Below, in pieces: positions 1 to 64,000 of a stretch of 64,000 bases of DNA. Positions within the stretch are counted from its first letter, which is position 1, and every line of letters starts with the position of its first letter. Both the position numbers and the translations under genes were made by a program. The DNA is from Streptomyces profundus (GTDB taxonomy: Bacteria > Actinomycetota > Actinomycetes > Streptomycetales > Streptomycetaceae). The notes beneath the pieces were generated by a model, which ran no database searches, had not been told where the DNA came from, and saw only the letters and a program-made list of their open reading frames with translations. The stretch spans positions 4,958,501-5,022,500 of the forward strand of contig NZ_CP082362.1 of NCBI RefSeq assembly GCF_020740535.1, written 5' to 3'.

Positions 1-104
1 CGCTGTCCCGGTTTCTCGTTTCGTCCCGCTTGGTCGCCGCCATGAGGAAATCATTGCCCCAGGAAGTGGCGTCTGTGTGTTTCTTTCCCGTCATGGACTA
101 AAGA

Positions 105-938
105 TCATGAACGGCAAGCTGCGGACCACTCCGCCAACAGGGCCCGCGCGTCGTCCCCGAACAACGCATAACTCTCCAGTGTGGAGAACAGCTCCAGGTG
201 CATTTCGATGTCTCTCGGGTCTTTCAGGATCACGATACCGGTCGTGTTCTCGACAGTGGCCAGCGTGTTGTCGTAGACGGTGAAGGTGTCCATCGGAGCT
301 ATGAGCTTGTGTCCGGAGATTGGGATCACGCCGAGCCTCACATTCTCAAGGTGAGTCAATGAGGCCAACCGGTCAATCTGCATAGCCATCGCAGCCGGGG
401 GTAGGAGCGGCCATCTCACGGCCTGCTCAGTCAAGATGAAGGTAAACCGCTTCTTCGTGTCGTAAAGAACCTCTTGCCGCTCCAGTTTCCTCGCGACCGT
501 CTTGGTGACATCGGCCGGGGAATGGGCGAGGCTGGCCCGGATGTACTCGTGTGTGGAAAGCAGTCCGGTAATCATCGAAAGCAGGAAGAAGCGGAACTCC
601 GTACACGAGGATTCAAGGGCGGCAAGTTCGGTTTGCTTCTTCTCCAGGCCCCTACGCCGCAGCGAACGCAGGTCTTGCCATTCGGTGTTGGCCAGTCTCG
701 CGAGGGCTACGGCCTCCTCGATGACTTCGGGCGGAGCCACGACGGCTCGGAGGATTCTCTCCAGATCCAGCAGGCTCGGTTGGGCTTTCCCGTTCTCGAT
801 TCGGCTGATCTTCGATTGGGACATATTGCAACGTCGAGCGAGCCGGTCCCCAGTGAGACCGGCTCGCTTGCGTAGTTCTTTCAGCAGGGCCGCCAGTTCC
901 TGTTTCTGCTGGCCCAACTGCTCAGGGTCGAACGTCAC
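105..938 (-). CDS. Helix-turn-helix regulator with DUF5753 domain (Scr1-type)
   Basis: Cytoplasmic DNA-binding regulator of the large streptomycete XRE/DUF5753 class. After a short lead the protein has an HTH_XRE domain (about residues 15-70; motif GDRLARRCNMSQSKISRIEN) and then a DUF5753 ligand/partner domain to the end (WPLLPP, LGVIPI and DTFTVYDN are typical core segments). The frame is open to an ATG at 992, but I chose the GTG at 938 because it overlaps the stop of the upstream DUF6879 gene as GTGA, the coupling used throughout this window, and still leaves an intact HTH domain. It is the last gene of a three-gene minus operon with the small protein at 1431-1640 and the DUF6879 protein. 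By family it should work with the small partner proteins; its target is unknown. Confidence 0.85.
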   Translation of the reverse strand: MTFDPEQLGQQKQELAALLKELRKRAGLTGDRLARRCNMSQSKISRIENGKAQPSLLDLERILRAVVAPPEVIEEAVALARLANTEWQDLRSLRRRGLEKKQTELAALESSCTEFRFFLLSMITGLLSTHEYIRASLAHSPADVTKTVARKLERQEVLYDTKKRFTFILTEQAVRWPLLPPAAMAMQIDRLASLTHLENVRLGVIPISGHKLIAPMDTFTVYDNTLATVENTTGIVILKDPRDIEMHLELFSTLESYALFGDDARALLAEWSAACRS

Positions 939-1447
939 CAGTTTGCGTACTCCAGGAATGAAACCGACTCGGTTACGGCGATCCGCTTCCACTGTCGATA
1001 CTGCTCTGGGTCGCCGTCATACAGTTCACGGCTTATCTGTGTGCCATCCGCTCGGTAGTTCATGAGGACCACCTTGGAGTCATCGAACATCCAGAAATCC
1101 TGATGCGGAAGTCCCGGATTCTCCCGGTCAGTGAGATCGAGGATGCGGATATTTTCGCCCGCCTTCACGTGATGGCGATAGTAGTACTCGAATTCGAACC
1201 GGAGATAGTCCGAGAGCGGACGGGTCACTACATGCACCCTGCCGACGCTCTTTCCTTCCGAAGTCCATTGCCTAACCTCGGCCATCCAGGCCGAGGTGTA
1301 ATCGTCGGGAGACTTTTCCCCGGCGAGAAACTTATTCAGTTTCTCGGCTTCCTGGGGCATGGCGTAGATGGGCAGCGTTTCCAGCCGCCACGCCTCACGC
1401 TCCATGGAATCGAAGCAGTCGTTCCATGCGTCACCATCCAAGTGCAT
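935..1447 (-). CDS. DUF6879 family protein
   Basis: About 170 residues, beginning MHLDGDAWNDCFDSMEREAW and ending SVSFLEYANW. The aromatic-rich body (RLETLPIYAMPQE, DYLRFEFEYYYRHH, DFWMFDDSKVVLMNY) is that of the actinobacterial DUF6879 family, which is regularly found beside HTH/DUF5753 regulators. No signal peptide, membrane segment or catalytic motif is visible. The frame is open further upstream to 1726, but that region is unlike the family and overlaps the preceding small gene, so the ATG at 1447 is preferred. Its first 17 bases overlap the upstream gene's end and its stop overlaps the downstream regulator start, so all three are probably co-translated. A regulator partner or antitoxin-like role is possible from context only. 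Confidence 0.8.
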   Translation of the reverse strand: MHLDGDAWNDCFDSMEREAWRLETLPIYAMPQEAEKLNKFLAGEKSPDDYTSAWMAEVRQWTSEGKSVGRVHVVTRPLSDYLRFEFEYYYRHHVKAGENIRILDLTDRENPGLPHQDFWMFDDSKVVLMNYRADGTQISRELYDGDPEQYRQWKRIAVTESVSFLEYANW

Positions 1448-1640
1448 GGAATGCCTCCCTGAGAACCGCCTCCGGGATCTCCACGAGCCCCTCGCCGGCG
1501 GGCGGGGTGAAGGCGCCGGACACGTCTCCCTGCACCACGAATGATCCGGTTGCAGTGCGATACACGTTCGGGCAGTCCTTCTCTCCGCACTCGCCGTTTC
1601 CGTTACCCGTGAGCCGCGTGAGTGCCGAACGTTCGGACAT
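1431..1640 (-). CDS. Small conserved protein, first gene of the DUF6879/HTH operon
   Basis: A 69-residue protein starting MSERSALTRLTGNGNGECGE. The ATG at 1640 follows a GAGGGGG ribosome binding site about 8 bases upstream; an earlier in-frame ATG at 1718 lacks one. It has a single Cys pair (CGEKDC), a VVQGDVSGA stretch and an EIPEAVLREA C-terminal helix, similar in layout to the DUF397-sized partner proteins of XRE/DUF5753 operons. It overlaps the DUF6879 gene by 17 bases. Function unknown; probably a small partner of the regulator three genes down. Confidence 0.7.
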   Translation of the reverse strand: MSERSALTRLTGNGNGECGEKDCPNVYRTATGSFVVQGDVSGAFTPPAGEGLVEIPEAVLREAFHALGW

Positions 1641-1710
1641 GCCAAACCCCCTCGCTCTGGCCCGGTCGGGCCGCCTACCCAACGAAAGTAGAGGGGGACG
1701 TGCTTCACGT

Positions 1711-1747
1711 CTATGCATGAAAGCAACTATGCGTGTCCTTGCATAAA
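1711..1747. promoter_or_regulatory. Candidate operator repeats upstream of the DUF6879/HTH operon
   Basis: CTATGCATG at 1711-1719 and CTATGCGTG at 1728-1736 are direct repeats 17 bases apart, and an inverted TTGCATAAA lies at 1739-1747. They sit about 70-100 bases upstream of the first gene of the operon (start 1640) in a locally AT-richer stretch. Position and spacing suit binding by the operon's own HTH regulator. No binding evidence; inference only. Confidence 0.35.
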
Positions 1748-1779
1748 CACGTTCCCGGCCATGTAGTGCGAGCCGCGAC

Positions 1780-2090
1780 TGGGCGGGTGCGGTTGTCGTG
1801 TGACGGGTCGGGGGTTGGCGGGTGTGGGGTGGTGGCGCGGCAGCGGTGGGCGGTTTACGTGGCGGGTTGTCGCCCGGGTTTCCGTGGCGTGCGGATGGCT
1901 GTGTGAGGGCTGGCTGGGAGGGGGAGGTCGTGGGGCGGGGTGGGGTATTGCCGTCGACGGGGTGGTCGGGTGGTTGGGGTGGGCGCCGGACGGGCGCGGG
2001 GAGGTGTTGTCTTCTCGGGACGGTATGCCGGTGGGGGTTCGGGTTGCGCGCACCCTGCTGCGCAGGGCCTCTCGCGGTGCCGCGCCTGTT
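1780..2090 (+). repeat. ~300-bp intergenic repeat, copy A
   Basis: This stretch matches, with many substitutions and small gaps, the reverse complement of 5383-5712. Shared landmarks in order: GGTTGTCGTGTGACG, GGCAGCGGTG, TACGTGGCGGGT, CGGGTTTCCGT, GGGCTGGCTGGGA, GCCGTCGACGGG, GCCGGTGGGGGTTCG and CGCGCACCCTGCT. Near its right end it carries a CCCTGC-TGC-GCAGGG hairpin, conserved with a changed loop in the other copy. It contains no recognisable transposase or known RNA family. Copies A and B face opposite ways around the 2.1-5.4 kb regulator block. Confidence 0.8.
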
Positions 2091-2136
2091 TGAATCCGCA
2101 CCGTTTCGTCGGGCTGCCGTCGGCGGGGATGGGAAC

Positions 2137-2161
2137 GGCCCACGCCGCAGGGGCGTGGGCC
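2137..2161 (-). terminator. Terminator-like hairpin after the first DUF397 copy
   Basis: Arms GGCCCACGCC (2137-2146) and GGCGTGGGCC (2152-2161) are perfectly complementary around a 5-base loop. It lies 26 bases past the stop of the minus-strand DUF397 gene ending at 2187. There is no T-tract, as is usual for streptomycete terminators. Confidence 0.6.
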
Positions 2162-2186
2162 GGGTTGGGGGTCGTCGGGGGTGGGG

Positions 2187-2390
2187 TCAGTGCTTGAGGT
2201 GGTTGATGAAGGTCGTCCAGGTGGGGGTGGGGAGGACGAGTGCGGGGCCGGGGTTCTTGCTGTCGCGGATGGGGATCGCGCCGGGGTAGCCGTCGGCGAC
2301 CTCGACGCACTCCCCGTTGCCCGCGCTCCTGAGGGGTTTGCGCCAGGTGGCGTGGGCGAGGTCCCTGGCCTGGCTCGGTTCGCTGTTCAT
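2187..2390 (-). CDS. DUF397 domain protein, distal tandem copy
   Basis: A 67-residue DUF397 protein (MNSEPSQARDLAHATWRKPL ... SKNPGPALVLPTPTWTTFIN), the small partner usually encoded next to XRE/DUF5753 regulators. It is about 80% identical to the copy at 2456-2659 and the same length. The duplicated unit is about 225 bp of matching DNA with a period of 269 bp. It includes a remnant of the upstream regulator's last codons (reads KNRMSEL then stop) directly before this start. Unlike the proximal copy it is separated from the regulator by a strong hairpin at 2414-2442, so it may be poorly transcribed. DUF397 function is not settled; in Scr1-type loci it behaves like a toxin/antitoxin-type partner. 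Confidence 0.85.
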   Translation of the reverse strand: MNSEPSQARDLAHATWRKPLRSAGNGECVEVADGYPGAIPIRDSKNPGPALVLPTPTWTTFINHLKH

Positions 2391-2413
2391 AGCTCCGACA
2401 TCCTGTTCTTGAC

Positions 2414-2442
2414 GATGCCGGCGTCTCGGAGACGCCGGCATC
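2414..2442 (-). terminator. Perfect hairpin between the two DUF397 copies
   Basis: GATGCCGGCGTC (2414-2425) and GACGCCGGCATC (2431-2442) form a perfect 12-bp stem with loop TCGGA. It lies just past the proximal DUF397 copy on the minus strand and before the distal copy, so it probably terminates the regulator operon. Confidence 0.65.
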
Positions 2443-2455
2443 CTCGCTCAGTGGG

Positions 2456-2659
2456 TCAGTGCTTGAGGTGGTCGACGAAGGTCGTCCAGGCGTGCGTCGG
2501 GAGGACGAGTGCGGGGCCCGGGTTCTTGCTGTCGCGGACGGGGACCGCGCCGGGGAAGCCGTCGGCGACCTCGACGCACTCCCCGTTGCCCTGACTCCGG
2601 AGAGGCTTGCGCCAGGTGGCGTGGGCCAGGTCGATGGCCTGGCCCGTTCCGCTGTTCAT
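2456..2659 (-). CDS. DUF397 domain protein, proximal tandem copy
   Basis: A 67-residue DUF397 protein (MNSGTGQAIDLAHATWRKPL ... NPGPALVLPTHAWTTFVDHL). The ATG at 2659 overlaps the stop of the regulator gene as ATGA, so translation is coupled. The family core is RKPLRSQGNGECVEVA, with the invariant Cys and a PVRDSKNPG turn. It is the likely working partner of the adjacent HTH/DUF5753 regulator. The copy at 2187-2390 arose from it, or the reverse, by tandem duplication. Confidence 0.9.
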   Translation of the reverse strand: MNSGTGQAIDLAHATWRKPLRSQGNGECVEVADGFPGAVPVRDSKNPGPALVLPTHAWTTFVDHLKH

Positions 2660-3504
2660 AGCTCGGACATCCTGTTCTTGATCAGTGCCAGCGTCTGGGG
2701 GATGCTGGCCGCGTTGGCTCGCAGGTTGTCGAACAGCAACTCGTAGCGCTCGCTGTCGCGGACATACGGATCGCTGTTGGACTCGACATACACCACGTCC
2801 GGATCCTCCTGATGTTCGAACTGGAGGATGACGAACGGCCCTACCAGTGTCCCCGGATGGGCACCGTTGGAGAAGGGGATCACCTGGAGCAGGATGTTGG
2901 GTCGCTCGCACAGCTCCAGCAGCCGGCCGAGCTGCTCCTTCATCACCTGGGGCCCGCCCACCACCCGGGCGATCGCCGACTCGTCGATCACGGCCCGAAT
3001 CTGCACAGGACTGGCCAGTTTGAGCAACTCCTGGCGCTGCAACCGCACATCGTGGCGCTGTTCGGCCGTGTCATCGCTCATCCCGGGCACGGTGGAGCGG
3101 TTGACCGCCTCGGCATAGCGGCTGGTCTGGAAGAGGCCGGGGATGACGGGCTGGTAGGTCAGGATGGTCTTGGCCTCCGCTTCGAGGCCGATATAGGTCG
3201 AGTACGGGATATCGGTGTAGAGCTGCCACCAGCCCTTCTTCCGTGCCTCCTTGGCCAGCTTGATCAGCTTCTCCCGTTCTTCCCCGTGCACCTCGAAGAG
3301 GTCGAGGAACGCGGTCACATCCGCCAGGGTGGGCGCCCAGCGCCCCGTCTCCGTGCGGGACATCTTCGAGGCGGTCCACTTCAACTTCCGGGCCACCTCG
3401 GCTGACTTGAGGTTGGCGTTCTCGCGGAGTCGCCTCAGCTCTTGTCCCAGTCGGCGGCGTCGGACCACCGGGCTCGCAGTCGTCATGTCGGCAGTGTGCG
3501 CCAT
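2656..3504 (-). CDS. XRE-family regulator with DUF5753 domain
   Basis: About 282 residues. N-terminal HTH_XRE (LGQELRRLRENANLKSAEVA, then WTASKMSRTETGRWAP) is followed by a DUF5753 domain (VIPGLFQTSRYAEAVNR, IRAVIDESAIARVVGG, LLQVIPFSNGAHPG, VVYVESNSDPYVRD). It is a cytoplasmic DNA-binding regulator, a second example of the class seen at 105-938. Two starts are possible, ATG at 3504 and ATG at 3486; neither has a clear ribosome binding site and the HTH is intact with either. The frame is open to 3636 but that part is unlike the family. The stop overlaps the DUF397 start. A divergent ATPase gene starts at 3675 across a 170-bp promoter region. Confidence 0.9.
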   Translation of the reverse strand: MAHTADMTTASPVVRRRRLGQELRRLRENANLKSAEVARKLKWTASKMSRTETGRWAPTLADVTAFLDLFEVHGEEREKLIKLAKEARKKGWWQLYTDIPYSTYIGLEAEAKTILTYQPVIPGLFQTSRYAEAVNRSTVPGMSDDTAEQRHDVRLQRQELLKLASPVQIRAVIDESAIARVVGGPQVMKEQLGRLLELCERPNILLQVIPFSNGAHPGTLVGPFVILQFEHQEDPDVVYVESNSDPYVRDSERYELLFDNLRANAASIPQTLALIKNRMSEL

Positions 3505-3674
3505 GAGCTGACACCCTGTCGACTCCCACTGCAATTTCACTCTGAGGTGGTATTGCGTTTCAGGTGCCCCCGGGCCATTCTGTCTCACGACGCGGAGCGC
3601 TCGCACGGTTACGGGGCGTTCGCCTCGTCTGCCCACCCATATGCGCGTCTCGCGCGGGCCCCGGGAGGTGTCCA

Positions 3675-4100
3675 GTGATCATCATCCCTCATCTCACCGC
3701 CGAACAGGGCGTCTACACCTGGGAGTTAACGGCTCGGGTGCGGGATGTCGAGCGCTGGCGGGCGGTCGCGGCGGTCGTTGTGCAGCGGCTCGGCGGTGAC
3801 GCTGAGGCAGTGGAGCTGGCGCGGCTTGGCGTGAGCGAGTTGCTCTGCAATGTCGCCAAGCATGTGGCACACGACCCCCGTTGCAGGCTGGAAATCACTC
3901 GTGCGAGTGAAATTGTCTGCGTCTCCGTGGACGACCACTCGCCCCAGGAGCCCATCGCCGTTGCTGTCGACTGGAGTTCGGAGTCCGGGCGGGGCCTCTG
4001 GCTGCTGGGCGAGCTGGTCCAGGAGTGGGGCTTCTCCCGTCGGGGAGAGGGGAAGTCCGTCTGGCTCCGCTTCCCGATCGCGAGCCGGGGCGCACGGTGA
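3675..4100 (+). CDS. ATP-binding protein, RsbW-like (HATPase_c_2)
   Basis: A 141-residue single-domain GHKL ATPase of the anti-sigma-factor/serine-kinase type that is very numerous in Streptomyces. Visible motifs are the N box (VSELLCNVAKHV), a D-containing G1 region (VSVDDHSPQEP) and the GRGLWLLGEL G2 loop, followed by the C-terminal strand KSVWLRFPI. The start is the GTG at 3675, preceded by GGGAGG at the right spacing. Its stop overlaps the next start as GTGA. Likely role: binds ATP and regulates or phosphorylates a partner protein; no anti-sigma antagonist gene is visible beside it. It is divergent from the XRE regulator, a common pairing. Confidence 0.88.
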   Translation: MIIIPHLTAEQGVYTWELTARVRDVERWRAVAAVVVQRLGGDAEAVELARLGVSELLCNVAKHVAHDPRCRLEITRASEIVCVSVDDHSPQEPIAVAVDWSSESGRGLWLLGELVQEWGFSRRGEGKSVWLRFPIASRGAR

Positions 4101-4504
4101 GCGGGCCGGCCGGGGCGCCCGTCGACTGGGAGTTCCTGCTCCCGGCGCCGGGGCGGAGGGAGGACAACACATGGGTGTTCGGGCCCTGTTGGTTCTTCTG
4201 CGGGCACCAGATCACGGGCGTGCTCTGGATCGGGTGCGTCACCAGCGTGGGGGCCAACGCCCCGCTCTACGCGTGCGGTCCATGCCTGGAGCAACTCCAC
4301 GCCATGGCCTGGGACTTCGCGGAGGCCGCCCTGGCGGCGCCGACGGACGGGAACGGGCGGGCGTCGCCGCTCTACCGGCCGGTGACGGCGACGGACAACC
4401 CGCCCGCCACCGGGCGACGTCGTCGGGTGGCGCGCACCGCGTTCGGGGCCCGGCTGGCGCAAGCGACACCAACCTGTGAGACGGAGAGGGAGGATCCGGG
4501 GTGA
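4097..4504 (+). CDS. Hypothetical protein with Cys-rich core
   Basis: 135 residues, GTG start overlapping the upstream stop (GTGA). The centre has spaced Cys/His residues (GPCWFFCGHQITG, WIGCVTSVG, YACGPCLEQLHAM) that could bind a metal, and an Arg-rich C-terminal tail (GRRRRVARTAFGARL). I do not recognise the family. It is co-translated with the ATPase before it and the small membrane protein after it, so it may belong to the same regulatory set. Confidence 0.65.
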   Translation: MSGPAGAPVDWEFLLPAPGRREDNTWVFGPCWFFCGHQITGVLWIGCVTSVGANAPLYACGPCLEQLHAMAWDFAEAALAAPTDGNGRASPLYRPVTATDNPPATGRRRRVARTAFGARLAQATPTCETEREDPG

Positions 4505-4854
4505 CCGAGATCGTCAAGGGCGCGGACTGGGTGCTGACGGAGGAGCGTGGGCCCGGGGTGCCGGAGGGTATCTACGGCGCGGAGTGCATGACGTGCGAGG
4601 CCAGGTCCCCGCTCTTCGACGACGATCCACTTCCGATAGCGGTCTGGAGCATTCACCACACACAGGATGAACCGGGACACACGCTCTTTCTCGCCCGCAC
4701 GGAGCGGCACTGGCGGGTCGTGGCCCGCCCCGATCCGCCGGCCCCGCCGCCCGCGAACGGTGGGGGCGGAGTCGCAGGGCCGGTGTTCGTCGGGTTGATG
4801 TGCCTGCTCACCGCCCTGGCCGGGCTGCTGCCCGGACTCCAGCTGGCCAACTGA
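4501..4854 (+). CDS. Small protein with a C-terminal membrane segment
   Basis: 117 residues from a GTG at 4501 that overlaps the previous stop. The first ~75 residues contain a CMTC pair and a WSIHHTQDEPGHTLFLARTE-type stretch seen in small streptomycete proteins that accompany XRE/DUF397 loci (DUF7848-like; family call from memory, uncertain). A Pro/Gly linker follows, then a hydrophobic segment GPVFVGLMCLLTALAGLLPG near the C-terminus, so it is probably tail-anchored. Function unknown. Confidence 0.65.
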   Translation: MTEIVKGADWVLTEERGPGVPEGIYGAECMTCEARSPLFDDDPLPIAVWSIHHTQDEPGHTLFLARTERHWRVVARPDPPAPPPANGGGGVAGPVFVGLMCLLTALAGLLPGLQLAN

Positions 4855-4887
4855 CCTGTCAAACCAGCCAATCGATCAAGGGAAGTC

Positions 4888-5346
4888 ATGCGTACGACGA
4901 TTGTCCGCTCCAGCCTGCCCATCTCCTTCCATATCCTGGCCACCACCCAGACCAACCATGTGCTGATGGTGCGCGGCACGCACGAGGGAGTCGACGACGG
5001 CTGGGTGCTGCCTCACGGACAGCTCCCCGACGGACGCTGCATGATCCTCACCGCCCGCGAACTCCTCATGGACGCCACCGGCTGTGATCGCGCCCTGTCC
5101 GAGGTCCTCGCCTTCGCGCCCACCACCGACGACAACGGTCACCTCAACGGGCTCGCCTATGTCCTGAACGGTGGGGTCCTCCCCGATGTGCCGTCCCACG
5201 CGCCCAAGGACGGGGCGAGTTGGGTGCCCATGCGGGAGCTGCACGAGCCGCCGGCCCTCTACCAGTACGCCATCGTCGCCGCCGGGCAGCGACGCATGCT
5301 TCCCCTCCTCGTCAACGGCGACCGCCCGGAGGCCACCTTCTGTTGA
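4888..5346 (+). CDS. Nudix-fold protein with degenerate Nudix box
   Basis: 152 residues; the ATG at 4888 follows AGGGAAGTC. The N-terminal strands, then GWVLPHGQLPDGR and TARELLMDATG, match the Nudix box layout. The REuxEExGu signature reads RELLMDATG here: the two catalytic glutamates are replaced (Met and Asp), so hydrolase activity is doubtful. No membrane segment. It follows the small membrane protein by 33 bases and ends before repeat copy B. Similar degenerate Nudix proteins occur in streptomycete regulatory gene sets; possibly a nucleotide-binding regulator. Confidence 0.65.
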   Translation: MRTTIVRSSLPISFHILATTQTNHVLMVRGTHEGVDDGWVLPHGQLPDGRCMILTARELLMDATGCDRALSEVLAFAPTTDDNGHLNGLAYVLNGGVLPDVPSHAPKDGASWVPMRELHEPPALYQYAIVAAGQRRMLPLLVNGDRPEATFC

Positions 5347-5382
5347 GCCGCCGCACAGGGGCCGGCGCCCCGCCGTTCCCAA

Positions 5383-5712
5383 GTCGCCCCACCCTGGCGG
5401 CGGTCGGGGCAAGCGACGGCGTGGCGCCGCGAGAGGCCCTGCGGAGCAGGGTGCGCGCCTCGCGAACCCCCACCGGCGGGCCGTCCCAAGACCAGAAAAA
5501 GTCCCCGCGCCCACCCGGCGCCATCCCAGCCACTCGACCACCCGTCGACGGCGAACCCCGCCCACCCCGCGACCTCCCCTTCCCAGCCAGCCCTTCACAG
5601 TCATCCGCCCCCAACGGAAACCCGGCCGATCACCCGCCACGTAGGCCGCTCACCGCTGCCGCACCCCACACCCCCGACACGTCACACGACAACCACACCC
5701 GCCCCGACCGGA
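5383..5712 (-). repeat. ~300-bp intergenic repeat, copy B
   Basis: Reverse complement of this stretch matches copy A (1780-2090); see that entry for the landmarks. In copy B the element reads on for about 45 bp past the point where copy A stops (region 5383-5425). The internal hairpin is CCCTGC-TCC-GCAGGG with an outer GCGAG/CTCGC pairing. Both copies lie past the ends of genes, not upstream of starts. Confidence 0.8.
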
Positions 5713-5720
5713 CGCCGCCG

Positions 5721-5780
5721 CGACGACGCCCCACCCCGGCGGTGGTCAGGGCCAGCGACGGCGTGGCACCGCGAGGGGGT
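5721..5780 (-). repeat. Truncated third copy (C) of the intergenic repeat
   Basis: CGCCCCACCCCGGCGG, TGGTCAGGGCCAGCGACGG and CGTGGCACCGCGAG follow the same order as 5385-5435 of copy B, in the same orientation. Only the end of the element is present, directly beside copy B. Confidence 0.6.
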
Positions 5781-5805
5781 TGCCGGCGCAGCGCATGCGT
5801 CCCGC

Positions 5806-7875
5806 TCAGCGCACGCGTCGCGCGGTGGCCTTGGCGTGCAGGGCGTCGACCGCTTGTTGGAAGCGGGTCTGGGGCGGGGGGTCGGTGGGGCCGAGGAGGA
5901 AGGCGCGCAGGTCGTGCCGGGCCTTGGCGAGGCGGTCGCGGCGTGGGGCGACGACGGAGGCGAGCAGTTCGGGCAGTTCCCGCGCGTCGGGGCTGAGCAC
6001 GGTCGCCGCGCGGACCGTGGGGTTGGCGGCGCGGAACTCCGCCTCGTCGAGGCCGCTGGTGTTGACCACCGCGTAGGGCTTGACCCCCGCCAGGTAGTCG
6101 GCGACCACGCTGGAGACGTCGGAGATCAACAGGTCGACCTGGTTGAAGCAACTGTAGAGGTCCGGGCGTGGCCCGGTCAGCACGAGGTGGCCCTCCGGCG
6201 GCTGGGCCGCCCAGAACGCGGCTCGCCAGGCGCGGGCCGCCGCCGCCACGGCCTCCGTGCGCCCGGGTTCCGGAGCTGACTGCCACATCATCCGTTCCAG
6301 GTCGTCGCAGGCCAGACGGCCGCCGCCGGCGGCCGTCAGCTCGTCCAACCGCGCGGTGCGCTTGGCCAGTTCGCGGGTGGTCTGGTCCTGGTGCGGCGCG
6401 CGCGTCGCGGCCAGCGCGCCGCGTTCCGCGACGGGCCCGCCGGCGCGGCGCAGCAGCGCCACCCCGCGCCGGTCGGGGTCGGGCGCGGCGGCGCTCGCGG
6501 CGCGGTGCGTCTCCGCGGCCCGGACCAGCGCCCTGATCCTGGCGTCGGCGACGCCCGCTCTCGGGTCGACGGAGCCCGTCATCGGGTGCGGTTTGTAGAG
6601 GAGCCGGACGCGCCGGTCGGCCAGCAGGGCGCGGACCAGCGCTTCCCCGGCGAGCAGGACTGAGGTGTTGCCGGGGTCGTCCGTCCAGCCCTCCCAGGTG
6701 GGGGCGTAGAGCACGGAGATGGGGCCCTCGGCGGGCGGCGGCCCGGTGTAGGCGTGGATCGGGGCGAGCTGGGGGCGGCCGACCTCGACGACGTCCCGGT
6801 CGTCGACGCCGACGTCGGCCAGCGCGTAGCGCTCCCGGGCGGCTGGCCCGGCGACCCACACCTGGTCGTAGACCTTGGCGTAGGGGTTGCAGCTGGAGAG
6901 CTTGTCGCTCTCGCCGTGGTTGACGAAGGCGTGCTTGATGGTGGGGATGCGCAGCACCTGGGACGTCTTGGGGGCGTTGGCCGGGTGGATCAGCACCCTG
7001 AGCGTGGAGTGTTCCAGGCGCATCAGGTGGACCACCTTGGGCAGGCAGACGATGGGCAGTTCGGTGGGTGCCAGCTGCTGGACCATGGGCCGCTCCCGCA
7101 GCACCACCACGGCGTTGTTCGAGAGCGCGGCCATGGTGGAGAGCCACATGTTGGCCTGGTAGGCGGTGCCGGAGCCGCCGGAGAAGTAGAGCCCGACCTC
7201 GGGCCGGTAGCTGTCCAACCAGCCCTGGAACCAGGTGAGTACCTCCTCCTCGCCCGGTGGGCGCCTGGCGGGCAGCAGCCAGCTGGCCAGGCGCAGCGCG
7301 CCGCCGAGGAAGAGCAGCAGCGAGGTGCCGACGCCGAGCAGCCCCCAGGCGGCCTGCTCGGTGGCGACCGTGGCCAGCATGCCCGCCGTGCCCGGCACCG
7401 CGAAGAGCGGCATCCGGCGGTGGGCGCCGGTCAGCAGCCGGGGTGGCGCGGGGGTGAGCCGCAGCCCCGAGGTGTCGATGTTGCGGGTGAGGACGGGCAG
7501 GGTGCGGGAGCGGCGCACCAGCACCGCCACGGCCCGGGTGAGGAAGTGCGCGGCGTAGGACGCCAACAGCCCGGCGACCAGCAGCAGCCGGACGGCCGTC
7601 GACACCTCGGCGAGGTGCGCGAGGCCCAGCACGATCAGCAGGTCGCGGAGGAGTTGCCGCACGGTCTCGTCGCAGCGCACCCGGGCCAGCGGCACCAGGG
7701 TGCTGGGCCACCACTGGCGGAGCGCCAGGTCGAGGGCGAGGCCGGCGCCGCCGGCCAGGCACAGCAGGGGCCCGTTGGGGAGTTGGGCGCCCACCAGCTG
7801 AGCGCAGAAAAGCAGCAGCAGCGCGCCAAGGGCGAGTCCTTGGACGCCACGGCGCAGCGTCGGTCCAGCAGCCAC
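5806..7875 (-). CDS. Membrane CDP-glycerol glycerophosphotransferase-like protein
   Basis: 689 residues. The first ~210 residues hold several hydrophobic segments (LALGALLLLFCAQLVGAQL, LLIVLGLAHLAEV, LLLVAGLLASYAAHFL, LLGVGTSLLLFLGGAL). The rest is a GT-B-like domain with TagB/TagF-family landmarks: YAPTWEGW, LLYKPHP and DLLISDVSSVVADYLAG near the C-terminus. The family transfers glycerol phosphate or related groups during teichoic-acid-type wall polymer synthesis; the substrate here is unknown. Translation probably begins at the GTG at 7875, which has no strong ribosome binding site. It is divergent from proB, an arrangement I recall from streptomycete chromosomes. Ends convergent to repeat B. 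Confidence 0.8.
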   Translation of the reverse strand: MAAGPTLRRGVQGLALGALLLLFCAQLVGAQLPNGPLLCLAGGAGLALDLALRQWWPSTLVPLARVRCDETVRQLLRDLLIVLGLAHLAEVSTAVRLLLVAGLLASYAAHFLTRAVAVLVRRSRTLPVLTRNIDTSGLRLTPAPPRLLTGAHRRMPLFAVPGTAGMLATVATEQAAWGLLGVGTSLLLFLGGALRLASWLLPARRPPGEEEVLTWFQGWLDSYRPEVGLYFSGGSGTAYQANMWLSTMAALSNNAVVVLRERPMVQQLAPTELPIVCLPKVVHLMRLEHSTLRVLIHPANAPKTSQVLRIPTIKHAFVNHGESDKLSSCNPYAKVYDQVWVAGPAARERYALADVGVDDRDVVEVGRPQLAPIHAYTGPPPAEGPISVLYAPTWEGWTDDPGNTSVLLAGEALVRALLADRRVRLLYKPHPMTGSVDPRAGVADARIRALVRAAETHRAASAAAPDPDRRGVALLRRAGGPVAERGALAATRAPHQDQTTRELAKRTARLDELTAAGGGRLACDDLERMMWQSAPEPGRTEAVAAAARAWRAAFWAAQPPEGHLVLTGPRPDLYSCFNQVDLLISDVSSVVADYLAGVKPYAVVNTSGLDEAEFRAANPTVRAATVLSPDARELPELLASVVAPRRDRLAKARHDLRAFLLGPTDPPPQTRFQQAVDALHAKATARRVR

Positions 7876-8286
7876 AGGAAGTCAGCTCCGGTTCGGGGCG
7901 TGGGTGAGGAGGGGAGGGCGGATGCCCTGGCCTACGGAACGATGCGTCTACCGCACGGAGCACAGGGGGTTGCCCGAAAGCAGGCGGATTTCACCCTTCC
8001 GGGTGGTGGGGCGAGGGCGCCTGGCGCGAAACAGCCGGGCACCGCCTCGGCGCGGTGGCATAGATTACGGTCGGCGGGCCGGCCCACTCCGTGGTTCTGC
8101 CCCACGATGGAAACCCCAGCTCGGAAGGGTCCGGGCGGGGGCGGGCAGGGGGTCGACGGCGACCGAGGTGTCCGGGAGCGCGCTCAGGCGCCCTCGCGCC
8201 GGGCCGGGGATATCCGCCGGCGGGGTGTCGGCCGGGACGGCGGACGCACCGGGAAACGCGCGGACCAACGCAAACGGGAAGGTGCC
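7876..8286. promoter_or_regulatory. Divergent promoter region between the glycerophosphotransferase gene and proB
   Basis: About 410 bp without a supported gene. A TAGATT hexamer at 8061-8066 could be a -10 element for proB, but no good -35 is visible at the expected distance. The ribosome binding site of proB (GGGAAGGTG) is at 8276-8284. No riboswitch or attenuator was recognised. Confidence 0.4.
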
Positions 8287-9405
8287 ATGACAGCGGCACG
8301 GCAGGACGTCTCCGACGCCCGCAGGATCGTCGTCAAGATCGGCTCATCCTCGCTGACCACAGCGGCTGGTGGGCTTGATGCCGACCGGGTGGACGCACTG
8401 GTCGATGTGCTGGTGAAACAGGACGGGAGGCAGATCGTACTGGTTTCCTCGGGCGCCATCGCCGCCGGTCTCGCGCCGCTCGGGCTGGTCGGCAGGCCAC
8501 GGGACCTGGCGCGTCAGCAGGCCGCGGCCAGCGTGGGCCAGGGGCTGCTGCTGGCGCGCTACACCTCCTCGTTCGCCCGTTACGGCCGCCGCGTCGGGCA
8601 GGTGTTGCTCACCACGGCGGACACCAGCAGGCGCGCGCACTACCGGAACGCCTACCGCACCCTTGAGCAACTGTTCGCGATGGGCGCCGTGCCGGTGGTC
8701 AACGAGAACGACACGGTGGCGACGGACGAGATCCGGTTCGGCGACAACGACCGGTTGGCCGCGCTGGTCGCGCATCTGGTGCGGGCGGATCTGCTGGTGC
8801 TGCTCTCCGATGTCGACGGCCTCTACGACGGCGATCCCGCGCTGGCGGGGAGCCGCCGGCTCGATGTGGTGGGTGGGCCCGCCGATCTGGCGGGCGTGCG
8901 GGTGGGCAAGGCGGGGAAGGCCGGGGTCGGCACCGGCGGCATGGTGACCAAGGTGGAGGCCGCCGCCATCGCCACCCAGGCCGGCATCCCCGTGGTGCTG
9001 ACCTCGGCCGGCGAGGTCGGGGCCGCGCTGGCCGGCGCCTCCACCGGCACCTACTTCCGGCCGACGGGGCGGCGTTCCACCAACCGGCTGCTGTGGTTGG
9101 CGCACGCCTCGGAGCCGTCGGGGGCCGTGGTGCTGGACGCGGGCGCGGTCACCGCGATCACCGAGCGCGGCAGCTCGCTGCTGCCGGCCGGAATCGTCGC
9201 CGTGCGCGGCGAGTTCGTGGCCGGCGAGCCGATCGAGCTGCGGGACGAGTCGGGCCGCGCGGTGGCCCGTGGGCTGGTCAACTTCGACTCCAGGGAGCTG
9301 CCCAGGCTGCTCGGACGTTCCACCAAGGAACTGGCGCGCGACTTGGGGCCGGCCTATGAAAGAGAGGTCGTCCATCGCGATGACCTGGTGCTGTTGCGGG
9401 CATAA
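8287..9405 (+). CDS. proB: Glutamate 5-kinase
   Basis: Phosphorylates L-glutamate to gamma-glutamyl phosphate, the first step of proline synthesis, in the cytoplasm. 372 residues: an amino-acid-kinase domain (RIVVKIGSSSLT at the N-terminus, VSSGAIAAGL, NENDTVATDEIRFGDND, GKAGVGTGGMVTK) and a C-terminal PUA domain (ITERGSSLLPAGI, VARGLVNFDS). Length is usual for the family. The ATG at 8287 follows GGGAAGG. The partner enzyme proA lies two genes downstream, with one small gene between. Confidence 0.97.
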   Translation: MTAARQDVSDARRIVVKIGSSSLTTAAGGLDADRVDALVDVLVKQDGRQIVLVSSGAIAAGLAPLGLVGRPRDLARQQAAASVGQGLLLARYTSSFARYGRRVGQVLLTTADTSRRAHYRNAYRTLEQLFAMGAVPVVNENDTVATDEIRFGDNDRLAALVAHLVRADLLVLLSDVDGLYDGDPALAGSRRLDVVGGPADLAGVRVGKAGKAGVGTGGMVTKVEAAAIATQAGIPVVLTSAGEVGAALAGASTGTYFRPTGRRSTNRLLWLAHASEPSGAVVLDAGAVTAITERGSSLLPAGIVAVRGEFVAGEPIELRDESGRAVARGLVNFDSRELPRLLGRSTKELARDLGPAYEREVVHRDDLVLLRA

Positions 9406-9596
9406 GCACGTTGAGGGGGCCGTATACGTGAGGCTTGTCCGGCCGGTGCCGGATCTGTGAAAGACCAGCCTTTCCACCGAAGGTTCGGGGAAAAGCGCCC
9501 GCTCACCCGGGGGTAGCTGGTCCACTCGTGCCTGGTGCCCAGCCGGCACCCGACCGCACAACCAGCACGACTTCGCACCATGTCAGGAGGCTGTCG

Positions 9597-10037
9597 GTGA
9601 GACGACTGGCCAGCGTCGAAGGAGGCCGGCCGGCCCGCGAACGGGGCAGCGCCCCCGCGCGCACGGAGCACCCACGGGGAGATGTCGAGGACCAGCCGGC
9701 CCGGCTGTGGCACATCACCCTGAGCGTGGCCGGCCGCGCGGTTCCGCTGTCCGATGTGCGGCGCGCGCTGGAACGGCTGGCGGACGACCATCCGTTCCTG
9801 TTGACCAGCCGCTACGCGGAGGACCACGCGGAGATCAGATACTGGGAGGAGGCCAGGGATCTGCATGACGCCGCCGCCGTCGCGCTGCGGCTGTGGGGAG
9901 AGCACCGGCGCACCGCCAAGCTGCCGCCCTGGGAGATCGTCGGGCTTGAGGTGATCGGCCGGGAGACGTACCACCAGCGGATCTCGGAGGGCTATGGGCC
10001 GCCGCCCGCGCACCCCATGGGCGTGCATCCTTTCTGA
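9597..10037 (+). CDS. Conserved hypothetical protein between proB and proA
   Basis: 146 residues from a GTG at 9597 preceded by a perfect AGGAGG six bases upstream; the frame is open upstream to 9435 without such a site. After a basic N-terminus the body reads [20 protein letters not shown] and [20 protein letters not shown], ending in [18 protein letters not shown]. No transmembrane segment or catalytic motif is seen. I recall a similar protein at this position in other streptomycetes, but its function is unknown to me; a link to proline synthesis is suggested only by position. Confidence 0.75.
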
Positions 10038-10122
10038 GCGCCGGCCCCGGGCGCCGGCCGCCCGGTGTTCGCATCGTGGCCGGCCGGTGTCAGGGCCGCG
10101 GGGCGGTGGCTACGATGCCGAC

Positions 10123-11409
10123 ATGAGCAGCTCAGGACCCACCGCCCAGGAGTCTCAGGTCATCGCCACCGCGCGCCGCGCCAGGGAGGCCGCGGCGCTG
10201 CTGGCGCCACTGCCGCGCACCGCGCGGGACGCCGCGCTCGACGCGGTGGCCGACGCGCTGACGGCCAGGTCGGCCGAGGTGATCGAGGCCAACGAGCGGG
10301 ATGTGGCGCGCGCCCGCTCCGCCGGCACCCCGGACGGCATCGTGGACCGGCTGACCCTGACCGAGCAGCGGATCGCCGCCATCGCCGCCGATGTGCGGGA
10401 TGTGGTGAGGCTGCCCGATCCGGTGGGCGAGGTGGTGCGCGGTTCGACCCTCCCGAACGGCCTGGAGCTGCGCCAGGTCCGGGTGCCGCTCGGCGTGGTG
10501 GGGATCATCTACGAGGCCCGCCCCAATGTCACGGTGGACGCGGCGGCGCTCTGCCTGAAGTCGGGCAACGCGGTGCTGCTGCGCGGTTCGTCCTCCGCCT
10601 ACGCCTCCAACACGGCGCTCGTCGCGGTGGTGCGGGACGCGCTGGTGGGCGCCGGCCTGCCGGCCGACGCGGTGCAGCTGGTGCCGGGGGAGAGCCGGGA
10701 TTCGGTGCGCGAGCTGATGACGGCGCGCGGCCTGGTGGATGTGCTGATCCCGCGCGGCGGCGCCTCGTTGATCCAGACCGTGGTCAGCGAGTCGACGGTG
10801 CCGGTGATCGAGACGGGCACCGGCAACTGCCACGTCTATGTGGACGCGTCGGCCGATCTCGACATGGCCGTGGAGATCCTGGTCAACTCCAAGGCGCAGC
10901 GCCCCAGCGTCTGCAACGCGGCCGAGACGGTGCTGGTGCACGCGGACGTCGCCGGCGCGTTCCTGCCCAGGGCGCTGGCCGCGCTGACCAGCGCGGGGGT
11001 GACGGTGCACGGGGACGAGGCGTGGCGCAAGGCCGGCGCCGAGGCGGGCATCGAGGTGGCGGCGGCCACCGACGAGGACTGGTCCTTGGAGTATCTGAGC
11101 TATGACATCGCCGCCGCCGTGGTGCCCGATCTGGACGCGGCCGTGGCGCATGTCCGCCGTTGGACCTCGGGCCACACGGAGGCCATCGTCACCCGGGACA
11201 CCGCGGCGGCCCGCCGCTTCGTCTCCCGGATGGACTCGGCCGCCGTGATGGTGAACGCCTCCACCCGGTTCACGGACGGCGCCCAGTTCGGCTTCGGCGC
11301 GGAGATCGGCATCTCCACCCAGAAGCTGCACGCGCGGGGCCCGATGGGGCTCCCGGAACTCACCTCAACCACCTATGTGGTGACGGGGGACGGTCACACC
11401 AGAGGGTGA
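10123..11409 (+). CDS. proA: Glutamate-5-semialdehyde dehydrogenase (gamma-glutamyl phosphate reductase)
   Basis: NADPH-dependent reduction of gamma-glutamyl phosphate to glutamate-5-semialdehyde, the second step of proline synthesis. 428 residues, an aldehyde-dehydrogenase-superfamily enzyme: [41 protein letters not shown] and the segment [12 protein letters not shown], whose Cys fits the catalytic nucleophile. The C-terminus has [20 protein letters not shown], diagnostic for ProA. The ATG at 10123 has no ribosome binding site; a TACGAT -10 hexamer lies at 10111-10116, six bases before it, so the mRNA may be leaderless. Confidence 0.97.
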
Positions 11410-11459
11410 ATTCCTCGCGGGCCTCCCCGAGTCGCCGTCTTCCGCCTACGCTGGGAGAC

Positions 11460-12368
11460 GTGCCGGACGACGTGGGAGGCCCGCCGTTCCCGGACGGTGA
11501 CGGGCCCGACAGCCAGAACTCGGGGGCCGCCGAAGAGGCGTTCGCCGCCGTGGTGCTCGACGAGGACTTCGTCGCCTCGGCGGCGATCCACGAGCCCAGT
11601 GCCGCCGAGCGGATGCGCCTCGCCGGCGTCGAGCCATCCGACGCCGAGCCATCCGAGGCCATGGACGAGGGCATCTCGTTCTACCGCGACCCGGATCTGG
11701 ATCCGGGCGGCCTGGACGGCCTGCCCGTGCGCGGGTCGACGGATGTCGAGGGCTTCGGCCCGCTGGACGACCCGGATCTGTTGGACGAACTCGACGACCT
11801 CGACGGGCTCGACGACCTCGACGCGCTGGACGACCTCCACGAACTCCACGCGCTGGATGTGCTGGACGCGCTGGACGAGGCGAACGGCCTGGAGCGGCTC
11901 ACCCCCTCGGATCCGCTGGACGAGCTGGACGATCCGGACGATCCGGATGACGAGGGCCGCTTCGACCGCTCCGACTACACCCGTTACCTGCCGGGGGAGG
12001 CCGAGTCCTCGCCGGGGCTCCTCGCGCTGCCCCCGCCGCCGGGCGAGCCGCCCTCCGAGCGCGGCGCGGCCCGCGGCCAGGACGCCCGCCGTCCGCGCCC
12101 GCCACGCGGGCCCGGGCGGCGGCCCCTGACCTGGCAGCGGTCGGTGGCCTGCCTGCTGGCCATGATGATGAGCCTGAGCGTCATCGCCCTGACCCTGATA
12201 GCGATCCAACGTGCCGGAGGCTCCCGCGATCCCTCGCCGGCGCCGACGGTCCCGGCCAGCACCCCCGACGGTCTGGCGGGCGATCCCGGGGACAGCGGGG
12301 ATGTGCCCGGTCAGACGGTCGCCGACGCGGAGTTCGCCGACACGGACGTGCTCGGCGAGGGCCCCTGA
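11460..12368 (+). CDS. Single-pass membrane protein with Leu/Asp-rich repeats
   Basis: 302 residues from a GTG at 11460, seven bases after a TACGCT -10-like hexamer. The N-terminal segment has AFAAVVLDEDFVASAAIHEP then SAAERMRLA, a motif shared with the next gene's protein. Residues about 100-145 are a degenerate repeat of Leu-Asp pairs (LLDELDDLDGLDDLDALDDL), strongly acidic. A Pro/Arg-rich stretch precedes one membrane helix at about 229-250 (ACLLAMMMSLSVIALTLIAI), leaving a short outside tail. I do not know its function; position after proA and resemblance to the next protein suggest a pair acting together at the membrane. Confidence 0.75.
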   Translation: MPDDVGGPPFPDGDGPDSQNSGAAEEAFAAVVLDEDFVASAAIHEPSAAERMRLAGVEPSDAEPSEAMDEGISFYRDPDLDPGGLDGLPVRGSTDVEGFGPLDDPDLLDELDDLDGLDDLDALDDLHELHALDVLDALDEANGLERLTPSDPLDELDDPDDPDDEGRFDRSDYTRYLPGEAESSPGLLALPPPPGEPPSERGAARGQDARRPRPPRGPGRRPLTWQRSVACLLAMMMSLSVIALTLIAIQRAGGSRDPSPAPTVPASTPDGLAGDPGDSGDVPGQTVADAEFADTDVLGEGP

Positions 12369-12449
12369 GTGCCGGTCGTTGCGGGGACGTGGCCAAATCG
12401 CCACCGGCGGGGGCTTTTGGCGCCTTCCCCGGCAACCTAGGCTGGATGG

Positions 12450-13538
12450 GTGGCCGGGCAAGCAGATCCTCCCGAAGGAGTTCCCGAAGGAGTTCCCGGA
12501 GGTGCTTCGGGAGCGGGGGACGAGGAGTACCGATCGATCGTCTTCGACGAGTCGTTCGTCAACGCTGCCCGCCTCCAGGAGTTCTCCGCCGACGAGCGGC
12601 TCACGGATCACACGGTCGCCGTCCGGGACCGCGAGCCCGAGCCCGGCCTCGCCCTGGTCCGCGCGGTGCCCAAGCAGGGGCTCGCGCTGGCGATGATCAT
12701 CCTGCTCGCCTTCGCGGCGGCGATCTACCTCGGCGCCAACAACCCCTACCAGTCGCCCCGTTCGCTGGCCTCGGGACGTCCGGCCGGCCATGCGGTGGCC
12801 CTGGTGCCGGACGGCGAGGTGCCGGGCGAGATCGATGTGGAGGAGCTCTTCGGCACCGGCCCGGTCCGCGAGTTCGGCGTCGGCGCCGGCGGTCTCGACC
12901 TGCCTGACCCGCACTCGACGGAGCACTTCTCGCGCGAACAGGTGCTGACCGCCCTCACCCTGGCCAAGGAGTACCTGACCGCCAGCGCCCTCAACCCGGA
13001 CGTTCTGGTCGGCGGCGTCTACGGCGATGTGCGCCAGCTGCTGGGGGAGGAGCAGCAGCGGCAGTTCGACCAGGCGCTGGGGGGCGATGCCGGCCCGTCC
13101 TGGGCCACCGACTGGCTGGTGCGCTTCGACGACGAGCGGGTGGAGATGGCCGATCCGCATGTGCGGGTCAGCGGCGTCTTCACCTTCGGTGAGGCCACCG
13201 AGGACGTGCTGGAGATAGCCGGCCGGCATGTCTTCGTCTACGCCCTGCGCGCGCCGGGCGAGCTGGGTCCCGCCTCGCTGTTCGGGGTGCAGCGCGAGGT
13301 GCGCTTCCTGTTCGGCAAGGAGGAGCTGCGGGATCGCACCGTGGTCCTCAGACAGGCGGACACGCTGGCCGGGCCCATGGCCTGCGAGGTGGATCTCTCG
13401 CTGGAGTTCCACCCCCTGTTGGCGGGCGAGTCGGCGCCCCAGCAGGTCAGCGCCGGGATCGACCTGCTGGCGCTGGACGCCGACCGCCCGGTGCTGTGCG
13501 GGGCCCTCACCCCGGGCGAGCTGACCGTCGACCGCTGA
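12450..13538 (+). CDS. Single-pass membrane protein, partner of the preceding gene
   Basis: 362 residues from a GTG at 12450, six bases after TAGGCT (12438-12443). The cytoplasmic N-terminus includes EYRSIVFDESFVNAARLQEF and SADERLTDH, the same motif as in the preceding protein, and an EGVPEGVPG repeat coded by a 12-base DNA repeat. One membrane helix at about 75-93 (LALAMIILLAFAAAIYLGAN) is followed by a ~260-residue extracytoplasmic domain (SREQVLTALTLAKEYLTASA, WATDWLVRFDDERVEM, VREVRFLFGKEEL-type strands). No known catalytic motif. A conserved streptomycete membrane protein of unknown role. Confidence 0.78.
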   Translation: MAGQADPPEGVPEGVPGGASGAGDEEYRSIVFDESFVNAARLQEFSADERLTDHTVAVRDREPEPGLALVRAVPKQGLALAMIILLAFAAAIYLGANNPYQSPRSLASGRPAGHAVALVPDGEVPGEIDVEELFGTGPVREFGVGAGGLDLPDPHSTEHFSREQVLTALTLAKEYLTASALNPDVLVGGVYGDVRQLLGEEQQRQFDQALGGDAGPSWATDWLVRFDDERVEMADPHVRVSGVFTFGEATEDVLEIAGRHVFVYALRAPGELGPASLFGVQREVRFLFGKEELRDRTVVLRQADTLAGPMACEVDLSLEFHPLLAGESAPQQVSAGIDLLALDADRPVLCGALTPGELTVDR

Positions 13539-13578
13539 CGTCAGCCCGTCGGGCCCGGGCCCCGCCCTGTCCCGACTC

Positions 13579-14718
13579 CTATCCCGACTCCTGGCCCGCG
13601 CCGTTCGCCCCGCCGTTGCCGCCGTTGCCGCCGTTGCCGCGGCCCGTCGCGAAGTCGCGGAGCCGGCCGCCGAGGTCGCTCGCGCCGCCGGCGACATCGT
13701 TGACCAGCTTGAAGAGTGGGTCCTTGCTGGTGCGCACGGTGCGCGCGTAGTGGCTCGCCGACTCCCGCATCGACGAGCTGACGGAGGCGTCCCCGTCCTC
13801 GTCGCGGCGCGGGTAGTGGCCGTCCATGACCCGCTGGTAGTCGCGGGTCTTCGACCAGTCGTGCAGCTCGGCGGCGCGCACGGCGGCGAACGGGTGCGTG
13901 CGGGGCAGCACGTTGAGGATCTTCAGCACGGAGTCACGCAGATCGCCGCCGGCCTCGTACTCCCTGGCCTGGTCGAGGAACGCCTCCACGTTCATCTCGT
14001 GGAGATGGTCCCCGCCGGCCAGCTTCATCAGGCCGCGCATGGACGCCTCGGGGTCCTGGCCGACCAGCAACCCGGCCCGGTCGGCGGAGAGTTCGGACTT
14101 GCGGAACCACTCGCGCAGCGCCGTCACGATGGCCGCGATCGCCACGTTCCCCAGCGGTATCCAGGCCACCCGGACGGCCAGGTTGGTGAGGAAGAGCAGC
14201 AGCGTGCGGTAGACCGCGTGGCCGGAGAGGGCGTGCCCCACCTCGTGGCCGATGACGGCCCGCATCTCCCGCTCGTCGTCGAGGAGTTCGACCAGGCCGG
14301 TGGTGAGCACGATGATCGGCTGGTCGAGGCCGATGCACATCGCGTTGGGCTTGGGATCCTGGGTGACGTACAGCGGCGGCACCCGCTCCATGTCCAGGAT
14401 CGCGCAGGTGTCCAGCAGCATCTCGTGCAGATACGCGAACTGCCGCTCGTCCACCCGCACCGAGTCGGAGAGGAAGAGCAGCCGTAGGCTCCGCTCCGGC
14501 AGCATTCCGCTGAGCGCCTTGAACACCGTGTCAAAACCGGTCAGTTTGCGAAGCGCGACCAACGCCGAACGATCGGCGGGGTGTTCATAGGCGCGCGAGG
14601 ATATGCCGGGAAAACGTCGGCGTCCGTCCGCCGGCCTGGTCTTCGCCAGCTCGACCCCCGCCGGCTCGCCGGGTACGGCCTCCCCCGGGCTCTCGGCGCC
14701 ATCCGTGTTGTCCGTCAT
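13579..14718 (-). CDS. M48-family zinc metalloprotease (HtpX-like)
   Basis: 379 residues; the ATG at 14718 follows GGAGGGGG. The zinc-protease core is HEVGH at about 158-162 (two His ligands, catalytic Glu), with a third ligand in SELSADRAG (about 208-216). Two hydrophobic segments after the motif (TLLLFLTNLAVRVAWIPLG and VAIAAIVTAL) anchor it in the membrane, as in M48 proteases that degrade misfolded membrane proteins. The C-terminus ends in a Gly/Asn repeat (GNGGNGGNGG) of low complexity. Convergent to the gene ending at 13538. Confidence 0.9.
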   Translation of the reverse strand: MTDNTDGAESPGEAVPGEPAGVELAKTRPADGRRRFPGISSRAYEHPADRSALVALRKLTGFDTVFKALSGMLPERSLRLLFLSDSVRVDERQFAYLHEMLLDTCAILDMERVPPLYVTQDPKPNAMCIGLDQPIIVLTTGLVELLDDEREMRAVIGHEVGHALSGHAVYRTLLLFLTNLAVRVAWIPLGNVAIAAIVTALREWFRKSELSADRAGLLVGQDPEASMRGLMKLAGGDHLHEMNVEAFLDQAREYEAGGDLRDSVLKILNVLPRTHPFAAVRAAELHDWSKTRDYQRVMDGHYPRRDEDGDASVSSSMRESASHYARTVRTSKDPLFKLVNDVAGGASDLGGRLRDFATGRGNGGNGGNGGANGAGQESG

Positions 14719-14856
14719 TTCGGGACCCCCTCCGTCCGTGATGCGGCTACTGTCCCACCCTGGCCGCACGGACGGGTGGGGGCAAGAGGCTCCGGCCACC
14801 TCGTCCGCTTACCATGACCCTACGTCCCAGCGTCCCGTTCCCGGATAGGCCGTCGT

Positions 14857-15039
14857 ATGACCCAGTTCACCGCCTTCACCTCCCTCGCCCCCTCGTCGCC
14901 GGCCGTCGATGCCGTGCTGCCGTTGGCCTCCGAGTCAGGCGCGCACGACAGCCTGAACGCCTACGCCATCGGCGGGGGCGCCCTGGCCGCCCTGCTGTTG
15001 CTCCTCTGGATCACCACCCGGCTCAACCGCGACCGTTAG
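14857..15039 (+). CDS. Small single-pass membrane protein upstream of nadD
   Basis: 60 residues, ATG at 14857. A Ser/Ala-rich N-terminus is followed by [20 protein letters not shown] and the basic tail NRDR, so N-outside/C-inside topology is likely. It sits 11 bases before nadD and is probably co-transcribed. The size and tail resemble small proteins found at this place in streptomycete chromosomes; function unknown. Confidence 0.7.
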
Positions 15040-15050
15040 GGTCATCCGTC

Positions 15051-15662
15051 ATGCGAGACCGGATAGCCGAAGGCAGGCGGCGCCTCGGGGTCATGGGCGG
15101 GACGTTCGACCCGATCCACCACGGCCACCTGGTCGCCGCCAGCGAGGTGGCCGCCCGCTTCGACCTCGACGAGGTCGTCTTCGTACCGACAGGGCAGCCC
15201 TGGCAGAAGGGCCACCGGTTGGTCTCGCCGGCCGAGGACCGCTATCTGATGACGGTCATCGCCACGGCGTCCAACCCGCAGTTCTCGGTCAGCCGGATCG
15301 ACATCGACCGGGGCGGCAAGACGTACACCATCGACACGCTGCGCGAGCTGCGTGCCCAGTACGCCGACGCCGACCTGTTCTTCATCACCGGGGCCGACGC
15401 GCTGGGGCAGATCCTGGGCTGGCGTGACGCCCCCGAGCTGTTCTCGCTGGCGCACTTCATCGGCGTGACCAGGCCGGGGCATGTGCTGGCCGACCCCGGG
15501 CTGCCGCAGGGCGGCGTCTCGCTGATCGAGGTGCCGGCCCTGGCCATCTCGTCCACCGACTGCCGGGCACGGGTGGCCCGTGGCGACCCCGTCTGGTATC
15601 TGGTGCCCGACGGCGTGGTGCGCTACATCAACAAGCGCGCCCTGTACCGGGACCCGCCGTAA
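15051..15662 (+). CDS. nadD: Nicotinate-nucleotide adenylyltransferase
   Basis: Joins ATP and nicotinate mononucleotide to make deamido-NAD in NAD synthesis. 203 residues with a Rossmann nucleotidyltransferase domain: [17 protein letters not shown] (the HxGH-type site at residues 23-26), [33 protein letters not shown] and the ISSTDCRAR loop in place of the usual SSTxIR. The ATG at 15051 has a TAGGGT hexamer ending nine bases before it and no clear ribosome binding site. It is followed at 35 bases by the LCP/LytR_C gene and then rsfS, a typical actinobacterial order. Confidence 0.96.
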
Positions 15663-15697
15663 CCCACCCGCTGACAACGGACCGAAGGGCGGCACTG

Positions 15698-17518
15698 GTG
15701 AACGACCGACAGCAGCCGTACGGGCAGATCTACGGCTATGACGAGTACGGGCGCCCGCTCTACCAGCCCCTGCCCGAACAGCCGCACGGTCACGAGGGAG
15801 TTCAGGGGGTCCCGGGAGGCCACGAGGGCTATCGGGCCCAGCCAGCCGACGGCTACGCCGGCTATCCGGGGCAGGGGGCGACGGGGTACCAGGAGGGCGG
15901 GGCGGCCGGCTACCCGGGGCACCCCGGATACGAGGGGTACGACGGATACGAGGGCTATCAGGGCCACCAGGGGTACCAGGGCTATGACTCCCAGGCCGGC
16001 TACCAGCCCGTCGCCGACCACGACACCGGCCAGCAGGCGCCGGTGCCGCCGCAGCCCCACGGCTACGACCAGCGGGGATATCAGGCGGACTACGGCGGCT
16101 ACCAGCCCGTCGCGGAGTACGACACGGGGCAGCAGGCGCCCGTGCCGCCGGTCGTCGCCCCGCCCGAGCCGGCCACGTTCGAGCCCGCGATCCCCGAGCC
16201 GGTGCCGCCCCTCGTCGAGGAGGCCGTTGTACCCGAGCAGCGGCGGCCAGCCACCAAGGGCGACGATCGCGACGACTACCAGACGGAACAGTTCTCCTTC
16301 GTCGAAGAGCCCGACGAGGATTCCGAGGACGTCATCGACTGGATGAAGTTCAGCGAGAGCCGCACCGAGCGCCGCGAGGAGGCGAAGCGGCGGGGGCGCG
16401 GGCGGCGCCGGCTGCTGGTCGTCACGCTGGTGCTGGCGCTGGTCGGCGGGCTCGGCTTCCTGTGGGCCACCGACCGGATCCCTGGGCTCGCGGGGGAGGA
16501 GGAGGTCGCCGCCCCCGAGGCGCGGAGCCGCGATGTGATCGTGGTCCACCTGCGGCAGGTGGACTCGCCCGAGACCGCGACCGCGCTGCTGGTCGCCGAC
16601 GAGTCGGCCGGCACCGGCGCCACGCTGCTGCTGCCCAACAACCTCTCCGTCACCGCCGACAGCGGCAGCACCACCCTGGGACAGGCCGTCGTCGACGAGA
16701 GCGCGGGATCGGTGCGGGACGCGCTCAGCGGTCTGCTGGGCGCCGACATCAAGGGCACCTGGCGGCTGGGCACGCCCTATCTCTCCAACCTGGTGGATCT
16801 GGTCAGCGGGATCACCGTCAGCACCGACGTCGAGGTGCCGAGTCCCGACGAGGACGAGGGCCCGCTGGTCGAGGCCGGCGAGGACGTCTCGCTCAACGGC
16901 CCGGCGGCCGTCGCCTACGCCACCTACCGGGCGCCTGACGAAGCCGAGTCGGCGCAGCTCAACCGCTTCGGGCAGGTGATGCAGGCGGTGCTCGAACGGC
17001 TGCCGGACAGCGAGTCGGCCGCCGTCACCACGATGGAGACGCTGCGGCAGATCCAGGACCCGTCGCTGTCGGAGCAGGAGCTCGGCCTCAGCCTGGCCCG
17101 GCTGGCGGCCTTCGCCTCGGCCGGCGACTACCTGACCAGCGAGCTGCCCGTGGAGGACGACGGCACCATCAGCGACGCGACCGCCGACGGCGTGGTGCAC
17201 GAGGTGCTGGGCGGATCCGTCAGCAACGCCGACCCCGGCGCCACGGCGCGGATCGGCATCAGGGACGGGAGCGGCGTCGAGGGCGCGGGCGAGGCGGCCA
17301 GGATCACGTTGATCAACGGTGGCCTGACGGTGGTGGACAGCCGCGCGACGGACGAGTCGGCCGCCGAGTCCCAGGTGCTCTACTCGGTGCCCGAACACCG
17401 GGAGACCGCGATCGACGCGGCCAGAACCCTGGGCCTGCCCGAGGAAGTGGTCACCGAGGGTGACGGGCCGGGAACCGCCGATGTGACCATCGTCCTGGGC
17501 GAGGACTATGGGAGGTGA
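15698..17518 (+). CDS. LCP-like / LytR C-terminal domain membrane protein
   Basis: 606 residues from a GTG at 15698. Residues 1-180 are a cytoplasmic Tyr/Gly/Gln/Pro-rich region with GY-rich repeats (HPGYEGYDGYEGYQGHQGYQ). One membrane helix lies at about 237-255 (LLVVTLVLALVGGLGFLWA). Outside come an LCP-like domain (about 270-500) and a LytR_C domain (about 515-603; RIGIRDGSGVEGAGEAARI). LCP proteins attach wall polymers to peptidoglycan, but the usual N-terminal active-site segment is replaced here by RSRDVIVVHLRQVD, so transferase activity is uncertain. Lies between nadD and rsfS. Confidence 0.85.
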   Translation: MNDRQQPYGQIYGYDEYGRPLYQPLPEQPHGHEGVQGVPGGHEGYRAQPADGYAGYPGQGATGYQEGGAAGYPGHPGYEGYDGYEGYQGHQGYQGYDSQAGYQPVADHDTGQQAPVPPQPHGYDQRGYQADYGGYQPVAEYDTGQQAPVPPVVAPPEPATFEPAIPEPVPPLVEEAVVPEQRRPATKGDDRDDYQTEQFSFVEEPDEDSEDVIDWMKFSESRTERREEAKRRGRGRRRLLVVTLVLALVGGLGFLWATDRIPGLAGEEEVAAPEARSRDVIVVHLRQVDSPETATALLVADESAGTGATLLLPNNLSVTADSGSTTLGQAVVDESAGSVRDALSGLLGADIKGTWRLGTPYLSNLVDLVSGITVSTDVEVPSPDEDEGPLVEAGEDVSLNGPAAVAYATYRAPDEAESAQLNRFGQVMQAVLERLPDSESAAVTTMETLRQIQDPSLSEQELGLSLARLAAFASAGDYLTSELPVEDDGTISDATADGVVHEVLGGSVSNADPGATARIGIRDGSGVEGAGEAARITLINGGLTVVDSRATDESAAESQVLYSVPEHRETAIDAARTLGLPEEVVTEGDGPGTADVTIVLGEDYGR

Positions 17519-17535
17519 CTGTCAGTGGGGCATGA

Positions 17536-17555
17536 GACCCTGGGATCCCAGGGTC
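17536..17555. repeat. Perfect 20-base palindrome upstream of rsfS
   Basis: GACCCTGGGA is followed directly by its reverse complement TCCCAGGGTC, without a loop. It lies 18 bases after the LCP gene stop and about 90 bases before rsfS. It could be a protein-binding site or part of a terminator; no further evidence. Confidence 0.5.
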
Positions 17556-17646
17556 GGGCCGGGAGCAGGACATCGCCCGCGGCAGCGCGGGCGGTGGGAG
17601 CCGCCGGCGGAGGCGACCCCTTGAGACCGAGGAGACTGCCGTACCT

Positions 17647-18150
17647 GTGACCGCCACGGACCGCGCCACGGAGCTGATCAGCGCCGCCGCCCAGGCCGCC
17701 GCCGACAAGCTGGCGCACGACATCATCGCCTACGACGTCAGCGACGTCCTGGCCATCACCGACGCCTTCCTGTTGGCGTCCGCCCCCAACGACCGCCAGG
17801 TCAAGGCCATCGTGGACGGGATCGAGGAGCGGCTGCGCGAGCTGGACGCCAAGCCGGTCCGCCGCGAGGGCGAGCGGGACGGCCGCTGGGTCCTGCTCGA
17901 CTACGTGGACATCGTGGTGCACGTCCAGCACTCCGAGGAGCGCGTCTTCTACGCCCTGGAGCGGCTCTGGAAGGACTGCCCCGAGCTGCCGCTCCCGGAG
18001 GACGCGCTGGCCACGCGCGGCCGGGGCGCGGCCGACGCCGCCGAGGCGGACGGCCCGGTGGACGGCCCCCTGGACGGCCCCCTGGACGGCTCGGTGAACG
18101 GCTTGGCGAACGGCGCGGCGAACGGCTCGCTGGGCGGTGAGTCCCACTGA
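17647..18150 (+). CDS. rsfS: Ribosome silencing factor
   Basis: 167 residues, GTG start at 17647. The RsfS/DUF143 domain covers the first ~120 residues (DKLAHDIIAYDVSDVLAITD, FLLASAPNDRQVKAIVDGI, GRWVLLDYVDIVVHVQ); it binds ribosomal protein L14 and blocks subunit joining when nutrients are low. The C-terminus beyond about 125 is an extra low-complexity tail with repeats of DGPLDG and NGLANGAANG, coded by a 12-base DNA repeat and not part of the fold. Its stop lies inside the start of the next gene (see the histidine phosphatase). Confidence 0.95.
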   Translation: MTATDRATELISAAAQAAADKLAHDIIAYDVSDVLAITDAFLLASAPNDRQVKAIVDGIEERLRELDAKPVRREGERDGRWVLLDYVDIVVHVQHSEERVFYALERLWKDCPELPLPEDALATRGRGAADAAEADGPVDGPLDGPLDGSVNGLANGAANGSLGGESH

Positions 18151-18791
18151 ACCGCGCTGACCGCCGGCGGATCGTGCTCTGGCGGCACGGTCAGACGCCG
18201 TGGAACGTCGAGAACCGCTTCCAGGGCACCCTGGACATCGAGCTGACGGAGGCGGGCGTCGCCCAGGCGCGCCGCGCGGCCCAGCTGTTGGCGCGCCTCA
18301 ACCCGGACGCCATCATCTCCTCCGACCTGCGCCGCACGGCGGCCACGGCCGCCGAGCTGGCCGCGGTCACCGGTCTTTCGGTCTCCTATGACGCGGGTCT
18401 TCGGGAGTCCTTCGCCGGGGACTGGCAGGGCCTGACGCATCCGGAGATCGAGGCCCGCTTCGGCGAGCAGTACGCGGCGTGGAAGCGCGGCGAGCCGGTG
18501 CGGCGCGGCGGTGGCGAGCTGGAGACGGAGGTCGCCGACCGGGCGGCGCCCGTGGTGGAGCGCGCGGTGGAGAAGGTTCCGCCCGGCGGCCTGCTGGTCG
18601 TGGTCAGCCACGGCGGCACGATCAGGACCACCATCGGGCGGCTGCTCGGCCTGGTGCCGAGCAGTTGGGAGGCGCTTGGCAGCGTCTCCAACTGCTCCTG
18701 GTCCGTCGTCGGCCAGGGCGTGCGCGGCTGGCGGCTGCTGGAGCACAACGCGGGCTCCCTGCCCGAGCCCGTCATCGGCGACGACGTCTAG
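18147..18791 (+). CDS. Histidine phosphatase family protein (phosphoglycerate-mutase-like)
   Basis: About 214 residues. The RHG motif is IVLWRHGQTPWNVENRFQG and the second catalytic His is in VVVSHGGTIR; GLRESFAGDWQG completes the family signature. Substrate unknown (phosphoglycerate mutase, cobalamin-type or sugar phosphatase are all possible). The start is unusual. An in-frame stop at 18138-18140 leaves only a CTG at 18147 or a GTG at 18174; the GTG would begin inside the first beta strand. The CTG overlaps the rsfS stop as CTGA and has GGTGAG eight bases upstream, so I prefer it (protein starts MNRADRRRIVLWRHG). Coupled to rsfS. Confidence 0.85.
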   Translation: MNRADRRRIVLWRHGQTPWNVENRFQGTLDIELTEAGVAQARRAAQLLARLNPDAIISSDLRRTAATAAELAAVTGLSVSYDAGLRESFAGDWQGLTHPEIEARFGEQYAAWKRGEPVRRGGGELETEVADRAAPVVERAVEKVPPGGLLVVVSHGGTIRTTIGRLLGLVPSSWEALGSVSNCSWSVVGQGVRGWRLLEHNAGSLPEPVIGDDV

Positions 18792-19287
18792 GGCCCACTC
18801 ACCCGCATCGCGGCCAACTCGGCGCCGGCTCGGGACGGTTCTCGGCCGAGGCCCTCCTCGGCCCCTTCGCCGCCAGCAGCCGCGGCTGCCTCTCCCGCGG
18901 CGGGAGCGGCCAGTTCACCGCGCGACGTCCCGCGCCGACCTCCCCACCACCGACAGCCGGCCGCGGTTGACCACCGCCGGCTCCCCGTCCCCGCCGCCCG
19001 GCGCGCGCGCCCGGCCTCGGGACGAGCCGGCCGGCACGGGTGAAGTGCCGGCGACCGGGCGTGGAATCCGCGCGGAAGGGTAGTCGGACGGACGGCGACA
19101 TCGTGCGGCCGTGGGTCTCGATCCCGTCTCCTCTTGGCCGAGGCGGGATCAAGCGGCTTATCGGAAAGCCCATGACATGGCAGAATCGTGGACACGCCGG
19201 GCAGCGGACGCTCCGGCGTGTCACCCGGTGGCGACGGAGGGGTATGCCTCGTGTGCACGGCCCACAACCGAGGGTGGAGCTGATCAC
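18792..19287. other. 496-bp non-coding stretch before the small Zn-ribbon-like gene
   Basis: No supported gene. The right part holds a possible promoter (CAGAAT near 19180-19186) and, just after it, a long hairpin: GACACGCCGG (19191-19200) pairs perfectly with CCGGCGTGTC (19213-19222). This hairpin would lie in the 5' leader of the gene starting at 19288. The left part is GC-rich with no feature I can name. Confidence 0.5.
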
Positions 19288-19521
19288 ATGGGTGCACACA
19301 GCAGGAAGTGCGATTGGTGCGGTGCCGGCACCCCCATCGTGCGCGATCTCCAGCCGGTCAATGTCGCGTATCAGTACTGGTGTGTGGAGTGTGCCAGGGC
19401 GTTGATCATCAAGGGCGACCCCATCGAGGTCTACCGCGAGCTGGAGGGCGAGCCGATCTATGGCCGCCTCCTCGACGAGCACTGCGCGCTCAAGCGGTTC
19501 TACTCCTTCGCGAGCGTCTGA
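19288..19521 (+). CDS. Small Cys-rich (zinc-ribbon-like) conserved protein
   Basis: 77 residues; the ATG at 19288 follows GGGTGGAG. Two CxxC pairs (CDWCGAG and WCVECARAL) about 25 residues apart can form a zinc ribbon; a further Cys lies in EHCALKRF. No signal peptide. The frame extends upstream to 19111 but without a ribosome binding site. I recall near-identical small proteins in other streptomycetes; function unknown. A 5'-leader hairpin precedes it and the tRNA-Ala follows 98 bases downstream. Confidence 0.75.
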   Translation: MGAHSRKCDWCGAGTPIVRDLQPVNVAYQYWCVECARALIIKGDPIEVYRELEGEPIYGRLLDEHCALKRFYSFASV

Positions 19522-19549
19522 CCTGCGACCCCTGGGCCACCGCCCCGAT

Positions 19550-19580
19550 TTGGCATTCGACCCCGGTTCCTGTGTAAAGT
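19550..19580 (+). promoter_or_regulatory. Putative promoter of tRNA-Ala
   Basis: TTGGCA (19550-19555) and TAAAGT (19575-19580) resemble -35 and -10 elements, with 19 bases between them, which is slightly long. They lie 40-70 bases upstream of the tRNA. Weak evidence. Confidence 0.4.
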
Positions 19581-19619
19581 AGGGATCACCGCGAGGGGGA
19601 AACCCCGGCGGGCGAGCAA

Positions 19620-19692
<73 letters not shown>

Positions 19693-19698
19693 CAGCAT

Positions 19699-19734
19699 CG
19701 AAGGGCCGCTTCCCGGCAGGGAGGTGGCCCTTCG
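19699..19734 (+). terminator. Terminator hairpin after tRNA-Ala
   Basis: CGAAGGGCC (19699-19707) pairs with GGCCCTTCG (19726-19734), and inside it TTCCC pairs with GGGAG around GGCA, giving one long interrupted stem. It lies seven bases past the tRNA. Confidence 0.7.
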
Positions 19735-19768
19735 GCGTTGGTGGGGGCCGACTGGGGCGCGGCCGGGG

Positions 19769-20350
19769 TCAGTTCGCGGGGGTGGTCGGGCGGATGCCGG
19801 CGAAGATCACCGTGAGCAGGCGGTCGATCCGCTCGTGGGAGTCGGCCGGTCCCTGCTCGTGGGCCCAGGCGACCCCGGAGACCAGCACGAAGAAGTCCGC
19901 GGTGGTGACGTCCGGGCGCACCTCGCCGGCCTTTCGGGCTCGGTCGAGCAGTGCCTCGCCCGCCTCGCGCATCGCGCGGCATGCGGCGTGCAGGCTGGAG
20001 CCGGCGTGGTCGAGGGTGTGGGTCACCTCGCCGGTCAGCCCCCGGAAGGTGGTGGTCGCCGCGACGAAGGCGCGGGTCCACTCGGTGAGTGCGGGCCAGG
20101 GGGCGTGGCTGGCGAGCAACTCCCGCCCCGACGCGCCCAGCGCGTCGAAGTGCTCGCGCAGCAGTGCCTCCAGCAGATGCTGCCGGCTGGGGAAGTGCCG
20201 GTAGAGCGTGCCGATGCCGACGCCGGCCCTGGCGGCGATCTCTTCGAGGGAGGCGCCCGTGCCGTGTTCGGCGAAGGCCGCTCGCGCCTCGGCGAGCAGC
20301 CGCTCGCGATTCCGCCTGGCGTCCGCGCGCGGAAGACGCCCCGTTGTCAT
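19769..20350 (-). CDS. TetR-family transcriptional regulator
   Basis: 193 residues with an N-terminal TetR HTH (ARAAFAEHGTGASLEEIAAR then AGVGIGTLYRHFPSRQHLLE) and a C-terminal ligand-binding domain of the small TetR class (TFRGLTGEVTHTLDHAG, TADFFVLVSGVAWAHEQ). The ATG at 20350 is taken as start. It is divergent from the LLM-type oxidoreductase gene at 20547 across about 200 bp, which suggests that it represses that gene, itself, or both in response to a small ligand; the ligand is unknown. First gene after the tRNA-Ala. Confidence 0.92.
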   Translation of the reverse strand: MTTGRLPRADARRNRERLLAEARAAFAEHGTGASLEEIAARAGVGIGTLYRHFPSRQHLLEALLREHFDALGASGRELLASHAPWPALTEWTRAFVAATTTFRGLTGEVTHTLDHAGSSLHAACRAMREAGEALLDRARKAGEVRPDVTTADFFVLVSGVAWAHEQGPADSHERIDRLLTVIFAGIRPTTPAN

Positions 20351-20546
20351 CGCCTCGTCCAACTCTCCCCCGGTTCGCCGATCCCGCCACGCACGCTCAA
20401 CTCCCGTTGTCGGGGGCGTCGATGGCCAAACGGAGCCTACCTCCGTATCGTGGTCCGAGCCAGGCGGAGGCTGCCTCGGCTTGGTGGGATCACGGCGTCG
20501 AACGATCGCGTGGGGCCGATGCGCCGCGCGCCGGGATGGGGGAGTG

Positions 20547-21506
20547 GTGCGGATCACCGTGCTGTCGGAGGGGATTGGTCCGGTCGACGAGGCGGACGTG
20601 CGGGCGCGGGCCAGGGGGCGGCTCGGCCCGTTCGGGGTCTGGCTCGCGCCGCACGCGGTGCGGGCCACCCCGGTGGCCGTGCTGCGGGCGCAGGCGCGGC
20701 GGATCGAGGAGTTGGGGTACGGCTCGCTGTGGACGGGGGAGCCGCCGGTCGGCGCTCCGGTCGCCGGTCGGGAGATCTTCAGCCTGCTCGCCGTTCTGCT
20801 GGCCGCCACCGACCGGTTGGTGCTGGGCGCCGGTGTCGCCAATGTGACCATGCGGCGCCCGCAAGCCGTGTGGTCGGCCGCCTCGGGGCTGGACGAGGGC
20901 TATCCCGGGCGGCTGGTGCTGGGCCTCGGGGGTGCCGACGGCCCACGCCCGCTGCGGCGGTTGCGCGGCTATCTGGACGCGATGGACGCGCAGCGCCCGA
21001 CGGATGAGGAGGGCGGAGCGCTGCCGGCGCCGTTTCCCCTGGTGCTGGCGGCCATCGGGCCCCGGGCGCAGGCGTTGGCGGTGGAGCGAGCGGACGGGGT
21101 GCACCCGTTCCTCCAGCCGGTGGCCCACACCGCGCGCGCCCGACGGGCCATCGGCGAGGGGCCGTTGCTGATCCCGCATCAGGCGTTGACGCTGGAGGAG
21201 GATCCCGAGCTGGCCAGGGGGCGGCTGCGGGCCGTGCTCGGCGCGGCCGGGGGCCGGCCGCTGGTGGAGAACGCCTATACCCGCAACTACCGTCGACTGG
21301 GCTACGGGGACCGGGACCTGGCCGGTGGCGGCGCGGATGCCCTGGTGGACGCGGTGCTCGCACACGGCGGGGCCGCCGCCGTGGCCGGCCGGCTGCGCGC
21401 CCAGCTCGAAGCCGGCGCCGACCATGTGCTGCTGCACCCGCTGACGGATGATCTCCCCTCGGCCGTGGACGACTTGGCGCGGCTGGCCCCCTTCCTCGCC
21501 GAGTGA
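20547..21506 (+). CDS. LLM-class flavin-dependent oxidoreductase (luciferase-like)
   Basis: 319 residues in the bacterial-luciferase TIM-barrel fold: LGPFGVWLAPHAV, ARRIEELGYGSLWTGE, AATDRLVLGAGVANVTMRRP and VLGLGGADGPRPLRRLRGYL near the F420/FMN-binding region. In actinobacteria most such proteins use coenzyme F420 or FMN; the cofactor here cannot be fixed by eye. Two consecutive GTG codons (20544 and 20547) follow GGGGGAG; either may start translation. Divergent from the TetR gene, which probably controls it. Confidence 0.82.
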   Translation: MRITVLSEGIGPVDEADVRARARGRLGPFGVWLAPHAVRATPVAVLRAQARRIEELGYGSLWTGEPPVGAPVAGREIFSLLAVLLAATDRLVLGAGVANVTMRRPQAVWSAASGLDEGYPGRLVLGLGGADGPRPLRRLRGYLDAMDAQRPTDEEGGALPAPFPLVLAAIGPRAQALAVERADGVHPFLQPVAHTARARRAIGEGPLLIPHQALTLEEDPELARGRLRAVLGAAGGRPLVENAYTRNYRRLGYGDRDLAGGGADALVDAVLAHGGAAAVAGRLRAQLEAGADHVLLHPLTDDLPSAVDDLARLAPFLAE

Positions 21507-21617
21507 GCTGGGCGTTCCCGCCCGAAGGCGGGTGGGGCGGTCGCGGTACGGGGACCGCCGCCGCGGCGGCCTCCGGTGCGAGTAACCGGTTGTCCGCGGG
21601 CGCCGGTCGCGGATGCA

Positions 21618-22922
21618 ATGGTCCTCGTGACTGTTCAGGTGCGCCCGCCGCGGCGAGACGAGATGAACGCGTACTACCGGGCCCTGCCCTACGCGACCGG
21701 GTTGCCGCAGTGGGAGCCGGCCGATGCCGCGTGGCACGGTGGTCCTGAGCCGTGGTCCCCGCAGCGTGCCCCGGCGACCGCGGAGCAGCTGGAGAGGCGG
21801 GCGGAAGCCCATGCGAAGGACCCGTCCTTCCATCCGATGGCCGCGTTCGCCGACGGCACGTGCGTCGGCGCGTCGGCCACCATCTCCCTCGACGTGACGG
21901 TCCCCGGCGGGGACACCGTCAGAATGGCCGGTGTCACCGCTACCGGGGTGATCGCCACCCACCGCCGACGCGGTTACCTGCGGCGGATGGTGCGGGCCAT
22001 GTTCGAGGCCGCCTTGGCCCGAGGCGAGCCGTTGGCGATGCTCAGCGCGAGCGAGGGCGGCATCTACGGCCGGTTCGGGTTCTCGCCGGCGACCTACCGC
22101 ACGCGGTGGGAGCTGAGCCGTCACGAAGCGGTCCTCCTTCCGGCGGCGCCCGATCCGGGTTCGCTGGAGTTGGTCGATGCCGCGCGGGCCAAGCGGTTCT
22201 GGCCTGTGGTGCACGCGCGGGTGCGGGCAAACCGCGTCGGCGAGCTCACCCCCCTGCCCGGGCGCTGGGACGGGCTGTCCGACGACGCGGACGGCACGAA
22301 CGGACCGCTGCTGTATCTCGCCCACCGCGACCAGCACGGCGACGTGGACGGCATGGCCAACTTCCGGCTGCCGTGGTCCTCGACCGCCGTCAACGCGGGA
22401 ACCCTCGTCGTCGAGGCGCTGGAGGCGACCAACCCGACGGCGTATCGCGCCCTCTGGAGCTTGTTGGTCGACTTCGACCTCACCAAGACCATCGTGGCGC
22501 CGGGCCGTCCGCGTGACGAACCCCTGCGATGGATGCTCACGAACCCGCGAGCGATGCGCGTCACCCGCCAGTCCGACAACCTGTGGGCACGCCTGCTCGA
22601 CGTCCCCCGCGCCCTGACGCGACGCTCGTACGACACGGCGGGCGAGGTGACGTTCACGATCGATGACGATCAGATGTGCCCGGCGAACAACGGGACATGG
22701 CTGCTCCGCGCGGACGGCACCTCGGTGACCTGTGTTGCCACCGATCGGCGGGCGGAGCTGACCATCACCGTCCAGGCGCTCGGTTCGCTCTACCTCGGTG
22801 GCCTGTCCGCGCATGACCTGGCGTACGCGGGTCGCGTCGTCCCGCACGCCGACGGCGTGGTCGCGCGGCTGTCCCGCCTGTTCCGCGTCGACCCCGAACC
22901 GCACAACTCCTTCGCCTTCTGA
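21618..22922 (+). CDS. eis: Eis-like GNAT N-acetyltransferase
   Basis: 434 residues, ATG at 21618. Family features: acetyl-CoA loop VIATHRRRGYLRRM (about 111-124); SASEGGIYGRFGF with Tyr about 150, matching the general-acid Tyr of mycobacterial Eis; central second GNAT-like domain and a sterol-carrier-like C-terminal domain. It ends in Phe (HNSFAF), whose carboxylate serves as base in Eis. Eis enzymes acetylate aminoglycosides at several amines and other amines; the natural substrate here is unknown. It follows the LLM gene by 111 bases. Confidence 0.88.
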   Translation: MVLVTVQVRPPRRDEMNAYYRALPYATGLPQWEPADAAWHGGPEPWSPQRAPATAEQLERRAEAHAKDPSFHPMAAFADGTCVGASATISLDVTVPGGDTVRMAGVTATGVIATHRRRGYLRRMVRAMFEAALARGEPLAMLSASEGGIYGRFGFSPATYRTRWELSRHEAVLLPAAPDPGSLELVDAARAKRFWPVVHARVRANRVGELTPLPGRWDGLSDDADGTNGPLLYLAHRDQHGDVDGMANFRLPWSSTAVNAGTLVVEALEATNPTAYRALWSLLVDFDLTKTIVAPGRPRDEPLRWMLTNPRAMRVTRQSDNLWARLLDVPRALTRRSYDTAGEVTFTIDDDQMCPANNGTWLLRADGTSVTCVATDRRAELTITVQALGSLYLGGLSAHDLAYAGRVVPHADGVVARLSRLFRVDPEPHNSFAF

Positions 22923-23181
22923 GGCAACCGCCCACTGCGCACACCCTCGACCGAAAGCGGGGAAACGGTGGCGATTCGGGGGCGCCGGCCGGTGGGGTGG
23001 TGAAAGTTCCTGGCTCGGGGGGCGCGTTGGTGCAGGCGGGGGTGTTCTTCACAGGGTTAGACCGGTGGGGTGCGCCGGTGCTCTTCCTCAGAGGTGGGTC
23101 TACGTGCGTAAACTGGGGCATGACGTGACCGCGTCAAGTGCACTGATCCGTTCCATCCCCCTCGAAACTCAGGAGTCGGTC
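22923..23181. other. Intergenic region before the GH25 gene
   Basis: About 260 bp. It should hold the promoter of the two peptidoglycan hydrolase genes. I looked for a cyclic-di-AMP riboswitch, which precedes some actinobacterial wall hydrolase genes, and did not recognise its conserved core. Confidence 0.4.
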
Positions 23182-24090
23182 ATGCTCTTCACCAGATCAC
23201 TCTCCCGGCGGCTCAGGTGGCGAATGGCCACCCTCGGCGGCGTGTTCGTGGCCGTGTTCGGGATTCTGCTCACCACCCCATCGGCGGCGGCCGGTGCGTC
23301 GAGTGAGGCCGCCGGTCCGGCCGAGGTGCCGGAGGATGTCGGCACCCTGGAGCCCGGCGAGGCGTTCATGGGCGCCGGCACCGCCATCCACGAGGGCCGC
23401 GCGCTGGACACCGGCGAGCTGTCGCTTGACCCCCTGGACACCACCGGTGTCCAGGGCATCGACATCTCGCACTGGCAGGGCGCCATCAACTGGACCTCGG
23501 TGCGCGGCGCCGGCATCCAGTTCGCCTGGATGAAGGCGACCGAGGGCACCAGCTTCAAGGACTCCCGGTTCAACACCAACTACCCGGCCGCGCACGGCGC
23601 CGGCGTGATCAGGGGCGCCTACCACTTCGCCCGCCCCGACGTCTCCAACGGCGCTACCCAGGCCAACTACTTCGCCTCCAACGGCGGGGCCTGGTCGCGG
23701 GACAACCTGACGCTGCCCGGCGTCCTGGACATCGAGCACAACCCCTACGGGGCGCAGTGCTACGGCCTGTCCACCACGCAGATGCGCACCTGGATCAACG
23801 ACTTCTACAACACGTACAAGTCGCGCACCACCCGGGACATCGTGATCTACACGACCGCCAGCTGGTGGAACACCTGCACCGGCAACTGGACGGGCATGTC
23901 CGCCAAGGCACCGCTGTGGGTGGCGCACTGGACCACGGGCAGCCCGACCATCCCCGCCGGGTTCCCGACCTGGACGGTCTGGCAGTACACGGACTCCGGC
24001 TCGATCAGCGGCATCTCGGGCAACGTGGACCGCAACAAGTTCAACGGCACCAGGGACCGTCTGCTGGCCCTGGCCAACAACACTCCCTGA
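23182..24090 (+). CDS. Secreted GH25-family lysozyme
   Basis: 302 residues; the ATG at 23182 follows AGGAG. The signal peptide has a basic start (RSLSRRLRWRM) and the hydrophobic core LGGVFVAVFGILL with an AAA-G cleavage region near residue 37. After a ~50-residue linker comes the GH25 TIM barrel: GIDISHWQG (Asp about 94), AWMKATEGTSF, YHFARPD and GVLDIEHNPYG with catalytic Asp/Glu at about 183 and 185. It cleaves the MurNAc-GlcNAc bond of peptidoglycan outside the cell. The amidase gene follows 136 bases downstream after a hairpin. Confidence 0.95.
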   Translation: MLFTRSLSRRLRWRMATLGGVFVAVFGILLTTPSAAAGASSEAAGPAEVPEDVGTLEPGEAFMGAGTAIHEGRALDTGELSLDPLDTTGVQGIDISHWQGAINWTSVRGAGIQFAWMKATEGTSFKDSRFNTNYPAAHGAGVIRGAYHFARPDVSNGATQANYFASNGGAWSRDNLTLPGVLDIEHNPYGAQCYGLSTTQMRTWINDFYNTYKSRTTRDIVIYTTASWWNTCTGNWTGMSAKAPLWVAHWTTGSPTIPAGFPTWTVWQYTDSGSISGISGNVDRNKFNGTRDRLLALANNTP

Positions 24091-24126
24091 CGCGGGCTCG
24101 CACCCCGCTCGGAAGCACATGCGCAC

Positions 24127-24154
24127 GGTGGAGCCGGCTTCCGCCGGCTCCACC
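24127..24154 (+). terminator. Hairpin between the lysozyme and amidase genes
   Basis: GGTGGAGCCGGC (24127-24138) and GCCGGCTCCACC (24143-24154) form a perfect 12-bp stem with a TTCC loop, followed by a pyrimidine-rich stretch. Likely a terminator or attenuator after the lysozyme gene. Confidence 0.7.
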
Positions 24155-24226
24155 CCCTCTCGTCTTCTCGTCGCGTTTTCCCCCCACGCGGTGCTCAGGG
24201 AGCACCAAGGAGCGCAAGGAGTCCTG

Positions 24227-24904
24227 ATGGAACGCGAGTTCTCTCTTCGGCGCAGGATGCTGTTCACCGCCGCGGCCGGCGTCGGCGCCGCCGCGGCCCT
24301 CTCGGGCACGGCACGCGCCGCCCACTCCGCCTCGTCCGCCTCGTCCGCCTCGGCGGTCGAACCGGACATCGACGGCACCGGCGCCTGGGGCGCCAGGGCG
24401 CCGGGCGGCACCATCTCGGTGCTGAACTACCGACCCAGCATGATCATCGTGCACCACACGGTGAGCGAGAACACCGGCGACTTCTCCCGCGCGCAGGCGC
24501 ACGCCCACAGCCAGTGGGTCCAGGACCTCCACATGGACGGCAACGGCTGGGTCGACACCGGCTACAACTTCCTGGTCAGCCGGGGCGGTTGGATAACCGA
24601 GGGACGGCACCGCAGCCTGGAGACGCTGTCCGGCGGCACCAGCTTCGTGTTCGGCGCGCACACCTCGGGGCAGAACGACGTCGGCATCGGCATCGCCAAC
24701 GAGGGCGCCTACCACGACGGCGCGACGCCGCCCGCCGCGCAGTGGGAGGTGCTGGTGCAGCTGTGCGCGTATGTGGCCTCGCAGTACGCCATCCCGGCCA
24801 CCGAGATCTACGGCCATATGGACTTCGGCTCGACGCTCTGCCCCGGGATCTTCCACGAGATGCTGCCGCGGTTGCGTGACGAGGTGGGCGACGCGATCGG
24901 TTAG
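24227..24904 (+). CDS. Secreted peptidoglycan recognition protein / N-acetylmuramoyl-L-alanine amidase
   Basis: 225 residues; the ATG at 24227 follows AAGGAG. The signal peptide SLRRRMLFTAAAGVGAAAAL has a twin-arginine-like pattern, so Tat export is possible; a Ser/Ala linker follows. The amidase_2/PGRP domain shows IIVHHTVSEN (His 76-77), TGYNFLVSRGG (Tyr about 113), DVGIGIANEGAY and YGHMDFGSTLCPG (His about 197, Cys about 205), the zinc ligands and catalytic Tyr of the family. It removes the stem peptide from MurNAc. Together with the GH25 lysozyme it makes a wall-lysis pair. Confidence 0.93.
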   Translation: MEREFSLRRRMLFTAAAGVGAAAALSGTARAAHSASSASSASAVEPDIDGTGAWGARAPGGTISVLNYRPSMIIVHHTVSENTGDFSRAQAHAHSQWVQDLHMDGNGWVDTGYNFLVSRGGWITEGRHRSLETLSGGTSFVFGAHTSGQNDVGIGIANEGAYHDGATPPAAQWEVLVQLCAYVASQYAIPATEIYGHMDFGSTLCPGIFHEMLPRLRDEVGDAIG

Positions 24905-24953
24905 CGTCGCGGCCGTCCGGACGCTCCCGTGTCGAGCTGGCCGACCGCCCGGC

Positions 24954-25772
24954 TCAGCCGGGATCGGCCGGCGGCCGGAGCAGGCCCACCTCGGCGGCCA
25001 ACACCCCGGCCTGGAAACGTGTCTTCGCGCCCAGCACGGTCATCAGGTCGGCGACGTGACGCCGGAAGGTGCGCAGCGACATGCCCAGGCCGGCCGCCGC
25101 GACCTCGTCGGTGACGCCCTCGCTCAGCGCCCGCAGCACCTGGCGGGCCAGCCGGGGCCCGCCCCTGCCGTCGAACTCCACGGCGTCGGGTGGCGAGGCG
25201 CGGTGCCAGAGGCCCTCGAAGAGCGCCAGCAGCATCCCCACCAGGGTGGGGTCGCGCACGACGGCGCTCCGTTGCCCGAGGGCGGACTCGACATGGATGA
25301 GCGCGGCCGTCCGGTCCACCAGCAGCAGTTGCATGGGGGGCACCGGGGCGACGCGCCAGGAGATCGGCTGGGCCGGCCCGTGCAGCTCGGTCGGGCGGCC
25401 CCTGTGGTGCTGGGTCTGGGTGGTGAGCACCCTGGTCGGCAGGGGGCACTCGTCGCGCGAGCAGGTGGCGCGCAGGGCGGCGTCGATGATCCGGCCGGTC
25501 TCCTGGTCGGGCGCGATCACCGCCTCCAGACACTGGCGCGCGTCGGCGCACCAGCCGCGCACCCGCTCCTCGAACACGGCGGGCGAGGCGGCGATCGTGG
25601 TGATGGCCCCATGGCCGGAGAGCTGGTCCCGGTGTCGGGCCAGGATGTTGTCGAGCAGCGCCCTGACCTCAAGCAGCGCCTCGCCCAGGTCCTCCCCCTC
25701 GACGCCGGTTTCCGGCCCGTCCAGGGGCGTCGGGCCGGTGGGGTCCGTGGTTCTCGGGTGGTTCGTACGCAT
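24954..25772 (-). CDS. HTH regulator with LuxR-like C-terminal domain (paralogue 1)
   Basis: 272 residues. The N-terminal ~200 residues have a helical start (GEALLEVRALLDNILARHRD) and a domain with PMQLLLVDRTAALIHVES. The C-terminal ~60 residues are a LuxR/FixJ-like HTH (LSEGVTDEVAAAGLGMSLRT then FRRHVADLMTVLGAKTRFQA). It is similar in layout and in the HTH to the next gene (25826-26638), so the two are tandem paralogues. Regulators of this TrmB/LuxR-like type often sit in or beside streptomycete metabolite clusters; it lies next to the biosynthetic operon. Convergent to the amidase gene. Confidence 0.82.
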   Translation of the reverse strand: MRTNHPRTTDPTGPTPLDGPETGVEGEDLGEALLEVRALLDNILARHRDQLSGHGAITTIAASPAVFEERVRGWCADARQCLEAVIAPDQETGRIIDAALRATCSRDECPLPTRVLTTQTQHHRGRPTELHGPAQPISWRVAPVPPMQLLLVDRTAALIHVESALGQRSAVVRDPTLVGMLLALFEGLWHRASPPDAVEFDGRGGPRLARQVLRALSEGVTDEVAAAGLGMSLRTFRRHVADLMTVLGAKTRFQAGVLAAEVGLLRPPADPG

Positions 25773-25825
25773 GGCATTCCCCCTCTTCGCCGCCCCGCGG
25801 CGACGCTCACGCTCGGCGTTGCCGC

Positions 25826-26638
25826 TCAGGCGTCACCGATCGGCAGTACGCCCAACTCGGCGGCCCGTGCGCCCGCCTGGAAGCGCGAGACGATGCCCAA
25901 CTCCTCCATGATGTGGGCGACCTTCCTGCGGTAGGTGCGCAGCGACACCCGCATCTCCCCGGCCGCCACCTCGTCCGTGAGTCCGTCCCTGAGGTAGCGC
26001 AGCACCGTCTGCATGGGTTCGGCGCGCAGATGGGAGACCGCCCCGTGGAACTCGCGCAACGGCATGGCGCTGTTCCAAGTCCCCTTCAGCAGCTGACAGG
26101 TGACGGCGACCACCGCCGGGTCGTTGACCAGCAGGGGGCGTTGGCCGACCGCCCCTGCGGGCGGGACCACCAGCGCCAACACGCCGTCGATCAGCAGGGT
26201 TTCGCGTGGCTCCCCGCTGTCGACGCGGATCTCGCAGCCCTCGTTCGCCAGGCGGATGAGCCGGGCGCGCGGGAAGCGCAGCACGCTGGGCGCCAGCAGC
26301 ACCCGGGCCGGCACCCCGCGGGCGCGCGCCGCCTCCAGGGCGCGCAGGCCCACGGCCAGCCCCCGGGTCGCGCCTGGCCGGCCGGCCGTGGTGACCACCA
26401 CGAAGTGTTCGGCGCGGTCGATCAACCGGCCCACCATCCAAGGGATGTGGCGGGCGTCGAGGTGACGCACGGCGGAGCGTTGGGCGGGCGGGCGGACGCG
26501 GACCGACACCACGGAGTCGATCAGCGCGGTCGCCTCCAGCAGGGTGCGTTCCACGCGTCGCGCCTCGGCCACCTCGTCCCCCGGCGGATCCCCGGCGACG
26601 AGGGGGCGTGATGGTGATTGTTCGGTGATATTCCCCAT
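25826..26638 (-). CDS. HTH regulator with LuxR-like C-terminal domain (paralogue 2)
   Basis: 270 residues. N-terminal helix ERTLLEATALIDSVVSVRV, then a phospholipase-D-like sensor fold seen in this regulator group (LIDRAEHFVVVTT, RGVPARVLLAPSVLRF, EPRETLLIDGVLALVVPP). C-terminal HTH: LRDGLTDEVAAGEMRVSLRT then YRRKVAHIMEELGIVSRFQA. It is encoded 53 bases upstream of paralogue 1 on the same strand and about 250 bases after the PPTase gene, so it may be co-transcribed with the biosynthetic operon or have its own promoter in that gap. Probable pathway regulator, by position. Confidence 0.82.
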   Translation of the reverse strand: MGNITEQSPSRPLVAGDPPGDEVAEARRVERTLLEATALIDSVVSVRVRPPAQRSAVRHLDARHIPWMVGRLIDRAEHFVVVTTAGRPGATRGLAVGLRALEAARARGVPARVLLAPSVLRFPRARLIRLANEGCEIRVDSGEPRETLLIDGVLALVVPPAGAVGQRPLLVNDPAVVAVTCQLLKGTWNSAMPLREFHGAVSHLRAEPMQTVLRYLRDGLTDEVAAGEMRVSLRTYRRKVAHIMEELGIVSRFQAGARAAELGVLPIGDA

Positions 26639-26887
26639 AGCAAATACGTTCCCCCGGTCAGTTCAAGGGGTCGCCCGGCCTCTTGACGCGCACGCACGGG
26701 GACGCCCCGCTGTGCGGGGGGAGGCGGTTTACGGGCGTCGGCTGGTCGGCGAAGCGACGCCCGCTCTGGTGGTCGCCTTCCCCCGGTAAATGCACCTGGC
26801 GACTCAGTTCTGAAGAGTATGGGTGTGGTGTGTGGGCAGTCAATCGGAGTTGGATGAAGGGAGGGAGACAGTTGGTGGTTCTGAGGT

Positions 26888-27685
26888 TCAGTGGGGCGAA
26901 ACAGTCGCGAAGTGCTTAAGGAGCAGTGTCGTGCCGTCCCGCGCCATAAGTCGTGATTGGGATTCCCTGCCTTTCTCGTTTTGTTTGCTTTCGCTATGCT
27001 GCGATATGGTTGCAAGACAGCCTCGGTAGCGTTCCCCGGTGTGCCGCTCGGCGAGGTCGTGCAGGGTCAACCGACCGTCAGGGGGGCGGAGCGCCGGATC
27101 CATCTCCCGGATCGCGGGCGGCTCGTGGGCGAGCGAGACCACCAGCCGGGCCGGCGGCTGCGCGAGGCCCACGCCCAACGCCTTGAGCGCGGCCTCTTTG
27201 CGTGCCCACACCACGGCGAACGCCGCCGCCCGCGCCTCCGGCGCCAGCGCGAGCAGCGCCGCCGCCTCGGCCGGCGCCAGCGCGGACGTCAACACGCCCC
27301 CGTCCGGCGACAGATCGATGTCCTGGTCGATCTCCGCGATGTCCAGGCCGAGCGGCGCCGGCCCCACCGCCACCCCGACGCGCCCGCCGGAGTGCGAGAC
27401 GGACAGCCCGAGCCAGGCGTACCGTTCCGGCAGCCGTGGCCGGCCGTGTGGGCCACCGCAGTCCGGGCACCCGGAGGTCAGCGGCACCAGCCGGGCCGGC
27501 AGGTCCAGCCACCGTCCCAGCACCAGCCGCAGCAGCGCCCGCCCGGTCAGATAGCGGTCGGCCGCCGCCGGCACCCGGTAGCGGTCGAGCCGGGCCAACT
27601 CGTCGGGGGCCAGCAGCTCGCGCAGCGCCGGGTCCGCGTCCCCGGGCGCGGCCCACCACAGCTCGAACCCCGGCCCCGTGCTCAC
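26888..27685 (-). CDS. 4'-phosphopantetheinyl transferase (Sfp type)
   Basis: 265 residues. Activates acyl carrier proteins by transferring the phosphopantetheine arm of CoA to the ACP serine. Family motifs: GRALLRLVLGRWL, LSVSHSGGRVGVAV, LGLDIAEID (metal-binding Asp 115) and FAVVWARKEAALKALG (Glu 164 in the WxxKEA motif). The GTG at 27685 overlaps the stop of the KR-DH gene (GTGA). After about residue 227 the protein carries a ~38-residue tail (SQHSESKQNEKGRESQSRLM...) absent from typical Sfp proteins and lower in GC, as if an older stop was lost. Last gene of the PKS operon; its obvious target is the ACP at residue 449 of the 37509-39005 product. Confidence 0.92.
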   Translation of the reverse strand: MSTGPGFELWWAAPGDADPALRELLAPDELARLDRYRVPAAADRYLTGRALLRLVLGRWLDLPARLVPLTSGCPDCGGPHGRPRLPERYAWLGLSVSHSGGRVGVAVGPAPLGLDIAEIDQDIDLSPDGGVLTSALAPAEAAALLALAPEARAAAFAVVWARKEAALKALGVGLAQPPARLVVSLAHEPPAIREMDPALRPPDGRLTLHDLAERHTGERYRGCLATISQHSESKQNEKGRESQSRLMARDGTTLLLKHFATVSPH

Positions 27686-30078
27686 GGCGTCTCCGACACC
27701 CAGCGGGCGCCCAGGAGTTCGGCCACCTCGCCGCCGTCCGCCGCCAACACCCGGTGGGTGGAACCGGCCAGGGACAGCGCCGTGGCCCGGCGGTCCAGGC
27801 CGGTCAGCCGCAGCCGCTCGGCCCGCCACAGCTCGCCGCGCCTGGCGCCGGGCGCCACCGGCGAGACGGCGACGGCGGCCTCAAGGGCGGCGCTCGGCAG
27901 CCGGGGGTGCGGCGGGTCGACCAGGGCGAACCACTCCGAGGGGCGGATCGGCTCCACCTCGGCCCGCCAGCCGTCAAGGTCCCGCCAGGGGCTGACGGAC
28001 ACGAGGTACGGCAGCCAGTCGTAGCCCTGTCCATCGGCCGCTGGCTGGTCGGTCCGCTCGGCAGGCGCCGGCGCCCCCTCGCCCCCCGACGTGGGGGAGC
28101 CGGCTGACGTGGGGGAGCTGGCCGGCACCGTCAACAGCACGGTGGCCTCGGCGGCCACCGCGCCCCGCCGGCGGAGCGTCACCCGGGCGCCGCGCAGCGG
28201 TGTGGTCGCCAACTCCGGGCGGTGCACGGTGCCGGGCTCAAGACGTACCTCGCGCGTGAGGTCGAGCGTCCCGCCGTCGAGGCGGAGCGCGCCCGGCCGG
28301 ACGGCGATGTCGCACAGCGCCACGGCGGTGGCGGGCTCGCCGCCGGGAACCAGCCAGCCGGCGCCGTCCAGCAGGTACTCCAGGGCCAGGGACAGCGGCA
28401 GCCCCGGCGCCCCCGCCACCCGCACCTCGTCCAGGCAGCTGGCCCAGGTCGGGTCCAGCCGATGCTCGGTGACCACGGTGGCGGTGGGCGCGTAGGTGAT
28501 GACCTCGCCCAGGAAGAAGCGTCGGCTCAACATCCCGGTGCGCCCGCGCCAGTCGGAGGGGACCGCGATGCCCCGCAGATGCTGTGGGGCGACCAGCCCG
28601 ATCTCGCCCATGAAGCAGACCTCGCCGCTGCCCTCCCTGGTGATCTCGGCGAGCCAGGCGTCCACGCCGTCCGCCACGCCGATCGGCGTCATATAGCGGG
28701 ACGCCGCGTCGAGGTTGGTGATCAGCCCCACCCCGTCCCAGGTCGGCCAGGCCAGGACCTTGACCGGATGGGACCGCCGCTGACCGGCGCGGAGCGCCAG
28801 CCGGGCCAGGCCCTCGTTGGCCGCGGCGTAGTCGGTCTGGCCCACCATGCCGCCGTAGCGGCCGGTGAGCGAGCCCACGGCGCAGAGCATCTTCAACGGG
28901 GCGTCGGCCAGGGCCGCCAGCAGATGCAGGAAGCCGTCGACCTTGACGCCGATGACCTGCCGGAACTGGTCGACGGACTTGCCCCGCAACCGTTTCGGCA
29001 GGTCGATGCCGGCGTTGTGCACCACCACGGAAAGGCCAGGTCCGGCCGCCCGCACCAGCGCCGCGACCTGCTCCGGATCGGTCACCTCGCAGGCGTGGTA
29101 GGCGAGTTCGGCGCCCGCCAGCCGGGCCCGCTCCAGGTTGTGGTGCACCTCGCGCAGCTGCGCCATCCGGCCCAGGCGGCGGCGCACCGCGTGCAGCGGC
29201 TCGTCCGGGTCGCGCTCGGCGTAGGCCCGCCGCTCCAGGGCGGCGAACGCCTCGGCGGAGGCGACGAGCCAGTCGGGCCGGTCCGCGGGCAGCGGGGTCC
29301 GGCCGCTGACCAGCACCCGGCAGCCGGTGCGCAGCGCCACCGCCAGCGCGAACTCGAAGCCGATGCCCCGGGCGCCGCCGGTCATCAACAGCACGTCGTC
29401 CGGGGTCAGATCGATCGGCTTGCCGTCGATCTCGGTGGCGTGCGCCAGCAGCGCGTGCCGCCCCTCGGCGGTGTGCCCGACCTCAAGCAGCCGGCCGCCC
29501 AGCAGCTCGGCGACGGCGGCCGGGCCCGGGTCGACGGAAGGGGCCAGGTCCAACACCCGCACATCGCAGGCGGGGAACTCGCGGGGCAGGGTCTTGGCCA
29601 GGCCCGCCCAGAGCCCGCCGAGCGGCTGGGCGTCGGGGACGTCGGTCAGGCCCATCGCGCCGCCCAGCGAGGTCACCGCCAGATAGTGCAGCCGGCGGGC
29701 GTCCGACTCCCGCGCCCAGTCCTCGTAGACGTGGTGGAGCGCGGTCACGGTGCGGTCCATCGCGGCGTGCCAGGCGCCCGCGGCCACCGGCGTGCCGGCG
29801 GGCAGGCCGCCGTCCACGATGGCGTCGACGGGGCCGTCCACATCCGGCCCGCCGGCCGCCTCGTCCCAGCCCGCCGGCCGGCCGCCGTGGGCCCGCACGG
29901 CGGCCCGCACCGACGTCAGGAACCGGTCGTCGCCGCCCAGCACCAGCACGGTGCGGCCGGCCAACGCGTCCTCGGCCGGCGCCGGTTGGGCGGGGAGCGG
30001 CGCCAGGCTCATCAGGTGCCGCAGGATGGGCGCCTTGTCGACTCCCCCGGCGCGCGGTGCGGCGGTCGGCTCAGCCAT
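27682..30078 (-). CDS. PUFA/hglE-type ketoreductase with inactive-looking dehydratase domain
   Basis: 798 residues. Residues 40-215 are the structural half of a polyketide/PUFA-type KR (LAGRTVLVLGGDD, LHYLAVTSLGGAMGL, LGGLWAGLAKTLPREFP). Residues 228-480 are the catalytic SDR half: TGGARGIGF, Lys379, Ser403 (VGSLTGR) and Tyr417 in TDYAAANEG, all present. Residues about 515-790 form a double-hotdog DH-like region. Where active DH domains have HxxxGxPxLPG this one reads EVRVAGAPGLPLS, so the catalytic His is a Val, and the second-half Asp is not conserved either. It probably reduces a beta-keto acyl group on the partner ACP; the DH may be structural or bind product. Overlaps the P450 gene by 8 bases and the PPTase gene by 4. 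Confidence 0.85.
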   Translation of the reverse strand: MAEPTAAPRAGGVDKAPILRHLMSLAPLPAQPAPAEDALAGRTVLVLGGDDRFLTSVRAAVRAHGGRPAGWDEAAGGPDVDGPVDAIVDGGLPAGTPVAAGAWHAAMDRTVTALHHVYEDWARESDARRLHYLAVTSLGGAMGLTDVPDAQPLGGLWAGLAKTLPREFPACDVRVLDLAPSVDPGPAAVAELLGGRLLEVGHTAEGRHALLAHATEIDGKPIDLTPDDVLLMTGGARGIGFEFALAVALRTGCRVLVSGRTPLPADRPDWLVASAEAFAALERRAYAERDPDEPLHAVRRRLGRMAQLREVHHNLERARLAGAELAYHACEVTDPEQVAALVRAAGPGLSVVVHNAGIDLPKRLRGKSVDQFRQVIGVKVDGFLHLLAALADAPLKMLCAVGSLTGRYGGMVGQTDYAAANEGLARLALRAGQRRSHPVKVLAWPTWDGVGLITNLDAASRYMTPIGVADGVDAWLAEITREGSGEVCFMGEIGLVAPQHLRGIAVPSDWRGRTGMLSRRFFLGEVITYAPTATVVTEHRLDPTWASCLDEVRVAGAPGLPLSLALEYLLDGAGWLVPGGEPATAVALCDIAVRPGALRLDGGTLDLTREVRLEPGTVHRPELATTPLRGARVTLRRRGAVAAEATVLLTVPASSPTSAGSPTSGGEGAPAPAERTDQPAADGQGYDWLPYLVSVSPWRDLDGWRAEVEPIRPSEWFALVDPPHPRLPSAALEAAVAVSPVAPGARRGELWRAERLRLTGLDRRATALSLAGSTHRVLAADGGEVAELLGARWVSETP

Positions 30079-31462
30079 GCGCGGATCCGCCCTCGCGCGG
30101 TCGTAGCCGCACCCACATCTCGCTCATCGGACGCAGCGAGATCAACGAGTCGCCGAAGCGCGTCAGATCGCCCGGCACCGGCTCCAGGCGGAACCGCTGG
30201 GTCACCATGGCCAGGATGATCTTCAGTTCCAGCAGCGCCATCATGTTGCCCACGCACATCCGTGGCCCGCCGCCGAAGGGGAAGTAGGCCGTCTTGGGGC
30301 GCTCCTTGACCGCGCTCGGGGTGAACCGCAGGGGGTCGAACGCCTCCGGGTTCTCCCAGACCGCCGGGTTGCGGTGGGAGACCAGCGGGGAGAGCAGGAG
30401 CGAGCTGCCGCCCGGGATGTGGTAGCCGTCGAGGGTGTCGTCCTCGACGGCGTCCCTCGGGTAGAGCCAGATCGGCGGGTAGAGCCGCAGGCTCTCCTCG
30501 ATCACCATCCGGGTGTAGTCCAGCGTGGGCAGGTCCTCCTCGGCGGGCGCCCTGCCGTCCAGCACCCCGCTCAGCTCGCCCTCCAACTCCTCCCGCACCC
30601 AGCGGTGGGCGGCGACGGAGTGCAGCATCCAGCAGGCGGCGGTGGCGGTGGTCTCGTGGCCGGCCAGATAGATGGTGAGCAACTCGTCGCGGATCTCCTG
30701 GTCCGTCCACGGCTCGCCGGTCTCCGGGTCGCGGGCCTCCTCGGCGAGGCGCACCAACACCCCCTCGCCGGTGGCCGAGTGGCGCTCCCTGATGTCGGAG
30801 ACGACCTGGTCGTAGATCCGGCGGTTCTTCTTGATCAGGCGGTTGCGCGCGGTCGGCATCCACTGCGGGAGCATCTCGCTCAGATAGCCGTGCGGGAACA
30901 TCACCTCGATGCTCTCGTCGACGACCTGCTTGAGCAGCGGGGTGCGGGACCTGATGTCGTAGCCGAAGAGCGACTGGCTGAGCGTCACCAGCGTCAGCCG
31001 CATCATCTCGGCGACCAGGTCGACCGGTTCGCCCGCGCGCTCGGCGGCCTCCCAGCGCTCCAGCATCTCGCTGGTCGCCTCGATCACGTTGGGGATGATC
31101 GCCTCGATCGCCTTCTTGGCGAACGCCGGCTGCACCGCCCTGCGGTGGCCGCGCCAGTAGCGGCCGTCGGAGGTGAGCAGCCCGGTGCCCATCACCAGCT
31201 TGAACTGGTCGTAGAGCTTGCCGCGCACGTAGTTGCCCTGGTTCTCCATCAGCACCCGGCGCACCGCGTCCGGCGAGGTGGCCAGGTGCACGGTGTAGGG
31301 GCCCATCCGCATGCGGCTCAACTCGCCGTGGTCGCGCTGGAGCCGCAGCAGGAACTGCGCCGGGTCCCGGCGGTAGGGGACGAGGCTGCCGAAGCCCGGC
31401 GTGCCGCGCGGGCCCGGGGCGGTGCGGGTGGCGGTGTCGGTGTTGGCGGCGGTGCTGGTCAT
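30071..31462 (-). CDS. Cytochrome P450
   Basis: 463 residues. I-helix AGHETTA, ExxR in EESLRLYPP, and heme loop FPFGGGPRMCVG with the thiolate Cys at about 403. There is no fused reductase, so it depends on separate electron-transfer proteins; no ferredoxin gene is visible in this cluster. The sequence style (PGPRGTPGFGSL start, WRGHRRAVQPAF) is like bacterial CYPs that act on fatty-acid or terpene-like chains. The ATG at 31462 overlaps the stop of the 2001-residue PKS (ATGA), which ties it to the polyketide pathway; it most likely oxidises the acyl product. Regiochemistry unknown. Confidence 0.93.
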   Translation of the reverse strand: MTSTAANTDTATRTAPGPRGTPGFGSLVPYRRDPAQFLLRLQRDHGELSRMRMGPYTVHLATSPDAVRRVLMENQGNYVRGKLYDQFKLVMGTGLLTSDGRYWRGHRRAVQPAFAKKAIEAIIPNVIEATSEMLERWEAAERAGEPVDLVAEMMRLTLVTLSQSLFGYDIRSRTPLLKQVVDESIEVMFPHGYLSEMLPQWMPTARNRLIKKNRRIYDQVVSDIRERHSATGEGVLVRLAEEARDPETGEPWTDQEIRDELLTIYLAGHETTATAACWMLHSVAAHRWVREELEGELSGVLDGRAPAEEDLPTLDYTRMVIEESLRLYPPIWLYPRDAVEDDTLDGYHIPGGSSLLLSPLVSHRNPAVWENPEAFDPLRFTPSAVKERPKTAYFPFGGGPRMCVGNMMALLELKIILAMVTQRFRLEPVPGDLTRFGDSLISLRPMSEMWVRLRPREGGSAHG

Positions 31463-34400
31463 AGCGGCAGGGCTCCGATCCGATGGGCTTCCCGTGACGG
31501 GTCCGCCAGGTTCTCCACGGTGGCCCGGTCCACGGGCAGACCGGTGAGGGAGTCGATATAGCCGAGCGCGAAGCCGGACACGTCCTGCATCTGGAGCAGC
31601 ATCGTGCCGTCGGGCAGGGTGGCGGTGAACCTGCTGGCCAGGCCGCTCCCTTCGAGCAGCAGCCCGCGGGGAGTGGCCGACAGCTCGATCTCGACGCCCC
31701 GCTGGCCCAACTCCACGTCGTTGTCCGGGACATAGAGGTCGATCCGGCGGATGCCGCTGGGCGCGGCGACCGGAACGTAGTGCTCGGCGACCAGTTCGAG
31801 GACCGCCAGCCTGGCCATGCCGTCGAGCATCAGGCTGGGGACGAGGAACCGCTCGTAGACGCTGCCAGGGGCCACCGGCGCGGTGTAGCGCGCCCGCTTG
31901 CCCAGCGGGTGCAGCCGGGTGTCAGCCGTGGTGACGAACGCCCCGGACAGGTACACGGAGGCGCCGTCGGCGTGGTACGGGTCCATGATGGGCGTCTCGT
32001 CGGCCGCCGGCCAGGGCTCCCAGCGGGGGGCCGCCGGGTGCCGGTCGGCCAGCACCACGGTGGCGCTGAAGTGCTGCTTGTCGCGGGTCAGCACGACGCC
32101 CTGGGGCGAGACCACGTCGCCGGTGACCTTGACGGTGACGACCGCCTGGGTGGCGTCCCGGCGCAGCAGGGTGGCGGCGATCCGGCGCGGGCTGCGGTCG
32201 GTGGTGCCGCCCAGCCGGAGGAAGTGGTCGAACGTCACGTTGCGGAAGCCGACCACCTTCAGCTCCGGCACCAGCTCCAGCGCGGCCTCGGCGGCGAGCT
32301 CCGTGACGAAACAGCCGGGCAGGGTGGGTATCCCGCGCACGGTGTGTTCACGCAGGTATGCGTCCCGTTCGTCGAACTGTCGCTCCACGACCAGGGAACG
32401 CTCGTTCTCGCGCACCACCCGGTCGATATAGAAGCGGCCCTTGCCGGTGGCGACCGGCTCCGGGGCGCGGCGTGGGGCGAAGTAGCCGGGGATCATCTGT
32501 TCCATGGCGGCCCGTTCCACGTCGCCCAGGTGGTGGGTGACGGGGGCCCGCTCGGCGGCCTCCAGCTCGGCGAGGAAGTGGCGCACCCCCTCGGCGGTGG
32601 GCATCAGGGTGAGCACGTTGGCCATCTCGCCGGCGCTGAAGAAGGACTGGTGCACCTCGCTCGACGCCATGCCCACCTCCTTCCACAGCGTCCAGCCGAT
32701 GGCGAACTCGCCCTGCCCGGCCGTGGTGTTGTGCAGCGCGGCGGTGCCCAGGAAGTCGTTGCTGGCCGCGTAGTCGGTCTCGCCGAGCTGGCCGGTGAGT
32801 CCGATCAGCGAGGCGAAGGAGCACCAGGTGCGCGGCAGCCGGCCGCGGAGCGCGCGCCGCAGGTTGAGGTAGCCGCCGGCCTTGACGGAGCGCACCTCGC
32901 GGAAGTGCGCGAGCGGCTTGGTGGCCAGCGCCCCCGCGCGGTTGACGCCGGCGGCGTGGATCAGCAGGTCGATCGTGCCGTGTGCCGCGCCGACCCGGTC
33001 GAAGGCGGCGGTCAGCTGCTCGGCGTCCAGCACGTCGGCCCGCAGGTAGTGGACCCGGCCTGGGCCGCAGTGCCGTTCCATCTCGGCCAGGTTCCGCAGG
33101 ATCTCGGCCGCGCCGGCCAGCTGCTCGTACTCGTGGGTGATCTCCCGCACCGGGCGGCCCGGTTCCCGAGCCATCGCCTCCCGCAGGAACTCCACCCGGC
33201 TGGGCAGCGCGTCGGGCCCGCCGTAGCCGGTGATCCGGTCGGTCAGCTCGGCGACCGGCTTGGTGCCCAGGGCGTAGATCACCGGCCGGTAGCGCCGGGC
33301 CACCGCCTTGAGCAACTCGGAGGTGATGCCCCGGCCGCCGCCGGTGGCCACCACCACGCTGCGGGCGTCCAGCGGCGGGACGGGCCCCGGCCCGGGCGCC
33401 GGCGCCTCCTCGGTCACCAGGGTGTGCCGCAGCCCGTCCGTGTAGACGGCCACCGGCAGCAGCTGGGTGGCCCGCGACTCCGCCACCAACTCGTCGAGCA
33501 CGGTGGGGAGGTGGCCGCTGGTGCTGAGCACGCCGGCGACCACCAGGCCGGAGAGTTCGAGCGACGCGCTCTTCAACAGGCCGGTGAACAGGCCGGCGAA
33601 CGGGTGCGCCACCCGGCGCCGCGCGTCGAACGCGCCGGCGAACGCCGCGAGCACGGTGCCCCGGTGGGCACGCAGCGCGGGCTCGCACGCCTGGAGGGTC
33701 AGGAAGAGGGCGTCCTGGAGCCGGAAATAGGGCTCGGGGTCCTCGTCCAGGGCGCTTTCGGCGACGGCGGGCCCTGAGAGGTCGGTGACGAGCCTGACGT
33801 GCCGGACCGACGCCAGCTCGGCGCCGAGCGCCGCGCGCACCGAGTCCCGGGAGATCTCCTCCAGGGTGCGCCGGCGCACTCCCTCGGTCGGCACCGTGGA
33901 GAGCACCAGCGGGTCGTCGGGGCGGGTGCCCAACTCGCCGAGCAGCTCCGGGGTCCCGGTGATCACCACGGCGTCGGCCGGCAGCGGATCGGCCGCCGGG
34001 CGCACCCCGTCGTTGGCGGTGGGCCGCCAGTGCGCGACATGCCGGCGCACCAGGTCCCCCGGCGTCTCGGCGGCGTCGTTGTCGAGAGGGTAGTCGGGAG
34101 CGTTGTCGAAACCCTCGTCGAGGGCGTTGTCGAAGGCGAGGTCGAGCGAGAGCGGCCGGTCGCCCGGGCCGTCGCCGGCCACCACCACGGCGCGCCGCGC
34201 GCCTTCGGACTCGCCGTGGTGCAGCGCGCGCAGCAGCGCCACCGCCGAGTCCGCGCCCAGATAGCGCGGCGCCTCGTGGGCGGGGTGCGCGGCGCCGGCG
34301 GGGAAGGCCACGGCGTCGCCGGTGTGCTCCTCGCCGCTCAGCCGCCCGAGGCGGGCGAGCACCGGGAGGCCGGCGGCCCTGGCGGTGCCCCGGCGGGTCA

Positions 34401-37400
34401 GCGCGAACATGAAGGCGCCTTCGGCCAGTTCGACATCGGGGACGCCCAGCAGCTCGCTCGCCAGCCGGGTCATCACCCGGGTCGAGTTGCCGTTGACGCC
34501 GCCCACCAGCGCCACGTCCACATCGTGGGCGCGCAGATAGCGGGCGCCCACCTCGAAGGAGCCGAGCGCCGAACCGAAGCCCAGGTCGACGGTGAGGTTG
34601 GGCCCCTTGAGGTCGAAGTAGTTGGAGACCCTGGCCGAGATGACGTTGGGCATGATCCCGGGGAACGAGTCCTCGTTGGACGGCTGCACGCCCTCGCGCA
34701 CCGCCTCGCGGAGGGCCGCGGTGATCCGCTCGTCCAGCGCCACGTCGCCGGGCAGCCCGCCGAGCGCGGTGAGGGCGTTGTCGAGGTGGCAGCGCTTGCC
34801 GTAGAGCACGGCGTGCCGGGTCGGGCCCATGTGTCCGAGGAACACCCCGGTCCTGGCGCGGTGTTCGTTCCACAGCCCCTCGCCGAATGAGTCCCGCAGC
34901 TCCTGGGCGCAGCGCAGCACCATCAGCTGGCAGCGGTCCAGGGTGCGCAGCACCTTGGGGGGCATTCGCAGCCCCATTCCCGCGTAGTCGTAGGCGGCGC
35001 CGAAGCTGGTCCCTGGTGCCGGTCCGGTGCCGGCGAGCCAGCCGCGCACCGCGTTCGCGTCGGCGAGCCCGGGCAGGTGCGCCGACCAGGCGGTGACCAC
35101 GATCTCCTCGTCCGCTGACGCGTCGTCGGCGGCCGGCGGCCGGGGCTGGGCGGCGGGCCGGTCCTGCACCATCAGATGGGCGTTGGTGCCGCCGAAGCCG
35201 AACCCGGAGACGGAGGCCACCCGGGCCCGCGCGGGGTCGGCCGGCCAGGCCACGGCCTCGGTCGGCACCCGCAGCCCCGCGTCGTCGAGGCCGTAGGCGC
35301 CGGGGCTCCGGGCGAAGTGGTGCTGCGGCAGGATGGTGTTCTTCCGGAAGCTCTGGAGCACCTGGATCAGCGAGACCACGCCCGCGGCCCAACCGGTGTG
35401 CCCGATCAGGGACTTGTTGGAGGTCACATAGGTCGGCTCGGTGCCGGCCATGGTCTGCCTGATGCTGGTGATCTCGCAGAGGTCGCCCGCGGGCGTTCCG
35501 GTGGCGTGGGCGACCACCCAGTCGGGACGCCGCTCGGGGTCGGGTGCCTTGGCCAGGGCCCGCTCGATGGCCAGTTTCTGGCCGACGGTGTTCGGTGCGT
35601 AGATGGCCTTGCCCTTGCCGTCGGACGAGGTGCCGATGGCGGAGACATAGCCGAGGATCTCGTCCCCGTCGCGGCGGGCCAGGTCGAGCCGCTTGAGGGT
35701 GACGGCGGCGGCGCCGTCGGAGAAGAGCACGCCGTCGGCGTCCTGGTCCAGCGGACGTAGCCGGCCGCTGACCGACAGGCCGTGCAGCTTGGCGAAGAGC
35801 ACGGCGTTGCGCGGCCCCACGGCGAAGCTGCCGCCGCAGACGGCGGCGTCGTGCCGGCCCTCCAGGATGCCCTTGATGGCGATGTCCACGGCGTAGAGCG
35901 CGGAGGAGCAGGCGGTGTCCACCATCAGCGTCTCGGTGCCGTCCGGCAGCAGCCCCGCGACCGAGCGGTTGCCCACCTGGTAGGGCAGCAGGGTGGTCAA
36001 CTCGGCGCGGTGCAGCGGGTAGTGGTCCTCCAGCGCGGTCCTGGCCGAGCTGGCGAGGCGGGCGCGCCGAGCCTGGTCCCAGCCGGCGGCCACGCCCGCG
36101 CGGTCCAGGTCCTCCAGGAGGCTGTCCAACACCAGGGCTTCCTCAAGGTGTTGGTTGCCGTCTGCGGTGTAGCCGATGACGCAGGAGAGCCGGTCGGCCG
36201 CGGGCAGCCGCACCCCTTCCAGCGCCTCGTAGACGGCGTGCCGGAACCACTGGGTGGTGTAGTCGGTGCGGCGGCGGTCCTCGCCGAGTTCGGCGGCGAG
36301 CCCGGGGTGCGGGACGTAGTCGTCCACATAGCCGGAGCGCACCTGGTACGTCTTGTCCTCGGCGGCGACATCGGCCGAGTAGAACGCCTCGCTGCGGAAG
36401 CGGTCGGGGCGGTCGCCGTCCAACAGGTCGGGGCCCTCGGCCAGCAACCGCCAGAACTCCTCGGGGTTGTTGGCGCCCGGCACCACCAGGCCCATGCCCA
36501 CCACGGCGATGGTGGCCCGCTCGGCGTCCAGCACATCGGCGGAGGGCTCCAGCACCGGAGCCGGCTCGTTGACGCGCAGGGCGGCGCGCGACGGGGGCGC
36601 GGGCGCCGGCGCGGCCTTCGGGGCGGGCGCGGGCGCGGCAGACTCGACGGCCGGGCGTTCGTCGCCCTCGGCGCGGGTGTGCCAGTGGCTCGGCGGGGTG
36701 AGCATGGCGCCGCCCAGGGAGAGGCCCCCGTCGGCGACGATGGTCTGTCCGGTGATCCAACTCGACGCGTCCGAGAGGAGGAACAGCACCACCTCGGCCA
36801 GCTCCTCGGGACGCCCCAGCCGGCCCAGCGGGGTGTTGCGCGCCACCTGCCGGTGCATCTCCTCCGGGCTGGGGAAGAGGTTGGCGACATCCCCCTCGAT
36901 CAGGCCACCGGACGCGGTGTTCACCCGGATGTTGGAGGCGGCGAACTCGACGGCCAGATAGCGGCTGAGGGACTCCACGGCCGCCTTGGCGGTGCCGACC
37001 GTCACGTAGTTGCCCACGGTCAGGCCGGCGCCCACCGATGACAGGTTGACGATGGCCCCGCCACCGGCCGCCCGCAGCAGCGGCTCGGCCCGCTGGGCAC
37101 ACCACAGCGCGCCCTTGAGGTTGACGTCGAGAGAACGGTCGAACGCCCCGTCGTCGGTCTCCGCCACCCGGGCGAAGGAGCCGCTGGCGGCGTTGTTGAC
37201 GAGGAAGTCGAGCCGGTCGTGGCGTTGCAGGATGTCGTCGAACATCCGGTCGACCTGCTCCCGCTTGCCCACCGAGGCCCGGACGATCTCGATCGTGAGT
37301 CCGCGCTCGGCCAGCTCGGAGCGGAACCGCTTGGCCTCCGCGAAGGAGTGGAAGCAGTTGACGATGACATGGGCGCCGAGTTCCGCGAGCCGGGTCGTGA

Positions 37401-37464
37401 TGATCCGGCCGATGCCTCGGGCACCCCCGGTGACCAGGGCGGTCCTGCCACTGAATCGCTGCAT
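31459..37464 (-). CDS. Iterative PKS, ER(FabL-type)-KS-CLF-KR-DH, PUFA/hglE-like
   Basis: 2001 residues from the ATG at 37464; the frame is open upstream but there overlaps the AT-ACP gene. Domains: (1) SDR 1-255, TGGARGIGR (12-20), NNAASG, and Tyr153-x6-Lys160, the FabL/FabI enoyl-ACP reductase spacing, not the YxxxK of FabG; NTASGGLIEGD and NTPLGRLGRPEE also follow FabL. (2) Linker 256-315, Ala/Pro-rich. (3) KS about 317-770, Cys519 (DTACSSA), His653 (HATGTP), His689 (NKSLIGHT). (4) CLF about 785-1110, where the Cys position is Phe963 (DLGFGSALG). (5) KR, structural part 1140-1360 and catalytic part 1368-1660 with Lys1528, Ser1552, Tyr1565 (DYAASND). (6) DH about 1675-1990, double hotdog with His1707 (HTVRGIPTLPG) and Asp1881 in the second half. 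No AT or ACP; these come from the gene 44 bases upstream. It should build a carbon chain iteratively with keto reduction, dehydration and enoyl reduction. Confidence 0.9.
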   Translation of the reverse strand: MQRFSGRTALVTGGARGIGRIITTRLAELGAHVIVNCFHSFAEAKRFRSELAERGLTIEIVRASVGKREQVDRMFDDILQRHDRLDFLVNNAASGSFARVAETDDGAFDRSLDVNLKGALWCAQRAEPLLRAAGGGAIVNLSSVGAGLTVGNYVTVGTAKAAVESLSRYLAVEFAASNIRVNTASGGLIEGDVANLFPSPEEMHRQVARNTPLGRLGRPEELAEVVLFLLSDASSWITGQTIVADGGLSLGGAMLTPPSHWHTRAEGDERPAVESAAPAPAPKAAPAPAPPSRAALRVNEPAPVLEPSADVLDAERATIAVVGMGLVVPGANNPEEFWRLLAEGPDLLDGDRPDRFRSEAFYSADVAAEDKTYQVRSGYVDDYVPHPGLAAELGEDRRRTDYTTQWFRHAVYEALEGVRLPAADRLSCVIGYTADGNQHLEEALVLDSLLEDLDRAGVAAGWDQARRARLASSARTALEDHYPLHRAELTTLLPYQVGNRSVAGLLPDGTETLMVDTACSSALYAVDIAIKGILEGRHDAAVCGGSFAVGPRNAVLFAKLHGLSVSGRLRPLDQDADGVLFSDGAAAVTLKRLDLARRDGDEILGYVSAIGTSSDGKGKAIYAPNTVGQKLAIERALAKAPDPERRPDWVVAHATGTPAGDLCEITSIRQTMAGTEPTYVTSNKSLIGHTGWAAGVVSLIQVLQSFRKNTILPQHHFARSPGAYGLDDAGLRVPTEAVAWPADPARARVASVSGFGFGGTNAHLMVQDRPAAQPRPPAADDASADEEIVVTAWSAHLPGLADANAVRGWLAGTGPAPGTSFGAAYDYAGMGLRMPPKVLRTLDRCQLMVLRCAQELRDSFGEGLWNEHRARTGVFLGHMGPTRHAVLYGKRCHLDNALTALGGLPGDVALDERITAALREAVREGVQPSNEDSFPGIMPNVISARVSNYFDLKGPNLTVDLGFGSALGSFEVGARYLRAHDVDVALVGGVNGNSTRVMTRLASELLGVPDVELAEGAFMFALTRRGTARAAGLPVLARLGRLSGEEHTGDAVAFPAGAAHPAHEAPRYLGADSAVALLRALHHGESEGARRAVVVAGDGPGDRPLSLDLAFDNALDEGFDNAPDYPLDNDAAETPGDLVRRHVAHWRPTANDGVRPAADPLPADAVVITGTPELLGELGTRPDDPLVLSTVPTEGVRRRTLEEISRDSVRAALGAELASVRHVRLVTDLSGPAVAESALDEDPEPYFRLQDALFLTLQACEPALRAHRGTVLAAFAGAFDARRRVAHPFAGLFTGLLKSASLELSGLVVAGVLSTSGHLPTVLDELVAESRATQLLPVAVYTDGLRHTLVTEEAPAPGPGPVPPLDARSVVVATGGGRGITSELLKAVARRYRPVIYALGTKPVAELTDRITGYGGPDALPSRVEFLREAMAREPGRPVREITHEYEQLAGAAEILRNLAEMERHCGPGRVHYLRADVLDAEQLTAAFDRVGAAHGTIDLLIHAAGVNRAGALATKPLAHFREVRSVKAGGYLNLRRALRGRLPRTWCSFASLIGLTGQLGETDYAASNDFLGTAALHNTTAGQGEFAIGWTLWKEVGMASSEVHQSFFSAGEMANVLTLMPTAEGVRHFLAELEAAERAPVTHHLGDVERAAMEQMIPGYFAPRRAPEPVATGKGRFYIDRVVRENERSLVVERQFDERDAYLREHTVRGIPTLPGCFVTELAAEAALELVPELKVVGFRNVTFDHFLRLGGTTDRSPRRIAATLLRRDATQAVVTVKVTGDVVSPQGVVLTRDKQHFSATVVLADRHPAAPRWEPWPAADETPIMDPYHADGASVYLSGAFVTTADTRLHPLGKRARYTAPVAPGSVYERFLVPSLMLDGMARLAVLELVAEHYVPVAAPSGIRRIDLYVPDNDVELGQRGVEIELSATPRGLLLEGSGLASRFTATLPDGTMLLQMQDVSGFALGYIDSLTGLPVDRATVENLADPSREAHRIGALPL

Positions 37465-37508
37465 GATGCCTGTCTCGATCGTTGGGTCTCGATGGGCGCG
37501 GGGGAGGG

Positions 37509-39005
37509 TCAGGAGGCGACGCGCACCGCGGTCGGAGCCTCCAGGACCATGTCGGCGATCCGGCCGAACGTGGCGTACTCGGAGATGTTGAACTCCTCGG
37601 GCTGCGGCGGGAGTTCGTACTGCTTGGCGACCCGGCCCAGGAGGTCGGTCTGCTTCACCGAGTCCACCCCCAGATCCGCCTCCAGCATCACGTCCTCGGT
37701 GAACACCTCGGCCGGGTACTCCAGCGCGGTGCCGTACAGCTCGGCCAGCTCCGCGAGCACGGTGGGCCGGTCCAGGGCCTGCCGCGCCCGCTCGGGCGCC
37801 GCCGGCCCGGCCGAGCCGGCCGGCTCGGGAACGACGGCCAACGGGACGCTCACCGGCTCCGGTTCGGCGACCGGTTCCACCAGCTCGGCGACCACCTCCC
37901 GGCCGGTGAAGCGGTCGTAGGACTGACGGATGGCGCGCAGGGTGGCTATGCCCTCGGACTGCCAGAACCTGTCGAACTCGGTCGCGTCCTCGCCCAGCAG
38001 GCGCCGCACGGCGGAACGCAACTGGTCGTTGCCGCCGTTGGCCAGCCGGACGATGTCGTCCAGCGAGGTGCCCCGCCGTCCGCTCTCGTCCACGGTCACC
38101 GCGGTCCAGCCCGACTCGTCGGCCAGGACCTTCCGCACCAGGTCGGTCAGCGTCTGCCGGCCGCCGCACTCGACGAACAGCTCCGCCCCGTCCGCCCGCG
38201 CGTGCCGCACCGCCTCGGGGAAGTCGAACGGGGTCACCAGGTGCCGCGCCAGCAGCTCGGCGAAGTCGTCGCCCTCCTCGTAACGGCGCCGCAGGATGGG
38301 GGAGTAGACCGCGACGTCGGGCGTGGTCCAGCGGATGTCGGCCAGCGCCTCGGCGAAACCGGCCGCCGCGTCGGCCAGCACCGGGCTGTGGAACGGGTAG
38401 GGCGAGTCGAGCCGGACGGCCGTCACCCCGGCCTGGCGCAGCAGCTCCTGGGCCATCCGCATCGGCTCGGTCGAACCGGAGAGCACCACCTGCTCGTCCG
38501 TGTTCACCCCGGCCACCGCGACCGCGTCGTCGTTGAGGAAGGTCAGCAGGCCCTCGGCGCGCTGCGCGCTGGTCCGCACCGCCAGCATCAGCCCGTCGGA
38601 CCGCTCCAGCGCGGCGAGCGCGCGGACGCGCCGGGCCACGATGCGCGTGCCGTCCTCGACGGAACACGCGCCGGCGGCGGTCAGCGCGGCGATCTCACCG
38701 AAGCTGTGCCCCACGTGCAGCGACGCCACCACGCCGTCCTTGCGCAGCGCCTGGGCGGAGGCGACCGAGGCGGCGAAGATCGCCACCTGAAGCAGGTCGG
38801 GCGCGTTCCTCAGCAGCGCCGAGAGGTCCGTGGCGCGGTCGTCCACCAGGGACTTCAGGTCGACGCCCAACTCCTCCTTCGCCACCTGGTGCACGGCGTC
38901 GACGACCTCTTCGACAACCGGGGAACGATCGGCCAGCCGGGCCAGAATGCCCGGTGCGTAGCCACCTTGGCCTGGAAACAACAGAGTGGTCGGTGCGAGA
39001 GACAT
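37509..39005 (-). CDS. Acyltransferase-ACP protein for the iterative PKS
   Basis: 498 residues, ATG at 39005. Residues 5-310 are a malonyl-transferase-type AT: LLFPGQGG, GHSFGE (Ser101), and YPFHS at 203-207, where the Phe favours malonyl over methylmalonyl extender units. Residues 335-410 are a helical region and a Val/Glu/Pro linker. Residues about 415-490 are one ACP with LGVDSVKQTDLL; Ser449 is the phosphopantetheine site, and the DSVK form resembles PUFA-synthase ACPs rather than modular PKS ones. There is one ACP, whereas PUFA synthases have several in tandem. First gene of the minus-strand operon; supplies the AT and ACP missing from the 2001-residue partner. Confidence 0.92.
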   Translation of the reverse strand: MSLAPTTLLFPGQGGYAPGILARLADRSPVVEEVVDAVHQVAKEELGVDLKSLVDDRATDLSALLRNAPDLLQVAIFAASVASAQALRKDGVVASLHVGHSFGEIAALTAAGACSVEDGTRIVARRVRALAALERSDGLMLAVRTSAQRAEGLLTFLNDDAVAVAGVNTDEQVVLSGSTEPMRMAQELLRQAGVTAVRLDSPYPFHSPVLADAAAGFAEALADIRWTTPDVAVYSPILRRRYEEGDDFAELLARHLVTPFDFPEAVRHARADGAELFVECGGRQTLTDLVRKVLADESGWTAVTVDESGRRGTSLDDIVRLANGGNDQLRSAVRRLLGEDATEFDRFWQSEGIATLRAIRQSYDRFTGREVVAELVEPVAEPEPVSVPLAVVPEPAGSAGPAAPERARQALDRPTVLAELAELYGTALEYPAEVFTEDVMLEADLGVDSVKQTDLLGRVAKQYELPPQPEEFNISEYATFGRIADMVLEAPTAVRVAS

Positions 39006-39500
39006 AAAACCCCCAATGTGTTCCGGCGCCGCTGTTGGCGACCGGGGACGACGAGTGGAATCCCACGCCTGTACGGCGCTGATTCAGCGGGAATTCCCCC
39101 GGTAGCAACGCACCGGCGCCCGCGCGAATGGGCGTGCCGGAATCGACGTGCCCACAGGCCACTCAAACCGGAGAATCGACTGAATCCTGTTCGGTGCCAC
39201 CGAACGCTGTCAATCGAACTGGCAGCACCCTGTCAGGGCGTGGATGCCCGGCGGCGGAGCCGTTGTACCGAGCGCTATGGGCGGCTTGCTGGCCGTGATA
39301 CGAGCTGGAAGGCGCGGGGTGAATGTTATCGGCGGGTTTCGTTTATCTCGGTTGTGTAATAAACCGTCTCCGGTTTATCGACGACGAAAACCCCGATCGT
39401 CGGCGACAAAAAGGACGCTGACAGCAAGTGGCCAGTCAGTTGGACCCGGCTATCTCCGGTGACTAGCCTCCGGTGAAATCCTTCGGGGAAGAGGGCGTGG
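39006..39500. promoter_or_regulatory. Divergent promoter region of the biosynthetic cluster
   Basis: 495 bp between the two arms, with no supported gene and noticeably lower GC than its surroundings from about 39310 to 39420. ATAAACCG (39359-39366) and CGGTTTAT (39371-39378) form a perfect inverted repeat with a TCTC spacer, and a related GTTTATC lies at 39341-39347. These are good candidates for the binding site of a pathway regulator controlling both arms. No clear -35/-10 pair could be assigned. Confidence 0.55.
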
Positions 39501-40868
39501 ATGTACGACGTGATTGTGGTGGGCGCTCGCTGCGCCGGCTCACCCACGGCAATGCTGTTGGCCCGCCAGGGGCATCGGGTGCTGCTGTTGGACCGGGCGA
39601 CCTTTCCCAGCGACCATCCGCTCTCCACCCACCTGGTGCACCCGCCGACCATCATGCGGCTGGCGCGCTGGGGGCTGCTGGACGAGCTGCGGGCCACCGG
39701 CTGCCCGCCGATCCACGAGTACGGCCTGGCCTGTGGCCCGGTGGACCTGATGGCGCCGCTGCCGCCGGCCGGTGACATCGACGTGGCCTACGCGCCGCGT
39801 CGCCGGCTGCTGGACGACATCCTCGTCCGCGCCGCCGTCGCCGCCGGCGCCGAACTGCGCGAGGGCGTCTCCGTGCAGGAGCTGCTCACCGACGTCTCGG
39901 GCGCGGTGGTGGGGGTCAGGGGGAAGACCAAGGACGGCACAACCGTCGAGGAGCGCGCCAGGGTCGTGGTGGGCGCGGACGGCACCCGCTCCCGGGTGGC
40001 GCAACTCGTCGGCGCCCAGGAGTACCACACCAGGCCGCCGCTGCTGACCAGCTACTGGAGCTACTTCGCCGGGCTCGCCGTCAAGGACGTGCCCACCTTC
40101 CGCGCCAACCAGAAGTACGGCTTCGCCTGGCCCACCAACGACAACCTGGTGCTGGTCGGGATGGCCTGGCGCAGCCAGGACTTCAAGCGGCTGTCCGGCG
40201 GTGCCGACGACGTCTTCCTCCCCGCCTTCGACGAGATCGCGCCCGACTTCGCCGAGCGGCTGCGCGACGCCGAGCGCGCCGAGCGCTGGATGAGCGGCTC
40301 GGTGCCCAACTTCTTCCGCACCTCGCACGGCCCCGGCTGGGCACTGGTGGGCGACGCCGGCTACAGCCGCGACCCGTGCACCGCCTCCGGGATCACCGAG
40401 GCCACCCGCGCCGCCGACTTCCTGGCCGAGGCGCTGCACGCGGGCCTCAGCGGCGCCCGGCCGATGGCCGAGGCGCTGGCCGACTACCAGCGCCGCCGGG
40501 ACGCCCACAGCCGCCCGTTCTACGAGTACACCTGCGACTTCGCCACCCTGGACGACTACGCGCCGGACGTGCTCCAGCTGTTGGACGCCGCCACCCGCAG
40601 CGACTGGCACGCGGCCGGGCTCTCCGGTCTCTTCGCCCAGACCATGACGCCCCAGGAGTTCTTCTCCATCGACAGCATGACCCGGCTGCTGACGGGCCCG
40701 CAGGGCCGCGAACTGTCACACTGGCGGCTGCGCGCGCTGCGCACCCTGGTCGCCGGCCGCACCGGGAGGACCCGCTGGGCGCGCGGTCTGGGCCAGCGTC
40801 TGGTGCATGGCCGGCTCGGGCCGCTCGGCGGCTACCTCTCCGGCGAGCCGTCCCCCCACCCGTCGTAG
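39501..40868 (+). CDS. FAD-dependent oxidoreductase (geranylgeranyl-reductase/monooxygenase-like)
   Basis: 455 residues, ATG at 39501. N-terminal FAD-binding Rossmann motif VVGARCAGSPTAMLLARQG followed by VLLLDRATFPSDHPLSTHLV; second FAD motif GWALVGDAGYSRDPCTASGI with TEATRAADFL. This is the group that includes aromatic hydroxylases, halogenase relatives and geranylgeranyl reductases. There is no lysine-containing GWxWxIP halogenase signature. First gene of the plus arm, so probably an oxidation or double-bond reduction step on the cluster product. Followed at 51 bases by a SnoaL-like gene. Confidence 0.85.
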   Translation: MYDVIVVGARCAGSPTAMLLARQGHRVLLLDRATFPSDHPLSTHLVHPPTIMRLARWGLLDELRATGCPPIHEYGLACGPVDLMAPLPPAGDIDVAYAPRRRLLDDILVRAAVAAGAELREGVSVQELLTDVSGAVVGVRGKTKDGTTVEERARVVVGADGTRSRVAQLVGAQEYHTRPPLLTSYWSYFAGLAVKDVPTFRANQKYGFAWPTNDNLVLVGMAWRSQDFKRLSGGADDVFLPAFDEIAPDFAERLRDAERAERWMSGSVPNFFRTSHGPGWALVGDAGYSRDPCTASGITEATRAADFLAEALHAGLSGARPMAEALADYQRRRDAHSRPFYEYTCDFATLDDYAPDVLQLLDAATRSDWHAAGLSGLFAQTMTPQEFFSIDSMTRLLTGPQGRELSHWRLRALRTLVAGRTGRTRWARGLGQRLVHGRLGPLGGYLSGEPSPHPS

Positions 40869-40919
40869 CCCGGCTCCGGCCACCGGCGCCGCGTGCGATC
40901 CGAACTCGAAGGAAACCCC

Positions 40920-41414
40920 GTGTACCACACCATCGTCGCCGCCAAGGTCCGTGCCACCTTCCGCCGGATCAACGAGGGCGACTACCAGCCGGTGCTCGAC
41001 TCGTTCGCCCCCACCTTCCGCTACCACTTCTACGGGGAGCACGCGCTCGGTGGCACGCGGACCACGCTCCCCGCGATGCGCCGGTGGTGGGAGCGGGTCT
41101 TCCGGCTGATTCCCGACGGCCGGTTCGAGGTCCGTGAGGTGCTGGTCAAGGGCTGGCCCTGGCGCACCACGGTCGCGCTGCACGCGGTGATCACCGCCCC
41201 GCTGCCGGACGGCGACACCTACCAGAACGACATGCACCAGTTCCTCCGGATGCGCTGGGGGCGGATCACCGAGGTCCGCACCATGGAGGACCTCGGGCGG
41301 CTGCGACACGCGCTGGACGTGGTCGCCGCGCACGGGAACGACGAGGCCCACGCCGACCCGATCACGGACCGGGAAGACGAGCGGCCCACCACCGACCGAC
41401 CGGCCGCGCGCTGA
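40920..41414 (+). CDS. SnoaL/NTF2-like protein (1)
   Basis: 164 residues. The GTG at 40920 follows GAAGGA and is preferred over a GTG at 40893. The NTF2-like cone fold is visible as VRATFRRINEGDYQPVLDSF, FRYHFYGEHALGGTR, MRRWWERVFRLIPDGRFEV and HQFLRMRWGRITEVRTMEDL. The family includes polyketide cyclases, isomerases and dehydratases as well as non-enzymes. A hydrophilic charged tail ends the protein. Together with the second copy at 41505 it suggests a cyclisation or isomerisation step; inference from family and context. Confidence 0.82.
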   Translation: MYHTIVAAKVRATFRRINEGDYQPVLDSFAPTFRYHFYGEHALGGTRTTLPAMRRWWERVFRLIPDGRFEVREVLVKGWPWRTTVALHAVITAPLPDGDTYQNDMHQFLRMRWGRITEVRTMEDLGRLRHALDVVAAHGNDEAHADPITDREDERPTTDRPAAR

Positions 41415-41418
41415 CCGG

Positions 41419-41465
41419 CGTTCACGGCACCACCCGGGCGGCCCGCCCGGGTGGTGCCGTGAACG
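41419..41465 (+). terminator. Perfect 23-bp inverted repeat between the two SnoaL-like genes
   Basis: The arm at 41419-41441 (begins CGTTCACGGCACCACC) is the exact reverse complement of 41443-41465 with one central base, so the loop would be three bases. It starts five bases after the stop of the first SnoaL-like gene. There is no T-tract. It could end or attenuate transcription within the operon, or stabilise the upstream mRNA. Confidence 0.7.
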
Positions 41466-41504
41466 AACGCCGGAGCGCCGGGCACTGGACCAAGGAGAAA
41501 CCGG

Positions 41505-41966
41505 ATGTTTCTTTTTCACGCCTTCGTGCGGAGGGTGACCGTGCCCCTGCTGTACTGGCACGTGTCCCGGGGGCGCAGCTGGATGGTGCTCGCGCTGTGC
41601 ACAGGGGACGTGCGCAACAGCGCCGATGGGGACAGCTGCCTGGGCGGCGCGCGTACCGGACGTCGCTCCTACGGCGCCTGGTTCGGGCGGATGTTCCGCC
41701 TCACCCGCTCCATCCGGCCGCGCGCCACCGAGGTGCGGGTCGAGGGGTCGCCGATCCGGTCCACCGTGGTGGTGCGCTGGACGGACCCGGTCACCGCGCA
41801 CGACGGCGTGGTGTTTCCCAACGAGGGCGTGCACACCCTCACGCTGCGCTGGGGGCGGATCGCCACCGTGCACCAGGCGTGGGACGAGAGCGTGGTCCGC
41901 AAGGCGTGCGAACACGCCGCGGCGCTCGGCTACCAGGAGGCCACCGAACCGCCCCTGACCTCCTGA
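41505..41966 (+). CDS. SnoaL/NTF2-like protein (2)
   Basis: 153 residues; the ATG at 41505 follows AAGGAGA. It shares the layout of the preceding protein (FHAFVRRVTVPLLYWHVSRG, DSCLGGARTGRRSYGAWFGR, EGVHTLTLRWGRIATVHQAW) but is clearly diverged, and the N-terminal helices are more hydrophobic. The acidic or His residues used by catalytic SnoaL proteins cannot be assigned with confidence by eye. Encoded between the 23-bp hairpin and the MMPL exporter gene. Confidence 0.75.
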   Translation: MFLFHAFVRRVTVPLLYWHVSRGRSWMVLALCTGDVRNSADGDSCLGGARTGRRSYGAWFGRMFRLTRSIRPRATEVRVEGSPIRSTVVVRWTDPVTAHDGVVFPNEGVHTLTLRWGRIATVHQAWDESVVRKACEHAAALGYQEATEPPLTS

Positions 41967-42055
41967 CCCCTCGGCCGGGGCGGGCCCGCCGCGCCCCGAG
42001 TTCCCACGCCTGACCACCCGTGACCTACCTACTCGCAGCACACCCGGGGGAAGAG

Positions 42056-44371
42056 ATGTTGAGCAGCTGGGGCCAGTTGGTGGCCCGCCGCAAGAAGCTG
42101 GTCCTGCTGGCCGCGCTCCTGTTCACGGCCCTCGCCGGCGCGCTCGGCGGCGGCGTCGCCGACGCGCTGGCCGCCGGCGGCTACACGGACGAGGACTCCT
42201 CGTCCGCCCGCGCCTCGGCCACCCTCGGCGAGCGCTTCGCCACCGGCGAGGCCAACCTGGTGCTGCTGGTGGACACCCCCGAAGGGGTGGACGCCCCGGC
42301 CGCGGCCACGGCGGGCCGCGAGCTGACGAAAGCGCTCGCCGCCGAGGAGGAGATCGCCTACGCCGAGTCCTACTGGACCCTGGGCCAGGCCCCCGCGCTG
42401 CGCTCAGCCGACGGCGAGTCCGCGCTGGTGCTGGCCCGCATCGTGGGCGACGAGACCGAGGCGCAGAACAGCGTCGGCGCGCTCGCCGAGCGGTACGAGG
42501 GCGAACGCGACGGCCTCGACATCCGCGTCGGCGGCGAGGCACAGGTGGCCGTCGAGATCAACGAGCAGACGCAACGCGACCTGCTGCGCGCCGAGTTGAT
42601 CATCGCCCCGGTGGTGATGGTCATCCTGCTGCTGGTCTTCCGCAGCCTGGTCGCCGCCGCGTTGCCGCTGGCCATCGCCGCCGTGGCCGTGCCGGGCACC
42701 ATGCTCATCCTCTATACCCTGACGCTCTTCACCGACGTCTCCTTCCTGGCCATGAACGTCACCATCGGTCTGGGACTCGGACTCTCCATCGACTACAGCC
42801 TCTTCGTGGTCAGCCGCTACCGCGAGGAGTTGGAGCGCGGCCTCGCCGTGCCGGACGCCATCGCCGCCGCGCTGGCCACCGCCGGCCGCACGGTCGCCTT
42901 CTCCGCGCTCACCGTGATGCTCTCCCTGGCCGGCCTGTTGGTCTTTCCGCTGTACTTCCTGCGCTCCTTCGCGTACGCCGGCATGGCCGTCACCCTGTTC
43001 GCCGCCGCCGCCGCGCTCGTGGTGCTGCCCGCGCTGCTGGCGCTCGTCGGCCCCCGCATCGACGCGCTCCCGGTGCTGCGCCGCCGACGCCCCGTCGTGT
43101 CCACCCGGCCCGGCTTCTGGCACCGGCTCGCCACCTTCATCATGCGCCGCCCGATCCCCATGGCCACCGGCGTGATCGCGCTTTTGCTGGTGCTGGGTTC
43201 GCCGTTCCTGCGGATCGAGTTCTCCCAGGCGGACGACCGGGTGCTGCCCGAATCCGCCGAGGCGCACCAGATCTCGGAGACCATCCGCCAGGACTTCCCC
43301 ACCCGGGAGGCCGAGAGCCTCGACGTGGTCGCCTACCAGCCGGTGGACGAGGCCGCGTCCGACGGCTCCGAGGCGCTCGCCGACTATGCGACGCGGCTCT
43401 CCGAGGTCCCGCACGTCAGCCGGGTCGACGCGCTCACCGGCAGCTACGCGGACGGTGAACAGCTCGCGGGGCCAGGCCCGTTCGCCCAGCGGCACGCCGC
43501 GACCGACGGCTCGGCCAGCGTGCTGACCGTCGTCCCCGAGGTCGACCCGTTCAGCCCGGAGGCCGAGGAACTGGTGACCGCGCTGCGCGCCACCGGAGCG
43601 GCGTTCGACGTGGACATCACCGGGCCGGCCGCGGAGTTCCGGGACACCATGGACGCGCTGGGCGACTCGCTGCCGCTGGCCCTCGGCATCGTCGCCCTGG
43701 CGACCTTCGTGCTGCTCTTCCTGTTCACCGGCGGCCTGCTGCTGCCGCTCAAGGCGCTGGTGATCAACGCGCTCAGCCTGAGCGCCACGTTCGGCGCCAT
43801 GGTCTGGGTCTTCCAGGAGGGCCATCTGCGCTGGCTGGTCGGCGACTTCATCCTCACCGGCGGGATCATCGCACCGGTCCCGGTGCTGGTGCTCTGCATC
43901 GCCTTCGGCCTGTCCATGGACTACGAGGTGTTCCTGCTGTCCCGGATCAAGGAGGAGTACGACCGGCACGGCGACAACACCACGGCGGTCGCGGTGGGCC
44001 TGGAGCGCACCGGGCGGCTGGTCTCGGCCGCCGCGCTGCTGGTCGCCGTGGTCTTCATCGCCTTCATCTCCTCCGGGATCACCTACGTCAAGCTGCTGGG
44101 CCTGGGCCTCGCCCTGGCCGTGCTGATGGACGCGACGCTGATCAGGGGCGTGCTGGTGCCGGCCTTCATGCGGGTGGCTGGCCGCGCCAACTGGTGGGCC
44201 CCCGGGCCGCTGCGCAGGGCGCACGCCAGGATCGGGCTGAGCGAGTCCGCGCCGCCCCTGGCCGGGGAGCCCCGGGAGCCCAGCGGCTCCGATGACGCGC
44301 CCGAGCGCGAGCGCGCCGACACCACGACGGCGTCCTCGGCTTCGTCCGCTTCCTCTTCCGCGTCCTCCTGA
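42056..44371 (+). CDS. MMPL-family (RND) transporter
   Basis: 771 residues from the ATG at 42056, which follows GGGGGAAGAG; a GTG at 42020 is in frame but lacks a site. Two repeated halves, each with one helix, a large outside loop and about five more helices: LVLLAALLFTALAGALGGGV, ELIIAPVVMVILLLVFRSLV, MNVTIGLGLGLSIDYSLFVV in half one, and PMATGVIALLLVLGSPFL, IVALATFVLLFLFTGGLLLP, LCIAFGLSMDYEVFLLSRIK in half two. The GLSIDY and GLSMDY motifs carry the proton-relay residues of MmpL proteins. These export lipids and lipid-like metabolites. The C-terminus ends in a Ser-rich stretch. Placed in the plus arm, it probably exports the cluster product. Confidence 0.95.
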   Translation: MLSSWGQLVARRKKLVLLAALLFTALAGALGGGVADALAAGGYTDEDSSSARASATLGERFATGEANLVLLVDTPEGVDAPAAATAGRELTKALAAEEEIAYAESYWTLGQAPALRSADGESALVLARIVGDETEAQNSVGALAERYEGERDGLDIRVGGEAQVAVEINEQTQRDLLRAELIIAPVVMVILLLVFRSLVAAALPLAIAAVAVPGTMLILYTLTLFTDVSFLAMNVTIGLGLGLSIDYSLFVVSRYREELERGLAVPDAIAAALATAGRTVAFSALTVMLSLAGLLVFPLYFLRSFAYAGMAVTLFAAAAALVVLPALLALVGPRIDALPVLRRRRPVVSTRPGFWHRLATFIMRRPIPMATGVIALLLVLGSPFLRIEFSQADDRVLPESAEAHQISETIRQDFPTREAESLDVVAYQPVDEAASDGSEALADYATRLSEVPHVSRVDALTGSYADGEQLAGPGPFAQRHAATDGSASVLTVVPEVDPFSPEAEELVTALRATGAAFDVDITGPAAEFRDTMDALGDSLPLALGIVALATFVLLFLFTGGLLLPLKALVINALSLSATFGAMVWVFQEGHLRWLVGDFILTGGIIAPVPVLVLCIAFGLSMDYEVFLLSRIKEEYDRHGDNTTAVAVGLERTGRLVSAAALLVAVVFIAFISSGITYVKLLGLGLALAVLMDATLIRGVLVPAFMRVAGRANWWAPGPLRRAHARIGLSESAPPLAGEPREPSGSDDAPERERADTTTASSASSASSSASS

Positions 44372-44378
44372 GCGGCCG

Positions 44379-45281
44379 ATGCCCACCGACCAGGGCGCGC
44401 CCGCGCGCGCCGCGCTTGTCACCGGCTGCTCCTCCGGCATCGGCAGGGCCACGGCGCTGGCCCTGCACCGCGCCGGACATCGGGTCTACGCCACGGCCCG
44501 CCGCCCCGAGGACCTGGCCGAGCTCACCGCGCTCGGGCCCCGCCCACTGGCCCTCGACGTCACCGACGAGCCCACCATGGTCGCCGCGGTGGACGAGGTG
44601 GTGCGGCGGCACGGAGCCGTCACCACGCTGGTCAACTGCGCCGGCTACGGGCTCTCCGGCACCGTGGAGGAGGAGCGACTGGACGCGGTGCGGGACCAGT
44701 TCGAGACCAATGTGTTCGGCCTCGCCCGCCTCACCCAGCTGGTACTCCCCGGCATGCGCGCCCAGGGCCACGGCACCGTGATCAACATGTCGTCCATCTT
44801 CGGCCGCTACGCCGTGCCGGGCGGCGGCTTCTACCACGCCTCCAAGCACGCCCTTGAGGCGCTGAGCGACGCCCTGCGGTTGGAGGTCGCGCCCTTCGGG
44901 ATCCGGGTGGTCCTGGTGGAGCCGGGCCCGGTGCGCACCCGGTTCGGCGCGCGCTATGTGGCCGGTCTCCACCCGGCGGCCGGGGGCTCGCCTGACCCTG
45001 GCTCGCATCCGCCGGGGGAGAACGGCCCCTACGGGGACTTCCGGCGCCGGAGCGCCGCGTACTACGAGGCGGTCTTCCACGGCGGCCGACGTTCGCTGGC
45101 CGGCTCCCTGGTCGTGAGCCCCGAGGACGTGGCACGGGTGGTCCTCCGGGCGGCGCGCGCCCGGCGCCCGCGCGCCCGTTACCGGGTCGGGCTGCTGGCG
45201 CGCACCACCGTGGGAATGCGCCGGGTCCTGCCCGACCGCGCGTTCGACGTGTTCGTGCGCCGTCAGTTCCCGGTGCCGTGA
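44379..45281 (+). CDS. Short-chain dehydrogenase/reductase
   Basis: 300 residues, ATG at 44379, seven bases after the MMPL stop. Classical SDR: TGCSSGIGRATALALHRAGH, NCAGYGLSG, Ser in NMSSIFG and YHASK catalytic motif. The C-terminal half has the longer loop and RARYRVGLLARTTVGMRRVL segment found in SDRs acting on acyl or steroid-like substrates. Last gene of the plus arm of the cluster; likely an oxidation/reduction step on the product or its precursor. Confidence 0.9.
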   Translation: MPTDQGAPARAALVTGCSSGIGRATALALHRAGHRVYATARRPEDLAELTALGPRPLALDVTDEPTMVAAVDEVVRRHGAVTTLVNCAGYGLSGTVEEERLDAVRDQFETNVFGLARLTQLVLPGMRAQGHGTVINMSSIFGRYAVPGGGFYHASKHALEALSDALRLEVAPFGIRVVLVEPGPVRTRFGARYVAGLHPAAGGSPDPGSHPPGENGPYGDFRRRSAAYYEAVFHGGRRSLAGSLVVSPEDVARVVLRAARARRPRARYRVGLLARTTVGMRRVLPDRAFDVFVRRQFPVP

Positions 45282-45339
45282 GCCGACCGGAGGGGCCCCC
45301 GGGGGCTTGACACCGGGCCGGCGGGCCGGGCGAGTGCGC

Positions 45340-45345
45340 TACCCT
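45340..45345 (+). promoter_or_regulatory. Putative -10 element of the leuS leader transcript
   Basis: TACCCT at 45340-45345 lies seven bases before the ATG of the leader ORF, the spacing expected if transcription starts at that ATG. A TTGACA at 45307-45312 is 27 bases away, too far to be its -35. Confidence 0.45.
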
Positions 45346-45352
45346 GTTTCCC

Positions 45353-45391
45353 ATGCGTGCCGTTGGCCTCCTTCTTCCACGGCCGCGCTGA
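45353..45391 (+). CDS. Leader peptide with three consecutive Leu codons upstream of leuS
   Basis: A 12-codon ORF reading MRAVGLLLPRPR then TGA. The three leucine codons are CTC-CTT-CTT; CTT is rare in this GC-rich genome. It lies 112 bases before leuS and 27 bases before a strong intrinsic terminator, so ribosome stalling at uncharged tRNA-Leu could affect termination. The putative -10 element places the transcript start at or next to the ATG, so the peptide would be translated from a leaderless mRNA. Too short to be sure; the case rests on codon content, position and the terminator. Confidence 0.55.
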   Translation: MRAVGLLLPRPR

Positions 45392-45417
45392 GCGAGACCT
45401 TCGACGCCGGCGCGGCC
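45381..45417 (+). promoter_or_regulatory. Hairpin preceding the leuS terminator (attenuator part)
   Basis: GGCCGCGC (45381-45388), which overlaps the end of the leader ORF, pairs perfectly with GCGCGGCC (45410-45417). The second arm directly abuts the terminator stem. A ribosome stalled on the leucine codons would cover the first arm. How this is passed to the terminator was not resolved by eye. Confidence 0.45.
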
Positions 45418-45443
45418 AGCCCCTCCTGTGCGAGGGGCTTTTT
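45418..45443 (+). terminator. Intrinsic terminator upstream of leuS
   Basis: AGCCCCTC (45418-45425) and GAGGGGCT (45432-45439) form an 8-bp stem with loop CTGTGC, followed by TTTTT ending at 45443. A hairpin with a U-tract is uncommon in this genome; every other hairpin noted here lacks one. It lies 61 bases upstream of the leuS start. Confidence 0.8.
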
Positions 45444-45503
45444 CATGGGCATGTACAGCCGGGGCCAGTGAGGACCAACGAGGCTTAGGGGACTTCGAGG
45501 ACG

Positions 45504-48356
45504 ATGAGCGAGACATACAAGTACGACGCCGCGCTGGCCGCCAGGATCGAGGCCCACTGGCAGGAGTACTGGGAGCGGCACGGCACCTTCCAGGCGCCCA
45601 ACCCCGTCGGCGAACTGGACGGCGACGCGGCGCAGGCCGCCAAGCCGAAGAAGTTCGTGATGGACATGTTCCCCTACCCCTCGGGGGCCGGCCTGCACGT
45701 GGGCCATCCGCTCGGCTATATCGCCACCGATGTGTACGCCCGCTTCCAGCGGATGACCGGCCACAACGTGCTGCACACCCTGGGCTACGACGCGTTCGGC
45801 CTGCCGGCCGAGCAGTACGCGGTGCAGACCGGCACCCACCCCAGGGTCTCCACCGAGGCCAACATCGAGACCTACCGCCGGCAGGTCCGCCGGCTGGGCC
45901 TGGGCTACGACGAGCGGCGCTCGTTCGCCACCATCGACCCGGAGTACTACCGCTGGACCCAGTGGATCTTCCTGCGGATCTTCAACGCCTGGTACGACAC
46001 CGAGCAGGGCAGGGCCCGGCCGATCGACGAGCTGGTCGCCGAGTTCGCCGAGGGCGAGCGGAAGACCCCGGACGGCCGTCCCTGGTCCGAGCTGACGTCC
46101 GTCGAGCGCGCCGAGCTGCTGGGCCAGTATCGGCTGGCCTACGCCTCCGAGTCCCCGGTGAACTGGTGCCCAGGGCTTGGCACCGTGCTGGCCAACGAGG
46201 AGGTCACCGCGGACGGGCGCTCCGAGCGCGGCAACTTCCCGGTCTTCAAGTCCAAGCTGCGGCAGTGGAACATGCGGATCACGGCCTACGCCGACCGGCT
46301 GCTGGCCGACCTGGACACCGTCGACTGGCCGGAGGCCATCAAGATCCAGCAGCGCAACTGGATCGGCCGCTCCGAGGGCGCCAGGATCGCGTTCCGGGTC
46401 GGCGAGGAGGGCTCGGGCGGCACCGGCACCGTCACCGTGTTCACCACCCGGCAGGACACCCTGTTCGGCGCCACCTATCTGGTGCTGGCCCCCGAACACC
46501 CGCTGGTCGACGACGTGTTGCCGGCCGCCTGGCCGGAGGGCACCAGGGACGCCTGGACGGGCGGCCACGCCACCCCCGCCGAGGCCGTCGCTGCCTACCG
46601 CCGCCAGGCCGGCGCCAAGTCCGACGTGGAGCGGCAGGCCGACGCCCGGGAGAAGACGGGCGTCTTCACCGGCGCCTTCGCCACCAACCCGGCCGACGGA
46701 GCGCGCATCCCGGTCTTCGTCGCCGACTACGTGCTGGTCGGCTACGGCACCGGCGCCATCATGGCGGTGCCGGCGCACGACAGCCGCGACTTCGCGTTCG
46801 CCCGCGCCTTCGAGCTGCCCGTGCGCTGCGTGGTCCAGCCCACCGACGGCCGGGGCACCGACACCGACACCTGGGACGACTCCTTCACCTCCCACGAGGC
46901 CACCCTGGTCAACTCGGGGAACGACCAGGTCTCCCTGGACGGGCTGAGCGTGCCCGAGGCCAAGGCCCGCACCACCGCCTGGCTCCAGTCGACCGGTCTG
47001 GGCGAGGGCACCGTCAACTTCCGGCTGCGCGACTGGCTGTTCAGCCGCCAGCGGTACTGGGGGGAGCCCTTCCCCATCGTCTACGACGAGGACGGCGTGG
47101 CCCACGCGCTGCCCGAGTCGATGCTGCCGCTGGAACTGCCCGAGGTGGAGAACTACGCCCCGCGCACCTTCGAGCCCGAGGACGCGGACACCGAGCCGGA
47201 GACCCCGCTGTCCCGGAACGAGGAGTGGACCCACGTCACCCTGGACCTGGGCGACGGGCCCAAGCGGTACCGCAGGGAGACCAACACCATGCCCAACTGG
47301 GCCGGTTCCTGCTGGTACCACCTGCGCTATCTGGACCCGCACAACGACGGGGAGCTGGTCGACCCCGAGATCGAGCGGTACTGGATGTCCCCCCGCGAGG
47401 GCATGGCGTCCGGCGGCGTCGACCTCTATGTCGGCGGCGCTGAGCACGCGGTGCTACACCTGCTGTACGCCCGTTTCTGGCAGAAGGTGCTCTTCGACCT
47501 GGGCCATGTCTCGGCGGCCGAGCCGTACCACAAGCTGTTCAACCAGGGCATGATCCAGGCGTATGTCTACCGGGACGCCCGCGGCTTCCCGGTCCCCGCC
47601 GCCGAGGTGGAGGAGCGCGACGGCGGCTACCACTACGCCGGCGAGGCGGTCACCAGGGAACTGGGCAAGATGGGCAAGTCCCTGAAGAACGTCGTCTCCC
47701 CGGACGAGATCTTCGTGGCCTACGGCGCCGACACCCTGCGGCTGTACGAGATGGCGATGGGCCCGCTGGACGTCTCCCGCCCCTGGGAGACGCGCGCCGT
47801 GGTCGGCCAGTACCGCCTGCTCCAGCGGATCTGGCGCAATGTGCTGGACGAGGCGACCGGCGAGGTGACCGTGGTGGACACCGAGCCCGACGAGGCCACC
47901 CTGCGGATCACCCACAAGGCGATCCACGGCGTCAGCCAGGACCTGGACCAGCTGCGGTTCAACACGGCGATCGCCAAGATCACCGAGCTGAACAACCATG
48001 TCACCAAGCTGGCCGAGGTGCCCAGGAGCACGGCCGAGACGCTGGTGCTGCTGGTCTCCCCGCTGGCGCCGCACCTCGCCGAGGAGCTGTGGCGGCGGTT
48101 GGGCCACGAGAGCAGCGTCGCCCACGAGGACTTCCCGCTGGCCAACCCGGTCCATGTCGCGGACGAGACGGTCACCTGTGTCGTCCAGGTGCGCGGCAAG
48201 GTGCGGGCCCGTCTTGAGGTGGTGCCCGGCATCGCCGAGAGCGAGCTGGAGCGGCTGGCGCTGGCCGAGCCGGCCGTCGTCCAGGCGCTGGGCGGCGCCG
48301 GGATCCGCAAGGTGATCGTGCGCGCGCCGAAGCTGGTCAACATCGTTCCGGCCTGA
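45504..48356 (+). CDS. leuS: Leucyl-tRNA synthetase
   Basis: 950 residues, ATG at 45504. Charges tRNA-Leu with leucine. Class I features: [17 protein letters not shown] with the HIGH-type site HVGH (about 65-68); CP1 editing domain ([32 protein letters not shown]); KMSKS loop in the variant form KMGKS at about 722-726 ([20 protein letters not shown]); anticodon-binding C-terminal region ([17 protein letters not shown]). Length is usual for actinobacteria. The upstream leader ORF, hairpin and terminator suggest that expression responds to leucine or tRNA-Leu charging. It marks the right edge of the accessory segment. Confidence 0.98.
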
Positions 48357-48475
48357 GCCACTTCCGTTCGGACGTTTCTTTGACGCCTCGGCCTTGGCCT
48401 TGGCCTTGGCAGGGCGATGCGTCGATGTGTGGCTCGGCCTGGGTGGATGTCAGGACGAGGGCCTACTCTGGAGGC

Positions 48476-49120
48476 ATGGAGGTGGCTCTCGTCCTGTTCT
48501 TCTTTCTGGCGCTGACCTTTGTCGCGTCGGCCATCGCTGTGCGGCGCGGCGTGCGGGCGCTCCAGCGCCGGGCGACGGTCGCGCGGCAGGAGCTCCGTCG
48601 GCGTGCGGGGGATGCGGCGCTCTCCGCCCGGGCGGCCCAGCCGGGCGCGGTGGGCGAGGTCGCCCGCCTCCGCAAGGAGTTGCGGGCCGGTGTCGAGGGC
48701 ACCCGCGCGATCCTGCTGGCCGGCGTCGCGCACGATCCCTCGCTCGGCGAGGCGCTCGCGCTCAGCGAGCAGCTCGCCGGCCATGCCGCACGGCTGGACG
48801 CGGAGCTGGCGTCGCTGGTCGCCGCCGGCGAGCGGGACCGCGCGGTGATCGCGGCGCGGCTGCCCGCGCTGCGGGAGCGCGCCGAGCGCATCCGTGCCTC
48901 CGCCTTCGCGCTGCGCGAGGCGGCCAACGAGCGCGCCCGACACGACGAGGGCGAGGATCTCGACACCCTCCAGGAGCGGATCGCGTTGGAGGCCAAGGCG
49001 CTGCGGCACTGGTCGCCCACCATCCCGGGGGCGGCGCGGCCGAGCCCGCCCGCCGGCCGGGCGGTCGACGGGCCGGCGCCCGGTTCCGGCGGTTCCGGGC
49101 CGGACGAGGCGCGCGGCTGA
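48476..49120 (+). CDS. Membrane-anchored coiled-coil protein of unknown function
   Basis: 214 residues. The N-terminal helix VALVLFFFLALTFVASAIAV spans the membrane; a long charged helical region follows (VRRGVRALQRRATVARQELR, GEVARLRKELRAGVEGTRAI, RLPALRERAERIRASAFALR), typical of a cytoplasmic coiled coil, and the tail is Pro/Gly-rich and disordered. The ATG at 48476 is six bases after a TACTCT -10-like hexamer; GGAGG also lies there, so leaderless or leadered translation are both possible. I recall such a protein next to leuS in streptomycetes; role unknown. Confidence 0.75.
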   Translation: MEVALVLFFFLALTFVASAIAVRRGVRALQRRATVARQELRRRAGDAALSARAAQPGAVGEVARLRKELRAGVEGTRAILLAGVAHDPSLGEALALSEQLAGHAARLDAELASLVAAGERDRAVIAARLPALRERAERIRASAFALREAANERARHDEGEDLDTLQERIALEAKALRHWSPTIPGAARPSPPAGRAVDGPAPGSGGSGPDEARG

Positions 49121-49135
49121 GGCGTTCCCCAACGG

Positions 49136-49198
49136 CGGTTCCGGACCGATCGCACCGTCGGCTCCGGGCCGATCGCGCCGTCGGTTCTGGACCGATCC
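49136..49198 (+). repeat. 23-bp tandem repeat upstream of degV
   Basis: Two full units (49136-49158 and 49159-49181) and a partial third (49182-49198) of CGG(T/C)TCCGG(A/G)CCGATCGC followed by (A/G)CCGT. It lies between the coiled-coil gene and degV, close to the probable degV promoter. Confidence 0.6.
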
Positions 49199-49233
49199 GA
49201 GGCGGGGCGCCGGGCTCCGCTAGTCTCCGGTCC

Positions 49234-50079
49234 ATGTCCCGCTCTGTCGCCATCATTACCGATTCCACGGCCTACCTGCCGAAACCGATGGTCGAGCGAC
49301 ACGGGGTGGTGGTCGTGCCACTGACTGTGGTCCTGGGCGGCGAGGCGCTGGAGGACGGCACCGAGACGGCGGCCCGGCGGCTGGCCCTGGCCCTCGGCCA
49401 GAAGCAGCCGGTGACCACCTCCCGGCCGAGCCCGGCCGAGTTCGCCGAGGCGTATCGCGAGGCGGCGGAGGCGGGCGCCCGCGGCATCCTCTCGCTCCAT
49501 CTGTCCTCCGAGATCTCCGGCACCTATGACGCGGCGCTGCTGGCGGCCCGCGAGGCGCCGGTGCCGGTGCGGGTGGTGGACAGCGGGATGATCGCGATGG
49601 CGCTCGGCTTCGGCGTGCTGGCGGCCAGCGACGCCGTGGCGGCCGGCGGCTCCCTGGACGACGCGGTCGCCGCCGCCGTCAAGCGCACCGAGGCGACGCG
49701 GGCCATCTTCTACGTGGACACCCTGGAACACCTGCGGCGCGGCGGGCGCATCGGCACGGCGCGGGCCCTCTTCGGCTCGGCGCTGTCCGTGAAGCCGCTG
49801 CTCGAACTGTCGGGGGGCCGGATCGAGCCTCTGGAGAAGGTCCGAACGGCGTCCCGCGCCATCGCCCGCCTTGAGGAGCTGGCGGTGGAGCACGCCGGCG
49901 CGGGCCCCGTCGATGTCGCGGTGCACCACCTCGCGGCCGAGGAACGGGCCACCCAGCTCGCCGAACGGCTGCGCGGACGGCTGCCGGGCCTGGTGGAGCT
50001 GCATGTCAGCGAGGTGGGAGCGGTGCTGGGCGCCCACACGGGCCCCGGGCTCCTGGGCGCGGTGCTCTCGCCCAGGTAG
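49234..50079 (+). CDS. DegV family fatty-acid-binding protein
   Basis: 281 residues. Begins VAIITDSTAYLPKPMVERHG with the DegV phosphate/carboxylate-binding Thr-Ser motif; further family segments are TSRPSPAEFAEAYREA, SLHLSSEISGTYDAA, VDSGMIAMALGFGVLAA and LEHLRRGGRIGTARALFGSA. DegV/FakB proteins bind a fatty acid and present it to a FakA kinase; no FakA gene is in this window. The ATG at 49234 is seven bases after a TAGTCT hexamer (49221-49226) and has no ribosome binding site, so a leaderless mRNA is likely. Convergent with holA. Confidence 0.93.
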   Translation: MSRSVAIITDSTAYLPKPMVERHGVVVVPLTVVLGGEALEDGTETAARRLALALGQKQPVTTSRPSPAEFAEAYREAAEAGARGILSLHLSSEISGTYDAALLAAREAPVPVRVVDSGMIAMALGFGVLAASDAVAAGGSLDDAVAAAVKRTEATRAIFYVDTLEHLRRGGRIGTARALFGSALSVKPLLELSGGRIEPLEKVRTASRAIARLEELAVEHAGAGPVDVAVHHLAAEERATQLAERLRGRLPGLVELHVSEVGAVLGAHTGPGLLGAVLSPR

Positions 50080-50119
50080 AGCGGGCGCGCCAGCGGCTCC
50101 GCCGGGGCGGAACCGCGCG

Positions 50120-51103
50120 TCAGCGGCGGGCGTGCGCGATGGTGATGACGGCGCGCTCCAGGGCATAGCCCGGGTCGTAGCCGCCGCCCTTGACCGCCGC
50201 GTCCGCATCGGCGACGGCCCGCAGCGCCGTCGCCACCCCGTCCGCCGACCATCCGCGGGCCTGCTGCCTGGCCCGGTCGATCTTCCAGGGCGGCATCCCC
50301 AACTCCCTGGCCAGATCGGCCGGCCGCATCCCGCCGGGGGCACCGGCCAGCTTGCCGACGGCCCGAACGCCCTGCGCCAACGCGCTGGTGACCAGGACGG
50401 GGGCCACCCCCGTGGACAACGCCCACCGCAGCGCCTCCAGCGCGTCCGCCGCACGCCCCTCGACGGCGCGGTCCGCCACGGCGAAGCTCGACGCCTCGGC
50501 CCGGCCGGTGTAGTAGCGGGCGACCACCTCGTCGTCGATGGTGCCCTCGATATCGGAGGACAGCTGTGCGCAGGCCGAGGCCAGCTCGCGCAGATCCCCG
50601 CCGATGGCGTCCACCAGGGCCTGGCAGGCGGCCGGCGTGGCGCTGCGCCCCAGCGCCCGGAACTCCCCACGGACGAACCCCAGCCGATCGGCCGGCTTGG
50701 TCATCTTGGGGCAGGCCACCTCGACGGCTCCGGCCTTGCGCGCGGCATCCAGCAGGCCCTTGCCCTTGACGCCGCCGGCGTGCACCAGCACCAGGCTGAT
50801 CTCCTCGGCGGGCGCCGTCAGATAGCCCTTGACGTCCTTGACGGCGTCGGCGGCGAGATCCTGCGCCTGACGGACCACCACCACCTTCCGCTCGGCGAAG
50901 AGCGAGGGGCTGGTCAGCTCGGCCAGCGTGCCGGGACGGAGATCGGGCGCCGTCAACTCCCGCACATCGGTGTCGGGATCGCCGGCCCTGGCCGCGCTGA
51001 TCACATCCCGCACGGCCCGATCGAGCAGCAGCTCCTCCTGGCCCACCGCGAGCGTGACCGCGGCCGGACCGCCGCCGTCGTTCCTACTGCCCCTGCCAAC
51101 CAT
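50120..51103 (-). CDS. holA: DNA polymerase III subunit delta
   Basis: 327 residues from the ATG at 51103 (another in-frame ATG at 51115). The delta subunit opens the sliding clamp in the clamp-loader complex. Family segments: VTLAVGQEELLLDRAVRDVI, TSPSLFAERKVVVVRQAQDL, VLVHAGGVKGKGLLDAARKA, AIGGDLRELASACAQLSSDI and the C-terminal collar domain (ARELGMPPWKIDRARQQARG). Its frame is continuous with the comEC frame upstream: there is no in-frame stop between the two (see comEC). I annotate it separately because the ~290 residues between them are antisense to two real genes and resemble nothing. Confidence 0.93.
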   Translation of the reverse strand: MVGRGSRNDGGGPAAVTLAVGQEELLLDRAVRDVISAARAGDPDTDVRELTAPDLRPGTLAELTSPSLFAERKVVVVRQAQDLAADAVKDVKGYLTAPAEEISLVLVHAGGVKGKGLLDAARKAGAVEVACPKMTKPADRLGFVRGEFRALGRSATPAACQALVDAIGGDLRELASACAQLSSDIEGTIDDEVVARYYTGRAEASSFAVADRAVEGRAADALEALRWALSTGVAPVLVTSALAQGVRAVGKLAGAPGGMRPADLARELGMPPWKIDRARQQARGWSADGVATALRAVADADAAVKGGGYDPGYALERAVITIAHARR

Positions 51104-51163
51104 GCCCCTCAGCATCCCATGTGCCACTGACAGGGGCGGGACGGACAGCGGGAGAATGGCCGG

Positions 51164-51403
51164 GTGACTGACGCGCGACACATCCTGGTGCTGCCCGACC
51201 GCGAGACGGCGGAGGAGGTGGCGGAGAAGGTGGCCGAGCTGCTGCGGCTGGCGGAGGAGCCCGAGCCGGTGCGGGACGCCCTCGCGGGCGAGGACGACGC
51301 GGAGGACGCCCAGTGGCTGGTGGTGGTGGAGGGCGAGGTGGCCGAACCGGCCGAGCTGGCCGCCATCGCCGAGGCCCACGAGGGCTGGCTGGAGAGGGAC
51401 TGA
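51164..51403 (+). CDS. Small acidic conserved protein
   Basis: 79 residues from a GTG at 51164. Very acidic, with a helical HILVLPDRETAEEVAEKVAE start and a WLVVVEGEVAEPAELAAIAE second half, which looks like a small alpha/beta fold of two repeats. No motif for function. Its start is 60 bases from the divergent holA start. It is antisense to the stretch in which the comEC-holA frame stays open. Confidence 0.65.
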   Translation: MTDARHILVLPDRETAEEVAEKVAELLRLAEEPEPVRDALAGEDDAEDAQWLVVVEGEVAEPAELAAIAEAHEGWLERD

Positions 51404-51512
51404 GGCCCCCGGCTCGGGAGAGCACCGCCCGGCACACGCCGTGACGGCCCGGACACGGACTAGGACCATGGACCGATCCGGTGGCGGGGGTTCCCGAAGT
51501 AGCCTCGGGATC

Positions 51513-51971
51513 ATGGCTGATCGTGCGGCGCAGCCGCGAACTCCGGAGCGGCGCAAGCAGGATGTGTTGACCAGGCTCACCGAGGACCAGGATGTCTGGG
51601 TGGCGACCGCCGATCCGGCGGGCGAGCCCTGCCTGGTGCCGCTGTGCTTCCTCTGGTGGGGAGAGACGTTGCTGATGTCCACCAGGGCGGGCAACCCCAC
51701 GGCGCGGAACATCGACGTCAACGGGCGGGCCACCCTCAGCCTGGGGCACACCAGGGACGTGGTGCTGATCGAGGCCACCGCCGAGTCGGTGGCGCCCGAA
51801 GCCGTGGACGCGGCCGAGGCCGCCGCCTTCAAGAGCAAGATGGGCTGGGAGGCGACGAACCGGCCCGACTGGGCCGTGCTGCGTTTCCGCCCCCTGACCG
51901 TGCGGGCCTGGCGCGAGGCGAACGAGCTGCGCGGACGCCAGCTGATGCGCGACGGACAGTGGCTGGTCTGA
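51513..51971 (+). CDS. Pyridoxamine 5'-phosphate oxidase-like (flavin/F420-binding split-barrel) protein
   Basis: 152 residues. Split-beta-barrel family: VLTRLTEDQDVWVATADPAG, PLCFLWWGETLLMSTRAGNP, NGRATLSLGHTRDVVLIEAT and KMGWEATNRPDWAVLRFRP. In actinobacteria such small proteins often bind F420 or FMN and reduce small molecules; the cofactor cannot be decided here. The ATG at 51513 is seven bases after TAGCCT (51500-51505) and lacks a ribosome binding site (leaderless-type). Convergent with comEC, whose coding domain ends within a few bases of this gene's stop. Confidence 0.85.
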   Translation: MADRAAQPRTPERRKQDVLTRLTEDQDVWVATADPAGEPCLVPLCFLWWGETLLMSTRAGNPTARNIDVNGRATLSLGHTRDVVLIEATAESVAPEAVDAAEAAAFKSKMGWEATNRPDWAVLRFRPLTVRAWREANELRGRQLMRDGQWLV

Positions 51972-51973
51972 GC

Positions 51974-54451
51974 ACGCCCGCCGCGCACCACACCGCGCGG
52001 GGCGCCGGACGGGCTCTCGGCGACCGCGAGGGACCCGTCGGTGTCGGTGCGCAGCACCACGGCGCCCGAGGCGGTCAGCGCCTCGACGGTGCGCGGCGCC
52101 GGATGGCCATAGCCGTTGTCCGCGCCCGCCGAGATCAGGGCCAGCCGGGGGCGTAGCCGCTGGAGCAGCGGCGGGTGCTGGTGGCCCGAGCCGTGGTGCG
52201 GGACCTTGAGCACATCGATCTGCGGCAGCTCCGGGTTGGCCGCCAACAGCGCCTCCTGGCCCAGCGGTTCGAGGTCGCCCGGCAACAGGATGGTCAACCC
52301 GCCGCTGCGCAGCAACAGCGTGACGCTGGCGTCGTTGGCGCCAAGACCTCGGGCTCGGGCGTCGTCAGGCGGCCAGAGCACCCGCCAGCTCAGCTCGCTG
52401 CCCAGGCGCTGCTCCCCCAACGCGGCGGGCAGCACCGGGACGCCCGCCTCCGCCGCCAGCCGCGCCACCCGCTCCGCCTGGTCGGCGGGCTCCGGCAGTG
52501 GGCTCGTCCGGATGGCGGCGACCTCCCTGCCGCGCAGCACCCCGGACAGACCGGCCACATGGTCGGCGTGGAAATGGCTGAGCACGAGCAGCGGAACGTG
52601 GTGGACCTCCAGGCGCCGCAGGCAGCGATCCACGGCCGCCGGATCGGGACCGGCGTCGACCACCAGCGCCGTGTGGTCGCCGGCGGCCAGCACCAGCGCG
52701 TCGCCCTGGCCCACATCGCAGGCCACCAGCCGCCAGCCCGGTGGCGGCCAGCCGGTCAGCAGCCGAGGCAGCGGCGCCGGCCGGAACACGGCGACCAGCA
52801 GCAGCACCACGCCGACCACCGCCCCGGCGCGGCGCCTTGAGGCGCTGGCGCCCAGCACCAGCGACCCCGCGCTGACGGCGGTCAGCAGCGCGGCGCCCCA
52901 CCAGCCGCCTGGCCAGGCCAACTCGGCGCCGGGGAGGGCGGCTCCGCCCCTGGCCACCGTCGCGATCCAGCGCGCCGGCCAGGAGGCCAGCCAGGCCAGG
53001 GCGGCGGCCAACGGCGGCAGCAGCGGAGCGCTGAGCAGCACCGCCCACCCCAGCACCAGGAGTGGCGCCACCACCGGCGCCACCAGCAGATCGCAGGGGA
53101 TGGCCACCAGGCTCACCTGACCGGCGAAGACGGTGATCACCGGCGCGCAGACCAGCTGGGCCGCGCCGGCCACCGCCAGCGCCTCGGCGAGCCGGCCCGG
53201 CACCCCTCGGCGGCGCAGGGCGAGACTCCAGCGCGGCGCGAGCAGCAGCAGGGCGGCCGTGGCCAGGACGGAGAGCAGGAAGCCGAAGGACCGCGCCAGC
53301 CGTGGGTCGTGCAGCACGAGCAACAGGGTGGCGGCGGCCAGGGCCGGGAGCAGCGCTCGATGCCGGCCGGTGGCGATCGCCAGCAGCGCGATGCCGCCGC
53401 AGACCGCGGCCCGCAGCACGCTGGGGCCCGGCCGGCAGACCAGCAGGAACGCCACCAACAGCGCCCCGCCGAGCAGCGCCGTGCCGCGCAGCGGCAGGCC
53501 CAACCGCACGGCCAGGCCGCCGCGTTCGGCCCGGGAGGCGCTGGCGGGCGAGCCGACCAGCACGGCGAAGAGGATCGCGAGATGCCCTCCGCTGACCACG
53601 ATGAGATGGCTGAGCCCGGTGGCCCGCACCGCTTCGGCCAGCTCGTCCGGGATGCCGGAGGCGTCTCCGACGATCAGCGCGGGCAGCAGCGCACGGGCGT
53701 CCGCCGGCAGCGCCGAGACGGTGTCGCGCAGTTGGGCGCGGAGGGCGCCGGCGAGCCGCTGCGTGGTGGAGGGGTCGGCGACGATCTCGGGATCCGACGC
53801 GTCGGAGACGCGCAGCACGGCGGCGAACTCGTCGGCCCGACCGGGGACGGGCTCTTCGACCCGGGCGGTCAACCGGAGTCCTGTGGACGGCAGCAGCGCG
53901 AGCCAGGGCTCGGCGGACTCCGCGGCCTGGACCACCACCAACACGGGGCTCGCCGTCGACCAGGCGGCGCCGTCGGCGGTGTCGATCCGGCGCGCCTCGG
54001 CGGTCAGCAGCACCGGACGTGGCCGCCCCGCGCGCTCCCTGGCCCGTCGTGGGTCCTCGCTGAGGGTGACCTCGACCGTGATCTCCTGGCCCACCAGCTC
54101 GGGCAGTGGCCCCGAGCCGACCGCGGCGCGATGGGACCCGGCCACCGCGCCGCCGGCCGCGGCGCAGAGCAGCGCCAGGCTGACGGCCGTCACCATGGGG
54201 CGTGGGCGGCGGCGCAGCGCCACGCCCAGCAGCACCAGGCCGGCCAGGCAACAGCCGATCGACCAACAGGCCGTGGCGCGCCCCGGCAGCTCCCAGGCGA
54301 GGGCGGCTGAAGCCCAGGCGGACGCGGCGGGCGGGACCAGCCGCAGATCCAGCGCACTCCCCTCCGGGCGGCCGGCCCTGGACGGCCGCCCGGAGGCTGG
54401 CGGGCCGGGCGGGCGGGGCGTCGGCGACGGCCGACGCTCAGAGGGTGACAC
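51974..54451 (-). CDS. comEC: ComEC/Rec2-family DNA uptake/competence protein (no stop codon at the domain end)
   Basis: About 826 residues from a GTG at 54451, overlapping the comEA end by 14 bases. N-terminal helices and an OB-like domain (EVTLSEDPRRARERAG, LRLTARVEEP), the competence membrane domain (GLSHLIVVSGGHLAILFAVL, CRPGPSVLRAAVCGGIALLA), then a metallo-beta-lactamase domain (CDVGQGDALVL, VLSHFHADHVAGLSGVL, LKVPHHGSGHQH). ComEC forms the inner-membrane channel for DNA uptake. The domain ends near 51980 (RTDTDGSLAVAESPSG), but no in-frame stop follows: the frame stays open through the antisense of two plus-strand genes and joins holA, stopping only at 50120 (1443 codons in all). The right-hand coordinate here is the end of the recognisable domain, not a stop. 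Confidence 0.85.
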
Positions 54452-55490
54452 GATCCCTCAGCTCGGCAAGGCGACGTTCGCCGATCCCCGTGACCTCGCT
54501 CAGCTGATCGATGGCGGTGAAGCCGCCGCGTTCCTGCCGATGGCCGACGATCTCCTGAGCCAGCACAGGGCCGATGCCGGGGAGCGCCTCCAACTGCTCG
54601 GGCGTGGCCGAGTTGAGGCTGACCGGCCCCGCCGGCGGCCCGCCCTGGCCCGGCGGTGGCGCCGCGACCCCGGGGCCGGCCATCGGCGCTTCGCCGCCCA
54701 CCAGCAACTGCTCCCCGTCCACCAACAGCCGGGCCTGGTTGAGCCCTTCGGCGTCCTCGGCCGTCAGCGGCCCGCCGGCGGCGGCCAACGCGTCGGCCAC
54801 CCGGGAGCCGGCGGGCAGTGGGTAGAGCCCCGGCGCCCGCACCTCTCCCGCCACATCCACCACCACATCCGGCAGCCGCTCGCCCCCGGCGGGGTCCGAC
54901 GGGGCCGGCTCGCCCGCGTGGGCGGACACGGCGGGGTCGACGCGGGCCCCGTCGACCGGCTCGGCGACGGAGACCGCGCGGGCCCGCCCCGCCCAGAAGT
55001 GATGAGCGGCCAGCCCACCGGCGACGACCAGCACCACGAGCAGCGCCAGCAGCGCCCTCGGCTCCAGACCACAGCGAAGCCGCAGCCACGAGGGCATCCG
55101 CTCGGCGAACCCCAACCGCAGCCGAAGCCACCAGGACAGGCGAGGCCGAGCCGGTGGCGGCGAGCGATCGGCCTGGGAGTCCGCTACGGGCTTCTGCGAC
55201 AGGGCGCCGCCGTCCGCCGGCGATCCCCCGGCGGGCGCCGCGTCTGTCGAGGTGTCGGGGAACAGCGCGGCGGCCCGGCCCGCCAGCGCCGGCGGGGCCG
55301 CCGCGCCAGCGCGGGCGAACCGGGACCGCCGCCGGGCGGCGTGCCGCCCGGGCCCCCGGCCCGGGGCACGCCCCGCCGCCCCGGCGGGCCCGGCCCCCCG
55401 CCCTCTCCCGAACCCGCCGGCGCCGCCGGCGCCGACCCGATCGTCCCGGCCGCTTCGGCCATCCTGGCTTTTCCACAGCTGTGTACTCAT
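54438..55490 (-). CDS. comEA: ComEA-family helix-hairpin-helix DNA-binding protein
   Basis: 350 residues. A long Gly/Ala/Arg/Pro-rich N-terminus (1-140), one membrane helix (ALLALLVVLVVAGGLAAHHF, about 147-166), an SLBB domain (VVVDVAGEVRAPGLYPLPAG, RVADALAAAGG) and C-terminal helix-hairpin-helix repeats (LNSATPEQLEALPGIGPVLA, ITGIGERRLAELRD-type). It binds double-stranded DNA at the cell surface and hands it to ComEC, the next gene. The N-terminal region is longer than in most ComEA proteins. The start codon region contains a DnaA-box-like TTTTCCACA. Confidence 0.93.
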   Translation of the reverse strand: MSTQLWKSQDGRSGRDDRVGAGGAGGFGRGRGAGPAGAAGRAPGRGPGRHAARRRSRFARAGAAAPPALAGRAAALFPDTSTDAAPAGGSPADGGALSQKPVADSQADRSPPPARPRLSWWLRLRLGFAERMPSWLRLRCGLEPRALLALLVVLVVAGGLAAHHFWAGRARAVSVAEPVDGARVDPAVSAHAGEPAPSDPAGGERLPDVVVDVAGEVRAPGLYPLPAGSRVADALAAAGGPLTAEDAEGLNQARLLVDGEQLLVGGEAPMAGPGVAAPPPGQGGPPAGPVSLNSATPEQLEALPGIGPVLAQEIVGHRQERGGFTAIDQLSEVTGIGERRLAELRDRVTL

Positions 55491-55568
55491 GGCCGGGAAG
55501 TTAGCCCGTTCTCACCCTCCGTGACGGACTGGCTCCAGATCTGTGGACAACCCGGCCGCTGTGGAAAA
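55469..55568. promoter_or_regulatory. Cluster of three DnaA-box-like 9-mers
   Basis: TTTTCCACA on plus at 55469-55477 (inside the first codons of comEA), and on minus TTGTCCACA at 55542-55550 and TTTTCCACA at 55560-55568. TTGTCCACA is the form preferred by streptomycete DnaA, as I recall. All lie at the start of, or just upstream of, comEA, within 100 bp. Confidence 0.5.
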
Positions 55569-55950
55569 CCCCGTCACCCTCCCGAGTGGATCGGGCCTCC
55601 CGAACGCATCGGACCCCCCCGCTCAGCCGGGGTCCTGGCCTGGCCCGGCGCAGAGCGGCCCCGGGCCCCGGGGCGGATGAGCAGGCGTCGGGCCCGGGCA
55701 GACGACGGCTCGACCCCGACCGAGACACGGGCGTTGGTCGCCGCCGCACCGCGCCGCTGAGGTGCGCCCGGGCATGACGAAGGGCCCCGGCCGTCTGTTC
55801 GGCGGTCGGGGCCCTTCGTTGAGTGATCTCGGTGGGCGGTGGGCACCGCACCCGCGTGGCGAACTTGGGATCAGCGTGGTGCCCGATGGGCGTCGGCCGG
55901 CGCGGAGAGAGGGGCCGCGAAAGCCGGGCCGATGCCGCTGTCGCGCCCGA
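55491..55950. other. 460-bp non-coding stretch between comEA and rpsT
   Basis: No supported gene. It contains the comEA promoter side with two DnaA-box-like 9-mers, a GC-rich middle part without features, and the rpsT terminator hairpin at 55779-55817. Confidence 0.6.
55779..55817 (-). terminator. Terminator hairpin of rpsT
   Basis: GAAGGGCCCCGGCCG (55779-55793) pairs with CGGTCGGGGCCCTTC (55803-55817), 15 bp with one G-U pair, loop of nine. It lies about 135 bases past the rpsT stop on the minus strand; it could also serve the plus strand. Confidence 0.75.
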
Positions 55951-56217
55951 TCAGCCCTGGAGCGCGTTGACCCGAGCGGCCAGGGCGGACTTCTTGTTGG
56001 CCGCGTTGTTGGGGTGCAGCACACCCTTGCTGACGGCCTTGTCCAGCTTCTGGGAGGCGACCCGGCGAGCGGCCTCGGCCTGCTCGTAGTCGCCGTTGGC
56101 GGCGGCCTCGCGGGCCCGCCGGATCGCGGTCTTGACCTCGGACTTGACCGCCTGGTTGCGCAGCCGGGCCTTCTCGTTGGTCTTGATCCGCTTGATCTGG
56201 GACTTGATGTTCGCCAC
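55951..56217 (-). CDS. rpsT: 30S ribosomal protein S20
   Basis: 88 residues, ATG at 56217. Basic helical-bundle protein that binds 16S r[57 protein letters not shown]. Usual length. Single gene, divergent from lepA across about 270 bp and followed by its own terminator. Confidence 0.98.
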
Positions 56218-56485
56218 GAATGAGCCTTTGCAGGTTCGAGAAGATTCGAGGGAGCCGAGAGCGTTCGGCGCTCGAATGTTTCGGATGTATCGGTTCAGCA
56301 GCGGATGAACTCGTTGCTACCAGGTGGGTTACCAGGTGAAGCACCCCCGGCGGCCATCCCGCACCAGGGGCAGTGGACCAGCCTACCAGCGGCCCGGGAG
56401 GGCTTCCCCATCGGGCTCCGCCCGCCGCGCATGGGACCATGGGGGCGACCTAGCGATCCCAACGCCATCACCGACAGGACCCCGC

Positions 56486-58351
56486 GTGCCCGCGATCCCC
56501 TCGAACGCGCCGGAGCCCAGCCGCACCGCCCCGGCCCTGATTCGCAACTTCTGCATCATCGCGCACATCGACCACGGCAAGTCCACCCTCGCCGACCGGA
56601 TGCTCCAGCTGACCGGGGTGGTCGACCAGCGGCAGATGCGTGCCCAGTACCTCGACCGGATGGACATCGAGCGCGAGCGTGGCATCACGATCAAGTCCCA
56701 GGCGGTCCGGATGCCCTGGGGCGCCGAGGACGGCACCGCCCATGTGCTGAACATGATCGACACCCCGGGTCACGTGGACTTCACCTACGAGGTGTCCCGT
56801 TCGCTGGCCGCCTGTGAGGGCTGCATCCTGTTGGTCGACGCCGCCCAGGGCATCGAGGCGCAGACCCTGGCCAACCTCTATCTGGCCATGGAGAACGACC
56901 TCACGATCATCCCCGTGCTCAACAAGATCGACCTGCCGGCGGCCCAACCGGAGAAGTTCGCCGCCGAGTTGGCGCATCTGATCGGCTGCGACCCGGGGGA
57001 TGTGCTGCGCGTCTCGGCCAAGACGGGCGAGGGCGTCGAGGCGCTCCTCGACGAGGTGGTCCGGCAGGTGCCCGAGCCCGTCGGTGAGGCTGACGCCCCG
57101 GCCCGCGCGATGATCTTCGACTCGGTCTACGACTCCTACCGGGGCGTGGTCACCTACGTGAAGATGGTGGACGGACGGCTCGGCAAGCGCGAGCGCATCC
57201 AGATGATGTCCACCGGCGCCACCCACGAGCTGCTGGAGATCGGGGTGAACTCCCCGGAGATGACCGCCGCCGACGGCCTGGCCGTCGGCGAGGTGGGCTA
57301 TCTGATCACCGGCGTGAAGGACGTCAGGCAGTCCAAGGTCGGCGACACCGTCACCCTCCAGCGCCATGGCGCGACCGTGGCGCTGGGCGGCTACAAGGAC
57401 CCCAAGCCCATGGTGTTCTCCGGGCTGTATCCGCTCGACGGGTCCGACTATCCGGCGCTGCGCGACGCGTTGGAGAAGCTCCAGCTCAACGATGCCGCGC
57501 TGGTCTTCGAGCCGGAGACCTCGGCGGCGCTCGGCTTCGGCTTCCGGGTGGGCTTCCTGGGGCTGCTGCACCTGGAGGTCATCAGGGAGCGGCTGGAGCG
57601 CGAGTTCGGCCTCGACCTGATCGCCACCGCGCCGAACGTGGTGTACCAGGTGACGATGGAGGACGGCACCGAGTTCACCGTCACCAACCCGAGCGAGTAC
57701 CCGGGCGGCAAGATCGCCGAGGTGCGCGAGCCGGTGGTGCGGGCGACGCTGATCGCGCCCAGCGAGTTCATCGGCGCGATCATGGAGCTGTGCCAGAACC
57801 GCAGGGGGTCCCTCCAGGGGATGGACTACCTCTCCGAGGAGCGCGTCGAACTGCGCTACACGCTGCCGCTCGCGGAGATCGTCTTCGACTTCTTCGACGC
57901 GCTCAAGTCCAAGACCAGGGGCTATGCCTCGCTGGACTACGAGCCCACGGGCGAGCAGACCGCCGCGCTGGTCAAGGTGGACATCCTGCTGCACGGCGAC
58001 AAGGTCGACGCGTTCTCCTCGATCGTGCACAAGGACAAGGCGTACGCCTACGGCGTCAGGATGGCCGGCAAGCTGCGGGAGCTCATCCCCAGGCAGCAGT
58101 TCGAGGTGCCGATCCAGGCGGCCATCGGGGCGCGGGTGATCGCGCGGGAGACGGTGCGCGCCATCCGTAAGGACGTGCTCTCGAAGTGCTACGGCGGCGA
58201 CATCTCGCGTAAGCGAAAGCTCCTGGAGAAGCAGAAGGAGGGCAAGAAGCGGATGAAGATGGTCGGCCGGGTGGAGGTCCCGCAGGAGGCGTTCATCGCC
58301 GCGCTCTCCTCCGACTCCGACGGGGGCGGCGAGGCGAAGGGGAAGAAGTAG
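56486..58351 (+). CDS. lepA: Elongation factor 4 (LepA), back-translocating GTPase
   Basis: 621 residues from a GTG at 56486; a longer frame to 56324 is unlikely because LepA proteins start close to the first G motif. G domain: [16 protein letters not shown] (P loop), [21 protein letters not shown] and SAKTGEGV; domains II-IV and the LepA-specific C-terminal domain ([20 protein letters not shown], then [15 protein letters not shown]) are present. It binds stalled ribosomes and aids elongation. A CAGGGG/CCCCTG palindrome follows the stop. Confidence 0.97.
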
Positions 58352-58482
58352 TACAAAGGCCAGGGGCCCCTGACTGTTGTCCTCAACTCTTACATATGAG
58401 GGTTTTGCGGCTTAGTCTGTTCGCCCCAGCGGGAAGTTACCCGCAGGTCACCCCCGTTGTCATGCGCCACCCGGAGGAAGTC

Positions 58483-60357
58483 GTGAGCGTGAATGAGCAG
58501 GCCATGAAGAGTCGGCCCCCGTCCGTGGCGCACGTCTTCCTCGATCGGGTGGCCGCCACCCCGGAACGCGAGGCGTTCCGCTACCCGGTGCCCACCGCCG
58601 ACGGCGGCCCCGACGAGTGGCGCGGCTACACCTGGGGCGAGGCCGGCACCCGCGTCCTCGCCATCGCCGCCGGGCTGATGGACCTCGGCGTCCTTCCCGA
58701 GGAGCGGGTGGCCATAGCCTCCAGCACCCGGGTGGACTGGGTGCTGGCCGACCTGGGGATCATGTGCGCCGGCGCGGCCACCACCACGGTCTACCCGCAG
58801 ACGGACGCCGGGGAGACGGCTTACATCCTGGCCGACTCGGGCAGCCGGGTCGTCTTCGCGGAGAACGCCGAGCAGCTCGCCAAGGTCAGGGAGCGCCGCG
58901 CCGAGCTGCCCGAGCTGGTCCATGTCGTGGTGCTGGAGAGCGCCGACGCGGTCGCCGCCGACGGCGACCCGGACGGCTGGGTGCTCTCGCTCGCCGACCT
59001 CGCCGAGCGCGGCGCCCGCTATCTGGAGGGCAAACCGGACGCGGTCAAGGACACCGTCTCCGCGTTGAAGGGCGACCAGCTCGCCACCCTGATCTACACC
59101 TCGGGCACCACGGGCCGGCCCAAGGGCGTGCGGCTGCGCCAGGACACCTGGTCCTACATGGGGTACGGCATCGAGCAGATCGAGATGATGCGGCCCGACG
59201 ACGTGCAGTACCTGTGGCTGCCGCTGGCCCATGTCTTCGGCAAGGTGCTGCTGGCCGGCCAAGTGAAGGTCGGGCATGTGATGGCCGTCGACGGCCGGGT
59301 CGACAAGATCATCGAGAACCTGCCGGTGGTCCAGCCCACCGTGATGTGCGCGGTGCCCCGCATCTTCGAGCGGGTCTACAACGGCGTGGCCGCCAAGGCG
59401 AAGGCGGGCGGCGGAGCGAAGTACAAGATCTTCACCTGGGCCGCCCAGGTGGCCAAGGACCACACGCGGATCTCCCAGGACACCTTCCGGCGCACCGGGC
59501 GGGCCTCCGTCCCGACCGGCCTGGCGATCAAGCACCGGATCGCGGACAAGCTCGTCTACGCCAAGATCCGCGCCGCCTTCGGCGGTCGGATGAAGTCCTG
59601 CGTCTCCGGGTCGGCGGCGCTCACCCCCGAGCTGGGCCTCTTCTTCACCGGCGCCGGCATCCCGATCCTGGAGGGCTACGGGCTCACCGAGTCGGCGGCG
59701 GCCAGCTTCGTCAACCGCCGGGAGGGCAACCGGGTCGGCACCGTCGGCAAGGCGCTGCCCAGCCTTGAGGTGCGGGTGGCGGACGACGGCGAGGTGCTGC
59801 TGCGGGGCCCCGGCATCATGGACGGCTACCACGGCCTGCCCGAACTCACCGCCGAGGTGCTCACCGAGGACGGCTGGTTCCACACCGGGGACATCGGAGA
59901 GGTGTCCGACGACGGCTTCCTCAAGATCACCGACCGCAAGAAGGACCTCTTCAAGACCTCGCTCGGCAAGTACGTGGCGCCGACCGAGATCGAGGGTCGG
60001 TTCAAGGTGACCTGCCCCTACGCCTCCTCGATGCTGGTGATCGGCGCCGGCCGGAAGTTCTGTTCCGCGCTGATCGCGCTGGACGAGGTCGCCCTGATGG
60101 CCTGGGCCAAGGAGAACGGCGTCACCGGCGACTACCACCAGGTCATCGTCGACCAGCGCACGGTGGCCCTGATCGACGGCTACGTCGAGCAGCTCAACGG
60201 CACCCTCCAGCGCTGGCAGACGATCAAGTCCTTCCGGCTGCTGCCCCGCGAGCTGGACGTCGAGCACGGCGAGTTGACCCCGAGCCTCAAGCTCAAGCGG
60301 CCCGTCGTCGAGGGCGAGTACCAGCACCTGATCGACGACATGTACCCGACGCCGTAG
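58483..60357 (+). CDS. AMP-dependent long-chain fatty-acid-CoA ligase
   Basis: 624 residues from a GTG at 58483 preceded by GGAGGA; the frame is open to 58396. ANL superfamily: IYTSGTTGRPKGV (P loop), LPLAHVFGKVLLAG, PILEGYGLTESAAASFVNR, GWFHTGDIGEV and the hinge DRKKDLFKTSLGKYVAP. It activates a fatty acid as acyl-AMP and then as acyl-CoA in the cytoplasm. It stands between lepA and hemW, an arrangement I associate with the streptomycete core, so no link to the PKS cluster is needed. Convergent with hemW (12 bases apart). Confidence 0.94.
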   Translation: MSVNEQAMKSRPPSVAHVFLDRVAATPEREAFRYPVPTADGGPDEWRGYTWGEAGTRVLAIAAGLMDLGVLPEERVAIASSTRVDWVLADLGIMCAGAATTTVYPQTDAGETAYILADSGSRVVFAENAEQLAKVRERRAELPELVHVVVLESADAVAADGDPDGWVLSLADLAERGARYLEGKPDAVKDTVSALKGDQLATLIYTSGTTGRPKGVRLRQDTWSYMGYGIEQIEMMRPDDVQYLWLPLAHVFGKVLLAGQVKVGHVMAVDGRVDKIIENLPVVQPTVMCAVPRIFERVYNGVAAKAKAGGGAKYKIFTWAAQVAKDHTRISQDTFRRTGRASVPTGLAIKHRIADKLVYAKIRAAFGGRMKSCVSGSAALTPELGLFFTGAGIPILEGYGLTESAAASFVNRREGNRVGTVGKALPSLEVRVADDGEVLLRGPGIMDGYHGLPELTAEVLTEDGWFHTGDIGEVSDDGFLKITDRKKDLFKTSLGKYVAPTEIEGRFKVTCPYASSMLVIGAGRKFCSALIALDEVALMAWAKENGVTGDYHQVIVDQRTVALIDGYVEQLNGTLQRWQTIKSFRLLPRELDVEHGELTPSLKLKRPVVEGEYQHLIDDMYPTP

Positions 60358-60369
60358 GGCACCGACCGG

Positions 60370-61602
60370 TCAGTCCACCAGATCCCGCACCAGGGCATCG
60401 GCCAGCAGACGGCCGCGCAGCGTGAGCGCCGCGCGGCCGTCGGCGTACGCGTCGGGGCGCAACAGCCCGTCGGCCAGCGCGCGTTCCGCTGCCGCGCGCC
60501 CCTCGGCGCGCAGCAGCGTCAGCGGGCAGCCCTCGACCAGCCGCAGCTCCAGCAGCACCCGCTCCACCCGCTGGTCCTCCGGCGTGAGCACCTCCCGCCC
60601 GGCGCCGGGCGAGCGCCCCTCGGCCAGGGCCTGCGCGTACGCTCCCGGATGCTTGACGTTCCACCAGCGCAGCCCGCCGACGTGACTGTGCGCGCCGGGG
60701 CCCGCGCCCCACCAGTCGGCGCCCGTCCAGTACAGCTCGTTGTGCCGACAGCGGCCGGCCGGGGTGGTGGCCCAGTTGGACACCTCGTACCAGGAGAAGC
60801 CGGCCGCCGACAGCACCGCGTCCGCCTGGAGGTAACGGTCGGCGTGCACGTCGTCGTCCGTCATCGGCACCTCGCCGCGACGCACCCGCTGCCCGAGCCT
60901 GGTGCCCTCCTCCACGATCAGCGAGTAGGCGGAGACATGGTCAGGGCCGGCGCCGATGGCGGCGTCGAGGGACGCTCCCCAGTCCGCCTCGCTCTCGCCT
61001 GGGGCGCCGTAGATCAGATCCAGGTTGACATGGTCGAAGCCGGCGGCCCGCGCCTCGGCGACGGCCAGCTCGGGGCGGCCTGGCGTGTGGGTGCGCTCCA
61101 ACAGCCGCAGCACATGCGGGCGGGCGCTCTGCATCCCGAACGAGATCCGGTTGAACCCGGCGGCGCGCAGCGCGACCAGCCCGGCGGCGTCCACCGAATC
61201 CGGGTTGGCCTCGGTGGTGACCTCCGCGTCAGGGGCGAGGCCGAACTCCTGGCGCACCGCGTCCAGCATCCGCCCCAGATCGGCCGGGGGCAGCAGGGTG
61301 GGGGTGCCGCCGCCGACGAAGACGGTGGCGACCCGGCGCGCGTCGTCCCCGAGCACCTTCCTGGCCAGCCGGACCTCCTCCGTCAGCACCGCCGCGTAGT
61401 TCTCCCGGGAGGCCAGCGCCCCACCGGAGCCGCGCAGCTCCTGGGCGGTGTAGGTGTTGAAGTCGCAGTAGCCGCAGCGGGTCGCGCAGTAGGGCACATG
61501 CAGATAGAAGGCGAGCGGCCGATCGGCGGCGCCGGCCAGCGCGGACGGCGGCAGCGCGCCGTCGTCGGGCATGGGCTCACCATCGGGCAGGGCGGAGGGC
61601 AT
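60370..61602 (-). CDS. hemW: Radical SAM heme chaperone HemW (coproporphyrinogen-oxidase-like)
   Basis: 410 residues. Iron-sulfur motif CATRCGYC (Cys39, Cys43, Cys46), VFVGGGTPTLLPPADLGRML, TTEANPDSVD, GFNRISFGMQSARPHVL and YSLIVEEGTRLGQRVRRGEV; C-terminal HemN_C domain (RHNELYWTGADWWGAGPGAH). HemW binds heme and delivers it to target enzymes; older annotations call it an oxygen-independent coproporphyrinogen oxidase. The ATG at 61602 is six bases after a GACAAT hexamer on the minus strand, so it may be leaderless. Confidence 0.95.
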   Translation of the reverse strand: MPSALPDGEPMPDDGALPPSALAGAADRPLAFYLHVPYCATRCGYCDFNTYTAQELRGSGGALASRENYAAVLTEEVRLARKVLGDDARRVATVFVGGGTPTLLPPADLGRMLDAVRQEFGLAPDAEVTTEANPDSVDAAGLVALRAAGFNRISFGMQSARPHVLRLLERTHTPGRPELAVAEARAAGFDHVNLDLIYGAPGESEADWGASLDAAIGAGPDHVSAYSLIVEEGTRLGQRVRRGEVPMTDDDVHADRYLQADAVLSAAGFSWYEVSNWATTPAGRCRHNELYWTGADWWGAGPGAHSHVGGLRWWNVKHPGAYAQALAEGRSPGAGREVLTPEDQRVERVLLELRLVEGCPLTLLRAEGRAAAERALADGLLRPDAYADGRAALTLRGRLLADALVRDLVD

Positions 61603-61900
61603 ACCGCCATTGTCCGTGATCCGCCGAGCGGTGCCCTCCGGGGGTTGGGCCGCCCCACCCCACCGCCCCGCCGCCCGGCGGCGGCGTCGGGCGGCGGGGG
61701 TGGGCGCTCGGAGGCGTGGGCCTGTGGGGTTCCGCCTGGCGCGTGCTGTCCGACGCCGTCTTAAGGAGCGGTGGCTCGGGGCTGTGCTCGTCGGGCTTCT
61801 GCTGACGGGCCTTCGTCCACCGTCCGCTCCGCTGCCGCCCGGCGTGTGCTGTTCGCCCTTGCGCGCGGACAGGCGTCGCGGGGCTGTCGTCGTCGGGCTT

Positions 61901-62024
61901 CCGTCCGACGTCCGTGGTCCGCTCGCTTCGCTTCCGTCCGGCGCGTGTCGTCCGTTCCGCTGCCGTCCGACGTCCGTGGTCCGCTCGCTTCGCTTCCGCC
62001 CGGCGCGTGTCGTCCGTTCCGCCG
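61901..62024 (+). repeat. 62-bp tandem duplication
   Basis: The unit starting CCGTCCGACGTCCGTGGTCC at 61901 is repeated at 61963 with few changes (each contains CGCTCGCTTCGCTTCCG and GGCGCGTGTCGTCCG). A third, partial relative reads CCGTCCGTTCCGCTG then CCCGGCGCGTG around 62053-62082, after the 7-bp repeat. Confidence 0.75.
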
Positions 62025-62054
62025 CCGCCTGCCGCCTGCCGCCTGCCGCCTGCC
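62024..62054 (+). repeat. 7-bp tandem repeat (GCCGCCT, about 4.5 copies)
   Basis: GCCGCCT is repeated head to tail right after the second 62-bp unit. Such short repeats change length readily by slippage. Confidence 0.75.
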
Positions 62055-62120
62055 GTCCGTTCCGCTGTCGCCCGGCGCGTGCCGTCCGCTTTGTCCCTGG
62101 TCGTGTTCGTCGGGCAGGGC

Positions 62121-62975
62121 CTAGTTGACGGGCCCAGCCGGGCCGCCGACCGTGACGTGGTCGATCAGGTGCTCGACCGGGCCGAGCAGGGCCGGGTCGA
62201 GGTCTCGGAAGTTCCGTACGCCGCGCAGCACCCGCTGCCAGGCGGCGCCGGTGTTGGGGGGCCAGCCCAGCGCCTGGCAGACGCCCGTCTTCCAGTCCTG
62301 GCCGCGCGGCACCTCCGGCCAGGCGGGAATGCCGACCGCCGACGGCTTGACCGCCGCCCAGATGTCGACGAACGGATGCCCGACCACCAGCACCAGGTCC
62401 TCGCCGTACTCCGCGCGCACCGCGTCGGCGATCCGCGACTCCTTGGAGCCCGGGACCAGATGGTCGACGAGCACGCCCAGCCTGGCCTCGGGCGACGGCC
62501 CGAACTCCCGGACCACCGACGGCAGATCGTCCACCCCCGCCAGGAACTCCACCACCACGCCCTCGGCCCGCAGATCGTCGCCCCAGACCCTTTCCACCAG
62601 CTCCGCGTCGTGCCGGCCCTCCACAAAGATCCGACCGGCGCGCGCCACCCTGGCCCGCGCCCTGGGCGGCGCCACCGACCCGGAGGCGGTGCGCGCGGGG
62701 CGCTTGGGCGCCGCCTGCGCGGGGCGCACCAGCGTCACCTCGCGCCCCTCAAGGAGAAAGCCGCGCGGCGCCATCGGGAAGACCCGGTGGCCGCCGAACC
62801 GGTCCTCCAGGGTGACGGTCGGCCCCTCGGCCGTCTTCTCCCAGCGGATCACTGCCCCGCAGAAGCCGGTGGTCACCTCCTCGACCACCAACCCTGGGTC
62901 GGCCGGCACCTCGGGCACGGCCCGGGGGCGCTTCCACGGCGGGGTCAGATCCGGGTTATAGGAACGCGCGCGCAT
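62121..62975 (-). CDS. DUF3097 family protein
   Basis: 284 residues. The N-terminal part has RARSYNPDLTPPW and FCGAVIRWEKTAEGPTVTLE; the centre has GRIFVEGRHDAELVERVWGD and GVLVDHLVPGSKESRIADAV, a TOPRIM-like arrangement of acidic residues; the C-terminus reads WQRVLRGVRNFRDLDPALLG. The family is confined to actinobacteria and near relatives and is uncharacterised. Position beside hemW and the hrcA operator is, as I recall, conserved in streptomycetes. Confidence 0.88.
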   Translation of the reverse strand: MRARSYNPDLTPPWKRPRAVPEVPADPGLVVEEVTTGFCGAVIRWEKTAEGPTVTLEDRFGGHRVFPMAPRGFLLEGREVTLVRPAQAAPKRPARTASGSVAPPRARARVARAGRIFVEGRHDAELVERVWGDDLRAEGVVVEFLAGVDDLPSVVREFGPSPEARLGVLVDHLVPGSKESRIADAVRAEYGEDLVLVVGHPFVDIWAAVKPSAVGIPAWPEVPRGQDWKTGVCQALGWPPNTGAAWQRVLRGVRNFRDLDPALLGPVEHLIDHVTVGGPAGPVN

Positions 62976-62987
62976 GCCCTCATTCGA

Positions 62988-63770
62988 TCACGCCGGCGTC
63001 CCGCCCGGGGCGACCCCGGCGCCGCCGAAGCGCGCCGCCAGCGCGGCCCGTTGGGCGCGGACGAACGCCGCGTCCACCACCGCGCCATGGCCGGGCACAT
63101 AGCGGGCGGCAGGGCCGCCGGCGGCCAACAGCCGGTCGAGCGCGGCCGGCCAGCGCGCGGGTTCGGCGTCGGAACCCGCCTGGGGCTCGCCCGACTCCTC
63201 CACCAGATCGCCGCAGAAGACGACCCCGGGGGCATCCTCGCCGTCCGTGACCAGCACGGCCAGATCGTGGCCTGAGTGCGCGGCGCCCAGGTTCAGCAGG
63301 GTGGCCCGCCGACCGTTGCCCAGCGGCAGCACCAGGCGTTCGTCCACCAGCCGGTCAGGCGCCGGGAGCGCACGCCGGGCGCGTTCCGCGTCGGCCGGAT
63401 CGAGGCCGTGCCTGACCGCGTCGGCGGTCACCGTCCGATCGCTGGCCAGCCAGGGCGGGGTGCGCCCGTCGGCGGCCAGGCGCTGGGCGCCGGGGAAGGC
63501 GCCGGCGCCCAGCAGATGATCGAAGTGCGGGTGGGTGACCGCGAGCCAGCGCACCGGCACGGCCGGCCGCCCGACCAGCTCCGCCAGCTCCCGACGCAGC
63601 TGGTCACCCACGGTCAACGAGGGGCCGGCGTCCACCAGCAGCACCCCGTCCTCGCCGACCACCGCGCCCACCGTCTCGTCCCAACCCGGCAGCCGCCGGC
63701 GCCAGATTCCCGGCGCGATCCGCTGCCACGCGCCGCTCGTCCCGTCCCGCACGCCGTCCTCGCTCGCCAT
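62988..63770 (-). CDS. MBL-fold metallohydrolase
   Basis: 260 residues from the ATG at 63770, seven bases after TAGCGT (minus strand, 63783-63778), so probably leaderless; the frame extends to 63902 without support. Metal motif THPHFDHLLG (HxHxDH), LGAAHSGHDLAVLV (third His), VVFCGDLVEESG (bridging Asp) and YVPGHGAVVD (last His). The family hydrolyses esters, thioesters or lactams; no specific substrate is indicated. It precedes the CIRCE element and is divergent from the expected hrcA gene. Confidence 0.88.
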   Translation of the reverse strand: MASEDGVRDGTSGAWQRIAPGIWRRRLPGWDETVGAVVGEDGVLLVDAGPSLTVGDQLRRELAELVGRPAVPVRWLAVTHPHFDHLLGAGAFPGAQRLAADGRTPPWLASDRTVTADAVRHGLDPADAERARRALPAPDRLVDERLVLPLGNGRRATLLNLGAAHSGHDLAVLVTDGEDAPGVVFCGDLVEESGEPQAGSDAEPARWPAALDRLLAAGGPAARYVPGHGAVVDAAFVRAQRAALAARFGGAGVAPGGTPA

Positions 63771-63895
63771 GGCGGCGACGCTATCGGGCTTGGCGCCGGC
63801 TCCGTGCCGGCTCGGCGCGGGCCCGACCCGTTCTCGGTTCGGTCGTCGCCGCTCGTTCCCTGGGCGGGCTACCCCGCCGTACACTGGGTCAGGTC

Positions 63896-63922
63896 CTGGC
63901 ACTCCGAGCGGCTGAGTGCCAG
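63896..63922 (+). promoter_or_regulatory. CIRCE operator (HrcA binding site)
   Basis: CTGGCACTC (63896-63904), nine bases, then GAGTGCCAG (63914-63922): the arms GCACTC/GAGTGC and the N9 spacer match the CIRCE consensus, with the outer bases differing from TTA/TAA to CTG/CAG while remaining complementary. HrcA represses heat-shock genes through this element. hrcA-dnaJ normally starts just downstream; GGGAGG at 63989-63994 looks like its ribosome binding site, so the gene should begin at about 64001. A TACACT at 63880-63885 may be its -10. Confidence 0.85.
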
Positions 63923-63963
63923 TGGGACTCCAGTGGGAGAACCCAGTGGGGCAGCTCAGTGGG
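63920..63963 (+). repeat. Four direct CAGTGGG repeats after the CIRCE site
   Basis: CAGTGGG begins at 63920, 63931, 63944 and 63957 (spacings 11, 13, 13), the first overlapping the last bases of CIRCE. They lie in the probable 5' leader of the next operon. They may bind a regulator or be a simple repeat expansion. Confidence 0.5.
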
Positions 63964-64000
63964 ACATCGGGGAACGGATGGGCCGGACGGGAGGTGTGCG

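Follow-up and report, generated by a model that had tools for sequence, protein, structure and literature searches.

A ten-gene cluster of Streptomyces profundus, located in a 64,000-nucleotide stretch (the window) of its 7.65-Mb, single-contig genome, probably encodes an iterative type I polyketide synthase (PKS) system of a family distinct from the PUFA synthases. It would make a partly reduced polyene chain that is oxidized by a cytochrome P450 and, where the plus-strand operon is present, decorated and exported. With a core that also turns up in distantly related soil bacteria, the cluster looks like a member of a recognizable but little-described family, and we assign it as a variant among the iterative type I PKSs with a ketosynthase (KS)-CLF pair, not as a PUFA or heterocyst-glycolipid (hgl) synthase, the latter being compared by description only.

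All ten reading frames are intact and lie where they were placed by an earlier reading of the letters alone (the sequence-only reading), whose gene content and divergent operon layout agree with our frame check, the Pfam matches and the coupled minus-strand junctions (Table 1). The minus operon is transcribed in the order AT-ACP protein, 2001-aa synthase, P450, second ketoreductase (KR) protein and 4'-phosphopantetheinyl transferase (PPTase). We consider these genes coupled because the first junction has a gap of 44 bp and the others are an ATGA overlap (synthase and P450), an 8 bp overlap (P450 and second KR protein) and a GTGA overlap (second KR protein and PPTase). The PPTase is more likely to start at the GTG at 27685 than at 27829. 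The plus operon (39501-45281) diverges from it and encodes the flavoprotein, two SnoaL-like proteins, the MMPL transporter and a short-chain dehydrogenase/reductase (SDR). The SDR frame and the MMPL gene share 80 bp and the SDR domain begins only at about residue 39, so the true start of the SDR may lie later than 44292. To the left of the cluster are two frames without a Pfam match (24954-26638) and, further left, cell-wall hydrolase genes, an amidase and a GH25 (22798-24904). The window also holds a tRNA-Ala at 19620-19693.

Table 1. Genes of the cluster, domains of the core synthase and the right-hand border, in window coordinates
Feature	Position	Strand	Basis and remarks
PPTase	26888..27685	-	Pfam ACPS 8e-13; GTG start at 27685 preferred
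Second KR protein, 798 aa, weakly dehydratase-like tail	27682..30078	-	Pfam KR 1e-20
Cytochrome P450, 463 aa	30071..31462	-	Pfam 8e-82
Core synthase, 2001 aa: FabL-like ER, KS, CLF-like, KR, DH	31459..37464	-	Pfam (adh_short_C2 9e-71; ketoacyl-synt 2e-47, two stretches; KR 1e-32; PKS_DH_N 8e-8), NCBIfam, PDB matches, alignment
Dehydratase (DH) domain with HxxxGxxxxP and LDG	31462..32499	-	PKS_DH_N 8e-8
KR domain, borders approximate	32665..33348	-	Pfam KR 1e-32
CLF-like domain, shortened, without nucleophilic Cys	34090..35079	-	Weak 6riw match, alignment
KS domain, Cys-His-His intact	35158..36513	-	Pfam, alignment
FabL-like enoyl reductase (ER) domain, N-terminal, Y-x6-K	36679..37464	-	NCBIfam FabL, PDB 3oic, motif
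AT-ACP protein, 498 aa: GHSFG acyltransferase (AT), one ACP (DLGVDSVK)	37509..39005	-	Pfam AT 3e-37, ACP 1e-6; motifs
FAD-dependent oxidoreductase, geranylgeranyl-reductase/halogenase superfamily	39501..40868	+	Pfam FAD_binding_3 2e-21; NCBIfam
SnoaL-like (NTF2 fold) protein 1	40893..41414	+	Pfam SnoaL_2
SnoaL-like protein 2, paralogue of protein 1 (31% identity)	41505..41966	+	Pfam SnoaL_2
MMPL/RND transporter, nearest MmpL3	42020..44371	+	Pfam MMPL 4e-82; PDB MmpL3 2e-93
SDR, start uncertain	44292..45281	+	Pfam adh_short 1e-45
leuS	45504..48356	+	Pfam; housekeeping; right-hand cluster boundary

The N-terminal domain of the core synthase (residues 1-262) is predicted to be an SDR-type, FabL-like ER. 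FabL is its best single-domain NCBIfam model (6e-75), the best PDB match, 3oic, extends over the whole domain length (1.3e-53), and the Y-x6-K motif, the catalytic motif of FabL, is kept in all 30 aligned full-length homologues. We call the domain FabL-like rather than FabL because it misses the equivalog cutoff (251.7 of 328 bits); most NCBIfam cutoffs were missed by the cluster proteins. The KS Cys, His and His, the active Tyr of the KR and the catalytic His and Asp of the DH are likewise kept in 30 of 30 aligned homologues, and the nucleophilic Cys is missing at the CLF position in the same number. The CLF-like stretch is collinear with the second KS-like half of 6riw at an i-Evalue of 0.27, which alone is not significant; this structure ("ORF10" in its record), which we take to be the KS-CLF of Moritella PfaC, ranks second among the structural matches of the KS-CLF stretch. 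Domain searches and alignment thus support the KS-CLF pairing and the AT-ACP on a separate protein, as the sequence-only reading had them, and most of its other domain assignments hold as well. The part of the 798-aa protein that it had called DH-like is weak: the tail has no Pfam DH match, resembles the synthase DH at a BLAST E of 0.015 and in none of the 16 aligned rows has the catalytic His. The KR of the same protein is intact in all 16 and is PfaA-KR-like, this being its best match among the NCBIfam models (3e-32).

The nearest solved structures of the P450 are 7wzl, the chloroplast carotenoid hydroxylases 6l8i, 6j94 and 6l8h, and 3dbg. In 12 of 157 homologues a P450 with 43-46% identity to that of the window is fused at the C-terminus of the synthase, the eight named cases being Kitasatospora and Actinacidiphila, and in Paraburkholderia its fusion partner is the second KR protein instead. 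Two distinct fusions argue that the P450 belongs to the synthase machinery and that it would act on a carrier-bound or just-released chain. The flavoprotein of the plus operon belongs to the geranylgeranyl-reductase/halogenase superfamily, a placement that does not name its reaction, and its predicted structure (pLDDT 47) was too poor for a fold search. The SnoaL-like pair matches SnoaL_2 at 3e-15 and 2e-6, and the fold comparison of a SnoaL model gave an ordinary NTF2 fold that does not discriminate among epoxide hydrolases, isomerases and cyclases. The best solved relatives of the MMPL protein are MmpL3-type exporters, yet it stays under the NCBIfam MmpL3 cutoff (381 of 1400 bits); it is one of nine MMPL-like loci in the window genome at E<=1e-40.

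Searching proteins with the 2001-aa synthase, we found 1486 homologues at E<=0.001 among 7986 candidates scored, not all of which are shown to share the FabL-KS-CLF-KR-DH architecture. The matches listed, the best 120 of the 1486, are 1871-2808 aa long, and those named among them come from Streptomyces, Kitasatospora, Actinoplanes, Burkholderia, Paraburkholderia, Paenibacillus, Tumebacillus, Methylocapsa and Chloroflexi; full-length homologues occur in B. pseudomallei, B. oklahomensis and other Burkholderia, and also in Actinoplanes and Paenibacillus. The FabL-like domain is present in 152 of 157 homologues; the other five are without it, so the wider family does not depend strictly on the ER. 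With the 481-aa KS as the query of genome searches, 20 of 199 same-genus genomes, that of the window included, had a match at E<=1e-90, and 8 of 197 in an order-level sample (own included) had one at the stricter E<=1e-115; the AT-ACP protein as query found matches in 6 of 101 genomes at E<=1e-60. We compared 19 of the 20 same-genus loci (17, S. zhaozhouensis and the window; G150, a 7.4-kb contig, was left out), of which 12 have a FabL-type core and seven are of an ER-less type. Within the stretches of about 20 kb compared, in which an apparent absence close to either end could be an artefact, the 12 FabL-type loci contain the second KR protein (12), P450 (11), FAD protein (9), SDR (8), MMPL (4), PPTase (4) and SnoaL-1 (3). 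Kocuria soli has genes for a PPTase-like protein, AT-ACP-ACP, synthase, P450, KR protein, FAD protein, SnoaL and MMPL in one direction, and a plasmid of Paraburkholderia ginsengisoli carries AT-ACP, synthase, the P450-KR fusion, an FMO-type monooxygenase, ABC/FtsX/LolA-like genes and a PPTase. Listed members are mostly named "SDR family oxidoreductase," "beta keto-acyl synthase" or "cytochrome P450," and with such generic names the family is easily missed in genome mining.

The nearest named relatives, S. triticirhizae, S. zhaozhouensis and Streptomyces sp. NBRC 109706 (83-84% identity over the best segment of the 2001-aa protein), all have the cluster adjoining leuS, as in the window. At this site S. 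zhaozhouensis has the complete gene set, S. triticirhizae is without MMPL and SnoaL-2, its SDR adjoining SnoaL-1, and the whole plus operon is missing from NBRC 109706, where window positions 39239 and 45308 map 333 bp apart. Elsewhere in NBRC 109706, the best flavoprotein is 42% identical, with a comparable 43% paralogue present in the window genome too, and the best MMPL is 53% identical, like another paralogue in the window genome. The plus operon is a separable module and, as its presence varies among close relatives, a dedicated exporter is optional and the window strain and its relatives probably make differently decorated versions of the product. The sequence-only reading had given the cluster its own exporter, which is true of only part of the family: two of the three nearest relatives have no MMPL gene at the locus, and MFS or ABC transporters lie near the core in other lineages. 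The natural variants at one site (full, without MMPL, without the plus operon) allow tailoring and export roles to be compared between strains.

To place the KS, we computed two trees. The first had 67 rows: 37 FabL-type, 9 ER-less, 5 PfaA, 2 PfaBC, 6 PfaA-like, 6 modular (six KS from PKS frames of 3.3-15.8 thousand aa in the window genome) and 2 other; eight rows, seven duplicates and one partial KS (L039), had been dropped beforehand. The 37 FabL-type rows, of which 35 have the full FabL-like domain, P0148 half of it and P0149 none, formed one clade (support 99/98), and together with the ER-less rows they split at 100/100 from the PfaA, PfaBC, PfaA-like, modular and other KS. The second tree, of 45 rows, added a Beijerinckia synthase, which is of Type P (PMC3098273), an enediyne-cluster PKS, the Persicobacter Pfa proteins and two plasmid relatives; the FabL-type rows were thinned from 37 to 19, the ER-less from 9 to 6, PfaA from 5 to 3, PfaA-like from 6 to 4 and modular from 6 to 4, and the two other KS were omitted. 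The FabL-type and ER-less rows and the two plasmid relatives again made a clade (100/100), within which the FabL-type rows are no clean clade by themselves and need two changes, not one. The enediyne and PfaBC rows fell outside it, with a support of just 84/44 for the relation of the clade to PfaBC; the enediyne row is one sequence (L087) on a long branch of unsure place, and a further row with a branch of 4.9 (L088_23486) is probably a CLF rather than a KS. The Type P KS stood beside PfaA, weakly (92/28).

Taken together, the parts suggest that one long, partly unsaturated carbon chain is probably built stepwise and then oxidized. The PPTase would arm the ACP, the AT would load malonyl units onto it in trans, and the KS-CLF pair would extend one chain repeatedly. 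The KR and DH, joined by the FabL-like ER in some cycles only, would leave some positions of the chain unsaturated and others saturated, and the P450 would oxidize the chain while it is carried by the synthase or just leaving it. Reduction of a carbonyl, during particular cycles or when the chain is released, may fall to the second KR protein. Where the plus operon is present, its flavoprotein, SnoaL-like proteins and SDR would then decorate the chain and its MMPL protein would export the product. The Pfam searches of the ten cluster proteins showed neither a thioesterase nor any other enzyme for chain release, which counts against this scheme, as do the shortened CLF-like domain with its weak 6riw match, the missed FabL cutoff and the five homologues without the FabL-like domain. 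An iterative acyl or polyketide product, which the sequence-only reading had proposed, is thus the likely output as judged from parts and motifs. That it resembles a polyene is suggested by a presumed link to the thailandenes and by the similarity of the P450 to carotenoid hydroxylases, though neither settles what the product is. An N-terminal SDR-type ER and a repeatedly fused P450 on a KS-CLF synthase would be an unusual route to programmed reduction and on-line oxidation.

We see about an even chance that the cluster and the thailandene (org) PKS of Burkholderia thailandensis are members of one family, the cluster being an Actinobacterial version with different tailoring and the family product a formylated or acidic linear polyene. 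Thailandenes are linear polyenes, formylated or acidic, whose double bonds are both cis and trans (PMC9958762), and a review table names orgA-C as their PKS genes (PMC12838130). The full-length core homologues of the pseudomallei group and other Burkholderia favor this relationship, and the AT-ACP, FabL-KS-CLF-KR-DH and P450-KR proteins of Paraburkholderia are encoded by three consecutive genes, which would fit orgA-C. Against it, a table in PMC10826400 files org under trans-AT PKS, and no B. thailandensis name occurs among the synthase matches listed (two listings, 120 each). As the family is present in the pseudomallei group and there are three PKS genes orgA-C, we infer that org may encode the FabL-KS-CLF-KR-DH architecture; its core is possibly the same, to judge from those homologues and the gene count. 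In the Paraburkholderia relative, the FMO-type monooxygenase and ABC/LolA-like genes replace the FAD/SnoaL/MMPL operon. Among the open-licence papers that literature searches listed, no title or abstract opening described the architecture or its Actinobacterial members, which does not prove absence, and the text of PMC3098273 mentions neither Burkholderia nor P450. We therefore place the cluster among the iterative type I KS-CLF PKSs, with the thailandenes as what may be the nearest described product that can be named. The claim that its domain order was undescribed went too far, since that order is widespread and the org PKS may be a characterized example.

A bolder proposal, which we think rather unlikely, is that the FabL-KS-CLF-KR-DH synthase with its trans AT-ACP, P450 and second KR protein constitutes a separate class of iterative megasynthases, parallel to the PUFA, hgl and enediyne systems and common to Actinobacteria, Firmicutes, Chloroflexi and Proteobacteria. 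The P450 would be built in and oxidation would take place on the synthase, and the flavoprotein/SnoaL operon of Streptomyces would be swappable, giving an oxygen-bridged or otherwise cyclized lipid unlike the thailandenes. In monensin biosynthesis, MonCI epoxidizes the chain and MonBI/MonBII open the epoxides; by analogy, the flavoprotein might epoxidize a polyene and the SnoaL-like pair might open the resulting epoxides, giving a cyclic-ether lipid, a course of events that we hold to be improbable.

We judge it equally improbable that the cluster is a PUFA- or heterocyst-glycolipid-type synthase in pieces whose membrane or envelope lipid is exported by the MMPL protein, although the KS-CLF pair, the rank of 6riw, the PfaA-like KR of the second protein and the nearness of the MMPL protein to MmpL3 speak for it. 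The KS lies outside the PfaA and PfaBC clades and the exporter is not conserved. The core synthase scores 246.6 bits against TIGR02813, far below the cutoff of 1010.1, and the PfaA model has 52 matches in the window genome, mostly in long modular-PKS-like frames, and none above cutoff. A dismantled PUFA synthase, as the sequence-only reading had it under the name PUFA/hglE, is not supported, given this score, the own KS clade, the SDR-type ER, the single active DH and the single ACP.

The PUFA (Pfa) synthases nevertheless share with the cluster, which we take for an iterative type I KS-CLF PKS of its own family, the iterative KS-CLF logic, a PfaA-like KR, a DSVK-type ACP and a dedicated PPTase. 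PfaA combines KS, MAT, 4-6 ACPs and KR on one protein, tandem DH/I domains lie on PfaC and PfaD is a separate ER (PMC3098273), whereas here the AT and a single ACP form a protein of their own, the ER is the N-terminal SDR/FabL-like domain, none of the ten cluster proteins having a Pfam match of the PfaD-like (nitronate-monooxygenase-type) kind, and one DH with His and Asp is accompanied by the weakly DH-like, His-less tail elsewhere. The cluster KS groups with neither the PfaA nor the PfaC KS and has its own clade in both trees. The hgl synthases are, as is presumed here, iterative long-chain lipid PKSs, and they too have a CLF; hglC is KS-CLF-AT and the hgl cluster is without DH/I (PMC3098273), whereas here the CLF is fused to KR-DH, the AT is separate and a DH is present, a distinction drawn from the published domain layout only, with the HglE KS absent from both trees. 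The Azotobacter-type phenolic lipid (Type P) synthases are iterative too, and the Type P KS lies near PfaA, not in the cluster clade. Enediyne PKSEs are iterative KS...KR-DH polyene makers on a single protein (KS-AT-ACP-KR-DH), and the cluster clade excludes the one enediyne KS compared. Modular type I PKSs have KS, AT and ACP in cis, whereas the AT here works in trans and the KS falls outside the six modular KS, in line with the earlier view that this is no ordinary modular type I PKS.

The plus operon varies among close relatives of the window's strain. It is missing in its entirety from the equivalent chromosomal site of Streptomyces sp. NBRC 109706, and in S. triticirhizae both the MMPL gene and SnoaL-2 are absent between SDR and SnoaL-1. 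Beyond the other end of the locus, between the PPTase and an amidase gene, lie two frames without a Pfam match; S. zhaozhouensis carries relatives of both (52% and 73%), and no match to them was found within the stretch read from NBRC 109706. Elsewhere in the window, one 1443-aa open reading frame encodes ComEC-type Competence and lactamase domains together with C-terminal DNA polymerase III delta (HolA) domains; it is either a fusion or two genes sharing one frame.

Positions of the features discussed (L numbers denote stretches from relatives, in their own coordinates)
Feature	Stretch	Position	Strand
Plus-operon site, NBRC 109706 (vs window 39239-45308)	L010	7814-8147	
SDR to SnoaL-1, S. triticirhizae	L008	4103-4405	
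Two frames without Pfam match	Window	24954-26638	-
ComEC/HolA frame	Window	50120-54451	-
Genes past P450, genome G165	L082	4741-8122	
ER-less cluster and following genes	L059	14512-16919	
Plasmid KS stretch, Azospirillum argentinense	L089	6908-18907	

Past the P450 of the cluster in one relative, G165, stand two squalene/phytoene-synthase-family genes and one amine-oxidase-family gene, which we take to be hopanoid-type genes. Genome G027 (L046, L067) encodes a PfaA exceeding the family cut-off about 30 kb or less from its cluster of the FabL type, in which the core synthase has an N-terminal FabL-like ER.

L059 carries a KS-CLF cluster of the related kind without that ER domain; next to come after it are genes for an SDR and a wax ester synthase/DGAT-family protein, which suggests a different, esterified product. 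In the KS tree, the KS of the A. argentinense plasmid branches on a long branch at the base of the clade uniting FabL-type and ER-less synthases; it is adjoined by a PPTase, DUF4345, two SDR genes and two fatty acid desaturases, with an RND efflux pump upstream of the stretch.
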